From assembly GCA_033977485.1 (NCBI GenBank), contig CM066998.1:57688274-57752273 (forward strand): a stretch of DNA of 64,000 nt, read 5' to 3'. The stretch is from Hydrangea macrophylla (taxonomy: Eukaryota; Streptophyta; Magnoliopsida; Cornales; Hydrangeaceae). The notes beneath the pieces were generated by a model. That model did no database searches and had not been told where the DNA came from. It saw nothing but the letters and a program-made list of their open reading frames with translations. The position numbers were made by a program, and so were the translations under genes. This document shows, one piece after another, positions 1-64,000 of the stretch. The number at the start of each line of letters is the position of its first letter. Positions within the stretch are counted from its first letter, which is position 1.

Positions 1-498
1 CATTACTCTACTCTAACTAATTAATTGTTTCTCTCTCAAATTATTTGAGATCGATTATATGAATCGTTTTGTCTAAATAGTCTAGCTTTATTTATAACTG
101 TGTATATATATTTAGTTAGCAAATCCTGAAAAGAACCAATACAAGCATACATAAGTCTAAAAATACATAGGAAATTTTATCATAAGTGTATTCACAAATT
201 AATAACAAAAAGAATACAAGCATATATACATATATATATATATATATGAGGTTTTATCATAAGTGCAGATCCTGAAAAGAACCAATACAAGCATATATAT
301 ATATATATGAGATTTTATCAAGTGTTATTATGTCAAAAACCACAAATTCAACAAAGAGAATACGAAAAAAAAAAAAAAGATATACGTGTGCAGCCAATAA
401 GGTGAAAGATTAATTAGTTTTTGTTTCCTTGATGTGGGAAAGATTAATTAGTTGAATAACAAATTAATAAGGAACCCTAGATATTTCAAACAAACCAA
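1..498. other. AT-rich non-coding, probable intron 1 of CRK-A
   Basis: No coding exon is visible. The stretch holds TA-dinucleotide runs near 225-247 and 293-308, an A-tract near 366-379, and a direct repeat of about 28 bases (AATACAAGCATA-type, near 124-152 and 269-297). If CRK-A is organised like CRK-B, this is intron 1 and the remaining exons lie off the left edge. That is inference from the paralogue. Confidence 0.5.
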
Positions 499-627
499 AC
501 CAAGCTTCTTTAGAGTTGGGGTGGTTCAATTAATATATATCAACACAACATATAAATTTTTGGCAAACAGCATTCAAAATTAACTTGGGTTAATATATTG
601 AACCACCCCAACTCAAAAGAAGCTTGG
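499..627. repeat. Foldback (inverted-repeat) element in CRK-A intron 1
   Basis: Two arms of about 35 bases (499-536 and 590-627) are near-perfect reverse complements around a loop of about 53 bases. Both outer ends read CCAAGCTTCTTT. The right arm ends 20 bases downstream of the exon 1 splice donor at 645-646. The corresponding intron of CRK-B has no such structure, so it looks like a small insertion. No clear target duplication was found. Confidence 0.6.
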
Positions 628-646
628 ACAAATTTGTGTAATTTAC

Positions 647-1478
647 CTGAACTAGATGTTGGTGGTGGAGGAAGTGGCGGCGATGGCAGAGGAGTGGGGG
701 GTGGTGGTGGTGGTTGTGATGGTGGTGGTGGTGGAGCATCATAAATTGTAGATTCATAAAATTTATTCATGGCATACTGAAAAATACAGCTTGGTCTCAA
801 TATATTCACAACTTGTTTCATACGACAACAACTTTGATAATCCTCGACCGCCCCGCGTAGGCAATTCCGACAATCGGTTGATAACAAATCAGGAGTACAC
901 TGCATAAGGGCATACAAATTTTGAATCCCATCAAACTTAGTATGTCCAGTTGAAATTTTAGGCCTAGAGGGACCCATTGCAGCCCTGGCCTCAAGATCAC
1001 CAACCAAAGAATCAAATGCCTGATCGAACTCATCAACACGATTTGTTGTGATGTTGTTTGTATTAAAAACAAACATAGCTGGTCGAGTCTGCATGTTGCG
1101 TAATAAGGGCTTGTCCGAGACACGTACTATACAACGATGATTATTATTTGCCCAACCAACGGCCTCTTTCTGGTAAGGACACCCTTGGTTGATTTCGTGA
1201 CTCGAGGAGTTAATACAGTTGAAACATTTTTCTGGTGAAAGGTCTCCCCTGCAGAGTGCGAGCGCGTAAACCATTTCAGAGTCGTTGCCGATTGTGGAAG
1301 TGTAAAAGCCGTGATTTAATGTGGTGTTGGACGCGAGAGAAGAGAGTATGAGGTTTCGGTTTTGGGCATATGTGCTATTAATGGTAAAATTGCCTGTGGG
1401 ATAACACAATTGGGCAGAGGTGAGAGTAAGGGTTAGGAGAGTATAAGAAAGAAGGACAATTGAGGTTGTAGAAGCCAT
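647..1478 (-). CDS. CRK-A exon 1: cysteine-rich receptor-like kinase, signal peptide and two DUF26 domains
   Basis: This exon encodes the secreted half of a CRK, a plasma-membrane receptor kinase family linked to defence and redox signalling. The ATG at 1476-1478 opens a signal peptide (about residues 1-22). Two Gnk2/DUF26 domains follow, each with the diagnostic C-X8-C-X2-C motif: Cys 76/85/88 and Cys 194/203/206. A proline-rich juxtamembrane stretch occupies about 249-275. The open frame continues past 647, but the sequence there matches a splice donor (TCAG then GTAAAT). The phase (last base G) matches CRK-B exon 1, which joins its transmembrane exon at the same place. The exon is intact, unlike CRK-B. 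Transmembrane and kinase exons are not in the window and should lie to the left. Confidence 0.9.
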
Positions 1479-1995
1479 TACATTTTCTGAATGAAGTTTT
1501 CAGTAGAAATGAATATTGGATGTTGGTAATAATTGCTGGTTCATGTGAGTTTTTGTACTTGAAGGCTAGTTTTGCAATTACGCCTGCTTAAAAAAAAAAA
1601 AAAAAATGTATTCTGAATGAAATCTGGTTTGGCTGTTATTGAAGTCAATGCCTTTTTCTCATGATTTTTTGGGAACCAAACTTGCAAAAGCATTGCGATT
1701 TTTAGTCATGAGACCTCCGTCAATTTACGCGGTATGACCATGAAATAAAGTTTGATACTCGAAGAGAAATTATGTGATGTGACCATGATTTTTTTGGTAA
1801 TAATGACTGTATGACAGTTACATATACATCTCATGTGAAAGTCCAGTGATCTCCACTAGGATTTAAGTATTTTATGGGTCTTGACAATTTAAAACCGTTG
1901 ACTTTGTTTATCAAGATTCAAGACAACACTCCCAGTCCCAGCCAACATTGACAAGTGAAGTTGATTGCGTGCTCCTACTTGTATGATTTCTCTAC
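1479..1995. other. CRK-A upstream region
   Basis: The first 180 bases are clearly related to the sequence upstream of the CRK-B start (44781-44930), so this is the shared promoter and 5' UTR side. It has an A-tract at 1589-1605. From about 1665 the similarity stops and resumes near 3170, because roughly 1.5 kb of inserted repeats separates the two blocks. No specific promoter element is claimed. Confidence 0.5.
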
Positions 1996-2179
1996 GAGTA
2001 ATGTTAGGCACACTTTGAAAATTATATTAAATTTGACACTCAGATTTAAATGCATGTATCATGTGTTATGTAAGTGATGCATAAAAAAGTGTGAAAAATT
2101 CACACAGCACAAGCTACATGTATTTATAGCATAAGATGTCAAATTCAATGTGGATTTCAAAGTGTGCCTAACATTAGTC
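1996..2179. mobile_element. MITE, Mutator-like
   Basis: The terminal inverted repeats are about 25 bases, starting GAGTAATGTTAGGCACAC and ending with its complement (one mismatch). Flanks at 1987-1995 and 2180-2188 are similar but not identical 9-mers (6 of 9), suggesting a decayed 9-bp target duplication. The end sequence resembles that of the element at 2416-2610. There is no coding capacity. Confidence 0.7.
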
Positions 2180-2233
2180 TTTTCCTATATCTATTTAGAG
2201 AGAAAAAAAATTACATTTTTCGAAATTATTAGT

Positions 2234-2687
2234 CTCTGTGTCTCATTTTATGTGTCCCTTTTGGAGAATTTAAAATTGTAAGGAAATATAATGATCACAC
2301 TTCACATGAGTATAAATAAGTGACTTTTTTCAAAATTGCACTTGGTTGCTTATAAAAAGTAGTTTGGTTTGTTAATCCAATAAGAGCAATTTAGAAAAAT
2401 TGATGATTTAATATTGAGTAATGCTAGATGCACTTTAAAATGCACAACCAAATGCACAACCCTGCTTAAAAATGTTGAACCTCATGCTGAAAAGTCTGTA
2501 CACAAAAAAGGGGGTGTGCAGGGTGTGCAAGCTTTTCAGCACGAGATCCAACATTTTTAAGCAGGCTTGTGTATTTGGTTGTGCATTTGGGAGTGCATCT
2601 AGCACTACTCTTTAATATTATAAGTGAGCAATGGGTTTGAGACGGCCCAAAATAAAAAGAAACACACATAAAATAAGACGGAGGGAG
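2234..2687. mobile_element. Stowaway-type MITE carrying a nested MITE
   Basis: The left end (CTCTGTGTCTCATTTTATGTG) and right end (complement of CTCCCTCCGTCTTATTTTATG) match the common plant Stowaway/mariner consensus CTCCCTCCGTCCC. A second MITE at 2416-2610 splits it. The TA target duplication is clear on the right (TAG after 2687) but not clean on the left. Confidence 0.6.
2416..2610. mobile_element. MITE, Mutator-like, with 9-bp target duplication
   Basis: A 195-base palindromic element with arms of about 80 bases; the ends read GAGTAATGCTAGATGCAC and its complement. It is flanked by a perfect 9-base direct repeat TTTAATATT (2407-2415 and 2611-2619), typical of Mutator-superfamily insertions. 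It sits inside the Stowaway-like element. Confidence 0.9.
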
Positions 2688-2721
2688 TAGTTAATTGACC
2701 GTGTTTCCGAAGACAACCTCA

Positions 2722-3162
2722 GAGCATCTGCAGTCGGTACAACAAATTTAAACAAAACTTAGCTTGAGTTTGTTGTACAAGCTGTGTGCACTTGCACTGG
2801 TGTGCCTCTCAAGCGGCACTCTCAAAGCCGTTTGCGACAAAACGGTATCGTTTTATATGAAAAGTAACATTTATGCACAAAAAAAAAAGGCATAAGCCCC
2901 AAACGGCTCACACTGTGCCGTTTGGGAATTGGATGGCACAGTGTGCCGTGTGGGATGGCACACGGCTTTGTGTGTGCCGTTTGGGCTCTCACGGCACATC
3001 CTTTACCGAATGCCTTGTACAATAGAGAAACTTAAGCGAACAACAAACTTAAGTTTCACTAAGTTTCATCCCCTAAGTTTAATGTTTAGCCTACACCACT
3101 GCAAGTGTACAATGCAAAGTTTCCTTAAGTTTGTGGTATAAAACCACCCACTGCAGATGCTC
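2722..3162. mobile_element. MITE, Tourist/Harbinger-like
   Basis: The ends GAGCATCTGCAGT and ACTGCAGATGCTC form a 13-base inverted repeat. The flanking trinucleotide TCA is duplicated (2719-2721 and 3163-3165), consistent with the 3-bp duplication of PIF/Harbinger elements, although their usual site is TWA. The centre (2895-3000) is GC-richer, with repeated TGCCGTTTGGG and GGCACAC motifs. Confidence 0.75.
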
Positions 3163-3237
3163 TCATAAGTTGGCATTGCTTTGACAATGAAAAGTAGCCA
3201 AAAGCAGCTAAAGTTGATAGTGATAGGAGTGTTTAAA

Positions 3238-3408
3238 GAATAATTTTTGGGACACAACTTTCATCCCATTTTCACACAACCTTGTTAAAAGATGTGTCTA
3301 TCTCTCTTGTGATGTCACTGGACCCCACAACGACACAAGAGAGAGATAGACACATCTTTTAAGAGGTTGTGTGAAAGTTGTATGAAAGTTGTGTCCCAAG
3401 AATTACCC
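3238..3408. mobile_element. MITE, Mutator-like (copy 1 of a family)
   Basis: A 171-base palindromic element with ends related to GGGTAATTCTTGGGACACAA. It has a perfect 9-base target duplication GTGTTTAAA (3229-3237, 3409-3417). The matching site in the CRK-B flank (near 44985) has one GTGTTTAA and no element, which is the empty site. Confidence 0.93.
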
Positions 3409-3460
3409 GTGTTTAAAATAGACAGAGAAAGTAATTGGTAAATTTCGTTGAATTTGATAT

Positions 3461-3633
3461 GAGTAATTCTTGGGACATAACTTTCATATAACTTTCATAC
3501 AACCTTCTTAAAAGATGTGTCTATCTCTCTCTTGTGATGTCACTGGATCCCACAGTGACATAGGAGAGAAATAGACACATATTTTAGGAGATTGTGTGAA
3601 AGTTGTATAAAAGTTGTGTCTAAAAAATTACCC
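3461..3633. mobile_element. MITE, Mutator-like (copy 2 of the same family)
   Basis: A 173-base relative of the 3238-3408 element, inserted 52 bases away in the same orientation. Flanking 9-mers ATTTGATAT (3452-3460) and ATTTAATAT (3634-3642) differ at one base. The CRK-B flank near 45030 lacks it. Confidence 0.9.
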
Positions 3634-5044
3634 ATTTAATATTGCTATAGCTCTGTCTCTGCCTAAAGGTACCAAAACTGAAGACGTTATCTAACAACCT
3701 GCATTTCATGTAAATTTAAATTTGCAATTCCATTTAATTTTAAATTACATTTTCATATTTAATTTGTAATTGCATTGTCATAATTAAATTCATGTGGTAT
3801 TGTCTGCTCTTAATTTAATTCTCACATGTTAAAACTTGATTTAGTTACTACTGAAATTCTTATTGGGGTCAAACTATGATTTCATAAAATTTAGCAATAT
3901 CTGTGTTGAATCTCAAAACTGTATTTCAAAACGGTGGAAAAGTTTACTTTTGACTAAATCAGTATTTTTATAAAATCGGGCAATCGATTCTTACACTAAA
4001 ATGAAATTTTTGTATTTTTGTGGTGACCACCGCACCCCGAAAATACCAGTTTATGTTCAAAACTGTCCACGCTGTGTTGAACTTCCACAGATTTTGGAAG
4101 TGACTGATTGGACAATTGCTTTATTTCCAATTATGGAAAGTAATCATTTGATAGAGTCTTGTTTGGGAATGCTTTTGGTGTGTATGTCTATTTAATGCCA
4201 TAAGCTTTCATTCCCATACACTTTCAATTGACCCCTACTAGTCTATAGCACTCTTTCAATCCTCCAACAGTTGTGATATGCACACTTGCGTATGTATTAA
4301 TCTTGTTAACTTGCTGATTGTATAAAGATTAGTGTGTTTAATTTGTTGGTTGAGCCTTGGTGAAGGAACTTGGGCACCAAGTTCTTGTGATTCTATTTAA
4401 ACACACACATAGCTCATAATTTATACACTACTCTTTCTGCAATTCAATCACAGAGAGAAAAAGAATGAGTTTGAGAGTTATTTCAGAAAGTTTAGAGTAA
4501 GAGAAGCTCAACCCTCCATAGCCAAAGCTTGAAATTGGAAATTCTTAAATCTTGTTCTTGTATCTCTTTCTCAACAAACACTACTTCTCTTTGATATCTA
4601 TGAGTATTACAAACTCACTTGGAATGTAATTTCATGCGTATTTACTGTGTATTTGTTAATTTTATAAAACACCATGGTTGATTTCACGTATGAACTCCAT
4701 AGCCCAAAAAGCTTGATTTTCCAACCTCAACCAAAATGAGTTTTCAGAGTTGATTATGAGAGATTTATGTTCATAGATGCTATATCTAAAGTTTTAGAGC
4801 TTACTTCATCCATACGAAAAAGTATATTAGAAATTAAGTTTTGTTAAATTTTAGTTTTTCATAAAATTCTAGAGTTATAGATTGATTTGTGTAAAATTGA
4901 TTTTGGAATCATAATCCTTGTGAAAAACCAAAGAAATCCATATATTATATGTCCTATATGCTTTGGAATTGCAAAATGGGTCAAAATTGGGTTGAAAATC
5001 TGAAACAGGGCATTTCTGCGAAGAAGATGAAGCCTCAGTAAAAA

Positions 5045-5303
5045 CTCGCGCCACGATCGCGCGAGCGGCTCGCGCGAGCGACCCGCGCGCGCGAGGTTTG
5101 TATTTCCAGATAGACAGAAAAGTTTTATAAAGGAAAATGGAATTTAGGCATATCGCGCGAGCGGCCCGCGCGACCGATCCGCGCGCGCGACCTTGGCTTT
5201 CCCAGGCAGACAGAAAGATTTATATAAGAAAATGAAAAATTGGGCAGGTCGCGCGAGCTGCCCGCACGAGCGACACTTCACGCGAGCGGCCTGCACGCGC
5301 GAC
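5045..5303 (+). repeat. CpG-rich palindrome array in Tekay 5' LTR (TCGCGCGA units)
   Basis: Three clusters of about 40-60 bases, separated by AT-rich spacers, are built from the palindromes TCGCGCGA and CTCGCGCGAG and variants. Each spacer contains a related CCAG-AGACAGAAA-type block. The array ends about 55 bases before the TATA-like box. The core contains the CGCG box, known as a binding site for plant CAMTA factors; binding here is inference. Confidence 0.8.
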
Positions 5304-5619
5304 TTCTGGCAGTTTCTAGTTTTACTTGTTTTGTGATAAGGGACTGTTTGGGATAAAATTTATATACTGTTCGAGTACTGTTTGGGAAATTTATTAAAAC
5401 AGAATCCTACTTGGTTATGTTTAAATGATCAAAACAATGAATTGCGACTTATCAATCCCCGTACGTACGTTGTTTCTTTAATTCAGCGAATTCCTTTATG
5501 TTTAAGGTTCATGACATACATGTGGGGTCAATTGTACATGCATGTGGGTGTCAATCAGTGTGGAAAAGAGTAATGGTCAGTGTGGAAAGAGTATGAGATT
5601 GAGATTGGGATTGTGTGGT

Positions 5620-5975
5620 AGACACTCCCTGGTTATTGTGTACCAAAGTGTGACGCGTTGAGATTACGGTGAGGGTATCTTTGTAATGCGACGGTGGCAA
5701 AATTGGACACTCCCTGACGACCATGGCAACGTTAAAGTGTGTGACGCCGAACTTGGACATTCCCTGGCACCCATGGTAGTGCTAAAGTGCGGCCTACGGA
5801 CACTTCCTGATACCCGAGTCTGGATACTGCGTGAGGGTTCCTCCGGTATTTGCATGGCGGTTTAGGTATTCAAAGTGTGAGGCATTGGACACTCCCTGGT
5901 ACCCCGGACCAAAGTGTGAGGCAAACTGGACATTCCATGGCACCCCATTGCTAAAGTGTGGCTACCTTAGTGTTT
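5620..5975 (+). repeat. Diverged tandem repeats in LTR (GGACACTCCCTGG units)
   Basis: About six to eight diverged units of 40-60 bases, each with GGACACTCCCTGG followed by a variable part and AAAGTGTGAGGC. They lie downstream of the TATA-like box, so probably in the transcribed part of the LTR. Matching arrays lie at about 14190-14545 in the 3' LTR and, reversed, at about 21240-21555 in the second Tekay LTR. Confidence 0.75.
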
Positions 5976-6657
5976 TAAAGATACTGGAGTGAGGTAGTGG
6001 ATTGTTGTGTCTGTCGAGAGAAAAGAGTCGGTAAGATGAGTGTGGTGCATTGTCTCATACACGATCATATGTTTTCATGAATGAACGACATTTTAAATAC
6101 TTTCCCCGTTGTTTTAAAATTGAATTTTTCTATGGTGAAACCGTTGATTTTACAAAACTTGAAAAGTGGAAATTTTTAAATGGGTATGTTTTACATTCAA
6201 AACTATGTTTTTAATACTCACCAGCTTCTCGAAGCTGACGACGTTGATGCGTCCTGGACATTCGTGTTCAGGCTTTTCAGGTTATGAGCAAGCTGAACAG
6301 TACGATTATGCCAATTGAGAACGGCTGCTTTTGGAAGAGAAACTGTTATCATCATTGCATATTTTAAGTTTTATGTTTTAAATTATGAACTGGTTTGTAA
6401 TAAGGATGACTGTAATAGACATTAAGCTATTGTTTTGTTTCAAGGCGGTCTGTGCCTTTAGATGACCCAGTGTTGTAATATTTATTAAGTTAGAAAAATT
6501 TTATAAGCCTTGATTGCTGTGCTCTGATTATTATTATGTTTTGTTGTTCGACGTTTGGGACGAAATCGATCCTTCAAAACTGTCGCGACCTACAGGTCCA
6601 TAAAGGAAATTAAACGCTTTCCATATTTATGCTACGTCGGGGCGTGACAGGATTTAG

Positions 6658-6669
6658 TGGTATCAGAGC
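6658..6669 (+). promoter_or_regulatory. Primer-binding site (initiator tRNA-Met type)
   Basis: TGGTATCAGAGC, 8 bases after the 5' LTR end, is the standard complement of the 3' end of plant initiator tRNA-Met and primes minus-strand synthesis in many gypsy elements. Confidence 0.9.
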
Positions 6670-6838
6670 TAGGTTATCTCAGAATAAGTTTAGCCAGGTT
6701 AGGGTTTACCAGTATAGACCCGATTCCACATTCCATTAAGTATTACACACTCGATGATACGAAAGGGAGGATGGACTCAGTTACCCAAACGCCTAAGATT
6801 ATCTTTGTCTTGACTTAAGTAGTACCTTCTTATCCGGT

Positions 6839-7453
6839 ATGGACCCAGCTCATCCACTATATGTACCAGACGGATTTGGGGGACACTTTGTGACATCCGT
6901 GGCAGTGATCCCAGCCTTCCTCGACTTGTATCATGCGGCCGTTGAGTAGTTGGCCACAGCGACCATAGTATCTGATTTATGGCACCAGGTTCACGTGGTA
7001 GGCTTAGTTGACTTGACTCGTATCCGCCTAGAGCTTCGTTACTTTGCAGAGGCTCAGCGCTTGGTTTTGGTTGAGATTTTGAGGTTGGTCGATAGCGATG
7101 CTTTCTACCTCCCCCTCGAGATCCAGATTGTGCATGCCCATCTGGCTCAGCTAGAGATGCCTCCGCCGGTGGTTCCCATTGCTGAGGACGATGCTGAGGT
7201 TGTTCATTTGGTCCCAGTAGGTAGGAAGGTTGTAGAAGATGGCATAGGTCTAGGCGACTTAGCCGCTGACCTAGAGGCTGAGCTAACACTCGAGCTAGCC
7301 TTACCTGAGGAGATGGTAGTTGAGGCAGATGCCCCTGTGCCTGCTTCATCGTCGACCTCTCAAGGCTATGACGGGGTTGGTCCGTTCTTTGTGCAGCAAT
7401 TTCGCCCCGTCGATTCGCTAGATCTCCTGATAGCTGCTTATGGAGACGATTGA
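6839..7453 (+). pseudogene. Pre-gag open reading frame of the Tekay element, function unknown
   Basis: An open frame lies between the primer-binding site and gag. It begins at ATG 6839, is interrupted by one TAG at 6947-6949, then stays open to TGA at 7451-7453 (204 codons without the stop). The predicted product is acidic and leucine/valine-rich, with no zinc knuckle or known motif I recognise. It may be a genuine extra ORF, an N-terminal gag extension, or leader sequence open by chance. The next 300 bases (7454-7754) are AT-rich and non-coding. Not identified. Confidence 0.45.
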
Positions 7454-7754
7454 CGTTCTAGAAATGACCTTGTACATATTAACTACTTTTGACTATTAGC
7501 TCTATCTCTTTTTGCAAACTGTAATTACATGCATTAGAGTGTAGGGCAATGACCCCATTTTTGTAACATTAACTCTTACATGAGTCCTAACCCATACAGA
7601 TAGGGTAGGCATTGATCTGATCATACATGCTTTTTGTATCAACTTGACAAGAAGTTATATATAATATACTCTTTTGAAAGTTGTTGTCATTTAAACTGCT
7701 TTATACTCCTATTACATGCATTTTCCTCATTCTGTTATCACTATCATGCATAGA

Positions 7755-8729
7755 ATGGCCGGGAGACCAAGGAGGAATCAGAATTTGATTGAAGGAGCAC
7801 CCGAGGCTGCCGATCCTACGGGGATGTTCGAAGCTTTTGTCAGACGTTTGGAAAGAATCAGTAATACGAATGACAACCGACGAGACCGCCAAACTGGAGA
7901 TAAGCTACTGAAAAGATTCCGTACGCTAAGGCCCAAGCAGTTTGCGGGTACTGCGGAACCGTGGAAAGTAGAACAGTGGTTAAGACAGATGGACCGCATA
8001 TTTGAGGCTGTCCAGTGCAACGAGAAGGACAAGAGGAGATTGGCTACATTTCAATTGACCGACACCGCCGCAGATTGGTGGGACTCGGTGATAGCCACTA
8101 TTGGGAACACAGCTGCTACGGGAATGACGTGGACTACATTTAAGGGGAGATTTCTGGAGAAGTATTTCCCGGCTACAGAAAGGCACAGAAGAGAGAAAGA
8201 ATTCATGGATTTAACTCAAGGAACCAAGTCGGTGCTAGAGTACACCACACAGTTCGAGAGACTGTCTCAGTTCGCTCCACACCTGGTTGATACTGAGGAG
8301 AAGAAGATCCGTAAGTATAACCAAGGGCTGACACCGCAAATTCGCCGCCTCACTCTCGGTCACCTAGATAAGTCGTTTGAGGGATTGGTTGGCTTGGCCA
8401 CTGATCTGGAAGAAGACGCTTGAGTGAACCATAAGCAATTTGAATTCCGACCGCCTCAAAGGGGTAATTTTGGGAATAGACCACCAATGAACCGTACCCA
8501 AGGGTAGAAAAGGAAATTTGACGGAAGCAAGAGAACTCAAGCTATCACTTATCCGACTCAACCTCGAGTAGGAGAAGGGAGTAGTGGTGGAAAATGTTTC
8601 AACTATGGCAACCCTGGTCATCTGGCTCGAGACTGCAAGGCACCAAGGCGTGTTGTTCAGCAAGGAATAGTCTGCTTCAACTGTGGTGAACCAGGTCACA
8701 TCAGCAGGTTCTGCACTGCTCCTAAGCAG
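7755..8729 (+). pseudogene. Tekay gag (capsid and zinc knuckles), broken
   Basis: Gag packages the element RNA. The likely start is the ATG at 7755 (product begins MAGRPRRN). The capsid region (retrotransposon gag family) includes the conserved ADWWDS and FEAVQC-like segments. The frame is cut by TGA at 8421-8423 and TAG at 8505-8507, then stays open in the same frame into pol. Two CCHC knuckles follow near 8600-8715. The first reads [14 protein letters not shown], with Tyr replacing the second Cys; the second, [14 protein letters not shown], is intact. Confidence 0.85.
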
Positions 8730-11700
8730 GTGATTTATGGTCAACAAGGTAAGACTCGCTTGAATGCTGTTATCCCAGATGCCGCTGGATATGATGGAGC
8801 TGTGTACGAAGAAAGAAATTATGGAGAAGCTCAACCTGATCAGCAAGCAGTGGAAGGTACATTAACTCTGTTTAACTCCCATGTTAAAGTGTTATTTGAT
8901 ACGGGTGCTGCTCTTTCGTTCATATCTGTTAATACAATTCGGAGATTGGGTATTTTACCTCATCGCTTAGAGAAAGCTTTGAAGGCTACATCACCATTAG
9001 GAGCCGCAGTCAGATTAGGACACGTGTGCAAGGATTGTCCTTTACGGCTAGGAAATCGTGAAATCCCGGCAAGGTTGATCGCCCTATCGATGAAGGAGTT
9101 TGACATAATCCTAGGAATGGATTGGCTCTCTCAGAATCAAGTAAAGTTGGATTGTGCGAGGAAGAGAATTACATTCCCCGACAATGAGAATCAGCCCTTT
9201 GATTTTCAATGTAACCCTTCGGGAGATATGTTCCTCACGAGATGTTTAGCCAATATCGAAGTCGTCAGTACAGAAGCGACAGCATCATCTATATATGTAG
9301 TCAAGGACTTCGAAGAAGTATTTCAAGACATTTCTGGTTTGCTACCCAAGAGAAGTATAGAGTTCTGTATTGAGCTTATACCGGGTACCGTACAGATCAC
9401 CAAGGTCCCCTACAGAATGGCTCCCACCGAACTATTGGAATTGAAGGGACAAGTTCAAGAGCTCGAGAACCTAGGTTTTGTACGTCCAAGTACATCGCCT
9501 TGGGGAGTACCGGTGTTATTTGTGAAGAAGAAGGACGGGACGCTCAGGCTATGTATCGATTACAGAGAATTGAATCGAGTGACTATCAAGAACAAGTATC
9601 CCTTGCCTCGGATTGACGATTTGTTCGATCAACTTCAAGGAGCTACGACATTTTCCAAGATAGACCTAAGGTCGGGATATCATCAGTTGAGGGTACGGAA
9701 GGAAGACATACCTAAGACTGCTTTCAGAACCCGATATGGTCATTATGAATTTCTGGTGATGCCGTTTGGAATGACTAATGCCCCGGCAGTGTTTATGGAT
9801 CTGATGAACAGAGTGTTCAAGCCTTATTTAGATCAGTTTGTCATCGTCTTCATTGATGATATTTTGATCTATTCTAAGTTAGGAGAAGAGCACGAGCAAC
9901 ATCTACAGATTGCGATGCAGACGCTCAAGGACCACCACTTAGATGCCAAGTTCAGTAAGTGTGAGTTCCGGTTGCAAGAAGTTAAATTTTTGGGACACAA
10001 TGTGTCATCTCAAGGAATTTCTGTGGATTCATCCAAGACAGATGCTGTGTCAAACTGGGTTAGGCCGAGCAACCCTACAGAGGTTAGAAGTTTTCTTGGA
10101 CTCGCAGGCTATTACAGAAGATTTGTTGAAGGGTTTTCTAAAATAGCTGCACCATTGACCGGATTAACGAAGAGGAATTTGAAGTTCGAGTGGACAGAGA
10201 AGCACGAGCGCGCCTTTCTAGAGTTGAAAGAGAGACTCACTATCACACCGATATTAGCTATACCCAAGCCTGATGAGAAGTTCGATCACTATCTTTAGTG
10301 ACGCGTCATATCAAGGGTTAGGATGTGTACTTATGCAAGAGGGCAAGGTTATCGCCTATGGATCTAGACAGCTGAAGCCGAATGAGTTGAACTACCCTAT
10401 TCATGATTTGGAGTTGGCGGTAGTGGTATTTGCACTCAAGATTTGGAGACACTATCTCTACGGTGAGAAGTTTGATTTGTTCTCTGATCACAAGAGTTTG
10501 AAATATTTGTTCACACAGAAAGAGTAGAACATGAGGCAGCGCAGATGGATGGAGCTGATCAAAGATTACGACTTCACGTTAGAATATCACCCGGGTAAAG
10601 CTAATGTGGTTGCTGACGCCTTGAGTCGGCAGACTCGTGAAACGATCGCCTCCTTAATGATTAGAGAATGGCTAGCATTGGAGACATTAGTGGAGTTCGA
10701 GGTACAGAGTGCTGAGGAAAGAGAAGGACAACTTTTTGGATGTCTTGTCCTACAGCCTGTCCTCATCGACCACATTAATGGAACTCAGAAAGAAGATGAA
10801 AAGTTTCAGACGTGGTTCGTGAAGATGTCAGAGAAAGACCCGACAGAATGGAAAGTGGGAATCGATGGAGGATATCGGTGCAGAACTAGATTATGTGTGC
10901 CAGATGTTGGAGAGCTTAGGAAGGATATTCTGGAAGAAGCACATAAGTCAAGATATACAGTTCACCCGGGAGGAACTAAAATGCATAAAGATTTGAAAAG
11001 AAATTTCTGGTGGGAAGGTATGAAGAAGGATGTGGCCGAATTTGTATCTAAGTGTTTGACATGTCAGCAAGTGAAGGCCGAACATCAGAGACCCTCGGGA
11101 CTGTTGCAGCCATTACTTGTTCCTGGTTGGAAGTGGGAGCACATAACGATGGATTTTGTAGTAGGATTGCCTCGATCGCAGCAGAATCATGATGCCATTT
11201 GGGTAATCGTGGATCGATTGACGAAGTCTGCTCATTTTATCACTTATAGTGTGACTTACCCGGTAGAGAAGATGAGCCGTATGTACATACAACAAGTTGT
11301 GCGACTTCACGGTGCACCTGTGTCGATAGTGTCAGACCGTGACGCACGTTTTACTTCTGGATTTTTGGAAAGTTTGCAAGAAGCTATGGGAACCTCGCTC
11401 AAGATGAGTACTGCTTTTCACCCTCAGACAGATGGGCAAACTGAGTGTGTTAATCAGATTATGGAGGATATGCTTAGAGCTTGTGTGATCGATTTCGAAG
11501 AATCTTGGGAGACAAACTTGACGTTGGTTGAATTTGCCTATAACAATAGTTATCACACGAGTATCGGGACGGCTCCGTTCTAAGCATTGTACGGACGACC
11601 ATGTCGTTCCCCGTTGTGTTGGGCAGAGGTTGGAGATACAGAATTGTTGGGACCAGATTTGGTTAGAGAAACCAACGAGAAAATTTCCTTGGTCAAGGAA

Positions 11701-12195
11701 AGGATGAGAACCGCTCAAAGCAGGTATAAGAGTTATGCTGATCGACGCCGGACAGATTTTTAATTTAGTGTTGGAGATCACGTACTTCTTAAGGTTTCAC
11801 CAACTCGAGGAGTGGTACGCTTTGGTCTCAAGAGAGGAAAGTTAGCTCCGAGTTTCATCGGACCGTTCGAGATTTTGGAACGTGTCGGGAAAGTGGCATA
11901 TCGACTCGCGCTACCACCGAAGATGTCTGGGGTTCACAATGTATTCCATGTGAGTATGCTAAAGAAGTACATACGAGATCCCTCACATGTGGTTAGTTAT
12001 GACGATATTGAGACGAGTCATAACGTTTCTTACAAGGAGAGACCCGTGAAGGTTTTGGATCAGAGTATCAAGAAGCTGAGGAATAAGGACATTCCGTTGG
12101 TGAAGGTTCAGTGGAATCACTATGACGAGAACGAAGCCTCGTGGGAAGTTGAAGCTGATATAAGGAAGAAGTACCCGGAGTTGTTTCAGGACTAG
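8730..12195 (+). pseudogene. Tekay pol: protease, reverse transcriptase, RNase H, integrase, chromodomain; broken
   Basis: Domains in order: aspartic protease with [12 protein letters not shown] (about 8893); reverse transcriptase with active site FIDDILIYS (about 9850); RNase H with SDASYQGLG (about 10297); integrase with an HHCC finger (about 10937-11070), TMDFVVGLP (about 11150), VSDRDARF (about 11333) and HPQTDGQTE (about 11419); and a C-terminal chromodomain (about 12085-12190, WNHYDENEASWE). Chromodomains bind modified histones and steer chromovirus integration. Lesions: a shift by one base near 10285-10300 at the RT/RNase H border, TAG at 10525, TAA at 11581 and TAA at 11761. The frame is otherwise continuous. 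The element cannot make its own enzymes. Confidence 0.93.
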
Positions 12196-12227
12196 TTAGT
12201 CTTGATTTCGGGGACGAAATCCTGTTT

Positions 12228-12240
12228 AAGGGAGGAAGGA
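12228..12240 (+). promoter_or_regulatory. Polypurine tract of the Tekay element
   Basis: AAGGGAGGAAGGA directly abuts the 3' LTR start at 12241, the position required for plus-strand priming. The same purine tract, reversed, precedes the second Tekay LTR at 23612-23624. Confidence 0.9.
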
Positions 12241-15222
12241 TCTAACAACCTGTATTTCATGTAAATTTAAATTTGCATTTTCATTTAATTTTAAATTACA
12301 TTTTCATATTTAATTTGTAATTGCATTGTCATAATTAAATTCATGTGGTATTGTCTACTCTTAATTTAATTCTCACATGTTAAAACTGATTTAGTTACTA
12401 CTGAAATTCTTATTGGAAACTATGATTTCATAAAATTTAGCAATATCTGTGTTGAATCTCAAAACTGTATTTCAAAACGGTGGAAAAGTTTACTTTTGAC
12501 TAAATCAGTATTTTTATAAAATCGGGCAATCGATTCTTACACTAAAATGAAATTCTAAATTTTTGTGGTGACCACCGCGCCCCGAAAATACCAGTTTATG
12601 TTCAAAACTGTCCACGCTGTGTTGAACTTCCATAGATTTTGGAAGTGACTGATTGGACAATTGCTTTATTTCCAATTATGGAAAGTAATCATTTGATAGA
12701 GTCTTGTTTGGGAATGCTTTTGGTGTGTATGTCTATTTAATGCCATAAGCTTTCATTCCCAAACACTTTCAATTGACCCCTACTAGTCTATAGCACTCTT
12801 TCAATCCTCCAACAGTTGTGATATACACACTTGCGTATGTATTAATCTTGTTAACTTGCTGATTGTATAAAGATTAGTGTGTTTAATTTGTTGGTTGAGC
12901 CTTGGTGAAGGAACTTAGGCACCAAGTTCTTGTGATTCTATTTAAACACACACATAGCTCATAATTTATATACTACTCTTTCTGCACTTCAATCACAGAG
13001 AGAAAAAGAGTGAGTTTGAGAGTTATTTCAGAAAGTTTAGAGAGAAAGAAGCTCAATCCTCCATAGCCAAAGCTTGAAATTGGAAATTCTTAAATCTTGT
13101 ACTTGTATCTCTTTCTCAACAAACACTACTTCTCTTTGATATATGTGAGTATTACTAACTCACTTGGAATGTAATTTCATGTGTATTTACTGTGTATTTG
13201 TTAATTTTATAAAACACCATGGTTGATTTCACGTATGAACTCCATAGCCCAAAAAGCTTGATTTTCCAACCTCAACCAAAATGAGTTTTCAGAGTTGATT
13301 ATGAGAGATTTATGTTCATAGATGCTATAGCTAAAGTTTTAGAGCTTACTTCATCCATACGAAAAAGTATATTAGAAATTAAGTTTTGTTAAATTTTAGT
13401 TTTTCATAAAATTCTAGAGTTATAGATTGATTTGTGTAAAATTGATTTTGGAATCATAATCCTTGTGAAAAACCAAAGAAATCCATATATTATATGTCCT
13501 ATATGCTTTGGAATTGCAAAATGGGTCAAAATTGGGTTGAAAATCTGAAACAGGGCATTTCTGCGAAGAAGATGAAGCCTCAGTAAAAACTCGCGCCACG
13601 ATCGCGCGAGCGGCTCGCGCGAGTGACAGTTCGCGCGAGCGACCTGCGCGCGCGAGGTTTGTATTTCCAGATAGACAGAAAAATTTTATAAAGGAAAATG
13701 GAATTTAGGCATATCGCGTGATCGGCTCGTGAGAGCGATTCGCGCGAGCGATCCGCGCGCGCGACCTTAGCTTTCCCAGGCAGACAGAAAGATTTATATA
13801 AGAAAATGAAAAATTGGGCAGGTCGCGCGAGCGATACTTCGCGAGAGCGGCCCGCTCGCGCGACTTCTGGCAGTTTCTAGTTTTGCTTGTTTTGTGATAA
13901 GGGACTCTTTGGGATAAAATTTATATACTGTTCGAGTACTGTTTGGGAAATTTATTAAAACAGAATCCTACTTGGTTATGTTTAAATGATCAAAACAAGG
14001 AATTGAGACTTATCAATCCCCGTACGTACGTTGTTTCTTTAATTCAGCGAATTCCTTTATGTTTAAGGTTCATGACATACATGTGGGGTCAGTTGTACAT
14101 GCATGTGGGTGTCAGTCAGTGTGGAAAAGAGTAATGGTCAGTGTGGAAAGAGTATGAGATTGAGATTGAGATTGAGATTGAGATTGTGTGGTGGACACTC
14201 CCTGGTTATTGTGTACCAAAGTGTGACGCGTTGAGATTACGGTGAGGGTATCTTTGTAATGCGACGGTGGCAAAATTGGACACTCCCTGACGACCATGGC
14301 AGCGTTAAAGTGTGTGACGCCAAACTTGGACATTCCCTGGCACCCATGGTAGTGCTAAAGTGTGGCCTACGGACACTCCCTGATACCCGAGTCTGGATAC
14401 TGCGTGAGGGTTCCTCCGGTATTTGCATGGCGGTTTAGGTATTCAAAGTGTGAGCCATTGGACACTCCCTGGTACCCCGGACCAAAGTGTGAGGCAAACT
14501 GGACATTCCCTGGCACTCCGTTGCTAAAGTGTGGCTACCTTAGTGTTTCAAAGATACTGGAGTGAGATAGTGGATTGTTGTGTCTGTCGAGAGAAAAGAG
14601 TCGGTAAGATGAGTGTGGTGCATTGTCTCATACACGATCATATGTTTTCATGAATGAACGACATTTTAAATACTTTCCCCGTTGTTTTATAATTGAAATT
14701 TTCTATGGTGAAACCTTTGATTTTACAAAACTTGAAAAGAGGAAATTTGTAAATGGGTATGTTTTACATTCAAAGTTATGTTTTTAATACTCATCAGCTT
14801 CTCGAAACTGACGACGTTGATGCGTCCTGGACATTCGTGTTCAGGCTTTTCAGGTTATGAGCAAGCTGAACAGTACGATTATGCCAATTGAGAACGGCTG
14901 CTTTTGGAAGAGAAACTGTTATCATCATTGCATATTTTAAGTTATATGTTTTAAATTTTGAACTGGTTTGTAATAAGGATGACTGTAATAGACATTAAGC
15001 TATTGTTTTGTTTCAAGGCGGTCTGTGCCTTTAGATGACCCAGTGCTGTAATATTTATTAAGTTAGAAAAATTTTATAAGCCTTGATTGCTCTGCTCTGA
15101 TTATTATTATATTTTGTTGTTCGACGTTTGGGACGGAATCGATCCTTCAAAACTGTCGCGACCTACGGGTCCATAAAGGAAATTAAACGCTTTCCTTATT
15201 TATGCTACGTCGGGGCGTGACA
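12241..15222 (+). repeat. 3' LTR of the Tekay element
   Basis: 2,982 bases, collinear with 3690-6649, ending TGACA before the target duplication CGTTA. It differs from the 5' LTR by scattered substitutions, small indels, a longer GAGATT run near 14155-14185, and most strongly in the CpG array. Confidence 0.93.
13590..13863 (+). repeat. CpG-rich palindrome array in Tekay 3' LTR
   Basis: The counterpart of 5045-5303. It keeps three clusters, but unit content differs: the first cluster has an extra TTCGCGCGAGCG-type unit, the second is rearranged with TTCGCGCGAGCG, and the third is shorter. The flanking LTR sequence is far better conserved than the array. Confidence 0.75.
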
Positions 15223-15227
15223 CGTTA

Positions 15228-15961
15228 TGTGCTCTAACATCAACCACAAATAATCTGAACATCATGTGGACCATCCTATGAAAATTCCCATTTCTTTGAG
15301 CCACGTACAGGTATAGGTTTCCTTGACCAAGTCAGCCTCAAGGTCTAATCTCCTAATGAAAAATCTGAATATTTTTGCAAATGAATAATGATATGGTTGT
15401 CAAAGTTTTATACCAAATTTAAATTTTAATACATGTGACAGTGAGTTGACATTCAAGTACAATAACACCATTTGATTTTGATGTTATAAGAAGTTGTATT
15501 AGGAGATCCACTATTATGTGTTGCGATTCACATTTAAAATAAAGATTTGGAAATCATAGTAGCATTATTCTTTCCAAATTTCTTCTTGAAAAATATGAAT
15601 ATATTTGGAAAAAAAAAAACCAAATTATCAAGTTTGCTTAACTCTAATTTGTCTAAACCACACAGTGATGCATCGTCGTGTATTGAATATGCAGTTTGGC
15701 TCTTTCAATGAGAAACTAATGAGCTAGCGACCAACACGTACGTCACACCACATGATCCGTGTAATATAGTGGTTCAGAGTAATGAGAGAGAATCACGTGT
15801 ATCAAATGCTAACTAAAAGCTTAATTTATCAGCACAAAAACTACAAAATTCTGTTCAATAAACAAAATGATAAAGTTGGCATAAATGTTTTTGATTCCTA
15901 CGCCTATCTTCTATTAATCAGGGGGTGACATGACAGTCACAAACACATCAATAACTATATT
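15228..15961. other. Duplicated intergenic flank (CRK-A side)
   Basis: AT-rich and non-coding. From about 15250 it is collinear with 45430-46090 near CRK-B (for example a shared AATGAATAATGATATGGTT block and a shared GCACAAAAACT...CAAAATT block). It is the continuation of the segmental duplication after the Tekay insertion. Confidence 0.75.
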
Positions 15962-16124
15962 TAGTAAGTCTTTGGACACAAACAAATCTCACAAACACCA
16001 CAATGTGTTTATTTATTTCTTAGTGGGGTCCACTGACACTGTACAATTCACAGAGAAGAGAGATAGACACATTATGGTTTCTCTGGACTATATTTATGAA
16101 AATTTTTTGTGTCCAAAGACTTAC
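15962..16124. mobile_element. Probable MITE
   Basis: The ends AGTAAGTCTTTGGACACAAA and its complement (with a mismatch) form an inverted repeat about 25 bases long around about 115 bases. No clean target duplication was seen, so the boundaries are approximate. Confidence 0.55.
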
Positions 16125-16134
16125 TCTCCTATAC

Positions 16135-16346
16135 ATAGGGTCATTTTGGGCTGGAAATAATATGATATTCCCAATGTGCCCTTGCTTATTAATTTTGTAA
16201 TTGGGTGGATTTTGCACAATTTTCAAATTATAGGGTATAAATTGCAAAAATTGAAACCATAGGGACCAAATTATCATAACCCTTAAATTACAGGGGTGTA
16301 ATTTGTAATTTACCCTCTTTTATTTCCAGCCCAAAATGACCCTATG
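16135..16346. repeat. Dispersed repeat with terminal inverted ends, copy 1
   Basis: The ends CATAGGGTCATTTTGGGCTG and its complement bound about 210 bases. The interior is repeated at 17003-17176. It is probably a MITE. The terminal palindrome makes its target duplication unreadable. Confidence 0.55.
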
Positions 16347-16354
16347 TATCCATA

Positions 16355-16986
16355 GACCCAAGAGTGTAGTTCAATGGGACCAGAAGCTTATACGGGGGTT
16401 TTGGGACAGTGCCTCCAATGGATTTTTTTGGGTAAAAATAGTAAAATTTTTTGTGATTTTTTGTACAAACTGATTTATCCCATAAATAACTTAGGGAATT
16501 TGCTATGTACACCACTAATTTTGCTAGGTACACCACTCAACTCTACAAAAGTGAGAAGTTTTAGACGAAAAATGATTAGAATAAAGGCATTTGGGTGTAT
16601 ATAGCAAATACACGGGTGTACATAGCAATTCCCATAACTTATAATCTTTTAAACAATCCGATACGCTTAAACCTTATAATAATATGATAATATCTTATAA
16701 TATTTTAAACCACATGCTAATATCTTATAATCTTTTAAACAATGTGATACACTTAAAGCTGGACACGCACTGCCAAATATCAAAGTGAAATTGATAAAAA
16801 TAAATAAAAAATTCAGCATATAATACAAAATTGTCGTGAAAAAATTATGGGATAGATTAGTTTGTATAAAAAAAACCCACAGAATTATACTATTTCTACT
16901 GCCAAAAAAATAAATATATCGGATCGGGGAGTTGCCCTCGATTCCCTGTATAAGCTTCTGCTCCTACTGAACTACACTTCTGGGTC
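16355..16986. mobile_element. Foldback element with about 135-base imperfect arms
   Basis: The left arm (16355-16490) and right arm (about 16846-16986) are imperfect reverse complements. The outer end reads GACCCAAGAGTGTAGTTCA and includes AGAAGCTTATAC; the inner end includes TTTATCCCATAA. A smaller MITE (16494-16633) is inserted next to the inner end of the left arm. No ORF of note. Confidence 0.7.
16494..16633. mobile_element. hAT-type MITE nested in the foldback element
   Basis: A 140-base element with ends GGGAATTTGCTATGTACACC and its complement (one gap), flanked by a perfect 8-base duplication ATAACTTA (16486-16493, 16634-16641). 8-bp duplications are typical of hAT elements. Confidence 0.88.
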
Positions 16987-17002
16987 AGCTCCTGCACATG
17001 CG

Positions 17003-17176
17003 GTCATTTTGGTCCGGAAATAATGTGATATTCCCATTGTGCCCTTGCTTATTTTGTAATTGGATGAATTTTACACAATTTTCAAACTATAGAGTGTAAA
17101 TTGCCAAAATTAAAATTATATGGACCAAACTATCACAACCCTTAAACTACAGGGGTGTAATTTGCAATTTACCCAA
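17003..17176. repeat. Dispersed repeat, copy 2 (right end missing)
   Basis: About 175 bases closely related to 16136-16320, starting GGTCATTTTGG and ending at the TTTACCC block. It lacks the right terminal inverted end. The next stretch to 17359 is AT-rich and non-coding, and part of it matches 46330-46390 near CRK-B (ATATAGACC-CAAAGTCTACAAA). Confidence 0.6.
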
Positions 17177-18328
17177 AAAAATTAACACATTATATAGACC
17201 ACAAAGTCTACAAATTAGTTGAACCTTAACCTAGAACACAACGTTACAAAAGGGACCCATTGGTGTTTTTCCTCACGTAAAAATAGGTAAATGTTTTTTA
17301 AAAAAATTACCACTTAAACTATTAAATAGAGATATTAATATATAGACCATTATATTCACTGTCATGTCTCGACGTAGCATAAATATGGAAAGCATTTAAT
17401 TTCTTTATAAACTCGTAAGTCTCGACAATTTGAATGATCAATTCCGTCCCAAACGTCGAACAGTATAATAATTTAAAACAAAGTAAGAGCAATCAAGGCT
17501 TACAAAATTTTACCAAATTAATAATTATTACAATACGTAATTGTCTAAAGGCACAACCCGCCTTGAAGCAAAATAATATTCATTACAGTCATACTTATTA
17601 CAAATTCAGTTCATTAACTAAAACAATAATTTAAAATAGTTTCTCTTCATGAGCAGCTGTTCTGAATTAGCATAGTCGTACGGGCCAGCCTGATTATAAC
17701 CTGAAAAGCCTATACACGAATGTTTAGGGCACATCAACGCCGTCAGCTTATGAAGCTGGTGAGTATCAAAAACATGTACTCATAATGTAAGACATACTCA
17801 CTGTAGACACCCCGATTTTGACCAAACGTCAAATCTAGAGATTGGTTACCTCTCAAAGACCGATGATGACGATGACCGGTGACATTCGAAGATCTTCCAA
17901 GAAATTCAAAATCTTCTAGATGTTTTTCAAACTTAAAATTGCAAAATTGAAAATAAAAGAGGAGAGGATTTGGGTATTCGGGGGAAACTCGAACGTTGAA
18001 GAACATGTGAAGAAGTCAGCCCGAGAATCCGCTAAAAATATATATATATATATATATAAGATATGAAAGAAAGTCTTGAAAAGAAAATAAAAAATAATAA
18101 AAAAGGAATTTTGAAACAAAGAGGATTTTTGAAAAAAAAAGAGAAAAGAGAAAGAGAGGGGAAATAATACATTTAGAATGCATGTTTTGGATGTATTCTT
18201 AATGGAATATATTACAAATACAAGTATTTTAACATAATTCGTCAATAATTAAGCTTAGGTTAATGTATATGTTGAAAATTAAAAAGTAGGGCAAAATTCA
18301 GTTAGCCCCGGCACGCGATACAACCGGC

Positions 18329-18408
18329 GGCACTCACTGAGTGCCTCTTGGCATTCAGCGAATGCCGCCTGGCATTCAGCGAGTGCCGCCCGGCACTCAG
18401 CGAGTGCC
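18329..18408. repeat. Four palindromes in a 21-bp tandem array in the solo LTR
   Basis: Four 17-base palindromes start at 18329, 18350, 18371 and 18392, an exact 21-base period. They are GGCACTCACTGAGTGCC, GGCATTCAGCGAATGCC, GGCATTCAGCGAGTGCC and GGCACTCAGCGAGTGCC. Each can form a 7-bp stem. Changes in one arm are sometimes matched in the other (CACTC/GAGTG versus CATTC/GAATG). The array lies about 118 bases upstream of the TATA box. Confidence 0.9.
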
Positions 18409-18525
18409 AGGCGGATGCCGTCGTTTGCCGCTGGCTGTAACAGACTGCTTTTCTCACATGTTCTAGAAGAAAACTTTGCACATGGGTTTCCACCCGAATT
18501 TACCCATTTAACCTTGAATTGGTGG

Positions 18526-18536
18526 TCTATATAAAC
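18526..18536 (+). promoter_or_regulatory. TATA box of the solo LTR
   Basis: TCTATATAAAC is a strong plant TATA match. It is followed within about 60 bases by purine-rich sequence that could be the start of the LTR R region. Confidence 0.6.
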
Positions 18537-21500
18537 AAACTTTCATCTTCATTTTTGATATACTTGAATATACTTGAATCAACACACACACATATACTTG
18601 AAATTAGAGAGAAATACAAGAATCATATAGAGAGAATTGAGAAGAAAAGAGAAGTTTTCTTGAAGAACTTGAAGAATTTTAAGAAGAACTTGAAGATTTT
18701 GGAAGAGCTTCACAAAGATAGAAGAAATCCTTGAGGTCTTAGAGATAACCTTTCAATCACTTAATAGAATTAGGCAATTCAATCACAAATTCATAGTTCT
18801 AGGATCTTTACACATTTTCAAAATCTCTCTTCTTATCTCATTTCATCACACACCACATAGAATTTGTGATTGAATCTCATGATAATTCACTAGTTTGGAT
18901 CTAAATGGACCTTGGATTTAAATGAATTGGGTTGGTTTCAAAGAGTTTGTTCTCTTGATTTCTCTTGAGTAAACTTTGATTTCTAAATTTCAATTTTTCT
19001 TTGAAGATTCACAAATTTTTGTGTACATTTTCCATTGAGTCTTTCTTTTTTGTTTGGTTGATCCTTTGATCTCCTATGATCTTATGACTCATATGGAGTT
19101 TAGGGTTGATCATGGCCATATCTACACATAGTTGGTGAGATACTAGTATCAACTCATGACAAGGATCTATTTACTATGAATCTTATGGAATTCATACTAT
19201 ATTCCATGGAGATTAGAGTAGATATAAACTTCATTTAATCTCCAAGGACCATTAACTTGATAGGAGAATAAGTTGACTCTAGATTCTTCCATGATCATGT
19301 ATTTGAGAGAAGAATTGGATGTAGATTTTCATAGTCTATATTTAAAATAAGTAAGACCTTAGGATTTTCTTGATAGATCTCCAACTATGAGATCTATGAT
19401 AAGAATCCATCAAGGTTAAATCTATGAACATCTTCCTATGTCATTAATTTTTCCCAATAATCACAACCATGCTTGGTTCTAGTCCTTTGTAGGATCATGG
19501 ATCAAGTTGGTTTTAAGATATGAACATTAATTCCATATTGATGCAGTGAATCCTTAAACCTTCTGTGATCAAAGATTTTTCATAAAATCATGGTCCATTG
19601 GAATGGGATGAGACCAATTGGAGAATGTTCATAACTCATATGAGTACCTCTGTGATTGTTGTTTTGATAATATTCCATACTTAGGATGGTTTGGTCTTAT
19701 GATTTCCAAGTAAGCAACTCTCTGTCCAAAATTTCAGAACAGCAAACCGGTTTTAAAATTGATAGATCAGAGCTCTAACCAAGTTTTCATGACCTCCAAT
19801 AATTTTTTCTAAGAACCTTAATGTGTTAGGAAGGTTCCCTAAAAAGAATGAAGCAATTCGGATTTGTTTGCTATTTTTAAAAAATCATACAAGATCTCTG
19901 GACAGAGAGTTGCAAAATCCTGAGTGAGGTCTAGTATTTTCCGTATTCCCGGAGAGCTAACCGTTGAAACCTTGATTTTCTTTTTGGGTTAGAAACTAGA
20001 CTCACAGATGCATAACATATCCAAAAATCATTAAGATCCAACCGTTGGAAGTATTTTATTCCTATTTTTGAACGTCTGGTCTGCTCTCTGTAATTCATAA
20101 AAAACTGCTACTGTTTTTGTCTAATCTTATTTATTTCAACTTAAATGGTTCCCTAATGTCTTGGGACCCAAATCATGTTTTGAATAATGATAATTTAGCT
20201 TAAATCCAGAGGCTAAGTGATCCAAATTAGTGAATAAATCCATGTTTTATTCTTGTTCACATTCATTCATTCATGTACATCAATGCTTATGATTAGAACT
20301 AGCTATTGAATAAAGTTGGATTTCATGCTTAATAGATCTAAGCTAGAGAATTGGGATTGATTTTTTGATATCATATTATTATGTGAAGCATGTGGACTAA
20401 TCTTTGTTTTGTAGCGCTTTGAGGTACAATTTCTCAACCCTTCTCTAGTTCAATTTACTTCATTGATTTTAATTGATTTCCGACTCCATGTGCGACACCT
20501 TAGCTTAGGTTTTGCCTTATGTGAGTTAGAGACCTTTTCTTAGGCTTTGTATTTTGTGTATGCATTGCACGTTTCCATTTCGCAGCTGGATCCCGGGTGA
20601 GTTCTCCAGTTCCTTACTTGCACATCATGATGATTGCTAGTTGAATTATGTGACTTATGAATGATATTTTACCGTTAGCAATTTTACACCATTTCCAACA
20701 TGCTTGTGTTATGTATACCTATATATGTATTAATTGAGGGCATGCTTAGATTAATAATTTGATTAAAAAGGATGTTGAGTAGAGGCCTATCGTGAGATAG
20801 GATGAAAAGGGGTGTTTTAGTCCCCCGGACTCCTTCCCCTTTCATTCCATAATCCCCGGACCCAGTTTATCTTTGGTTTCGCAAAAGATCAGTTTGCTTT
20901 AAAATGGTTTCTTAATTTTCCTTTTAAAAAATTAAGTGGCGACTCTTTGAAATTTAAAAAATGTTTTACAAAAGTGGGCCCAAATGCCGGCATCCACAAT
21001 CTAAAAAGCTGTGGGTAAGGAAAACCTGCGATATCCACACTCACTTACAATTTTCATTTCACAGTTTCGTTATTCAACGAATTAGAAACATAGTATGAAT
21101 TCAAAACGATAATGTCATAATTTCCAATCCATTAAACATGTGACTATGCATGGTACAATACAACCATTCTCATCTCGCCAACTCTTTTCTCTTGACAACA
21201 CATCATCCCACTCTCACACACCAGTATCTTGAAACGCTAAGGTGACTACACTTTAAGTACAGGGGTACCCGGGAGTGTCAAATTTGCCTCACACTTTATC
21301 ACGGGGTACCAGGGAGTGTCCAATTGCCTTACACTTTAGCCATAGCACGTATGCCAGGGAGTGTCCCATAGGCCACACTTTAGCACTAGCATAGGTGTCA
21401 GGGAATGTCTAAGTCGGCGTTACACGTACACTTTAGCGCTACCATGGGCGCAAGGGAGTGTCCAATTTTTGACACCGTCGTATTTCAAAGATACTCTAAG

Positions 21501-22211
21501 CCGTGTTCTCAAACCATCACACTTTAGTACACAAGTACCAGGGAGTGTCCAAAACACAATCTCATCCACTTACTCTTTCCACACTGACCATCACTCACTA
21601 TGCATGTAAACTTGACTCCACTTGTATGTCATATAACAATATTGTAAATTATTGATCAAAAGTAACGACAACGTATACGCGAGAAAGTCAAGTCCTTTAA
21701 TCTTTCTTTTCACATTTTCTTCATTGAAGGTATTACACCTAATTAAAATATGATTATTACGAATTAAAACAACTCTATCCGGAAAAGTCAATCGTTGACC
21801 TAGGAAGGCCAAAATGGCTAAGTATAGTAAAAAAAAAGATTTTCGATTCAAGAGTTTAAAAGTCCCGCGAATAGTTCATATATATCCCTATATATCAATT
21901 ATGAATTTTAAGATTTTAAAAAGGAAAAGAACTTAGTAAAAATAATGCCCCAATATCACACACTATGCAAAAATCGAAAATTTTGCCTTCGAAGGAAAAG
22001 TTGACTTTTTATCTATCAGGAATTGACTTTTGAAAGTATTTTTTTTTAATCCAAATGGGGAGTATTTCGTTGATTACATTAATGACTGAAGTAAAAATAA
22101 TAAATGGAAGGGAGAAATGATTTACTTAAATAGCATGGTTGGAGTTAACATGCAGTAAGGGCACAACTGTACTAAGTAGTAAATGCAGCCAGTCATTCTG
22201 TCTTAGAGGGG

Positions 22212-22312
22212 CGTGACCGGTCCTGGTCTTTTAGCGGGACCGGTCCTGATAGTTATGTCGGACCGGTCATAGTCAGGACTGGTCCTGGTCATGTTTTGGG
22301 ACCGGTCCTGGT
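22212..22312. repeat. GGACCGGTCC palindrome array in the second Tekay LTR
   Basis: Five palindromic cores (GACCGGTCC type) at about 22215, 22237, 22261, 22276 and 22299; three adjacent spacings are about 23 bases. On the minus strand the array directly follows a CTGAAACAGGG-like block that also precedes the CGCG array of the first Tekay LTR. It therefore occupies the same LTR position with a different motif. Confidence 0.85.
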
Positions 22313-23639
22313 AGGTCGTCTCGCCCAGGATTTCTCCCCTGTTTCAGCTTTAAAACTAGATTTTGAGCCATTTTAAGTTTCTGATTAAGACATAGCATAT
22401 GATATATGAATCTCTTCGTTTTTACACAAGAATTATGAATACGTAATCGGATTAAACTAATTCGAACCGTAGCTCCCGGGATTTATGTAAAACCGAGAGG
22501 TGACGAAACTTTGATTTTAATACACATCGCAATACAAGATAATTAGGCTCTAAGATTTTATCCAAAGCTTCTATGGACTAAAACCTTTCATAGTCATCTT
22601 ATAAAACTCATTTTGGTTATGTTTTATGAAATCACCATTTTTACACCATAAAAAAAGCTTAAACAAAATTCAATAAACAAATACTAATTTAAGCAGCATA
22701 AACTGTAATTAAGCATGAATTTACATTTCAAGTGAGTTAGCAATACTCACTGAGATTAGAGATGGAAGTATTGTTGAGAAAGCTATTCAAATTAAAAGAA
22801 CCCACTTCAAACTTTTGGCTATGGTGGAGAGCTTTCTCTCTCTAGGAATTTCTGTAAAAACTCTCTATGTCTCTCTCTGTGTTTTAGTTGTAAACTATGC
22901 AGATTGTGAGTTGTGTGTGGTATATATAGAACATCAATTGTACAACTTGGAGCCCAAGAACCATCTTGATCACTCAACAAACTATTTTCTTTTCTAATTT
23001 ACTTAAATCACCGCACCTATATGAGTTGTATACAAATTATACATACGTATACAATCTATGTTTAGTGTACAAGGGTCACTTAGTTTCATATGGGCCAAAT
23101 ATAGGGTGTTTGGCAAAAGTAGCTTATGGTCACACTTCAACACTCACACTAATAGCATTTCCAAACAAGCTTAATCAAATGATTGCTAACATTAAATGGA
23201 TATAAAGCATAAGTCATGTCTGATTGATGGGGAATCCCAATCTATGAGAGTTCAAACGCGGCGCGGACAATTTTGAATATAAACTGGCATTTTTGCGGCG
23301 CGGTGGTCACCACAAAAATGCATAAAATTCATATTAACGTAAGAAATAGTTTTCCGGCTAAATGAAAATAAAGTTTGAGTCCAAAGTAAAAAATTTTACC
23401 GTTTTGAAATGCAGTTTTGAAATTCACGTAACAGTTATTATCAGTCTTATAACGAAAAGTCAGTTGTTGGAACAACAACATAGGTATGCTTAGATATGAA
23501 ATCACTGTTTGACCCCAATTAAAAAGTTTCTATTGAATAAAGCAAGTAATACTAATTAAAGTAAATTTGGAAATGAAAAATAGAAATAAATTGAAATTAC
23601 AGGTTGTTACATCCTTCCTCCCTTAAACAGGATTTGGCC

Positions 23640-24766
23640 CCCGAAATCTAGACTAACTAGTCATGAAACAACTCCGGGTACTTCTTCCTCATATCAACTT
23701 CAACTTCCCACGAGGCTTCATTCTCGTCATGGTGATTCCAATGAACCTTCACCAACGGGATATCCTTATTCCTCAGCTTCTCAATACTCTGATCCAGAAT
23801 TTTCACGGGCCTCTCCTTATAGGAAACGTTATGACTCGTCTCAATATCATCGAAACTAACCATATGTGAGGGATCTCGTACGTATTTTCTCAGAATACTA
23901 ACATAAAATACATTGCGAACCCCAGACATCTTTGGGTGGCAGTGTGAGTTGATAAGCCACTTTATCGACACGATCCAAAATCTCGAACGGTCTGATAAAA
24001 TGCGGGGCTAACTTCCTTCTCTTGTGACCAAAACGCACCACTCCTCGGGTCGGTGAAACCTCAAGAAGTACGTGATCTCCAACACTGAACTCTACATCTT
24101 TTCGGCTTGATCGGCATAACTTTTATACCTGCTCTGTTCGGTTCTCATCCTTTCCTTGACAAGAGAAATCTTCTCGTTAGTCTCTCTAACCAAATCTGGT
24201 TCCAACATCTCTGTGTCTCCAACCTCTGCCCTACACAATGGAGAACAACATGGTCATCCGTACAATCATTCAAACGAAGCCATCCCAATACTAGAGGGAT
24301 AGCTATTGTTATAGGAAAATTCAACCTAAGGCAAGTGTGTCTCCCAAGTTTCTTCAAAATTGATAACACAAGCGCTAACCATATCCTCCATAATCTGATT
24401 AATAAGCTCAGTTTGCTCGTCTGTCTGAGGGTGAAAAGTAGTACTCATCTTGAGCGAGGTTCCCATAGCTTCTTGCAAACTTTCCCAAAATCCAGAAGTA
24501 AAACATGCATCGCGGTCTGACACAATCGACACAGGTGCACCGTGAAGTCATACAACTTGTTGTATGTACATCCGGCTCATCTTTTCTACCGGGTATATCA
24601 TACTGTAAGAAATAAAGTGAGCCTACTTAGTCAATGGATTTACGATTACCCAAATGGCATCATGGTTCTGCTGTGACCGAGACAATCCCACTACAAAATC
24701 CATGGTTATGTACTCCCACTTCCAACCTGGAACAGGTAGCGGTTACAACAATCCCGAGGGTCTCCG
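23640..24766 (-). pseudogene. Tekay integrase C-terminus and chromodomain remnant
   Basis: On the minus strand this matches first-Tekay pol from about 11090 to the end: the integrase segment [15 protein letters not shown] (about 24690-24730), a strand-transfer segment SIVSDRDACFTSGF (about 24490-24530), HPQTDEQTE (about 24430), and a chromodomain ending EASWEVEVDMRKKYPELF (about 23660-23720). Several frameshifts break it. All upstream pol, gag and the 5' LTR are missing. The break at about 24766 joins sequence of another element. Confidence 0.88.
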
Positions 24767-25378
24767 AGCACCTACAGTACTCAGAGGCATTAACTCCACT
24801 TAGGTCAAAACCGACGATAGAGGTGACTAAAATCTCTTAGGTTGACCGACGATAGAGGAGCAAAAAGACCCTAAAGCAACGTGATTTAGGTCGGCTCCAC
24901 CAACATAGTCAAGCTCTTCTCCCAACAGACTTGACGAAGGCTGGTTGGGTGGAAGGCAATCATCCTGGGGAGTTAACATAAAAGGACCCTAAAGCAATAC
25001 GCTTTAGGTTGTCTTTTCCAACATGGTAAAATCCTTCTACCCACAACCTTGACGAAGGTTCACGAGTAGAAGATAACCATCCTGGAGGCTAACTCAAGCA
25101 AAAAGACTCTGAAGTAGGCCGAGTCTCAACTCTCGGTCACTTCCCGAGCATTCAAAGACTCCGAATTAGGCCGGGTCTCAACTCCCGGTCAGTTCCCGAG
25201 CACCTAAAGGTCCCGAGCTAGGCTGGGTCTCAACTCTCAGCCAGTTCCTGAGGACTCACCAGGCTCAGAAGCCCCGAGGCAGCTTCCCCAAGCACTCAGA
25301 CAGTGGCAAGTAACATCAAACTGATTTCCAAACTTGCCCCAATATAGCATCTGGCCAACCTTGGAAATGGGGGGCAGT
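24766..25378 (+). mobile_element. 3' internal fragment of a gag-only LTR element
   Basis: Collinear with 39117-39732 of the complete element in CRK-B intron 3 (shared CTAAAGCAACGTGATTTAGG, ACCCTAAAGCAATACG and repeated CTCAACTCTCGGTCA blocks). It is non-coding. The 5' LTR and gag of this copy are absent; it starts abruptly at the junction with the reversed Tekay remnant. A purine tract (GGAAATGGGGGGCAG) precedes the LTR. Confidence 0.85.
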
Positions 25379-26019
25379 TGATACACCCAAAATTGGCTCT
25401 GTCCTATGACCGAGCGGTTCAAATCAGCAGCCAGTCCATGTCCTGGTCAAATCATGCAGAACTCTTCGAACAAGCATCATCCCGAGCGGTTCATCCACGA
25501 CCCGCCCAACAGGTCGGGAAAACCGCACGGGCACATCTCACCGCGGGAATAGCTCATCCAGGATCACAGGCATGATCCCGAGCATTACGGGCATTTTTCT
25601 ACTCAAGCTAGAAGACTAATGGAAAGTGCAAACTATTTCCTAATCCAATTAGGAAACCCCCACAATTAATGCCAATCTATATCAATTGGATTATATTTCC
25701 TTATCCATGTATGAGTAGGTCTCTTGCATCTATAAAAGAGACCACTCACCCCCATCAAAGGGGCCGACTTTTCAGTCTACACAGCACCCCTATAGCAGTC
25801 ATCTACATTCCCGGCCGGCATACGGTAGCTCCAGACTTGTTGGTTCACCACAGGCCCCCGGCTCTTTTACAGTATAGTGAACGTGCTCAGACACACACGT
25901 GCACATAGGTACCTTCATTAACAGGGCCGAACCACATACAAAAAAACCAGTCTCTCACTCTTTCTCTCTCTCCTAAAATTGCTCTACTTTACTCTTACCA
26001 ATTTTTGGCATCATCATCA
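25379..26019 (+). repeat. 3' LTR of the truncated gag-only element
   Basis: 641 bases, TGATACACCC to CATCATCA, related to the LTRs at 36438 and 39733. It is longer because CCGAGCGGTTCA and the following sequence are partly duplicated with about 65 bases between. A TATA box TATAAAAGAG lies at 25731-25740. Confidence 0.85.
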
Positions 26020-26024
26020 AACAT

Positions 26025-26310
26025 ACCCTTAGTTTGGCCCCCACGTGGATTTTTAAAAGGAGCTTATGAAATTTATTACTAAATTGTTTGATAATTTTAT
26101 ACAAGTGACACAATACTCTTCAAAAAGATATCATGAAACCAAAAAGCAATCTTGAGCTTTTAAAAACTCCATTCTAGAGCTTTTAAAAGTTCCCCCGAAA
26201 AAGCCCTAAGTTCAATTTTGCAAAGCTCATAAAGTACTTACCAAATGAATTATCATGACATTGTGTTTTAAAAAAGGAGAAGCACCAAAATGTGGGCCAA
26301 ACTAAGCCTT
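26025..26310. mobile_element. MITE of the CTTAGTTTGGCCC family, copy a
   Basis: About 285 bases with ends CTTAGTTTGGCCCC and GGGCCAAACTAAG. At least five relatives lie at 26438, 31588, 31868, 32275 and 40831. The ends resemble plant hAT MITEs; the target duplication is unclear. Confidence 0.75.
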
Positions 26311-26437
26311 AGTTGTGGCCCCGAACCACATAATAATTTCTCATATACATATATCTACAGTAAATGTATTGGGATATATGCTAATTAACCAACTATATCT
26401 AAAAGTTTGCATCACCTCAGTAAAATGTGGACACTGA

Positions 26438-26722
26438 GGCTTAGTTTGGCCCCCATATGGCTTTCTAAAAACAGCTTATGATATTTATTATTAAGTTGCT
26501 TGATAATTTTGTTCAAGTACACATTACTCTTCAAAAAAACATCATAAAACCAAAAAGCAACCTTAAGCTTTTAAAAGCTTCATTCTAGAGCTTTTAAAAG
26601 CTCCCCCAAAAAAGCTCTAAGTTCAAATTTTGCAAAACTCATAAACTAGTTACCAAATGAATTAACATGAAATTGTGCTTTAAAAAAGGAGAAGCACCAA
26701 AATCAGGGCCAAATTAAGCCTA
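26438..26722. mobile_element. MITE of the CTTAGTTTGGCCC family, copy b
   Basis: Ends GGCTTAGTTTGGCC and GGGCCAAATTAAGCC. It is the duplicate of the copy at 32275-32560, carried by the local segmental duplication. Confidence 0.75.
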
Positions 26723-26879
26723 AATAATTTTCCAAATAAGCTAGCTAAAGAATATCACTGCAATCATTTCATCAAAAAATTATTTAGTAACCTCATGAGG
26801 TTGCAATGAATTATTTTTTTTCCTTCTATTTAAAAGTAAACAAGCTGCTATTCTGTTACATAAATGTAGTGGGCCAACA

Positions 26880-26885
26880 CCCCCC

Positions 26886-26916
<31 letters not shown>
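26880..26916. repeat. Poly-C tract followed by CT repeat
   Basis: About 17 consecutive C residues and then about ten CT units. The matching place in the other duplicate (near 32716) has only CGCCCCACACTCTCTCTC, so this tract expanded after duplication or its length is unreliable. Confidence 0.85.
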
Positions 26917-26930
26917 GTTTAATATATATA

Positions 26931-27497
26931 GGCTTAAAAACACTTTAATACCCTGTACTTATACCTAAATTTCACTTTGGACCCTCTACTTTCAGTTAAA
27001 ACACTTTGGGCTCTATAGTTTCAGTATTGTTTCAATTAAGGACAACTTATAACACCATCAGAAAAAAAAGGATGGAAAAGCTCATTTTTGGCGTCAAAAC
27101 ATGCGAGTCTTTTAAGTTTTCCTCCATTTAACATGATATGTGTATACATAGTTATATACATACGATATATATACGACCAACATAGAAAGTAGAGAAACAG
27201 AGAGACCAAAACCCAGAAATAGGACAAAGTCAAGTGATGGCAACATCTAACAACTTCACTCAATCGATTAGCACAGAAAATTGCTACTGTGATTGTGGGC
27301 AATGGGCTAAAACTTAAAAGACTCACATGTTTTGTCTCCAAAATGAGCTTTTGTCGTTTTTTTACTCCTGACGGTGTTAGAAATTGTCCTTAATTGAAAC
27401 AATACTGAAACTATAGGGCCTAAAGTGTTACAATTGAAAGTAGAAGGCCCAAATTGAATTTAGGTATAAGTACAAGGTACTAAAATGTTTTTAAGCC
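26931..27497. mobile_element. TIR element with about 115-base inverted arms
   Basis: 567 bases; ends GGCTTAAAAACACTTTAATA and its near-complement, with arm similarity continuing to about TTAAGGACAA. It is absent from the other duplicate near 32740, so it inserted after the duplication. Flanking ATATATATA on both sides fits a 9-bp duplication but lies in a TA repeat. No convincing ORF. Confidence 0.8.
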
Positions 27498-27838
27498 ATA
27501 TATATATATATATATAGTTGTAGAAAATAAGAGTTTACACCCTTTTGGATTGTGGAACAAATTTTAACTATATGAAGAGAGTGCTTGAGCTGCAGTTTTT
27601 AGAGTTCACAAGTGATTACGTACATAACTCCAAAATTCAAAATAATTGTTTTTTTGCAAATTGGATTATGCAATTCAATCTTACAAAAATGTGAGTCAAT
27701 TGCAGAAAGTAAGCAATTGGCGAAAAGCTATATTGTATAGCTTTTTCATTTAAAAAAAAATGGTCCATTTACAATTCATTCGCAAAAACAAAAGCGGTGC
27801 TAAACGGCATGGTTTAATACACCAAGAAGTTTACTTAC

Positions 27839-27989
27839 ATGGCTTACGAAATGCTCCACATGATCTGGACCTTCCCAAGAACTATTCTTCTTACCACTCA
27901 CAATTTCTAGCAGTAAGACACCGAAACTGAAGGCATCAGTCTGCGCAGAAACTTTCCCAAACTTCACATACTCTGGAGGCATATACCCG
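27839..27989 (-). pseudogene. Extra copy of CRK exon 6 (kinase subdomain IX region)
   Basis: 151 bases with intact acceptor (ATGCAG) and donor (GTAAGT), the same length as CRK-B exon 6. The peptide reads [20 protein letters not shown] and continues like exon 6, with Lys to Gln and Val to Ala changes after KVSA. It has no downstream terminal exon: the next sequence to the left is repeats. Part of the duplicated block 26050-29119. Confidence 0.85.
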
Positions 27990-28659
27990 CTGCATTGAAT
28001 ATTTTGTTGAACACATTAGCTAGTTTCAGTGTTGATCATGCTCAACTCAAATTTTTCTTCAAATGTGATAGTTTTTGTTTTGCTAATTATACTTTGTTTA
28101 TTCCGATTCTTTTATACTTTTTCTATGATGTGAGTGAAAATTTCAAACATGCAATGTAGGAAAATATTGCATGTTGCACCCTTAATTAATTATATACCAA
28201 TTTGTAATTTTGACTCTTATCTTTGTACTAGTTTAGCAATTTGGTCCCTTATCTTTGACGCCAATCGCACTCAGAAAAAAAAATGATAGATATTCGTCGG
28301 CCAGCACCACTTAGTGCAATGTCAACATTTCACTTGATGACTCTCCCATTAACAAGTTGTGGCGAATTTGCGGGGAAGACACGGGCATAGACCCAAAGAT
28401 ACTGAAAAAATGTTTATTTTGTCAAATGGTTTTAAAACGTTTTAGATTTTACTGATATCCCTCCCTTAAACAGAGTGTGATACTAAAAATTGTTCATTTT
28501 GTCAAATGGCTTTAAAAGGTTTCAAATTTTACTAATATCCCCCCCTCAAATAGAGAGTGTGTGATCTTTTTACACAACCTCTTTGATCATTACATGGCCG
28601 CCTAGCAATTATCTGAATATGCCACAGATGATAAGCACAAAAATAACACCAATACTTAC

Positions 28660-28897
28660 AAGGTCCCAGCAATTCCCTTGGTAATATCTTGACTTTGATC
28701 AACAAGAAACAACCTTGCTGTGCCAACATCTAAAATTTTAGGGTTTAGCTGCTCATCTAATAAAACATTTGCCGCTTTGAGATCACGGTGGATGATCCTA
28801 ACCTGAGAATCTTCATGGAGGTACAAGATCCACTTAGCCGTACCTACTATGATTTTGAATCGCGCTTCCCAATTTAACAGTACCTTCTTGATTGGAT
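28660..28897 (-). pseudogene. Extra copy of CRK exon 5 (kinase catalytic loop), with altered DFG motif
   Basis: 238 bases with intact splice sites, the same length as CRK-B exon 5. The catalytic loop [11 protein letters not shown] is kept, but DFG has become DVG ([11 protein letters not shown] against [11 protein letters not shown]) and a conserved Gly is Trp (TAKWILYLH). Upstream, only the last bases of exon 4 remain, near 29090-29119, with the sequence ATACCAAATATAAATTGATCA doubled; the block then ends. The gene fragment lacks exons 1-4 and 7, so it is not a functional kinase. Confidence 0.88.
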
Positions 28898-29119
28898 CTA
28901 CATATTCATCCAAACAACGAATAAGAGAACATTTAGTTACTCCGTATGAGAGTATATACATTCTATATGATGATATGGCAATTCTAAAGTCCACATATTT
29001 ACGATAGCGAGAGTCAGAGATTTTTTTTATCAAATAATTGATTAACAAACCGGTCCTAAATGATGAGAGATTGAAGTCAATACCAAATATAAATTGATCA
29101 ATACCAAATATAAATTGAT

Positions 29120-29474
29120 CAATTAATACTAAGAAGCCCTAAATCAAAATCAAAATTACTATTCAAACAAACCCACTTCGCCCCTATTGGATGCGGGTGG
29201 TGGCGACAGCCGTCAGTGGTGGGGTGCTGGTGGTCCATCGGTGGATGAGAGATACGGTGGGAGAGAGAGAGAGTGTGTGTGGTGGGGGTGGGGGTGGAGA
29301 GTGAGCCAAAGAGGGAGAGAAAGAGAGAAACCTGGAGAGAGGGAGAGAGCGACGACGGCGTGTGTGTGGCGCGCGAAGGATGTGGTGGCGGCGGCGGTGG
29401 TGATGTTGGTGGTGATGAGAGGAGATGAGAGGAGACGGGAGATGAGAGGAGATGGATGAGAGGGAGAAGAGAGA
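29120..29474. other. Purine-rich low-complexity region
   Basis: GA- and GGT-rich sequence (29230-29470). Long open frames on both strands here are a by-product of composition, with no recognisable domain. The origin of the segment is not clear. Confidence 0.6.
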
Positions 29475-29933
29475 GGGACTACAAAATTGTCCAGCACTTT
29501 TATTCCGGCACCTTTCCCGCGCGCTCATAGTTTCTTTTATGTCACTTTTTAAAAAATGTTTGTCAATTTTCAAAAAGTGACATAAAAAATTAGGAATGTG
29601 TATTATTTATGTCACTTTTTACAAAAACTGACATAAAAATAAAATATTTTATTTACAAAAATGCCACCGCGTTTTTATTTATGTCACTTTTTAAAAAGTG
29701 ATATAAAAGCATTATTATTTATTTAAAAAGTGACATAAATACGTTATTATTTATGTCACTTTTTTAAACAAATGACATAAATAATCAAGTATTTATGTCA
29801 CTTTTTTAAAAACCGACATAAAAACTTCAAAAGTGACATAAAAAGACCCTATAAGAAATAATTATGTCTCTCAAAATGAAAGTGACATAAATACAATATT
29901 TAAAGTGACATAAAAAGCCTATTTCCTTGTAGT
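29475..29933. mobile_element. Short CACTA-type (En/Spm) element or end fragment
   Basis: The right end, on the minus strand, reads CACTACAAGGAAATAGGC, the characteristic CACTA terminal repeat. The left end, GACTACAAAATTG, is a weak match. Between them lie about a dozen copies of TTTATGTCACTTTTT in both orientations, typical CACTA subterminal repeats. No transposase. A 3-bp target duplication could not be confirmed. Confidence 0.7.
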
Positions 29934-31055
29934 GACTTCGAATAAGTAAAAGGCTCAAGAGGAATCTCAGGGGGATCCCAGTTAGTTCGATGAGGAATTT
30001 CAGGACGTTTGGTTAACAACATCACTTCTTCGAGAAGGTCTAAAGGGAATTGATCACTGGTATTGAATGAAGACTGAGGAGAAGACATGGTCAACAGAAT
30101 GGATTCGAAGTGACAAGTAAAGAATGAGTTACAAGAATTGGATGGATAAACAGTCAATGTAGAGTAAATGAAGACTTGGATCTTCAATTTAACCACGACG
30201 AGAAGGTTATATGAAAGTTTCAACTACCCAACATGATCTAGCCACGATCCCCATTATCTTTTTCGAATCAAAAGGAAAATGGCGCGGGGGGTAATGTTTG
30301 TGATGAAAATATCCAGCCAATGTGAGGGTGCCACGTTGGATTCGACGTGGCAGGACAGTTGATTAAGTTGGATATAACGCGGGGGGCAGTTGTGAACAGT
30401 TTCGCTGATTCTTTCTGTTTAAATGATTAACTGCCAAGGGAGACGTGTTGATCATTGTGGAGTAATTGAAAGAGCAGGTGTCAATTCAAGAATATGCTAC
30501 GTGTAGGAGCAGTTACCAGTTTGAAAAAGAGAGGGAACATTCAAACAAGACTACTGTGAAGCCTCGATGCTTATAAATAGAAGTAGTTTGTGTTCGAAAG
30601 AAGATCCTTCGATCAACATCAACATATATCTTTTAATACATTTACCGTATTTCTATGTAGGCACCTAAATTTAGAAGTAGAATACCTTTGAAGTCATCTT
30701 CAAGGTTAGATTGTAGTTTGTTTTAACTTAATAAAGTAGTCTGTTACTTTATTGTTTTTATTTACTGTTCTTATTTAGGAGTAGTTATCCAATAGTTAGT
30801 TCAAAGTGTTTTAATTAATTACATCTTTACACGTTTGAAGTCCTTGTTAAGGCATCAAACGTCACCACAATCTGTCTGGTGAGGTGCAGTTTGGATATCA
30901 ATCACATCACACACATTGACAACTTGCTTGCCTAGCACGCTCGCACATTTATAATTTTCCAACCAAACATTAACTCTGGCAAATTCAAATGTAAGAATTG
31001 CTCCAATTAATCTACAATGCTCACAATAATAAAATGATGTTCCAAAATTGAATTA
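29934..31055. other. Unassigned segment between CRK-B and the exon duplicate
   Basis: It does not match anything else in the window. On the minus strand a frame begins with ATG near 30088 (MSSPQSSFNTSDQFPLDLLE...) and runs into the CACTA end at 29933, which seems to interrupt it. On the plus strand there is a TATA box (TTATAAATAG, about 30570) and AATAAA about 160 bases downstream. It may be part of another repeat. No gene is claimed. Confidence 0.5.
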
Positions 31056-31403
31056 TTATCTAGGGGACAGCTCAGAAATTGAAGCTTCATTTATTGACAA
31101 GTTCATAGTCTGTTTGGTGGAATGATCTGACCCATTTGCACCCCTAGAAAAACAATCCACTGAGGACATTTGAGGGTTCATTGTGCTATTGTGGACAAGA
31201 AATCCAGGCTTTGAAGGCAATGGGAGACTCGTAGAGAAGTCATTGAGCATTGCAACAACTGAGGCCATTGTTGGTCTCTTGGCTACATCTTCTTGTACAC
31301 ATAATAAACCAATGTGAATACATCTCATTTGTTCACTTCTTGAACCTATTATAGTGGGGTCAATGAGCTTTGAATGGGACCCTTTTTTCCAAATTTTCCA
31401 TGC
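31056..31403 (-). CDS. CRK-B exon 7 (kinase C-lobe end and tail)
   Basis: The acceptor GATGCAG precedes [18 protein letters not shown]. The segment contains the CRK C-lobe signature ([28 protein letters not shown]) and a Ser-rich tail ending SISELSPR before the stop at 31056-31058. Intact. It has no duplicate near the extra exons 5 and 6. Confidence 0.92.
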   Translation of the reverse strand, partial: AWKIWKKGSHSKLIDPTIIGSRSEQMRCIHIGLLCVQEDVAKRPTMASVVAMLNDFSTSLPLPSKPGFLVHNSTMNPQMSSVDCFSRGANGSDHSTKQTMNLSINEASISELSPR

Positions 31404-34400
31404 CTGCATCAAGTAGATGAATTCAAGAAACTTAAGTTTTGCTCATGCCATGAAACGTATACACAAATATGACAGTGAAATATGATATTATTGCATGGTC
31501 CTTGTCGACTGCCGTATGGCCAATTTGTCCCCCATTATTCAACAGATTGACCACATGGCATTCCCTAAATGGTCAGATCACTACATAGCTTAGTTTGGCC
31601 CCTTTTGGTGCTTCTCCTTTTTTAAAGCAAAATTTTATGTTAATACATTTGGTTATTACTTTATGAGCTTTGCAAAAATTGAACTTAGGGTTTTTTGGGT
31701 GGAGCTTTTAATAGAAGCTATAGAATGTAGTTTTTAAAAGCTCAAGGTTGCTTTTTGATTTCGTGATGTCTTTTTAAAGAGTAGTTGTTGTATAAAATTA
31801 TCAAACGACTTAGTAGTAAATTTCATAAGCTCGTTTTAAAAAACCACGTGGGGGCCAAACGACTTAGTGGTTTTTTAAAAGGAGCTTATGAAATTTACTA
31901 CTAAGTCGTTTGATAATTTTATACAACCACTACTCTTTAAAAAGACATCACGAAATCATAAAGCAACCTTGAGCTTTTAAAAGCTACATTCTATAGCTTC
32001 TTTTAAAAGCTCCCCCAAAAAAACCCTAAGTTCAATTTTTGCAAAGCTCATAAAGTAATTACCAAATGAATTAACATGAAATTGTGCTTTAAAAAGGAGA
32101 AGCACCGAAATGGGGCCAAACTAAGCCTTAGTCGTGGTCCCGAACGACATAATAATTTGTCATATACACATATATATATATATATATATATATCTACAGT
32201 AATCTATTGGGATATATCCTAATTAACCAACTATATCTAAAAGTTCGCATCACCTCAGTAAAATGTGGACACTAAGGCTTAGTTTGGCCCCATATGGCTT
32301 TTTAAAAGCAGCTTATGAAATTTATTATTAAATTGCTTGATAATTTTGTTCAAGTGACACATTACTCTTCAAAAAAATATCATGAAACTAAAAAGCAACC
32401 TTGAGCTTTTAAATGCTTCATTCTAGAGCTTTTAAATGCTTCCCCAAAAAAGCCCTAAGTTCAATTTTTGCAAAGCCCATAAACTAGTTACCAAATGAAT
32501 TAACATAAAATTGTACTTTAAAAAATGAGAAGCACCAAAAGCGGGGCCAAATTAAGCCTAAATAATTTTCCAAATAAGCTAGCTAAAGTATATCACTTCA
32601 GTCATTTCATCACAAAATTATTTAGTAACCTCGTGAGGGTGGAATGATTTTATTTTTCCTTCTATTTAAAAGTAAACAAGCTGCTATTCTGTTACATAAA
32701 TGTAGTGGGCCAACACGCCCCACACTCTCTCTCGTTATATATATATATATATATTTGTAGAAAATATGAGTTTATACCCTTTGGGATTGTGGAACAAATT
32801 TTAACTATATGAAGAGAGTGCTTGAGCTGCAGTTTTTAGAGTTTACAAGTGATTACATAACTCCAAAATTCAAAATAAACTTTTTTTGGCAAATTGGATT
32901 ATGCAATTCAATCATACAAAAATGTGAGTCAATTGCAGAAAGTAAGCAATTGGCGAAAAGCTATATTGTACAGCTTTTTCATAAAAAAAGGGTCCATTTA
33001 CAAGTCATTCACAAAAACAAAAGCGGTGCCGAACGGCATGGTTTAATAAACCAAGAAGTTTACTTACATGGCTTACGAAATGCTCCACATGATCTGGACC
33101 TTCCCAAGAACTATTCTTCTTACCACTCACAATTTCTAGCAGTAAGACACCGAAACTGAAGACATCAGTCTTCGCAGAAACTTTCCCAAACTTCACATAC
33201 TCTGGAGGCATATACCCACTGCATTGAATATTTTGTTGAACACATTAGCTAGTTTCAGTGTTTATCATGCTCAACTCAATTTTTTCTTCAAATGTAATAG
33301 TTTTTGTTTTGCTAATTATACTTTGTTTATTCCGATTCTTTTCTACTTTTTCTATGGTGTGAGTGCAAATTTCAAACATGCAATGTAGGAAAATATTGCA
33401 TGTTGCACCCTTCAATTATATACCGATTTGTAATTTTGACTCTTATCTTTGTAGTTTAGCAATTTGGTCCCTTATCTTTCACACCAATCGCACTCAGAAA
33501 AAAAAAATGATAGATGCTAGTCAGCCAGCGCCACTTAGGGCAATATCAACCTTTCACTTGATGATTCTCCCTCTCTCTCTCTCTCTCTCAAAAAAATAAA
33601 TAAATAAATAAATAAAATAGAAGTTAACAGTCGTGGCGAATTTGCGGGGACAGACATGGGCATAGACCCAAAGATACTAAAAAAATGTTTATTTTGTCAA
33701 ATGGTTTTAAAACGTTTCAGATTTTACTGATATCCCGCCCTCAAACAGAGTGTGATACTAAAAATTGTTCATTTTGTCAAATGGCTTTAAAAGGTTTCAA
33801 ATTTTACTAATATCCCCCCCTCAAACAGAGAGTGTGTGAACTTTTTACACAACCTCTTTGATCATTACATGGCCGCCTAGCAATTATCTGAATATGCCAC
33901 AGATGATAAGCACAAAAATAACACCAATACTTACAAGGTCCCAGCAATTCCCTTGGTAATATCTTGACTTTGATCAACAAGAAACAACCTTGCTGTGCCA
34001 AAATCTGAAATTTTAGGGTTCATCTGCTCATCTAATAAAACATTTGCCGCTTTGAGATCACGGTGGATGATCCTAACCTGAGAATCTTCATGGAGGTACA
34101 AGATCCCCTTAGCCGTACCTACTATGATTTTGAATCGCGCTTCCCAATTTAACAGTAACTTCTTGATTGGATCTACATATTCATCCAAACAGCGAATAAG
34201 AGAAAAACATTTAGTTACTCCGTATGAGAGTATATTCTATGTGATGATATGGCAATTCTAAAAGTCCACATATTTACGATAGCGAGAGTCAGAGATTTTT
34301 TATAAAATAATTGATTAACGAACGGGTCCTAAATCATGAGAGATTGAAGTCAATACCAAATATAAATTGATCAAGGCTAGCTTTGGGCACAAACTCGTAG

Positions 34401-37400
34401 ATAAGAAGCCTTTCTTTTCCCTCAAAGCAAAATCCGAGGAGCCTAACTAGATTCTTGTGTTGAAGCCTAGCCATGAACACAATCTCATTCTTGAATTGGA
34501 TTTCACCTTGAGCAGTACTCCTTCCAAGTCTTTTAACAGCAATTTCTAGTCCATTCGAAAGCTTGCCCTGTCATATATATAGAAAACAATGCAGACTGTG
34601 TCATCTCTGTAGCTCGGTGACCTCGCAAAAATTTTTCCTATACTGTCCATTTTTTATTTGGTCCAAAGCACTACCTCAGCTATTCAAGCGGGTGGTCCGT
34701 TTTTTCGTACACAATTATTGTCCGTTTCTTTGTACACAATAATTTTTCGGAAAAAGAGGAACACTAACCAGAGCAGCAGCACTGCCACAACATTACCAGT
34801 ACCTAAAGTTCTTTCCCAAGGACACAAGGCTAATATAACCAGCCCATCACCATACAGAATTTATAGACATATTGTAGCCTAGTACATCTTTATGTAATAT
34901 ACATATATATATATATATGCGCGCACACACAAAACATTACTGAAGAATCTCCCAAACAAAAAAAATTTATGATTCCTCCTCAGATTCACATAAAACATAT
35001 TTAGTGTATGTTTGGTTCATTGATTTAGTCAGCGAAAAGAAAACGGATCGGAAACGAAAGTTAGTTCCTTTGTATTTTTCTTTCATGCTTAAACGACATC
35101 AAAATTTTAATTTTAAAATTACAATTTCCAAAATTTAATTATAAAGTAAGAAAAATAGAAAGAAAATGACTCACAAAATTATAAGTACTTAATTTATTGC
35201 TCAACTTACTTTCTTTGTATTTTCTTCATTGTTTTCATTATTAATCAACAAAGGAAAATGTCCTCCTCTAATTTTTCCCCCCCTTTTCCCTCTCTAAATC
35301 CATCTAGTAGGACAATTGGTGCACCAAATAGCTCGACTCCAATGAAAAGTATGCCTTTGTTATGTGCATTTCTAGATGAAACTTTGAAAGCATTTTTCGA
35401 AAAATATTTTGCATCAAAACAAATAGAGTATTATTGTAAAATTGTTTTATTTTCAATGGCTATGTAACTTGTTTGACTGTGCAAACTTTATTTTTGGGGA
35501 TGTAAAGCATTTTCCAAAAAATGTTTTAGATTAAAAACAAATGGAGTATTATTATAAAACTATTTTAATTTCAATGGTTATGTAACTTGTTTGACTTTGC
35601 AAACTTTATTTTTTGGGGATGTAATAGTTTTGAATGTTAGTATGTGCATTTTGTGAGAAATGACTGATGTAATTTGGAGTTGTATCAGCAAATGTTTGTT
35701 ACGTTTAAACAAATCATTATTCAAATCTTTAACATTTTTTTTTGGTGTTGAAAATATGTTTTGGAACGGTATGGATTTGCTGAAAATTAGATTTTACATT
35801 GATATCATTACCAAATATACATGCGTTTTACTTTTTTTTTTATTTCTATTTACATTTATTTTAAAGACCAACAATGTCACTAACGAGTCTCTGTTTTTGT
35901 TTCTAAAAAGATGTCCTAATTACAATTTATACCCTTATACTATGCATGTATTTTCAATTGGATATATATACACAGTTATTTTGTTCAATTGAATCCTTGA
36001 ACATCAAATTTTATTCAATCAGACCAAAAACTTGAAGTATTTGGCTTAAACTAACGGCAATTGTCATGTAAGTTGCGCGTGATACTTACCTGTCACAGAA
36101 TTGGTTAAGCTAAATGAATGAGAGTGTGAATGGCATGAAAAATAGCATTCGATCAGACCCAAAGTTGCATGCAATCAGATCCAAAGTCGCATTCAATTAG
36201 ATCCAAAATCATATCATTTTCACGCCATTCACAATCTCTGTCATTTGTCCTAATCTAATATGTGACAAGTAAGCATTACGTGCAACTTACGGGAATTTTT
36301 TTGTTAATTTAAGCCAACGACGTCTGGTTGAATAAATTTTTAAAGTTCAAGGGTTCAATTGAATAAAAAAATAGAGTACATGTATCCAATTAAAAACACA
36401 AGTATAGTATAATAGTGCGTAAAGTGTAATTAGGTCTTGATACGCCCGAAATTGGCTCTATCTTATGACCGAGCGGTTCATGCACGACCTGGCCAACAGG
36501 TCGGGAAAACCGCACATGCACATCCCACTGCGGGAACAGCTCATCCGGGCCCACAGGCATGATCCCGAGCATTACGGACAGTTTCCTACTCAAGCTAGAA
36601 GACTAAGGGAAAGTGCACACTATTTCCTAATCCAATTAGGAAATCCCCATAATTAATGCCAATCTATATCAATAGGATTATATTTACTTATCCATGTATG
36701 AGTAGCTCTCTTACATCTATAAAAAAGACCCCTCACCCCCCATTGAAGGGGACACCAACTTCTCAGTCTACCCAGCACCTCTATAATTCACCATTATATG
36801 CATACACCCGGCCGGTATTACTGGTAGTGCCGCCCCTCTTTGTTGGCTCACCAGGCCCGCCGGTGATCTGCTAGTGAACGTGCTCAGACACACACGTGGA
36901 CGTAGGTACCTTCGTTAACAGGGCCGAACCACATACAAAAAATAGTCTCTCACTCTCTCTCTCTCTCTCTCTTTGAATTGCTTTACTCTACTCTTACCAA
37001 ATTTTGACATCATCAGTTTGGCGCCGTCTGTGGGAAACGACAAGTTTTCTCATCAACAAATTTCTTTACTGATCATGCCACCGAAGAAGGGTAAAAAGAT
37101 CGACCAGCAGTCCAACCGGGATGTTCCTCCGGCCCCGGCAACGGCTGCGGCAGTCATGACATCTGAGCAAATCACCGCAACCCTCACACAACTCTTGGAG
37201 GGCTAGCGTCAAATCCAGCAACAGATCGAAGCCCTGCTAGCCCATCAAAGCAATCCTCCAGTGGCCGGGAAACGACCCGGGAACGTTGCGTACGGTCGGA
37301 AACCGGTCTTGACCAGACAACGTGCCCGAGCCAACCCGTCCCGTGTTGAGGGTGCCAGAGACATCAACAGTGGGCGTGCTACCCGAGAGGAAAGGCAGGA

Positions 37401-40400
37401 GCATATGGCCTGGGAATCAGTCCAAGGTCACTCGGTCAAGAGCCGAGTTGTCCCTAGGCGAACGGTTACCTGGAGTCATGGCCGAGCCTGATCCCAGAGG
37501 ACATCACCCTGCCATGAAGAAGCCTCTTCTACCAACCCGACCAGCTCCTCAGATACCGGTAGGGAATGAGTGGAAGCCCGAATCAAGTACTTACAGAAGC
37601 AGATCGACGGAGTGGCCAAAAAGCTTGGTCAAAATCGTGTTCCGAATCAAGCCAATACCGAGACAGAGTCACCATTCTCCAACCAGATCACGAGGTTCTC
37701 TATCCCGCGCGAATTTAAGCAGCCTCGGCTGGATTCATACAACGGCTCGGAAAGCCCGGTCGACCACGTCCGGACCTACAAGGTTCAGATGGCCTTAGCC
37801 ACCAACTCTGATGAATTACACTGCCTAGCCTTCCCCAGCACTTTGAAAGGCCCGGCCATGCAGTGGTTCTACTCCTTGGAGCCCCGATCGGTCTGTAGTT
37901 TCAAATAACTCAGCAAGCAGTTCATCAACCAGTTCGCCGGTATGCATGAGCGGCCGAAGCCAGACATGCAGCTACTGATAGTCAGACAACGGGATAATGA
38001 GTCCCTCAAGGAGTTCACCGACCGGTTCAACCAACAGAAGCTTCAAATCCGCAATTTGAACGAGACAATCGCCATCATAGCCTTCTGCTCGGGAGTTCAA
38101 CACACCAAGTGCGCCGCGTCGTTCCACAGAAACCGACCGGCAACCTTGGTCGAACTCGCAGAGAGGGTTGGAAAATACATCGACACTGAGGAATTTATAA
38201 AGATCAAAGACCCCGAGCAAGAAAGCAACAAGTCTTCCAGAAGCAAGCGAAAGTGAGATCAGCCCGGGAGTTCTGACAGTTCCCCCAACTCACAGCAAGC
38301 AGAGTCCGGCAGCCCCGACCCGACCTCCAGTTGACAGTAGTCTGAGTCAGGCCGCCCTGACACAACCTCCAGTTCATATCGGTCAGGATTAAGCAGTTCC
38401 GACTTTGCCTCCAGCACAGAGAAATCAGGAGCCCGACGATCCTGATCCGACCTCCTGTCTCCATCGGTCTAGATGAGCCCGACTACAGTGGTACTTGCCT
38501 GATCACCACATGAGGCTCCGCCGATTGTCAGAGAGCCTTTCCAAAGTCCTCGGACCTAATCCCGAGGCACCCAAAGTGCTCGGGCCTAACCCCGAGGCAT
38601 CTAAAAAGACCTCGGGCTCCGAACCCAGGCATTAAAAAGACCTCGGACTCCGAACCTAGGCACTAAAAAGACCTCGGACTCCGAACCCAGGCACTCAAAA
38701 GACCATGGGCTCCAAACCCCGAGGCATCTAAAAAGACCTCGGGCTCCGAACCCAGGCATTAAAAAGACCTCGGACTCCGAATCCAGGCACTAAAAAAACC
38801 TCGGGCTCCGAACCCAGGCACTCAAAAGACCTCGGGCTCCGAACCCAAGCACTAAAGACCTCGGGGTCACGCCCGAGACACCGGCTTCGCGTAGGTCCAA
38901 CCGACGATGGGGGCAAACCCCCTAGGTGGCTGATGATGGCAAGCTTCAAAAGACCCTGCAACCACCATGTTCCAGGTCGGTTACCTACAGTCATAGCCTC
39001 TGTAAGACCCTCGTTTTAGTGAAAGCTTGGGGGGCAAAATGGCGCAGTGAACTAAACAGGTAATCACACCGGGTATCTACAGGCCTCGCGGATCACCAAG
39101 TCAAAATCTTGGACAACCCGAGCACCTACAATACTCAGAGGCAATAACTCCACTTAGGTCCAGACCGACGATGGAGGTGACTAAAATCTCTTAGGTTGGC
39201 CTACGATAGAGGAGCAAAAGGACCCTAAAGCAACGTGATTTAGGTCGGCTCCACCAACATGGTCAAGCTCTTCTCCCAACAGTCTTGACGAAGGCTAACT
39301 GGGCAGAAGACAACCATCTTGGGGAGTTAGCATAAAAAGGACCCTAAAGCAATACGCTTTAGGTCGGCTTTTCCAATATGGTCAAATTCTTCTACCCACA
39401 ACCTTGACGAAGGTTTACGGGCAGAAGATAACCATCCTAGGAGCTAACTCAAACAAAAAGACTCCGAAGTAGGCCGAGTCTCAACTCTCGGTCACTTCCT
39501 GAGCACTCAAAGACTCCGAATTAGGCCGGGTCTTAACTCTCGGTCAGTTCCCGAGCACTTAAAGGTCCCGAGCTAGGTTGAGTCTCAACTCTCAGTCAGT
39601 TCCCGAGGACTCACCAGGCTCAGAAGCCTCGAGGCAGCTTCCACAAGCACTCAGACAGCGGCAAGTAACATCAAACTGATTTCCAAACTTGCCCTGATAT
39701 AGTATCTGGCCAATCTTGGAAATGGGGGCTGCTGATACGCCCGAAATTGTCTCTATCTTATGACCGAGCGGTTCATGCACGACCTGGCCAACAGGTCGGG
39801 AAAATCGCACATGCACATCCCACCGCGGGAACAGCTCATCCGGGCCCACAGGCATGATCCGGAGCATTACGGGCAGTTTCCTACTCAAGCTAGAAGACTA
39901 AGGGAAAGTGCACACTATTTCCTAATCCAATTAGGAAATCCCCATAATTAATGTCAATCTATATCAATAGGACTATATTTCCTTATCCATGTATGAGTAG
40001 GTCTCTTATATCTATAAAAGAGACCTCTCACCCCCCATTGAAGGGGACACCAACTTCTCAGTCTACCCAGCCCCTCTATAATTCACCATTATATGCATAC
40101 ACCTGGCCGGTATTACTGGTAGTGCCGCCCCTCTTTGTTGGCTCACCAGGCCCGCCGGTGATCTGCTAGTGAACGTGCTCAGACACACACGTGGACGTAG
40201 GTACCTTCGTTAATAGGGCCGAACCACATACAAAAAATAGTCTCTCACACACTCTCTCTCTCTTTGAATTGCTTTACTCTACTCTTACCAAATTTTGATA
40301 CCATCATGTCTTTTAAAAAAAAAAAAGGAACAACCGTATAAATTAGTTTCCATTTTGAAGAAATACTAAAACATTACCATGCAGCCCCAAGAATGAGTAC

Positions 40401-43400
40401 TTAGACCAGGCCAATCGATATGATTCCACTTCATGGAACAGATTGACTATTCATTCTAGACTAATTCAAAAAGTGTTTTGTTACCTTGTAAACCGAACCA
40501 AATCCACCTTGTCCAAGTTTATTAGTCTCAGAGAAGTCATTTGTTGCAACCCTTATTTTGCCAAAGTCAAATTTCAATGATTCCTCCTCGGTTTGGATTG
40601 CATCCTCAGCTTCACAGAAAGAAAGAAGTTATTGATATTTAGATTCCGACCACAGTCCAGGGCAGCTACATTTTACGAGGCGATTCTATGATAAGACCCC
40701 ATTTTGTAAAATTTTCAGGAATAATTGTTGTTAACCATTTTCTTATCTTTGTTTTTGATAACAAATTCAGAAACGGATAGAGGAAGCAAGACTCAATAAC
40801 CGGGTTGGGAGAAGATCGAAAAGCTCTCGACTTAGGTTTAGTTTGGATCTCACGTGGTTTTTTAAAAGTATCTTATAAAATTTATTACTCTCTCCGTTCC
40901 CTTTTTTGAATCCACCTTTGGAAACTCAATTTATTAAGGGGACAAAAATAATCTACACCTTTTTTTCCACAATTTCCCCTAATTATTACAATAACTTTTT
41001 TAGTTTTGTCTTGGTGTAGATTTCAAGGAAGGGTAGTTTTGGAAAATAAGTAAAAATTGTATACTAATTTAGAAAAGTTGACACTAATTTTTGGACATCC
41101 CAAAATGGAATATAGGACTCAAAAAAAAGGGATGGATGGAGTATTAAGTTGTTTGATAATTTTGTACAAGTGACACATTACTCTTCAAAAAAACTTCATG
41201 AAATCAAAAAACAATTTTGGGCTTTTAAAAGCTCCATTCTAGGAGAAATTTTTGGGTGCCCCCAAGTACCATGTGGCATGCCACTTGTTACCCCATACCC
41301 AATAAAAGTATGTCACATGAATAATAGAACCCACCACAAAAAATTTAAACGGTTCCAACAATCCTGTGTGAAGCACCTCATTGGGTGTGGGGCACCACAT
41401 AGGCGCTACCTTGAAGGTACACAAAAACTTCTCCCATTCTAGAGCTTTTAAAAACTATCCCACAAAAGTCCCAAGTTCAATTTTTGTAAAGCTCATAAAC
41501 TAGTTAGTAAATGAATTAACATGAAATTGTGCTTTAAAAAAGGATAAGCACAAAAATGGGGGTCAAACTAAGCCTTAATCTTTGACAGTTGTGGGGAGCG
41601 TATTCGGTGGAATTCGGTGGAGGAATAAAAAGAAGGAAGGATTGTCGATGGAACACTGGGATCGATTTTGAATGGTCGCATTAAAAGTCGTAATGTGATC
41701 CTTGGGGATGCTCTTGAAACGTGGAAGCTTGGGCAATCTCTGAGTTTGTCTTTTGATGATAATGATAGGGAGATTTGAAAAATAGAGATTGGGATGAGTA
41801 TGAGAGAGGTCAATTAGGATCCTTATTCGTTTTGTTTGCCTGGACTCCGTCAGCCAATTGTTTTCTGTGTTTGTTTTTTGGTCTTTGGGTGGCCTAGGTT
41901 GGAGTCTTTTTGGACTTTCTTTGGGGTATTTTTGGTTCTGTCGGTTTGGGTTCTTTCTTTAGCGTTTTTTTGTAGAAGTTTTTATATACCCTCGAGGTAG
42001 TATCTATGCTCACATCCTATGATGTAGCGCCACACCAAATTGTTAGGCTATTTAAATTTTTTGTGATGGATTTTATTGTTCATGTGACGCGCTACTATTG
42101 GGTATGGAGTACCAAGTGGCATGCCATGTATTACCTTGAGGGTACCCAAAAATTTCTCTCTTTTGGGGCTCTTGTTTTTGTTTTGGGTGGGGCTAGTACT
42201 TGTTTGTCTTTTCCCTGTTGTGTGAGCTGGGTTCTTTTTTTGAGATTTCTCGGCTCTTTGGCCTTTCTAATAAAATTCTTTCTTGTTGATAAAAAAAAAA
42301 AACAGTTTCATTAAATATTTTGGAATTTCATAATCACTTATGGACTCCAAATATTGTTGTCAAATGGGGGACTAAAGCATATTCCATCTTACCTCCAACA
42401 TCCTTCACTCTCTTCCTCAAAAGCAGAAAGGCACAAGCGATAGAAATGAGTACTAATGAGATAACTGTTGGAACAACAATAACAGCAGCAGTACGAGATT
42501 TGCTTCTCCGTTTGTCTGCATAAGACACGAATTTCTTCATATTAGCATATGGAGATTTAGGGTCTGTTTGATAGAATTGAAAATTAAGTGTTGAATTTTA
42601 AATACTGAAAATTTTAAATAATTGAATTCGCAATACTGAAAGTAGTGTTTCAATAACTGAAATAAACTGCATTCAGGTGATTATATTCTGTAAAAAAATT
42701 TCACATAAAGTTCTTAGTGGATTTTTGACTGCTTTTTCAATTAAGTTATACATTATCAAGCATTCTGAAAAGTAATAAGTGCTGAAAATTTTCGTTTTCA
42801 GCCCATAATTGGGTTTGGGTTATCAAACACACCCTTAGTAATACTAATGTTGGGTATTATTTCAATTTGAATAGTGTAATTCTTGATTTTTGTTTTAATA
42901 AAATAAATATAATGTTTTCAACTAAAATCCATCATAGTGAATGGAATTATTTAGATAAATAGCTTTCATTGTATCTTGTTAAATGACCATTTATATGTTT
43001 TCTAAAAACAGCAAAAAAAATATGAATACAAAACTCTTACTTTTGAAATGAGCTGAGTTTTCTTGAATAAAACCTTTCAAGATATGCCTTTGTAGTTATA
43101 AAATAGGAATGCAATCATTGTAATCACGGATGCCCAACTAGGCCCTAAGGTTCAGTTTGGTTCATTGATTTAGTGAGAGATAAAGGAAAGAGAAAATGAT
43201 AACAAGAAAGAATGCGAGTTCCCTTGTAATTTTCATCATACTTGAACAACATCAAAATTCAAAATTTTAAAAATGTAAAGGCGCAACTAAGAAAAGGGAG
43301 GCATGAGACTTACAAAACTTAATTTATCACTACATTTTCTATTTCCACCTAGTTTATCCCTTACCAATTTCGTTCTAGTTTTTCCCTTACCAATTTCCTC

Positions 43401-44780
43401 TTTAACTAAACAGAGATAGTACTGTTTTCCCTACAATTTTCCTTTCATAATCCATGAACCAAATAGTCTTGGATTTATAAAAGGAAAAGAAAAAGGGAAA
43501 AGAAAGAAGGAAGAAAAACTATTTCTCTCGTGTTTTTTCTTGATTTTCTTTCATGCATAAATAGCATTAAAATTAAAATTTCCTAAAGTATAACTGTAAT
43601 AGAACAAAAAGATGAAGAAAAATGGCTCACAACATTCAAAATAATTTAGTTATTTCAAATCTTATTCTCCAATTTTTTCATATTTTCGTCACTGTTTTTC
43701 CTTATTACTAAACAAAGTTATAGGTCTTCCTCTATCTATGTTTTCTTTCTTCTTCCTTTTGCCCTCACTAATCAAAGAACCGGACAAAGCCTAACTGTTT
43801 GATAAAAAACAACATTTGGGATTACTTGGGGTCATATATTGTATTGAATTACCACACTAATTAAAAAAAGCAGCTGTAAGTTGGATTTATTAAGAGGTAA
43901 TTGGAAACTTTCACACATCTTTAACTTAAACTATAAAAATTTGTATAACTTACCTGATGTTGATGTTGGTGTTGGGGGTGGAGGCAGCAACGGTGATGGA
44001 AGAGGAGTGGGTGGTGGTGGTGGACCTGGTAGTGGTGGTGTAGATGCATAAAATTGATCCAAAGCATACTGAAAAATACAGCTTGGCCTTAGTATATTCA
44101 TAGCTAATTTCATAGGACAGCAACCCTTATATTCCATGACCGCCCCGCGTAGGCAATTCCAACAAATCGGTTGATGATAAATCAGGAGTACACTGCACAA
44201 GTGCAGATAAAATTTGAAACCTATCAAACCTCGCCTGACCAGTTGCAAATTTAAGCGTAGAGGAACCCATTGCAGCCTTGTCCACGAGATCACCAACCAA
44301 ATCATCAAAGGCCTGATCAAAATCATCAACATTATTTGTTATGATGTCGCTTGTGATTAAAACAATCATATTCGGACCAGACTCCATTTTGCCTAATAAG
44401 GACTTGTCCGAAACACGTACTATGCACCGATGATTGTTATTTGCCCAACCAACGGATTCTTTCTGGTTAGGACACCCTTGGTTGATTTCGTGACTCGAGG
44501 AGTTAACACAGTTGAAACAAATTTCGGGTGAAAGGTCTCCCCTGCAGAGTGCGAGTGCGTAAACCATTTCAGAGTCGTGGCCGATTGTGGAAGTGTAAAA
44601 ACCGCCATTTGATGAAGTGTTGGACGCAAGAGAAGAGAGTATGATGTTTCGGTTTTGGGCATATGCGCTGTCAGCAGTGAAGTTGCCTGTGTTGTAACAC
44701 CGTTGGGCAGAGGTGAGAGTAAGGGTTAGGAGAGTTACGAGAGTAAAAGAAAGAAGGACAATTGAAGTTGAAGAAGCCAT
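31056..44780 (-). CDS. CRK-B: cysteine-rich receptor-like protein kinase, seven exons, one frameshift in exon 1
   Basis: The whole gene on the minus strand: exons 43954-44780, 42393-42515, 40485-40609, 34357-34567, 33935-34172, 33068-33218 and 31056-31403. Summed length is 2,023 bases, one more than a multiple of three; the extra base is in exon 1 near 44155-44165. Apart from it, all junctions are GT-AG and in phase, giving a product of typical CRK size (about 670 residues): signal peptide, two DUF26 domains, transmembrane helix, Ser/Thr kinase with intact glycine loop, Lys, HRD and DFG, and tail. Exon sizes 211, 238 and 151 match the usual CRK kinase pattern. Introns 2, 3 and 6 are swollen by transposons. 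Expected role: plasma-membrane receptor in stress or defence signalling. It is either a recent pseudogene or an assembly error. Confidence 0.9.
31588..31866. mobile_element. MITE of the CTTAGTTTGGCCC family, copy c (reversed)
   Basis: In CRK-B intron 6. It reads in the opposite direction to its neighbour at 31868-32130, so the two form a palindrome of about 540 bases centred near 31867. Its right end keeps CACGTGGGGGCCAAAC. Confidence 0.75.
31868..32130. mobile_element. MITE of the CTTAGTTTGGCCC family, copy d
   Basis: The forward copy, fused head-to-head with copy c; its first 20 or so bases are missing. The duplicated exon block appears to start here (matching 26049 onward), so the breakpoint lies in a MITE. 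Confidence 0.75.
32275..32560. mobile_element. MITE of the CTTAGTTTGGCCC family, copy e
   Basis: In CRK-B intron 6; the counterpart of copy b in the duplicate. Ends AAGGCTTAGTTTGGCC and GGGGCCAAATTAAGCC. Confidence 0.75.
33068..33218 (-). CDS. CRK-B exon 6 (kinase subdomains VIII-IX)
   Basis: 151 bases. The acceptor AATGCAG and donor GTAAGTAAAC are both clear. It encodes [20 protein letters not shown] followed by [15 protein letters not shown], the APE-equivalent and invariant Asp region. Phase agrees with exons 5 and 7. Confidence 0.92.
33569..33617. repeat. Simple repeats (CT)n and (AAAT)n
   Basis: In CRK-B intron 5: about eight CT units and then about five AAAT units. Absent from the duplicate near 28345. 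Confidence 0.85.
33935..34172 (-). CDS. CRK-B exon 5 (kinase catalytic loop and DFG)
   Basis: 238 bases. It encodes [20 protein letters not shown], then [20 protein letters not shown] with the RD-type catalytic loop, and [11 protein letters not shown]. All catalytic residues are present. The last codon is split (TT, completed by T of exon 6 to give Phe). Confidence 0.93.
34357..34567 (-). CDS. CRK-B exon 4 (kinase N-lobe)
   Basis: 211 bases. The acceptor GACAG precedes [18 protein letters not shown], containing the ATP-binding Lys (AVKRL), then the alpha-C Glu ([20 protein letters not shown]) and [20 protein letters not shown]. The donor follows TTTATATTTG. Confidence 0.93.
34568..35914. other. 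CRK-B intron 3, left part
   Basis: AT-rich and non-coding. It has a TA/CG/CA simple repeat at 34900-34930. From about 34999 to 35335 it holds a dispersed repeat (GTTTGGTTCATTGATTTAGT start) also present twice in intron 1 (43150-43460 and about 43470-43790). A tandem-like doubling of a block with AATAGAGTATTATTGTAAAA and TATGTAACTTGTTTGAC lies at 35390-35620. Confidence 0.55.
35915..36434. mobile_element. Foldback element, about 180-base imperfect arms
   Basis: The ends CCTAATTACAATTTATA and the complement of CCTAATTACACTTTACG, with arm similarity continuing through the AATTGAATCCTTGAAC and GCGTGATACTTACCTGTCACA blocks. The gag-only retrotransposon inserted exactly at its right end. The centre has repeats of ATTCGATCAGACCCAAAGT. 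Confidence 0.8.
36438..37015 (+). repeat. 5' LTR of the gag-only element
   Basis: 578 bases, TGATACGCCC to CATCATCA. TATA box CTATAAAAAAG near 36717; a CT run at 36950-36972. Nearly identical to 39733-40306. Confidence 0.9.
37016..37036 (+). promoter_or_regulatory. Primer-binding region of the gag-only element
   Basis: TTTGGCGCCGTCTGTGGGAA directly after the LTR, a sequence commonly found at this position in plant gypsy elements. The exact tRNA is not assigned. Confidence 0.7.
37079..38256 (+). pseudogene. gag of the non-autonomous element, with premature stops
   Basis: One reading frame runs from ATG 37079 ([12 protein letters not shown]) to TGA at 38254-38256, interrupted at 37204-37206 (TAG), near 37489 (TGA) and at 37906-37908 (TAA). 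The central part is a retrotransposon gag capsid domain: [20 protein letters not shown], then [15 protein letters not shown]-type [15 protein letters not shown] and [17 protein letters not shown]. It ends in a Lys/Arg/Ser tail, and no zinc knuckle was seen. The role would be RNA packaging; the copy is broken. Confidence 0.85.
38257..39732 (+). repeat. Non-coding 3' internal region of the gag-only element with tandem repeats
   Basis: No pol domain in any frame. Between about 38550 and 38880 roughly ten units of about 30 bases (AAAAGACCTCGGGCTCCGAA core, with ACCCAGGCA) follow each other. Further repeats (CGACGATAGAGG, ACCCTAAAGCAA, CTCAACTCTCGGTCA) lie at 39130-39600. A purine tract GGAAATGGGGG is at 39718-39728, before the 3' LTR. 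Confidence 0.8.
39733..40306 (+). repeat. 3' LTR of the gag-only element
   Basis: 574 bases, TGATACGCCC to ACCATCA, differing from the 5' LTR at scattered positions and by small indels. TATA-like TCTATAAAAG at 40011-40020. Confidence 0.9.
40485..40609 (-). CDS. CRK-B exon 3 (kinase glycine loop)
   Basis: 125 bases. It encodes [20 protein letters not shown], then [20 protein letters not shown] with the glycine-rich loop GQGGFG. Acceptor TGTGAAG, donor GTAACA. The phase joins exon 2 (split Ala codon) and exon 4. Confidence 0.92.
40888..41141. mobile_element. Stowaway MITE nested in copy f
   Basis: 254 bases with ends CTCTCTCCGTTCCC and GGGATGGATGGAG, flanked by TA on both sides (40886-40887 and 41142-41143), the Stowaway target. 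Confidence 0.88.
41243..41433. mobile_element. Mutator-like MITE nested in copy f
   Basis: 191 bases with ends GAGAAATTTTTGGGTGCC and the complement of GAGAAGTTTTTGTGTACC, and a perfect 9-base duplication CCATTCTAG (41234-41242, 41434-41442). Confidence 0.92.
41580..42302 (+). mobile_element. 5'-truncated LINE (L1-like) 3' end with an inserted MITE
   Basis: The sequence ends with TTTCTAATAAAATTCTTTC, TTGTTGAT and a poly-A run (42290-42302), typical of plant L1 3' ends. The preceding T/G-rich sequence fits a LINE 3' UTR. The body is split by an element at about 41971-42158. No reverse transcriptase remains. In CRK-B intron 2. Confidence 0.65.
41971..42158. mobile_element. MITE related to 41243-41433, inserted in the LINE
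   Basis: The ends AGAAGTTTTTATATACC and GGTACCCAAAAATTTCTC are inverted, and the interior shares TGGCATGCCA and CACATGA/TCATGTG blocks with the nested element at 41243. Target duplication not clear. Confidence 0.65.
42393..42515 (-). CDS. CRK-B exon 2 (transmembrane helix)
   Basis: 123 bases. It encodes KRRSKS, then [20 protein letters not shown] and [13 protein letters not shown]: a single membrane-spanning helix bracketed by basic residues, as expected for a type I receptor. Acceptor TTATGCAG, donor GTAAGATG. Confidence 0.9.
42516..43953. other. CRK-B intron 1
   Basis: Non-coding. It contains a probable hAT-type MITE at about 42558-42836 (AGGGTCTGTTTGATA end and its complement), and two related dispersed repeats at about 43150-43460 and 43470-43790 (GTTTGGTTCATTGATTTAGTG and AACCAAATAGTCTTGG ends) that also occur in intron 3. 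Confidence 0.6.
43954..44780 (-). CDS. CRK-B exon 1 (signal peptide, two DUF26 domains), frameshifted
   Basis: The start ATG at 44778-44780 was chosen because it is followed by a signal peptide and aligns with the CRK-A start; an upstream in-frame ATG (44903) is not conserved. The first DUF26 motif, C-X8-C-X2-C, is intact. In the second domain, after [10 protein letters not shown], one extra T on the minus strand (run of three against two in CRK-A, near 44155-44165) shifts the frame exactly at the second Cys of the motif. The shifted frame ends soon after at 44127. The correct downstream sequence continues in another frame ([14 protein letters not shown]) to a proline-rich segment and a donor matching CRK-A. 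Confidence 0.9.
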
Positions 44781-45067
44781 TGCATTCTGAATAATGTTTT
44801 TTAGTAGAATTGAATATTGGGTGTTGGTAATTGCTGGTTCATGTGAGTTTTTGTATTTGAAGCCTTGTTTGACAAGGCTGTTTTCAAAGTAATTTGTTCC
44901 CAATGAACTCTGGTTTTAGCTGTTTTTCAAGTGGACAATATGAAAAGTTGCCAAAAGCATCTAAAGTTGATAGTGATTGGAGTGTTTAAGACGGACAGAG
45001 AAAGTAGTTGGTAAATTCGTGGAATTTTATGTTTGTTTAGCTCAGCCTCTGCTTGAAGGTACCAAAT
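44781..45067. other. CRK-B upstream region (empty site for two MITEs and the Tekay element)
   Basis: Collinear with CRK-A flank blocks 1479-1665 and 3165-3689, but lacking both MITEs at 3238 and 3461. It continues to GGTACCAAAT, next to the site that received the Tekay element in the other copy. No promoter motif is claimed. Confidence 0.75.
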
Positions 45068-45416
45068 GTTGAACCACCTACAATTAAATCATAATTGTCA
45101 AGATTGGTTTGGTCCAAATTATGATTTAATTGTAGGTGGTTTAACTTTCACTTTTTGGATTACAACTGTGTATGCATATATATATATATATACAAATGAT
45201 ACAATGACTAGCTAGCTCCAAGTCAAACAAATGACATTATGACTGCAATAATAACTTGATTCTTGATCACCACAATATCAGCACCAAACGTATAATGGCT
45301 TGATTCTGAGCACCACAATATCAGCTCAATCTTGACCACAATTTATGACCACAATAACAATCCAATCTGGACCAAACCAATCTTGACAATTATGATTTAA
45401 TTGTAGGTGGTTCAAC
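45068..45416. mobile_element. Foldback element with GTTGAACCACC ends
   Basis: 349 bases; outer arms of about 45 bases starting GTTGAACCACCTACAATTAA are inverted, and part of the right arm occurs a second time internally (45113-45146). The direct repeat ACCAAAT flanks it (45061-45067, 45417-45423). The CRK-A flank lacks it. Confidence 0.85.
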
Positions 45417-46400
45417 ACCAAATAATAAGAATTTGGACTATCGTATGAAAATTCCGAATTTCTTTGAGCCACAGGTATGGGTTTTCTTGACCAAGTCAAC
45501 CTCAAGGTTTAGGACAATCTCTTAATGAAAAATCTGAATTTTTCCAAATGAATAATGATATGGTTATCAAATTTTTATCCCAAATTTGAATCCCATTACA
45601 TATGGCTAGTGAGTTCAAATTCAAGACCACTTGATGTTTATCGGAAGTTGTTTTAAGAGACCCATTACTACATGTGCTGTGATCCACATTTTGGATAATG
45701 ATTTGAAAATTATAGCATTACTCTAAACAAATAACTTCTTCAAAAATATGAATGCTTGAAAAAACAAATTATCCAGTTTGCAGAATTTAAATTTTTCTAA
45801 ACCACGCAATAATGCAGCCTCGTGTATTGGATCTACAATTTAGCTCTTTCAAGGAGAAATTATTGAGTGACCACCACATCACATCACATGATCCGTGTGA
45901 TACGGTGGGTTAGGCTATTGAGAGAGGGTCATGTATGTCAAAAACTTGACAAATATAGCTTTATTAGCACAAAAACTGCAAAATTTTGAACAATAAATGA
46001 TATAATAAAGCTGGAATATATGTATTTTATTCTCATGCCTATCTTCCATTATTCAGGGGTGACGTGGCATTCACAACCACACAACAATTGCTATCTTTCA
46101 GCTTTTTTTTTCACCCATTTTTTCTCAAGTATATTCTGACCATTAATTTCGATGGATCCCATGAGGATCGCACATTAATCCTGCACTGGATCCACCAAAA
46201 TCAATGATCAAGATGTGTTAATTGTGAAGTAGGTTGTGAAATAAATTGTGTGTCTAACATTTTTATTTTTTCTCAACCTTAACCCCCACCTCATCGTCCT
46301 CACCTCTTCGCATCATATTAATGTATGAAAAAAATTAAATGTAACACGTTATATAGACCTCAAAGTCTACAAAGATTTGGTCCATTATTAAACATTAGAG
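45417..46400. other. Duplicated intergenic flank (CRK-B side)
   Basis: AT-rich, non-coding, collinear with 15250-15960 and again with about 17180-17220. The middle (46090-46320) is not shared. Confidence 0.7.
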
Positions 46401-47164
46401 TGCTATTGTTCTTATCAAACAATTGCTAGTTTTCAACATTTGACTCTTCTTTTTTAAGAGTTTTCAACATTTGACTCTACTTTTGGATTAATTTAACTTG
46501 GTGAAAAAGAAATTTTGACACTGAATAAGGGCTTGATTGAAATGGGAGTGGTTAGGGACAACCAGATGAAACGAGAAAGTTAAGAGGGAAAAAGACTTGA
46601 ATTGGTGGTATTGTTCAACCAAATTCTCAAGTTCTTTTGAGTTACTGATTTGAGGTATTCTGGAGCAAGTCAGCCTCAAGATTCAGGACAAACTCTAAAG
46701 GAAAAATCTCAATAGTTCCAAGTGCACTTACACTTAAAGAAAATGTGGATGTTAAAAAAAATGTATTAACCAACTCAATAATGGTGAACCACTTCAATAT
46801 TCTGCTATGGAAATTAAGTGGATCCACTGCAATATGTGTTAGAAATACATTTGAGACACAAAATTTGAAAATTATTGCATTACTTATATATATATATTTT
46901 TGCTATCAATTTGGCGAAACCTCTAGGTTAAAAACCAAATTTAATGGATGAAATCAAATTTGCATAAACCCGGGTTTTACAGCCTTGGCCTATTCACCAA
47001 ATGAACTGTTCTCTTAAGGTGTAGCATTAGTTATCTAAGAGATGCTAACAATTGACCAGTTAAAAATATAGAAAAAACCTTTTGGAAGTTTTAAAATATT
47101 TAAAATACAACCAAACATTCATATCTTGGGGCCATCATTTTAATGCATTCACTTGTTCTGGAGA
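46401..47164. other. AT-rich intergenic with a decayed third copy of the flank
   Basis: The part at about 46640-46880 distantly resembles 45470-45720 (AAGTCAGCCTCAAGATT-AGGACAA, then AAATTTGAAAATTATTGCATTAC). Nothing coding is recognised. Confidence 0.45.
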
Positions 47165-47610
47165 TTAATTAGGGGCATGCAACTGAGACAACTGACAGTT
47201 GTACCACTCAATGTATAAATTAACATACCCTGTAGTACTTTTCCTGTTGTCCACAACACCGGCCAAATCAGCGTCAACATAACCCTGCAATGCCATTCTT
47301 ACTCCGTTGAAACAAAGAGTCATCTCCATTGTAACCCTCAAATATATGAGGATCCACTTCATCACCTCCCAATCCATTTTCCTTGGATTACTAATCTACC
47401 TACTAACAACTCGCACTACATGTGTAATGTCTGGACGTGTACTATCTTTGGACCATCCTTCCAAGTTAGCATATAGTGGGCTATTGGGTAGTCCACTCAA
47501 CTATCCTGAACCTACATGGCCCATAACTAAAAGACCCATGACTATCTCATACCACTGGTCATCTGATGTGCAGCACCTGTGTCAAAAACCAAAGTGTTCG
47601 TAGATATACC
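47165..47610 (-). pseudogene. Ty1/copia remnant (protease motif joined to end of reverse transcriptase and RNase H)
   Basis: On the minus strand: a protease-like LVFDTGAAHQMTS at about 47560-47600, then RT end STRPDITHVVRVVSR (about 47430), MDWEVMKWILIYLRVTMEMT and GYVDADLAGVVDNRKSTTGY (RNase H start). A large internal deletion joins the parts, with stops. Too short to place in a lineage. Confidence 0.75.
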
Positions 47611-48424
47611 TGTGGGAGCTGAGAGAAATAAGCTGGTGAAAAAGTGTATATTTAAAATTGGAGGGAAAGGTTGAGGGAAAACTTTAAAATATGGTTTTGA
47701 GTTTCACAAACTAACCCAAATGACATTTTGCTTGTCCCACATAGGAAAATTAGAGGAAATGGGAAGGACATATATAATTAAGTGGAGGTTGGAGTAAGGG
47801 TTAGGCCCCTTGGGGGTACCAATTTTTGTGAAGGGGGAGGACTTAGGCCCAATTGGGTTTACCACAAAACACACACACACGCGCGCCGCCCCGCCCTGCT
47901 TTGTTCCGGGCCGGGTTTGGGTTTGGATGTGGTCCTACTCCTATATATCTTTTTATGCAAAATTTATTTGGAAAATAATTTTTTTTACTCATAAAGAGTT
48001 TTATTTTCAGTTGGAGACCAAGTCTCCCAATCAACTCCTCCACGTTTTTTACTCCAGATTTTTTCTCCAACGTTCTCAGAGTTCTCTCCACGTTCTGCAA
48101 CGTTAACTTTCCCAACGTTCAGACTATATTCTTTATATATACACAAGCTGCTCTCATAAAAAAATACAGACAGTTGTACAGAGTGAAAAAGAGTTACATA
48201 AATAATTTTATACACAGTTTCTATATACAGTTTCTGAGCACCAATTTCTGAAAGGGTGTGGGTTTTCCGATCTTCCTCCGTGTAAGGATTTTCGAGACAG
48301 GTGATTTTTGGGCTGCTTTATCCTGGGGACGTCGTGGCCTTCATCCGAACTGCTTGCACAACTTGGGCATAGCCGCGAAACGTCTTAAAGAGAGTGACTA
48401 AGTCCGCGACTCATCCCAAGAAAA
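47611..48424. other. Leader region before the copia gag, possible LTR
   Basis: The sequence has TATA-like elements (TCCTATATATC at about 47938; TTTATATATACACAAG at about 48132) and a run of CACA/CGCG at 47868-47888. It probably includes the 5' LTR and leader of the copia element that begins at 48425, but its ends and primer-binding site could not be fixed. Confidence 0.4.
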
Positions 48425-49635
48425 ATGTCAAAGGCTACTGGTATTGGTAAAATTGTTCCTTTTAGTTTCTGCAGCAACAATTTTAAGACGATTTTTACAT
48501 CTGCCATGGAATCTTCAATGATCTCTGTTACCCATGACCTCAACAAACCCTTCAAATTTGAGGGCCTTCACTTTAAACGGTGGAGGATGAAAATGATGTT
48601 TTTCTTAACTACGAAAAAATTGCAATCTGTTTGTCTTTCTGAAAAACCCACTATTTCTGAAAATCCCACTGTTGCTCAAATCAGAGAGTCTGACGTATGG
48701 AATGAAAATGATTTTCTTTGCAAAAACAATATTTTGAATGGACTCTCTGACAGTCTTTATGACTATTATGCAAAGTGTGATTCTGCAAAAAAAAGTTTGG
48801 GATGCCCTTCAGAAAAAATATGACACTGAAGAAGGTGGAGCAAAGAAATTTGCAGTCAGCAGTTATTTGAAATATCAAATGACGGATGACAAATCTGTTG
48901 AAGCTCAATCCCATGAGCTGCAACAAATTGCTCATGAGATAATTTCTAAGGGCATGGATTTAAATGATCAGTTTCAAGGTGCTGTCATTATTGACAAGCT
49001 TCCCCCAAGTTGGAAAGATTTCAAAAATATTTTGAGACACAAAACCAAAGAATTTTCATTGGAAAGTTTGATTACTCACCTTTGTATTGAGGAGGAGGCA
49101 AGAAAACAAGATTTAAAAGAACAGGTTCTTGTTGTTTCCAAGGAAACAACAAGAAACCTCAAAATTTTTCTAAAAACAAAACCTCTGTTGTTCTGAAACC
49201 ACCTGCAAAAACTATGAAGTTTCAAAATCGAAATCAGAACAAGAACCGCAACAACAACAAGAATCAGAATCCGAAGCCAAATCAGAATAGGAACATACCC
49301 CCCTCAGGAATAAATGAAGCTGGACTGTTTGTTTGCTACAATTGTGGTAAACCAGGTCATATGGCTCGAAACTGTAGGAATCAACGACGAGTTGCTCCCC
49401 AAGCAAATCTTGCCGAAGAGCAGCTCGTTGCTATGATTTCCGAGGTCAATATTGTTTGTGGATCCGAGGGGTGGTGGGTAGACACTGGCGCCTCTCGCCA
49501 TGTTTGCTATGACCGTGACATGTTCAAATCTTATTCCGAAGCTAAGGACAAGAAAGTGCTGTTGGGAGATTCCCATACCACTACTGTTGCTGGTATTGGA
49601 GAGGTTGAATTGAAGTTTACTTCTGGAAAGACTGT
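48425..49635 (+). pseudogene. Ty1/copia gag and start of protease, cut by the Athila insertion
   Basis: Gag of the UBN2/copia type in three frames: from 48425 (MSKATGIGKIV; LNKPFKFEGLHFKRWRMKMM), shifted near 48790 (KKVWDALQKKYDTEEGGAKK to 49196), then shifted again from about 49205 with an Asn/Lys/Gln-rich linker, a CCHC knuckle CYNCGKPGHMARNC (about 49336) and the protease active site WVDTGASRHVC (about 49481). The frame stops being copia at 49636, where the Athila LTR begins. The rest of pol should lie beyond the right edge. Confidence 0.85.
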
Positions 49636-49890
49636 TGCAAAGCGGGGGTATTTGTAAAATACAACCGCGCTAAAAGGAAGAATTGTATTAGTTTATATCA
49701 CAACTTCCCGTTTTATCTGCAATATGCATTGCAAGGCTAATTTTCATACAATATGATTAATCTATGATCAGTTGTATTGTTTTAGCTGTTGTTTGTGCAG
49801 ATCACAGCTGTGTGGACTAAACAGATGAACATCAGGATAAAGGGAATGCTGGAATGAAAACAAAAGAAGTCAAAGCTGGAATTTGGAGTT

Positions 49891-49999
49891 CGATCGATCT
49901 AACCCAGTTCGATCGATCGCGCGTTCGATCGCTTAAAGAGTGTTGAAGCGCTTGAGGCTTAAGGGTTCGATCGATCGAGAGCAGTTCGATCGATCGAAC
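49891..49999. repeat. TTCGATCGATCGAA palindrome cluster 1 in Athila 5' LTR
   Basis: About four to five units of CGATCGATCG type. One is a perfect 16-base palindrome (GTTCGATCGATCGAAC, 49984-49999). The cluster ends about 70 bases before the TATA-like box. Confidence 0.85.
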
Positions 50000-50498
50000 G
50001 TGGTATTTCCAGTAACATTCGTGTGCGCAGCAGATGCGGGTTTTTAACCCTAGTTTCTTAGGTTTTCTTATATATATATGTGTATTGTATACGTCCAGGA
50101 GGACGCCCACATTTTTAGTTTTCCAGTTTTAGAGAGAGAGATAGAGGTTTTGTGTTTGTTTTGTAGGTTTTTCATTGAAGTTTACTTTGTGCATTGGATT
50201 TCTATAGTTTAATACAAGTACTCTGCGTTCCAGGTTATTTATATATTGTCCATTAACATTCTGCACTTTGTAGTCGTAGTTTAATCGTTCATCTCGTAGT
50301 ATTACATGCTAGATACTTTCAAATCCATAGTTTTTTATAGTTTCCATGAAAAACTCGCAACCAAACAAGGCTTTGATGTTTTCTTACGTTAAATATCAAT
50401 CTGTGACACTCCAGACGATGTCTGAGTAGTCCCAGGTTGGGAGAACACGATGAAACAGTGATCTCCAGCCTCTGCCATGCAGCAGAATAATCGCTGTG

Positions 50499-50624
50499 TT
50501 CGATCGATCGGAGTTAGTTCGATCGATCGAACCAGAGACAGTCAAGCGATCGAAGCTATTTCGATCGATTGAGGGATGAAGGTCTTCGATCGATCGAAAG
50601 CGCATCGATCGATCGAACTCCCTG
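50499..50624. repeat. TTCGATCGATCGAA palindrome cluster 2 in Athila 5' LTR
   Basis: Five to six units, including perfect 16-base palindromes such as 50517-50532. It repeats at 63480-63605 in the 3' LTR. Confidence 0.85.
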
Positions 50625-51277
50625 ATTCTTGAGGATGTTCCCTGCAGTATTCCGGACCTTTTGTTTTAGGATTTGTTATCATTCTGTCCCAAAAATGCTC
50701 AGTTTGTCAAAACAGTTTTTAAAACTAAGGCCCTAAGGCATATTCTTTCAATACATTTTGCAAACCACCTTCAATACTAACACCATTGAGAGTGCGAGTC
50801 TTAACTATTGGATTAAATCGCTTTCACGTATTTTAACTTACCTGTGATGATATGGTCCCGGTCATGAAAGGGCCATGGATTCTCCATCTTTAGAGGAATA
50901 CGGAAAACTGTGGGTAATGTACTCCTTCGTGCTTCAAGGCAAATGCATGGTAGAGAGTTAGATTACTGTGGATTCGTGTAATCCCAACACTTTCTTCTTA
51001 AAGTTAAACATCCTAATTTAGTGTGCTGTTTTAACTAGCTAGTTAGATCGTTAATTTAATCTGAATTATTTTAGTAATCTTAGTTTGTGGAACTTTGTGT
51101 TCCGCACCATTGTTTAATCTTATTCATTTTATTTTGCTTTCTTTTGAGGTTAGTCTAATTCAATAGGTCAACACCTTCCCTGTGGGATCGACCTGGTCTT
51201 ACCAGTTACTACTTGCACGTCCACCTACACTTGGGTGTTGCACAAGAGCGCACAAGATTTTTCACGTGTCAAGTTTT

Positions 51278-51295
51278 TGGCGCCGTTGCCGGGGA
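51278..51295 (+). promoter_or_regulatory. Primer-binding site of the Athila-type element
   Basis: TGGCGCCGTTGCCGGGGA, six bases after the LTR end, the form usual for Athila elements. Confidence 0.85.
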
Positions 51296-51378
51296 AGGCG
51301 ACGATCAATTTCTTATATTACCTCAGTCACTCTTCATCTCTTTCTATTTTTATTTTCTCTTCTTTTCAGTTCTTTTGG

Positions 51379-51384
51379 GTAAGT
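51379..51384 (+). promoter_or_regulatory. Candidate splice donor in the Athila leader
   Basis: GG followed by GTAAGT at 51379-51384, a strong consensus donor between the primer-binding site and the gag ATG at 51411. Its position matches retroviral leader donors used for env mRNAs. Not demonstrated. Confidence 0.5.
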
Positions 51385-51410
51385 TCTCACCCTAGGGACT
51401 CTCCTAGTTC

Positions 51411-54400
51411 ATGTCCAATAATTCTATTGAAGGAATTTTTGGAAATCCATTCTACCGCTCTGACTCTGATAGTTCCATCAACCCGATAGCCACTCCAACT
51501 GAATCAATGGATGATCATCAGAGTGAAAATGGTGACAATGATGTGGTGCCAATTGATGAGGCGCTACGTCCTCTTTGCGATCTCATGCAACCAGAACATG
51601 CACCTACGCCCTCTTGCATTCAAATCCCACCGCATAATGGAGAATTTCAGTTTCGCAATGGGATGATTCAACTGCTTCCCACTTTTCATGGGATGGAAAG
51701 TGAGAAGGCGTATTTACATGTCACTGATTTCGAGGATGTTTGCAAAACATTCTCGCAAAATTGTCCTAGGGAGGTGACGCATTTAATGTTATTCCCTTTC
51801 ACTTTGAAAGATAAAGCAAAGGCGTGGCTCCACTCCCTCAAACCGAATTCAATTTTCACCTGGCATGCGATGAGCACCGCGTTTCTATAGAAATTCTATC
51901 CTACTCGCATGACCACAGACCTTCAGCGTCAAATCAATTACTATAAACAAAAGAGCAATGAAACCTTCACACAAGCGTGGGAGCGTTTCAAAGATTTGCT
52001 TCTCTCATGCCCACACCATGGGTTTGAGAAATGGCGAACTATCAGTTTCTTTTATCAAGGATTGAATGGTGAAACAAAGAAGTTGGTGGAAACAATGAGC
52101 TCTGGACCATTTCTGCGTAAAAACACTGAAGAGGCTGAAGCCCATTTCGAATGGTTAGCTGAATACGCTCATGAATGGTCAAATTCTGACACTGTCTCAC
52201 GCTCACAGATATCCTGTGTAGAGGAGAAAAGCCTATACCAGCTAACCAGTGAAGATCACCCCATGACTAAGTATGCAGAGCTAGCAAAGAAGGTAGAGGA
52301 GTTAAGCATGAAAGGAGAGAGCTCTAGGCAAGTCATGCCTGAGGAACCATGTGGCACATGCAACATGTTTGGACATACAACTCAATATTGTCCTAATGTG
52401 CCATATTTTCAAGAGCAAGCCCCTATAGAGATGAATGCCATGCAAGGTTTTCGAGGGGCGGGGAATTCCAATAATAACTTTCAAAGTAACAATAGATGGA
52501 ATCACCCCGGTTTTGATTGGAGAAATAATGCTGGGACCCAAAATCAATATCAACAACAGCCCTACAACAACAATCAATATCAAGGGCAAAACAATAGGCA
52601 GTCCCATCAATACAATCAAAACAGAACCAACAATTACAACCAAGCTCAACCCTCCAATGCACCACAAACCAATACCTATGTGCCACCGCAGAAGAAGGTA
52701 CAAGAAGAAGAGCCACTTGCTAATGCCAATCTAACACAGCAACTCATCCAAATGATGAGTAGAATGTCTGCCACGTTAGAGAGGATAGATGCACGGCAAG
52801 AAGGTTCAGGAGGAACATTCCCTGCCCAACCACTTTCGAACCCCAAGGGACATAACAATGGTCCTAACAATCAAGAACATGCTAAAGCTGTGACTACACT
52901 GAGAAGTGGAAAAATCATAGAGAAAAGCATGCCTCTGTCCACTCCCGAAGTGTACAAAGAGGAGGAAGTGGTGGATGAAAAAGTTGAGCAACCATCTACT
53001 CGAGAGGAGGAGCCGTCTACTAATGATGAACCAATAAAGGCAAACATTGAAGCTCCTAGAGTAGAGGAAGAAGTTGAGCGAAGGCCTGGAAAGGAGTCTG
53101 TTAAGGAGGAACCACCAAAATGCCCTTTTCCTGCACCTTATCCTCAACGGTTGAAGAAACCCAAGAATGAGACAAAGAATCAGGAGTTTCTGGAATTGTT
53201 TAAACAAGTTAAAATTAACCTTCCACTCCTAGATGCTATCAAGCAAGTGCCGGCCTATGCTAAGTATCTCAAAGATCTATGCACGGTCAAGAGGAGGCAA
53301 AGCGTGAAGAAACATGCTTATGTCGCGTGCCAAGCCAGTGCTATCATTCAAAATGAGTTGCCTCCAAAACTCAAAGATCCCGGTACACCTACTGTCTCAT
53401 GCAGAATTGGGAATCAAAAGATAGATAACGCACTCCTCGATTTAGGAGCAAGCGTGAACCTGCTGCCATATTCAGTCTATAAACAGCTAGGGTTGGGTGA
53501 ACTCAAACCCACCCGAGTCGCTTTGCAATTGGAAGACAGATCTGTGAAGTACCCTAGAGGAGTGTTAGAGGACGTCCTTGTCCAAATAGACTCTTTTGTA
53601 TTTTCGGTTGATTTCGTGATATTGGACACAGAACCTGTGTCTAATCCTGGTGCACATATCCCGGTTATCTTTGGACGCCCATTCCTCAACACCATTGATG
53701 CCACAATCAAGATTAGAAGTGGCATCATGACTATCGTATTCGGGAACATGACATTGAATGTCAAGATCTTTTCTAATCCCCGACCTGAAGAATACGATGA
53801 TGAGGAAGAAATTCATTATATAGACACGGTCATTGAAGATGAAGTTGACTTGGTCGACTACAAAGATCCTTTGGAAGTCGTGATGACTCAATTTGGTGAT
53901 ATCTATCAGCCTGCTGAGTCAACTCCATTGGATGCTGACCTGAACCAGACGTGTCTTATGATGGATACGATAGAGGAGGATAGAGCCGATTGCATGTGGG
54001 TAATGCCATATGAACAACTGCCTCCTAAAACTAAGTTGGCAATGCCTTCTAGCTTTCAGTTTCTGGAATTAGAGTTAAAGGAGCTACCCAAAGAGCTAAA
54101 ATACTCATTCTTAGGGACTGGAAAAACCTATCCTGTGATCATTTCATCTGCTTTAACTCATGAACAGGAAGGTAGGCTAGTGCAAATGCTGACCAAGCAT
54201 AAAGATGCTATGGGATGGACAATTGCTGACCTCAAAGGCATAAGCCCATCCATATGCACGCATAAGATATATCTGGAGGAAGACGCTAAACCCTCAAGGC
54301 AAATGCAAAGGCGTCTGAATCCCAACATGCAAGAAGTAGTTAAAAAGGAAGTGCTTAAACTACTTGATGTTGGGATGATTTATCCGATATCTGACAGTCC

Positions 54401-56972
54401 TTGGGTTAGTCCTACCCAAGTTGTTCCAAAGAAAGCAGGCATAACGGTCATCCCGAACAAAGATGGTGAATTGGTACCAACACGTGTCCCCACTGGATGG
54501 AGGATGTGTATTGACTACAGGAAGTTGAATACTGTGACCCGAAAAGACCATTTTCCGCTGCCATTCATGGATCAAATGCTAGAACGAGTGGCGGGTCACA
54601 AGTATTACTGCTTTTTGGATGGATACAGTGGATATAATCAAATTGAAATTGCTCCTGAAGATCAGGAGAAAACCACGTTCACTTGTCCATTTGGTACATT
54701 TGCCTATCGACGAATGCCGTTTGGCTTATGTAATGCACCGGCTACCTTTCAGCGGTGTATACTAAGTATATTCAGTGACATGGTCGAAAACATCCTTGAA
54801 GTATTCATGGATGATTTTTCAGTGTTTGGCCATAGCTTTGAAGATTGCCTCAGCAATCTCGAGCAGGTTTTAATGCGGTGTGAGGACAAACACCTAGTTT
54901 TGAATTGGGAAAAGTGTCACTTTATGGTGACCAAGGGAATAGTCCTCGGCCATATAATCTCCGATGAAGGAATCCAAGTGGATAAGGCAAAAATCGACAT
55001 AATCTCAAATCTACCTGTCCCCCGTACAGTGAGAGACATCCGTTCATTCTTGGGGCATGCGGGATTTTATCGTCGGTTTATCCAGAACTTCAGTGCAATC
55101 TCTCGACCCCTTTGTCAACTTCTTGTCAAAGATGCACCCTTCGAGTGGTCAGAGAGTTGTCAAAAGTCCTTTGAGGATCTAAAAGAGCTCCTCACCTCCG
55201 CACCTATAATACAGGCACCCGATTGGAGTTTGCCTTTTGAATTAATGTACGATGCTAGTGATTACGCCATTGGCGCGGTCCTAGGCCAGAGAAAGGACAA
55301 TAAGCCACATGTGATATACTATGCCAGCCGAACTTTGAATGAAGCTCAAATGAATTACACTACTACTGAAAAGGAGCTGCTGGCAGTAGTATTTGCCCTG
55401 GACAAGTTTAGGTCTTATCTGATAGGGTCACCAATCGTCTGTTTTACAGATCATTCGGCCCTCAAGTATCTTTTGTCAAAGAAAGACGCTAAACAACGGC
55501 TTATTCGCTGGATACTCTTACTCCAAGAGTTTGATTTGACAATCAAAGATAAGAAAGGAGTAGAGAATGTGGTTGCGGATCATTTGTCCCGGTTGACCTT
55601 TATCGACAACACTGAATCCCAATCCATTAAGGATGAGTTCCCAGACGAACAGCTACTGGCAATAAGTAGTCTGCCTTGGTATGCTGATATTGTAAACTAC
55701 CTTGTCACGGGTGAAACACCGAATCATTGGTCAAACCAAGACAGAAAACGGTTCCTCTCGTTCGCGCGTCATTTCTTCTTCGATGACCCATACCTTTTCA
55801 AGTACTGTGCTGATCAGGTTATCAGGCGCTGCGTCCCCAATGAGGATATAACCGTAATTTTAGCATCATGCCATTCTGAGGCATGTGGTGGCCACTTTGC
55901 GTCACAAAAGACCGCACAAAAAGTCCTACAGAGCGGTTTTTACTGGCCCACAGTTTTCAAAGATGCATATTCCTTTTGCAAGACATGCCAACGCTGTCAA
56001 AAGCTTGGAACTATTTCTAAAAGGAATTCTATGCCTTTAACCCCTATCATCACAATTGAGATATTTGATTGTTGGGGCATAGATTTTATGGGCCCATTTC
56101 CCAAGTCTAATAACTGTGAATACATACTCCTTGCTGTAGAGTATGTGTCAAAATGGGTAGAAGCGATACCAACGAGACGAAATGACCACAGAACGGTCAT
56201 GTCCTTTCTAAGAGAGCATATCTTGTCTCGTTTTGGAACTCCGCAAGCTTTACTAAGTGACCAAGGCAAGCACTTCTGCAACAGGCCTTTGGAGTCACTT
56301 CTCAAGAAATACGAAGTCCACCATAAAATCGCTCTTGCCTATCATCCACAGTCGAATGGGCAAGCAGAATTGGCTAACCGAGAAATCAAGCATATTCTCG
56401 AAAAGACGGTTAGTTCCAATCGAAAAGACTGGGCATACAAGCTGACCGACGCTTTGTGGGCATACTGTACTGCTTACAAGACGAATCTAGGTATGTCCCC
56501 GTATAGACTGGTCTACGGGAAAGCTTGTCACCTTCCTGTTGAAATTGAACATAAAGCTTATTGGGCGACACGCTCATTGAACTTTGATATTCAAGAGGGA
56601 GGTCAGCTACGTAAACTCCAACTTGCAGAGCTAGAGGAAATACGACGAGATGCGTATGACTCTGCAAAGTTGCATAAGGAAAGGTTGAAGGCTCGCCACG
56701 ATCGTACGATCTTTCGTAAATCATTTGAGCCGGGGCAAAAAGTTTTGCTGTATGACTCTCGCCTCCACCTTTTCCCAGGAAAGCTCCGTTCCCGTTGGAC
56801 AGGCCCGTTCATTGTAAAAACTATTTTTCCACATGGGGCGGTTGAGATCGTCAATCCAAAGAACGATGATTGTTTCAAGGTCAATGGCCAAAGATTGAAA
56901 CCGTTCTTGGAGAACTTCCACACTGAAGTTGAGCACATCCAGCTGGATGAGCCCAGCTATGCTCCCACTTAA
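51411..56972 (+). pseudogene. Athila gag-pol polyprotein, one in-frame TAG
   Basis: A single frame of 1,854 codons runs from ATG 51411 to TAA 56970-56972, broken only by TAG at 51888-51890 in the gag capsid region. Domains: gag capsid (51640-52230), CCHC knuckle [14 protein letters not shown] (about 52350), Asn/Gln-rich linker (52450-52660), Glu/Lys-rich linker, aspartic protease with [12 protein letters not shown] (about 53440), reverse transcriptase with FMDDFSVFG (about 54804), RNase H with [14 protein letters not shown] (about 55245), and integrase with HHCC finger (55870-56000), GIDFMGPF (about 56078), LSDQGKHF (about 56255) and HPQSNGQAE (about 56345). All catalytic motifs are intact. 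No chromodomain is present, as expected for Athila. The stop may be a recent mutation; readthrough is possible but unsupported. Confidence 0.93.
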
Positions 56973-57127
56973 AAATCCAAAGTGGAGTTCCAAGTTGTTG
57001 TTGTATTTCTTTTCTTTCCTTGCATTTTAGTTTCTCTCTTTTGTTTTTAAGTTTTTGTTCGTTCTTTCATGTTTGTGATCTAGTTCTAATCCATTATACT
57101 TTAAACCACTTTGTTGCAGGTGCATAG

Positions 57128-57679
57128 ATGCGAGGTGATGATGTTCATTCTATCGGTTCTTGGGCTGATTCAGAATGTCGTTGCGGCACCTGGACTGAGG
57201 GTGAACTCACACCCTGTCCCTTGCTTCATCAAGACCCTGAAGCTCATTCTCTCATTGATGCTGCTCAAGGGTACATTCCATACCCACCGGCCCTCCTGGA
57301 TATCAATCCATATGAAAATATGGGATTTCAGGATGACGACGATGTGGATGAGGAAGAAGACCTGTACATGGGGAGAATGGTGGATGATGCACTCATGGCA
57401 CAATGGGAAAATGATGATATGTGGGAGCCATGGGAAGATCATGACCTCCAGGATGTCGTCCCAGACCGCCACAATGCCGTCTTTGTTTTCGTGGATGATT
57501 TCCTTGTTCCTGAGTTGGTCCCATACCGCTATGTGCACCTGAGCTTCCTGCTATTCAGGCTCCAATGCCCCTTACCAGCCAGTGCATTTTGGGAACCTAT
57601 GCCAATTGTGAGGTTGGAACTTGTCACATTTCTTTGTATTTTTTTTTGTTTCTGTTCATTGTTTTTCTCTTCGTGTTAA
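57128..57679 (+). CDS. Athila accessory ORF 2a, acidic protein, function unknown
   Basis: 183 codons from ATG 57128, nine bases after an acceptor-like TTGTTGCAG (AG at 57118-57119). The product is strongly acidic in the middle (DDDDVDEEEDLYM) and ends in a hydrophobic run (LVTFLCIFFCFCSLFF) that could be a membrane anchor. That run is encoded by a pyrimidine tract leading to the next acceptor, so it may be intronic. A donor-like GTGAG|GTTGG near 57610 would allow splicing past it to ORF 2b. No known family recognised. Confidence 0.45.
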   Translation: MRGDDVHSIGSWADSECRCGTWTEGELTPCPLLHQDPEAHSLIDAAQGYIPYPPALLDINPYENMGFQDDDDVDEEEDLYMGRMVDDALMAQWENDDMWEPWEDHDLQDVVPDRHNAVFVFVDDFLVPELVPYRYVHLSFLLFRLQCPLPASAFWEPMPIVRLELVTFLCIFFCFCSLFFSSC

Positions 57680-57743
57680 TCCGTGTTTCTTTTGTTCTGT
57701 TATTTTAATATCGGTTTGTTGTCTTTTGTCCAGGATTGTCACT

Positions 57744-58058
57744 ATGTTTCTAAATGGTATTCCGGTATTCCTTCCACATCAACTGGTTCATGGTTTTGGG
57801 CCCTACATAAGGCCCCCACACACTCCGCCGCGAGAGGACAGTCCGTTGCGAAATTACACTCCTTTATCCTTGTCTCCATCCGGATCACCTCTTGTATGGG
57901 CTTTCAATTCTTTGGAGACGCCAGACTTGTTTGATGATGTCCTTGCTGCTTTTCGATTGTTCTGGGAAAGGGAATCATCGAGTTTAGACTTCACTTCTGA
58001 AAATTCGGCGGGTTATGAAGAGATTGTAGAAGAGGAAATCTTTATACTCGAAGATTAG
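57744..58058 (+). CDS. Athila accessory ORF 2b, small protein, function unknown
   Basis: 104 codons from ATG 57744 (MFLNGIPVFLPHQLVHGFGP) to TAG at 58056-58058, ten bases after an acceptor-like TTTTGTCCAG. The frame is open further upstream, but that part is a pyrimidine tract. The product is rich in Pro/Ser in the middle and acidic at the C-terminus (YEEIVEEEIFILED). It could be the second exon of ORF 2a. No family recognised. Confidence 0.4.
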   Translation: MFLNGIPVFLPHQLVHGFGPYIRPPHTPPREDSPLRNYTPLSLSPSGSPLVWAFNSLETPDLFDDVLAAFRLFWERESSSLDFTSENSAGYEEIVEEEIFILED

Positions 58059-59094
58059 TGCTGCATTTCAGTTGTTTCTGTTCATTTCATTTTTTGTTTA
58101 TTAACTGGAGTGTAATCCTTGACAGAATTTATTGGTTTTAGTTTTATTTTTGGTTTTCTTTAGTTAAATAAGGTTTTAAACACAGTTGGGGGTAATAATG
58201 TTGCAATTTGGATGCAATTATAAAGTTTTATTTCTATATAAATTGCAATTTTCTATTCTGAGGATGAATTTCTGTCCTACATGCCTGTACATCAACTGCT
58301 TTTCAGTCTCTCTGCATGTCCAGATTTGTTTCTGATAGTTGGGGGTGATGTGGTTCATGTTCCCCAGTGAATTCTGAAATTTTTGTGTTCGATCGATCGA
58401 ACTCATTCCGATCGATCGAAACCTGAATGTTCAAGCGCTTGCATTTTCTATTCAATCGATTGAGGGATTTGCTTTCGATCGATCGACCATAGTTCGATCG
58501 ATCGAACGCAGCTTTTAAACGAAGAGTCATCAGAACACCTCTTCAGTTCCCTTACTCTCACACACTCAAGCGCTCAAACTCATAGGAGGAGGGCGACTCG
58601 GCGAATTTTGCGTCATTGCACATCAATTAGACGCCTAGATCACCCCTCCATTCATCCTCATCCTCACCTGATCATCTCCACCTCACACCGTGTGTTTCCA
58701 CACCGAGGTAGGCCCCACGGGTTTTTGTTATTTTTTTTTTCTTCTTTCTTTTTCTTGTTGTTAGAAAAATCCCAAGGGGGTGTCCCCTTGGTCTTAGATT
58801 TTCACTACCGGATCCTTTCATTGTTTCTTTTTTTCGATTCTGCGATCGCTGCACATCGCTGTGCTCGATCGCTTTAACTGACTTCGAGCGATCGAACAGG
58901 CACTGTTCGATTGATCAAACATAGATGAAGCGATCGAAGAATATGAAAGTTCGATCGATCGAATATTGTTTAAGCAATCGAAGCCCCACAGTGCGATCGA
59001 TCGAACCCAGTTCAATCGATCGAACTCAAGCAGTGGCAGTTTTATTTCTTTTTCTCCCTGTTCTTATCCGTGTCATGTTGTGTTCTATTTTCAG
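58059..59094. repeat. Inter-ORF region with LTR-like palindromes and PPT-like motifs
   Basis: A non-coding spacer between ORF 2b and ORF 3. It has AGTTGGGGGT at 58184 and 58337, perfect GTTCGATCGATCGAAC palindromes at 58387-58402 and 58492-58507, and a second cluster of related units at 58860-59030. The palindromes are the same as in the LTR clusters. A T-rich tract (58730-58765) follows. Small open frames here are not convincing. Confidence 0.75.
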
Positions 59095-59104
59095 GGCTGC
59101 CACG

Positions 59105-60481
59105 ATGAATCCAGTGACGGGCTACCATAAGTCCAAGCCCCTCAGCCTTATTATACCAGATCCGGTACCCGCACATGGGTTCCGGAATGACGAGGACAGG
59201 CTATGGTACGAGCGGCATTTTCAGACGCGGATGGTGATGATCGAGCGCCCTATTGAGTACGTCTGGACAGAGAGCCCATGGTTCCTGACACGGATCCGCT
59301 CTATGCCCCACTGGTTCCATCTCCTTTCATTGGCCAAGAGTGTAAATCTGTCCTGGATACGAGGTGCGTGCGCGACGATGATCCGCGACCCGGTTGCACC
59401 ATTCACATATCATGCCTTCTTCCGGAGTCGCCTGTTCATCATCAGTCCCGCTACCGTTTCAGCCGCGTTGGGGGTACCAGAGGTACCAGATTATGTTTGT
59501 CCCTACAGGCCTGATGCACCTGAGACCCTACCATCCACCATTATCCGTGATCTCACTGGAGGCGCCGTTCCGTCTTGGGATGGCGATGCTTTGATTGAGG
59601 ACTACTTTCTCACTGATGGCTACCATATGATCCACCTGGTCCTCAGTAACTGCCTCCTAGTGACCTCCTATCGAGAGAAGATCGCGGCTTGGTATGCGCG
59701 AGTCTTATTTGCAGTGGGGACGGGACAGTCGGTTTGCATACCACGCCTCTATATTGACTTTATGGTCCACCCCACCCGTTTTATCTCGTCCAAGAAGCAC
59801 CTGAAGGGTGCTTGGGCTATTCACAGGGTTATGGCTGATGCCGGTTTCCCTGAGCTTGCTGGAGATGATGTTCGCCCTTCCCCCCATCGTTTCAGCGAGG
59901 CAGCGGCTCGCCGCTCCGACGGTCAGAAGAGAAAGCGAAAGGGAAAAGGGAAATCGCGGGTGAGGGGGAAGAAGAAGAGGCGTGGTGGGACGGACACGGA
60001 GGCAGGAGCTTCAGGGACACCCACTGAGGTGGAGGAGCTTGATTCCGATGATGATGAGGATGATCCGGTTGCTGCGGTTCGGCAGTTTGAGCTGCGACAG
60101 CGGTCGCAGACTCAGGCCCAGGGAGAGTCTTCTTCCTCTGTGCCTCTCCCGACAGTTCACGAGCTGCTATTGGAGGAGAGAGAGGCCAGGATTAGACTTG
60201 AGGGCCGGATGGACCATCTGCAGACCTTGCTGGAGTCCATATTGGTTCATATTGGGGTCGATCCGGCTGTTCACTCTACTCAGCATCCATCGATGGCCCC
60301 GTCTGCACCACCTACTACTGATCCATCATCTACTACTGCCCCGGATTCTGCTACTGCCGATCCTTTTTCCTCCGCTGCTGCCGATCCATCTGCTGCTGCC
60401 CCTGCTACTACCCTGTTGCCACCTGCTCCCATCGACATCCCTTCTGATGTAGCTGATGATGCGCCGTCCGGTGTCGATTAG
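59105..60481 (+). CDS. Athila ORF 3, env-position protein with plant transposon-protein-like domain
   Basis: 458 residues from ATG 59105 (MNPVTGYHKSK), chosen because it follows an acceptor-like TATTTTCAG by ten bases; the open frame extends upstream to 58925 only through palindromes and a T-rich tract. Residues about 25-250 form a globular domain; SNCLLVTSYREKIAAWYARV followed by LFAVGTGQSVCIPRLYI resembles the 'putative plant transposon protein' family (PF20167) found in Athila-like elements. Then a basic, nuclear-signal-like stretch (about 274-293), an acidic stretch (about 308-320), a probable coiled coil (about 345-385) and a Pro/Ala/Ser/Thr tail. No signal peptide or membrane segment is seen, so a viral envelope role is unlikely. 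Intact. Function unknown. Confidence 0.7.
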   Translation: MNPVTGYHKSKPLSLIIPDPVPAHGFRNDEDRLWYERHFQTRMVMIERPIEYVWTESPWFLTRIRSMPHWFHLLSLAKSVNLSWIRGACATMIRDPVAPFTYHAFFRSRLFIISPATVSAALGVPEVPDYVCPYRPDAPETLPSTIIRDLTGGAVPSWDGDALIEDYFLTDGYHMIHLVLSNCLLVTSYREKIAAWYARVLFAVGTGQSVCIPRLYIDFMVHPTRFISSKKHLKGAWAIHRVMADAGFPELAGDDVRPSPHRFSEAAARRSDGQKRKRKGKGKSRVRGKKKRRGGTDTEAGASGTPTEVEELDSDDDEDDPVAAVRQFELRQRSQTQAQGESSSSVPLPTVHELLLEEREARIRLEGRMDHLQTLLESILVHIGVDPAVHSTQHPSMAPSAPPTTDPSSTTAPDSATADPFSSAAADPSAAAPATTLLPPAPIDIPSDVADDAPSGVD

Positions 60482-62604
60482 TTTTAGTTGGGGAGGTAGT
60501 GTTTATGTGTTTTTGGTTAGTTATTGTACTAATTTTGGTTATGGTTGTGGTTGGTTGGACATGTTGGTTGTTTTGGTTGGACTATTTGGTTGGTTGGTTC
60601 TGTATGGACATTATTTATCACTATTTTTATTTTATTCTGTTCCTATTACAGTGGTTTCGATTGTTTGGATCATGGTTTTTATCGTGTTACTTTTATCTAT
60701 TGATCCTGGTTGTTTTGGAGATTGTGTTCTACTTTTCTATGCTAGGTTGCTATGCTTGCTATCATCAATTTGCTCCATACAGGTGATACCCATCTATTGT
60801 ATTTATTGAAATCAACTTCTGGGGACTTTGCTGTTTTCAGTTGGGGGTAGGAGATAATAGATAGGTATACACCCGTAATGATCAGGTTTTGCACTTGGAT
60901 ATGTTTTAAATTTAATGAGAACACAGTCTATTAAAATTTTGAAAATTTTGAAAATTGTTTTTATTATTGAATCGTATTGATAGAATAACTCTGAATAATC
61001 TCTCCAGCTTGTTAATTAGACAATGACACATTTGTAGTATTCTCATCTTTTTATGGATTAAATCCACGCGTTTTCTGTATCACTGAAATGAATTGCATTT
61101 GTGAAGCTATTATGTACCCAATACTTTTACGCACTAATTGGCAGCTATGTAGAAAACCTGAAAGTTGAGTTAATATGAATATCGTGCGAAAAGAACAAGT
61201 AGGGGAAGCTAATAACCCTTTGTGAGCTATTGAGCCAATCGTCATTTCTGAGGGGTTCTCATACATTGTCGAATGGTTTTTCTTGCATATACTTGGTGAA
61301 TTCGTTGTTAAGTCTCAATTTTCTTTAAAAGTTTTGATTGCTTGTTAGAGGAGAACGTTCAGGATTTACCAATTACACTCAATGAACACTTAAGTGCTAA
61401 AAATTGAAAGTTGAGAAAATGATTCAAGCCATCGTTTACCCATTCTTTTACCTGATATAGCTTTCACTTACATTCATTGAATTGTTTCATCCCTGATCCC
61501 ACACCAATTAAATATTTCCAATGTAATCACAAGAATCCAAATCCTTGATCTGTACCTTGACCTCATTGAGCCGTTTGATATATTTGCTGAGAATGAGTCA
61601 TCAAAGTATGTGAAATGGAAGGAAGTAGTTGTGGGACGTTCTATTTACATATAAAAAAATGAAAAAAAAAATGATGAATGAAGGAGAAGAGAAAAAGAGC
61701 ATATGAAATGAATGGGAGATTGGGTGGAGAAAAGAATAAAGAATAAAAAGATAAGTTGAAATTCCATCACATACTAAAAAGCACACTCTTCTCTACAACA
61801 CTCCCACCTACTAAATAAAAGCCGCAATTCAAAGTCTTGAAGATTCTCATCAATTGATTTGAACATGGAAGTGTGAGTTGAGTTATCCACGGTATTTCGC
61901 TCCTCTAGTAAGTAGTGTTCCATTCATGAGACTATACACTCTTAAATGTCCGTTTTTCATAAAGTCAAGTATGAAAGCATTAGCACTTAGAATATCATCC
62001 TTATCAAAGCTTTCATACGATGTGCGATCATTGTAAAGCAAGTTTCTGAGAGACGTTCTTTTTTAGTGTAACCAATGTGAGAATTGAGCTAAAACTGCAA
62101 GTTTTTCAAGGTACAATAGTCTAGATAACTCTTAATAGGGTTGGACGCATGGTTGTTAAATTCACACACACACGGGTGCATGATGGTAATACATTTGTTA
62201 TATTTTACTTGGTGATATAGGGGAGCATGTGGATCTCTTTCATGGGTTGATAGAGGATAGTATATTATTGTAGAGCTAAATTAACAGTTTAATGCAAGGG
62301 GGAATTCTACAAGTTATTCTTAATCTTTTTGAGCTTAAAATTGGAGAATTTTGTGGGTATATTCACTGCAAACCCTCACGAGACAACACTCGTCCACTAG
62401 GGGGAACCTAGGGGTTTAACGGCTTGTTGCATTCGCTAAATGCAACCGCGATTCCTGCGAAAGTGAGTTAGGATTTTTCTTTGTATCTTAGTTTAGGTTG
62501 TTTTTAGTTTTCCTTTGTTTTCTTAGTCGTTGTAGTATTAGTTTAGGAGTTTTTATTTTATTTTATTTTATTTTCGCTTTATCGCTAGGGACTAGCAATA
62601 AGCT
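60482..62604. other. Athila 3' non-coding region
   Basis: About 2.1 kb with no credible ORF. It begins with AGTTGGGGAG (60486) and has a T/G-rich stretch, an acceptor-like CTCCATACAG near 60780, and TGTTTTCAGTTGGGGGT (PPT-like, 60839-60848). The rest is AT-rich, with a TTTTA-type simple repeat near 62550-62570. Confidence 0.65.
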
Positions 62605-62616
62605 AGTTGGGGGTTG
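62605..62616 (+). promoter_or_regulatory. Polypurine tract of the Athila-type element
   Basis: AGTTGGGGGTTG directly before the 3' LTR start at 62617. The same AGTTGGGGGT occurs three more times in the 3' part of the element. Confidence 0.8.
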
Positions 62617-64000
62617 TGCAAAGCGGGGGTATTTGTAAAATACAACCGCACTAAAAGGAAGAATTGTATTAGTTTTTATCACAACTTCCCGTTTTATCTG
62701 CAATATGCATTGCAAGGCTAATTTTCATACAATATGATTAATCTATGATCAGTTGTATTGTTTTAGCTGTTGTTTGTGCAGATCACCGCTGTGTGGACTA
62801 AACAGATGAACATCAGGATAAAGGGAATGCTGGAATGAAAACAAAAGAAGTCAAAGCTGGAATTTGGAGTTCGATCGATCTAACCCAGTTCGATCGATCG
62901 CGCGTTCGATCGCTTAAAGAGTGTTGAAGCGCTTGAGGCTTAAGGGTTCGATCGATCGAGAGCAGTTCGATCGATCGAACGTGGTATTTCCAGTAACATT
63001 CGTGTGCGCAGCAGATGCGGGTTTTTAACCCTAGTTTCTTAGGTTTTCTTATATATATATGTGTATTGTATACGTCCAGGAGGACGCCCACATTTTTAGT
63101 TTTCCAGTTTTAGAGAGAGAGATAGAGGTTTTGTGTTTGTTTTGTAGGTTTTTCATTGAAGTTTACTTTGTGCATTGGATTTCTATAGTTTAATACAAGT
63201 ACTCTGCGTTCCAGGTTATTTATATATTGTCCATTAACATTCTGCACTTTGTAGTCGTAGTTTAATCGTTCATCTCGTAGTATTACATGCTAGATACTTT
63301 CAAATCCATAGTTTTTTATAGTTTCCATGAAAAACTCGCAACCAAACAAGGCTTTGATGTTTTCTTACGTTAAATATCAATCTGTGACACTCCAGACGAT
63401 GTCTGAGTAGTCCCAGGTTGGGAGAACACGATGAAACAGTGATCTCCAGCCTCTGCCATGCAGCAGAATAATCGCTGTGTTCGATCGATCGGAGTTAGTT
63501 CGATCGATCGAACCAGAGACAGTCAAGCGATCGAAGCTATTTCGATCGATTGAGGGATGAAGGTCTTCGATCGATCGAAAGCGCATCGATCGATCGAACT
63601 CCCTGATTCTTGAGGATGTTCCCTGCAGTATTCCGGACCTTTTGTTTTAGGATTTGTTATCATTCTGTCCCAAAAATGCTCAGTTTGTCAAAACATTTTT
63701 TAAAACTAAGGCCCTAAGGCATATTCTTTCAATACATTTTGCAAACCACCTTCAATGCTAACACCATTGAGAGTGCGAGTCTTAACTATTGGATTAAATC
63801 GCTTTCACGTATTTTAACTTACCTGTGATGATATGGTCCCGGTCATGAAAAGGGCCATGGATTCTCCATCTTTAGAGGAATACGGAAAACTGTGGGTAAT
63901 GTACTCCTTCGTGCTTCAAGGCAAATGCATGGTAGAGAGTTAGATTACTGTGGATTCGTGTAATCCCAACACTTTCTTCTTAAAGTTAAACATCCTAATT
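62617..64000 (+). repeat. 3' LTR of the Athila-type element (cut by window end)
   Basis: 1,384 bases visible, collinear with 49636-51018. About six differences: five substitutions and one extra A near 63849. The palindrome clusters are unchanged. Confidence 0.93.

Follow-up and report, generated by a model that had tools for sequence, protein, structure and literature searches.

The window, meaning the whole 64-kb stretch of DNA analysed here, contains a Tekay-1 element, a Tekay-2 LTR interrupted by a solo LTR, and an Athila element, and each of these four LTR families carries at least one array of short, repeated dyads. The first-pass annotation had placed one array type in each family, and all four are present where it put them, as found with a palindrome scan and, for the solo LTR, a dyad test; it had overlooked two further Athila arrays lying between pol and the 3′ LTR. 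The features, in window coordinates, are as follows.

3690..6649, plus strand: Tekay-1 5′ LTR, 95.6% identical to the 3′ LTR at 12241-15222
4394..4401, plus strand: TATTTAAA, the likeliest TATA-box candidate in Tekay-1, 651 bp before the array
5045..5303, plus strand: Tekay-1 5′ LTR array of TCGCGCGA-type units, in blocks spaced 96 bp
13590..13863, plus strand: Tekay-1 3′ LTR array
17360..23611, minus strand: Tekay-2 LTR, interrupted by the solo LTR; ends set by eye
17802..21039, plus strand: solo LTR inside the Tekay-2 LTR, with a 5-bp duplication, CTCAC; unclassified lineage
18329..18408, plus strand: solo-LTR array, four units of GGCAYTC-NNN-GARTGCC at 21-bp steps
22212..22312, minus strand: Tekay-2 array, five GGACCGGTCC-type units with spacings of 23, 23, 16, and 23
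22921..22929, minus strand: Tekay-2 TATA-like box, CTATATATA; in the sense direction, the array follows 621 bp later
49633..51269, plus strand: Athila 5′ LTR, ends approximate; primer site at 51278
49888..49999, plus strand: Athila array 1, made of GTTCGATCGATCGAAC units, with the TATA-like box 69 bp further on
50068..50079, plus strand: Athila LTR TATA-like box, the sole such site in the LTR by the pattern used
50498..50618, plus strand: Athila array 2, spacings 19-23-19-25-19, starting 430 bp after the TATA-like box
51909..56972, plus strand: Athila gag-pol ORF (Gag, protease, RT, RNase H, and integrase families), searched in three pieces
58387..58507, plus strand: Athila array 3, internal, in register with array 2 and preceding the post-pol ORF
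58863..59025, plus strand: Athila array 4, internal, spacings 19-23-19-25-19-23-19
58925..60481, plus strand: Athila post-pol ORF, as listed
62869..63599, plus strand: 3′ LTR copies of Athila arrays 1 and 2

Tekay-1 shows a CGTTA target-site duplication and a TGGTATCAGAGC primer site, both read from the sequence, and three ORFs between its LTRs matched protease, RT, integrase, and chromodomain families; in these three scanned ORFs, of eight listed, only pol-type families and the chromodomain were matched. Tekay-2 was assigned by homology of its LTR to that of Tekay-1, and the solo LTR lacks coding sequence. In Athila, the pieces of the gag-pol ORF matched Retrotrans_gag, RVT_1, RNase H, and integrase, and positions 49636-51018 and 62617-64000 are 99.6% identical. 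The post-pol ORF likely starts at the in-frame ATG at 59105 (residue 61), such that array 4 overlaps the first part of the listed ORF and precedes its likely start. The sole family match of this ORF is a weak one to PF20167 (25.2 bits, where the cut-off is 45), and a protein search yielded no homologue at E 0.001 among 7998 scored candidates.

The first-pass annotation had proposed a comparison of repeated palindromes with dinucleotide-shuffled sequence, which was carried out over the 64-kb window by searching for perfect GC-containing 8-mer palindromes with at least three copies within 300 bp. The scan returned 16 rows at nine places—5057-5256, 13602-13863, 22215-22307, 49890-49997, 50500-50616, 58389-58505, 58951-59023, 62871-62978, and 63481-63597—against a mean of 0.005 clusters and a maximum of 1 in 200 local dinucleotide shuffles. 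All nine lie in a Tekay LTR, an Athila LTR, or the interval between Athila pol and the 3′ LTR, and the window holds 39 copies of TCGATCGA, where 0.30 would be expected. The solo-LTR motif, with its 3-bp centre, is missed by a perfect 8-mer scan; its array contains five dyads with arms of at least 7, compared with a mean of 0.04 and a maximum of 1 in 300 local shuffles. A motif-independent dyad scan, stricter than the palindrome scan, found four clusters against 0.15 expected (40 shuffles): the solo-LTR array, which is the densest, both LTR copies of Athila array 2, and Athila array 3. It missed Athila arrays 1 and 4 as well as the Tekay arrays. The arrays are real, with the dinucleotide and dyad shuffles ruling out a chance origin by a wide margin.

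The strength of the dyad symmetry differs between families. A dyad test of single consensus units gave no significant result for any array (six array units, p 0.08-0.95), because consensus units merge variants. With the real units, a column-permutation test gave p values of 0.0005-0.0125 in all four families, although picking and centring the units in palindromic register biases this test in favour of the arrays; in Tekay-1, the outermost unit in each LTR was also left out. The first-pass description of all motifs as palindromic needs qualifying for Tekay-1, whose palindromy is weak: TCGCGCGA is perfect in 4 of 11 units of the 5′ LTR and 6 of 12 of the 3′ LTR. Expansion of a (CG)n or (TCGA)n simple sequence is possible for Tekay-1, but fails for the solo LTR, Tekay-2, and the 19-bp steps described below. 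The 25 CpG-richest of 1277 segments of 200 bp all overlap Tekay-1 or Athila arrays; segments over the Tekay-1, Tekay-2, and solo-LTR arrays pass thresholds of GC 0.5 and CpG o/e 0.6, as do many others (e.g., 36401-38851), and those over the Athila arrays have a CpG o/e above 1.3 with GC below 0.5. No LTR family in the 64-kb window can be defined with confidence as free of arrays, and there is thus no negative LTR control.

An earlier statement that the arrays mostly precede a TATA-like box fits the solo LTR (by 119 bp) and Athila array 1 and fails for Tekay-1, Tekay-2, and Athila array 2. In the solo LTR, the preferred box at 18527 is one of four TATA-like words, another of which, at 18051, precedes the array. 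The Tekay-1 and Tekay-2 boxes (4394, and 22929 on the minus strand) lie at most about eight columns apart in the LTR alignment; the latter is the single TATA-like site in the scanned part of Tekay-2 (21040-23610), where a TATA-like word inside the Tekay-1 array, at 5220, has no counterpart. Since these best candidates lie 620-650 bp before the arrays, the Tekay arrays are probably transcribed leader.

The two Tekay LTRs constitute a natural experiment, with a single LTR architecture holding two unrelated palindromes. They are homologous on both flanks of the array, and the array begins 35 bp (Tekay-1) or 28 bp (Tekay-2) after one conserved word; the two arrays share no 7-mers, compared with 81 shared in the adjacent block of non-palindromic direct repeats. 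The motifs of the four families, claimed earlier to be unrelated, indeed have no common core, and a single common motif or obvious factor was rejected on this ground. The occurrence of unrelated Tekay arrays at one homologous place points to selection on dyads, and the first-pass proposal that dyad symmetry plus repetition is the selected property gains from both persisting while the motif changes, in the Tekay pair as well as among the Athila arrays.

A neutral origin, in which slippage, gene conversion, or template switching by reverse transcriptase builds or homogenises inverted repeats in tolerant non-coding DNA, is unlikely in our estimation. It would fit the faster divergence of the Tekay-1 arrays—three indel events and 13 substitutions per 246 aligned bp between the 5′ and 3′ copies, versus four and 60 per 2694 bp in the rest of the LTR—as well as the many kinds of tandem array in the window and the resemblance of Athila arrays 2 and 3 to mutual duplicates. 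However, it does not account for unrelated palindromes at one spot in both Tekay LTRs, and in the column-permutation test for dyad symmetry only 2 of the 14 other tandem arrays have p below 0.05. Slippage or duplication alone would, moreover, keep the spacers as well as the dyads, whereas three of the five Athila spacer pairs agree only at chance level and the dyads and layout are kept.

Across the four Athila arrays, exactly 19 bp separates successive units in 11 of 20 steps, with the remainder being 23 (four), 25 (two), 16, 42, and 44 bp, and 19-bp steps pair 22 of the 24 units found by consensus in the 5′ LTR and internal region. Between arrays 2 and 3, dyad-core bases agree at 75 of 84 positions—an agreement partly built in, with units found by likeness to the consensus and the compared unit at 58429 positioned by eye—whereas only 4 of 19 spacer bases agree in the three pairs whose spacers match in length; the other two of the five pairs, unequal in length, were left out, and one of them shares its first four bases. 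Arrays 2 and 3 seem to be duplicates, and their spacings are therefore not independent. Some Athila units are degenerate but hold phase, combining half-sites of the types GATCGAAC and GCTTRA, with five mixed and two double type-B units among 26 (Fisher p 0.15). In array 4, one AB unit and one BA unit can pair mutually. The 19-bp steps point to selection on the dyads, as do the dyads and layout kept between two arrays in which three of the five spacers appear random.

That such selection might concern RNA is the premise of another explanation, which we regard as doubtful: array transcripts would fold into long stems and be diced, turning the arrays into targets of, or baits for, RNA-directed DNA methylation, with palindromy kept for RNA structure or as a costly by-product of regulation. 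All eight folded arrays indeed fold better than their dinucleotide shuffles (z −2.6 to −9.9), and in maize an excess of small RNAs is reported at Sirevirus palindrome clusters in the available text of PMC10760457 and PMC5311732. However, any palindromic array scores high by construction, and folding z-scores were dropped as a discriminator; furthermore, the mixed half-site units disrupt pairing within the unit and yet hold their spacing, and pairing does not require a recurring 19-bp step. A role in dimerisation of genomic RNA, with palindromes pairing two packaged genomes in the manner of retroviral dimer initiation sites, appears more improbable still. Dimerisation sites are typically sequence-unrelated palindromes in the leader, a description that the leader palindromes here resemble, and calculated energies favour the self-duplex over the hairpin for both the Athila unit (−25.9 versus −4.8 kcal/mol) and the Tekay-2 unit (−20.7 versus −0.2 kcal/mol). 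Some arrays are nevertheless upstream of the TATA-like box and others internal, before the post-pol ORF, and neither the recurring spacing nor the CpG density is predicted.

The reading we prefer, with a probability of roughly one half, is that the arrays are cis-regulatory arrays of binding sites for dimeric proteins around promoters, with turnover of motifs between families. In each family, a dimeric DNA-binding protein would bind the array, reading one half-site twice in mirror orientation, with adjacent dimers held at favoured spacings of 19 bp (Athila), 21 bp (solo LTR), and mostly 23 bp (Tekay-2). The arrays would act around the LTR promoter, from upstream or from the leader, and those of Athila would also act around a putative internal promoter for the post-pol ORF; binding would counter silencing by holding the promoter open or active. 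Related families would swap the whole motif through tandem-repeat turnover as their binding protein changes. The mixed half-site types in phased, degenerate units are as expected of protein half-sites, and the published Sirevirus layout, in the available text of PMC2829016, is alike, with dyad repeats preceding both the TATA box and ENV. Against dimer binding stand the absence of one factor matching all four motifs, the location of the Tekay arrays 620-650 bp past the preferred TATA box (odd for a promoter-proximal enhancer), the strong folding of all eight folded arrays as RNA, the palindromy of Tekay-1 being partly expected of any CG repeat, the negative consensus-unit dyad test in every array, and the small number of mixed half-site units. 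A broader proposal, that plant LTR retrotransposons of both superfamilies independently carry dyad arrays as self-identity tags—the recruited protein shielding LTR and internal promoters, an arms race replacing the motifs, and the dimer fixing spacing and symmetry—is speculative and unlikely.

Precedents for several of these properties were sought in open-licence PMC literature, where the titles and abstract openings listed gave no description of such arrays in Athila, Tekay, or gypsy LTRs, and the matches listed for the motif strings contained no description of arrays; none is described in the available text of PMC6911290, PMC10794571, PMC11963269, or PMC5738225. An IMG/VR search with Athila and Tekay RT pieces confirmed no relatives, a doublet-pattern search with the Athila motif gave no match, and that with the Tekay-2 motif matched six GC-rich contigs (63-69% GC), judged unrelated. 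VANDAL elements are DNA transposons. The target arrays of their VANC anti-silencing proteins (Hosaka et al., 2017, PMC5735166; Sasaki et al., 2023, PMC10398659) are, in the text available, also arrays of short motifs in non-coding DNA, upstream and in introns, with fast change of motif between related elements through tandem-repeat formation, and the non-coding arrays of Tekay-1 and Tekay-2 have also diverged rapidly. In contrast, the VANC motif YAGTATTAY is arrayed in a single orientation, the available text of PMC5735166 never uses the word "palindrome", and VANDAL elements are described as encoding their own array-binding protein, which removes methylation. The three scanned Tekay-1 ORFs matched pol-type families and a chromodomain. 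The tandem repeats between pol and the 3′ LTR of Retand (PMC11963269) are likewise family-specific short arrays in a Ty3/gypsy lineage, but lie in the internal region rather than at LTR promoters, and no description of palindromy was found in the available text. A 2016 Genome Research study, as represented in papers citing it, concerns palindrome clusters in the regulatory part of LTRs, with links to small RNAs and rapid evolution, and differs in treating copia elements and in its small-RNA evidence.

The closest comparison is with the RM boxes of Sireviruses (Ty1/copia), an element-specific dyad motif in many copies (Bousios et al., 2010, PMC2829016). As given in the available text of that paper, RM boxes are CpG-dense, vary in motif between elements, and cluster upstream of the LTR TATA box, with an additional cluster upstream of ENV in ENV-bearing Sireviruses. 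The arrays in the window likewise consist of dyads, those of Tekay-1 being the weakest and the consensus-unit test negative; at least eight copies, as in RM boxes, are reached by Athila (24 in the 5′ LTR and internal region) and Tekay-1 (11 and 12 per LTR), and not by Tekay-2 (five) or the solo LTR (four). Two Athila arrays precede the likely start of the post-pol ORF, at most a putative counterpart of ENV, its sole family match (PF20167) being weak and below cut-off. Unlike in Sireviruses, the hosts here, apart from the unclassified solo LTR, are the Ty3/gypsy elements Tekay and Athila, as the RT, integrase, and chromodomain of Tekay-1 and the gag-pol families of Athila attest, and the Tekay arrays come after the preferred TATA box. 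The CGG-CCG core is in none of the four window motifs, and is lacking also in Tnd-1 in the available text of PMC2829016, which describes neither unrelated motifs at one homologous position nor a 19-bp doublet layout. The first-pass suggestion of a module general to plant LTRs, drawn from four families in one window, is in line with the Sirevirus repeated motifs, but the absence of the RM motif from the other copia elements examined in that text argues against full generality. Overall, the arrays are a Ty3/gypsy variant of an RM-box-like architecture with motif turnover. With palindromic promoter arrays described in the available text of PMC2829016 as Sirevirus-specific among the copia elements examined, their occurrence in a chromovirus and an Athila-type element suggests a convergent solution, perhaps to the shared problem of staying transcribed under silencing, and the 19-bp layout of Athila offers a concrete prediction that can be tested with a reporter assay.

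The window is composed of nested LTR retrotransposons, with palindrome arrays in the following elements:

3690-6649 and 12241-15222, plus strand: LTRs of Tekay-1, 95.6% identical to each other (arrays at 5045-5303 and 13590-13863)
about 23611 down to 17360, minus strand: LTR of Tekay-2 (array at 22212-22312)
17802-21039: solo LTR nested inside the Tekay-2 LTR, with the duplication CTCAC (array at 18329-18408)
about 49633-51269: 5′ LTR of Athila, 99.6% identical to the 3′ LTR, which is cut by the window end (array 1 at 49888-49999 and array 2 at 50498-50618, both recurring in the 3′ LTR)
58387-58507 and 58863-59025: Athila arrays 3 and 4, between pol and the 3′ LTR

Tekay-1 ORFs match protease, reverse transcriptase, integrase, and chromodomain, and the primer site 3′ of its 5′ LTR is presumably of the initiator-tRNA type. 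The Athila ORF pieces match gag (divided between two listed ORFs at 51411-51909), protease, RT, RNase H, and integrase. Both element names, Tekay and Athila, were assigned in the first-pass annotation and agree with these matches, which suggest a chromovirus and a gypsy-type element with no chromodomain match, respectively. The fragment hosting Athila contains a zinc knuckle and a Pol beta-barrel domain (49214-49657) and is probably copia-type. Elsewhere, several large inverted and direct repeats occupy 26028-32721, among them 260-bp arms at 31588-32126, 92% complementary with 19 bp between them.

The palindrome arrays are real and non-random. A scan for any GC-containing perfect 8-mer palindrome with at least three copies in 300 bp detected nine places in the 64 kb and no others—two in Tekay-1, one in Tekay-2, four within the LTRs of Athila, and two in its pol-to-3′ LTR region—compared with a mean of 0.005 clusters in 200 local dinucleotide shuffles. 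The solo-LTR array, because its centre is 3 bp, was found instead by a motif-independent dyad count, which yielded four clusters versus 0.15 expected (40 shuffles) and in which it was the densest; this stricter count did not detect any Tekay array, nor arrays 1 and 4 of Athila. Under a harder null, with columns permuted within units and tandem repetition kept, p was 0.001-0.007 for Tekay-2, 0.0005 for the solo LTR and for Athila, 0.0125 or 0.0035 for the 5′ LTR array of Tekay-1, and 0.0005 for its 3′ LTR array, with 2 of 14 other (control) tandem arrays at p < 0.05; the test favours the arrays, since they were chosen for and centred on palindromy and the outermost Tekay-1 unit per LTR was omitted. 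A tandem array at 38595-38865 (31-bp unit, 8.7 copies) gave p 0.008 as a dyad control, but with a low score. No array gave a positive result in a cruder dyad test that used one consensus unit at a time. The 25 CpG-richest of 1277 windows overlap the Tekay-1 or Athila arrays, the usual CpG-island limits also being passed by many other windows and the Athila array windows lying below GC 0.5. All eight arrays folded as RNA were more stable than shuffles (z −2.6 to −9.9), but their palindromy accounts for this. The arrays are probably functional.

Two features are worth following: unrelated motifs at one homologous Tekay site, and a 19-bp layout in Athila. The Tekay-1 and Tekay-2 LTRs can be aligned on both sides of the array, 3907-5010 with 23426-22337 on the upstream side and 5568-6074 with 21596-21134 on the downstream side, and the array starts lie 35 and 28 bp, respectively, downstream of one conserved word, CTGAAACAGGG. 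The two arrays have no 7-mer in common on either strand, as against 30 in the upstream flank and 81 in a nearby non-palindromic direct-repeat block (5574-5970); therefore, the array site has been kept, but not the motif. This second block, present 3′ of the array in both LTRs (5574-5970 and 21220-21600) as GGACACTCCCTGG-type direct repeats ~40 bp apart, is conserved in sequence, unlike the palindrome array. Even between the two LTRs of Tekay-1 itself, sequence change has been faster in the array than elsewhere in the LTR: its 246 aligned bp hold 13 substitutions, versus 60 in the other 2694 bp (Fisher p 0.008), and three indel events fall inside it versus four outside (p 0.016).

The arrays had been described as lying mostly before a TATA-like box, and, as read from sequence alone, this would hold for the solo LTR (119 bp before its preferred candidate) and Athila array 1 (69 bp), but not for Tekay or Athila array 2. 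In the aligned Tekay LTRs, TATA-like boxes at 4394 (Tekay-1) and 22929 minus (Tekay-2) are at most ~8 columns apart, are each followed 3′ by a CA-rich and GA-rich stretch, and precede the array start by 651 and 621 bp, respectively. A second TATA-like word (5220) falls inside the Tekay-1 array, and Tekay-2 has a single such site in the scanned part (21040-23610). Among four TATA-like words in the solo LTR (18051, 18527, 19339, and 20719), that at 18527, CTATATAAA, was chosen by eye as the preferred candidate. In Athila, array 2 begins 430 bp after the sole TATA-like site found.

A scan with the 16-bp Athila consensus (at most five mismatches; six in array 4) gave 24 units, distributed over the four arrays as 5, 6, 5, and 8, and seven occurrences (at most five mismatches) in the remaining window. 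The 20 unit-to-unit steps comprise 19 bp (11 times), 23 (four), 25 (two), 16, 42, and 44, the 19-bp steps joining 22 of the 24 units into pairs. Outside these figures, degenerate units at 49942 and 58429 were added by eye because both fill long gaps, giving a list of 26. Arrays 2 and 3 are in register when unit 58429 is counted. Their cores are identical at 75 of 84 bases, an agreement that arises partly by construction because a single consensus was used to pick out the cores, versus 4 of 19 bases across the three spacer pairs whose members match in length. The remaining two of the five pairs are of unequal length and were excluded; in one of them, both spacers open with GGAT. The informative part of this comparison is the layout kept across mismatching spacers. 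Selection on protein-bound dimers would predict this combination of matching dyads, a recurring distance, and mismatching spacers, but the arrays appear to share an origin by duplication and are not independent of each other. Units are composed of two half-site types, GATCGAAC and GCTTRA; five of the 26 are mixed and two are double type-B (counted by eye; Fisher p 0.15), numbers compatible both with halves that vary together and with halves that do not. Symmetric changes occur at 58452 in Athila (TCAATCGATTGA) and 18350 in the solo LTR (GGCATTC..GAATGCC), and one-sided changes at 18371 and 50559.

Array 3 lies upstream of the post-pol ORF, and array 4 extends into the beginning of this ORF as mechanically listed (58925-60481) but is upstream of an ATG at 59105, the likely start; array 4 would be partly coding if translation began at 58925. 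By eye, the sequence between the two arrays resembles a leader and an intron, with a donor-like GT at 58708 and an acceptor-like TTTTCAG whose last base is 59094. On that reading, the LTR and internal region would share the order array, presumed start, array, ORF. The ORF is not called envelope because its only family match, PF20167, is weak.

Six GC-rich IMG/VR contigs (L001-L006) each contain two GGACCGGTCC-like palindromes ~22-23 bp apart, with similar flanks in L001 and L006, probably a regulatory site without relation to plant elements. Among the matches listed, no open-licence PMC title or abstract opening describes arrays of this kind for the LTRs of Tekay or Athila. Maize work ties such palindromes to small RNAs (PMC10760457, PMC5311732), and VANC target arrays, for which an anti-silencing protein is known, are described as undergoing fast motif turnover (PMC5735166, PMC10398659), similar to that of the window arrays. 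The closest description is that by Bousios et al. (2010; PMC2829016), whose 13 Sireviruses carry repeated motifs that are dyad-symmetric and element-specific, mostly form CpG islands, sit shortly upstream of the TATA box with extra copies upstream of ENV, and were found in none of the other copia elements that the study covered. Athila unit 58452-58463, TCAATCGATTGA, contains the 10-bp core CAATCGATTG of the Sirevirus Tnd-1 motif ACAATCGATTGT (PMC2829016), which may be coincidence. The window arrays look like these motifs, but are set apart from them by the different superfamily, the missing CGG-CCG core, and the location of the Tekay arrays downstream of their preferred TATA box. They represent, in Ty3/gypsy elements, a variant of a feature known from copia.
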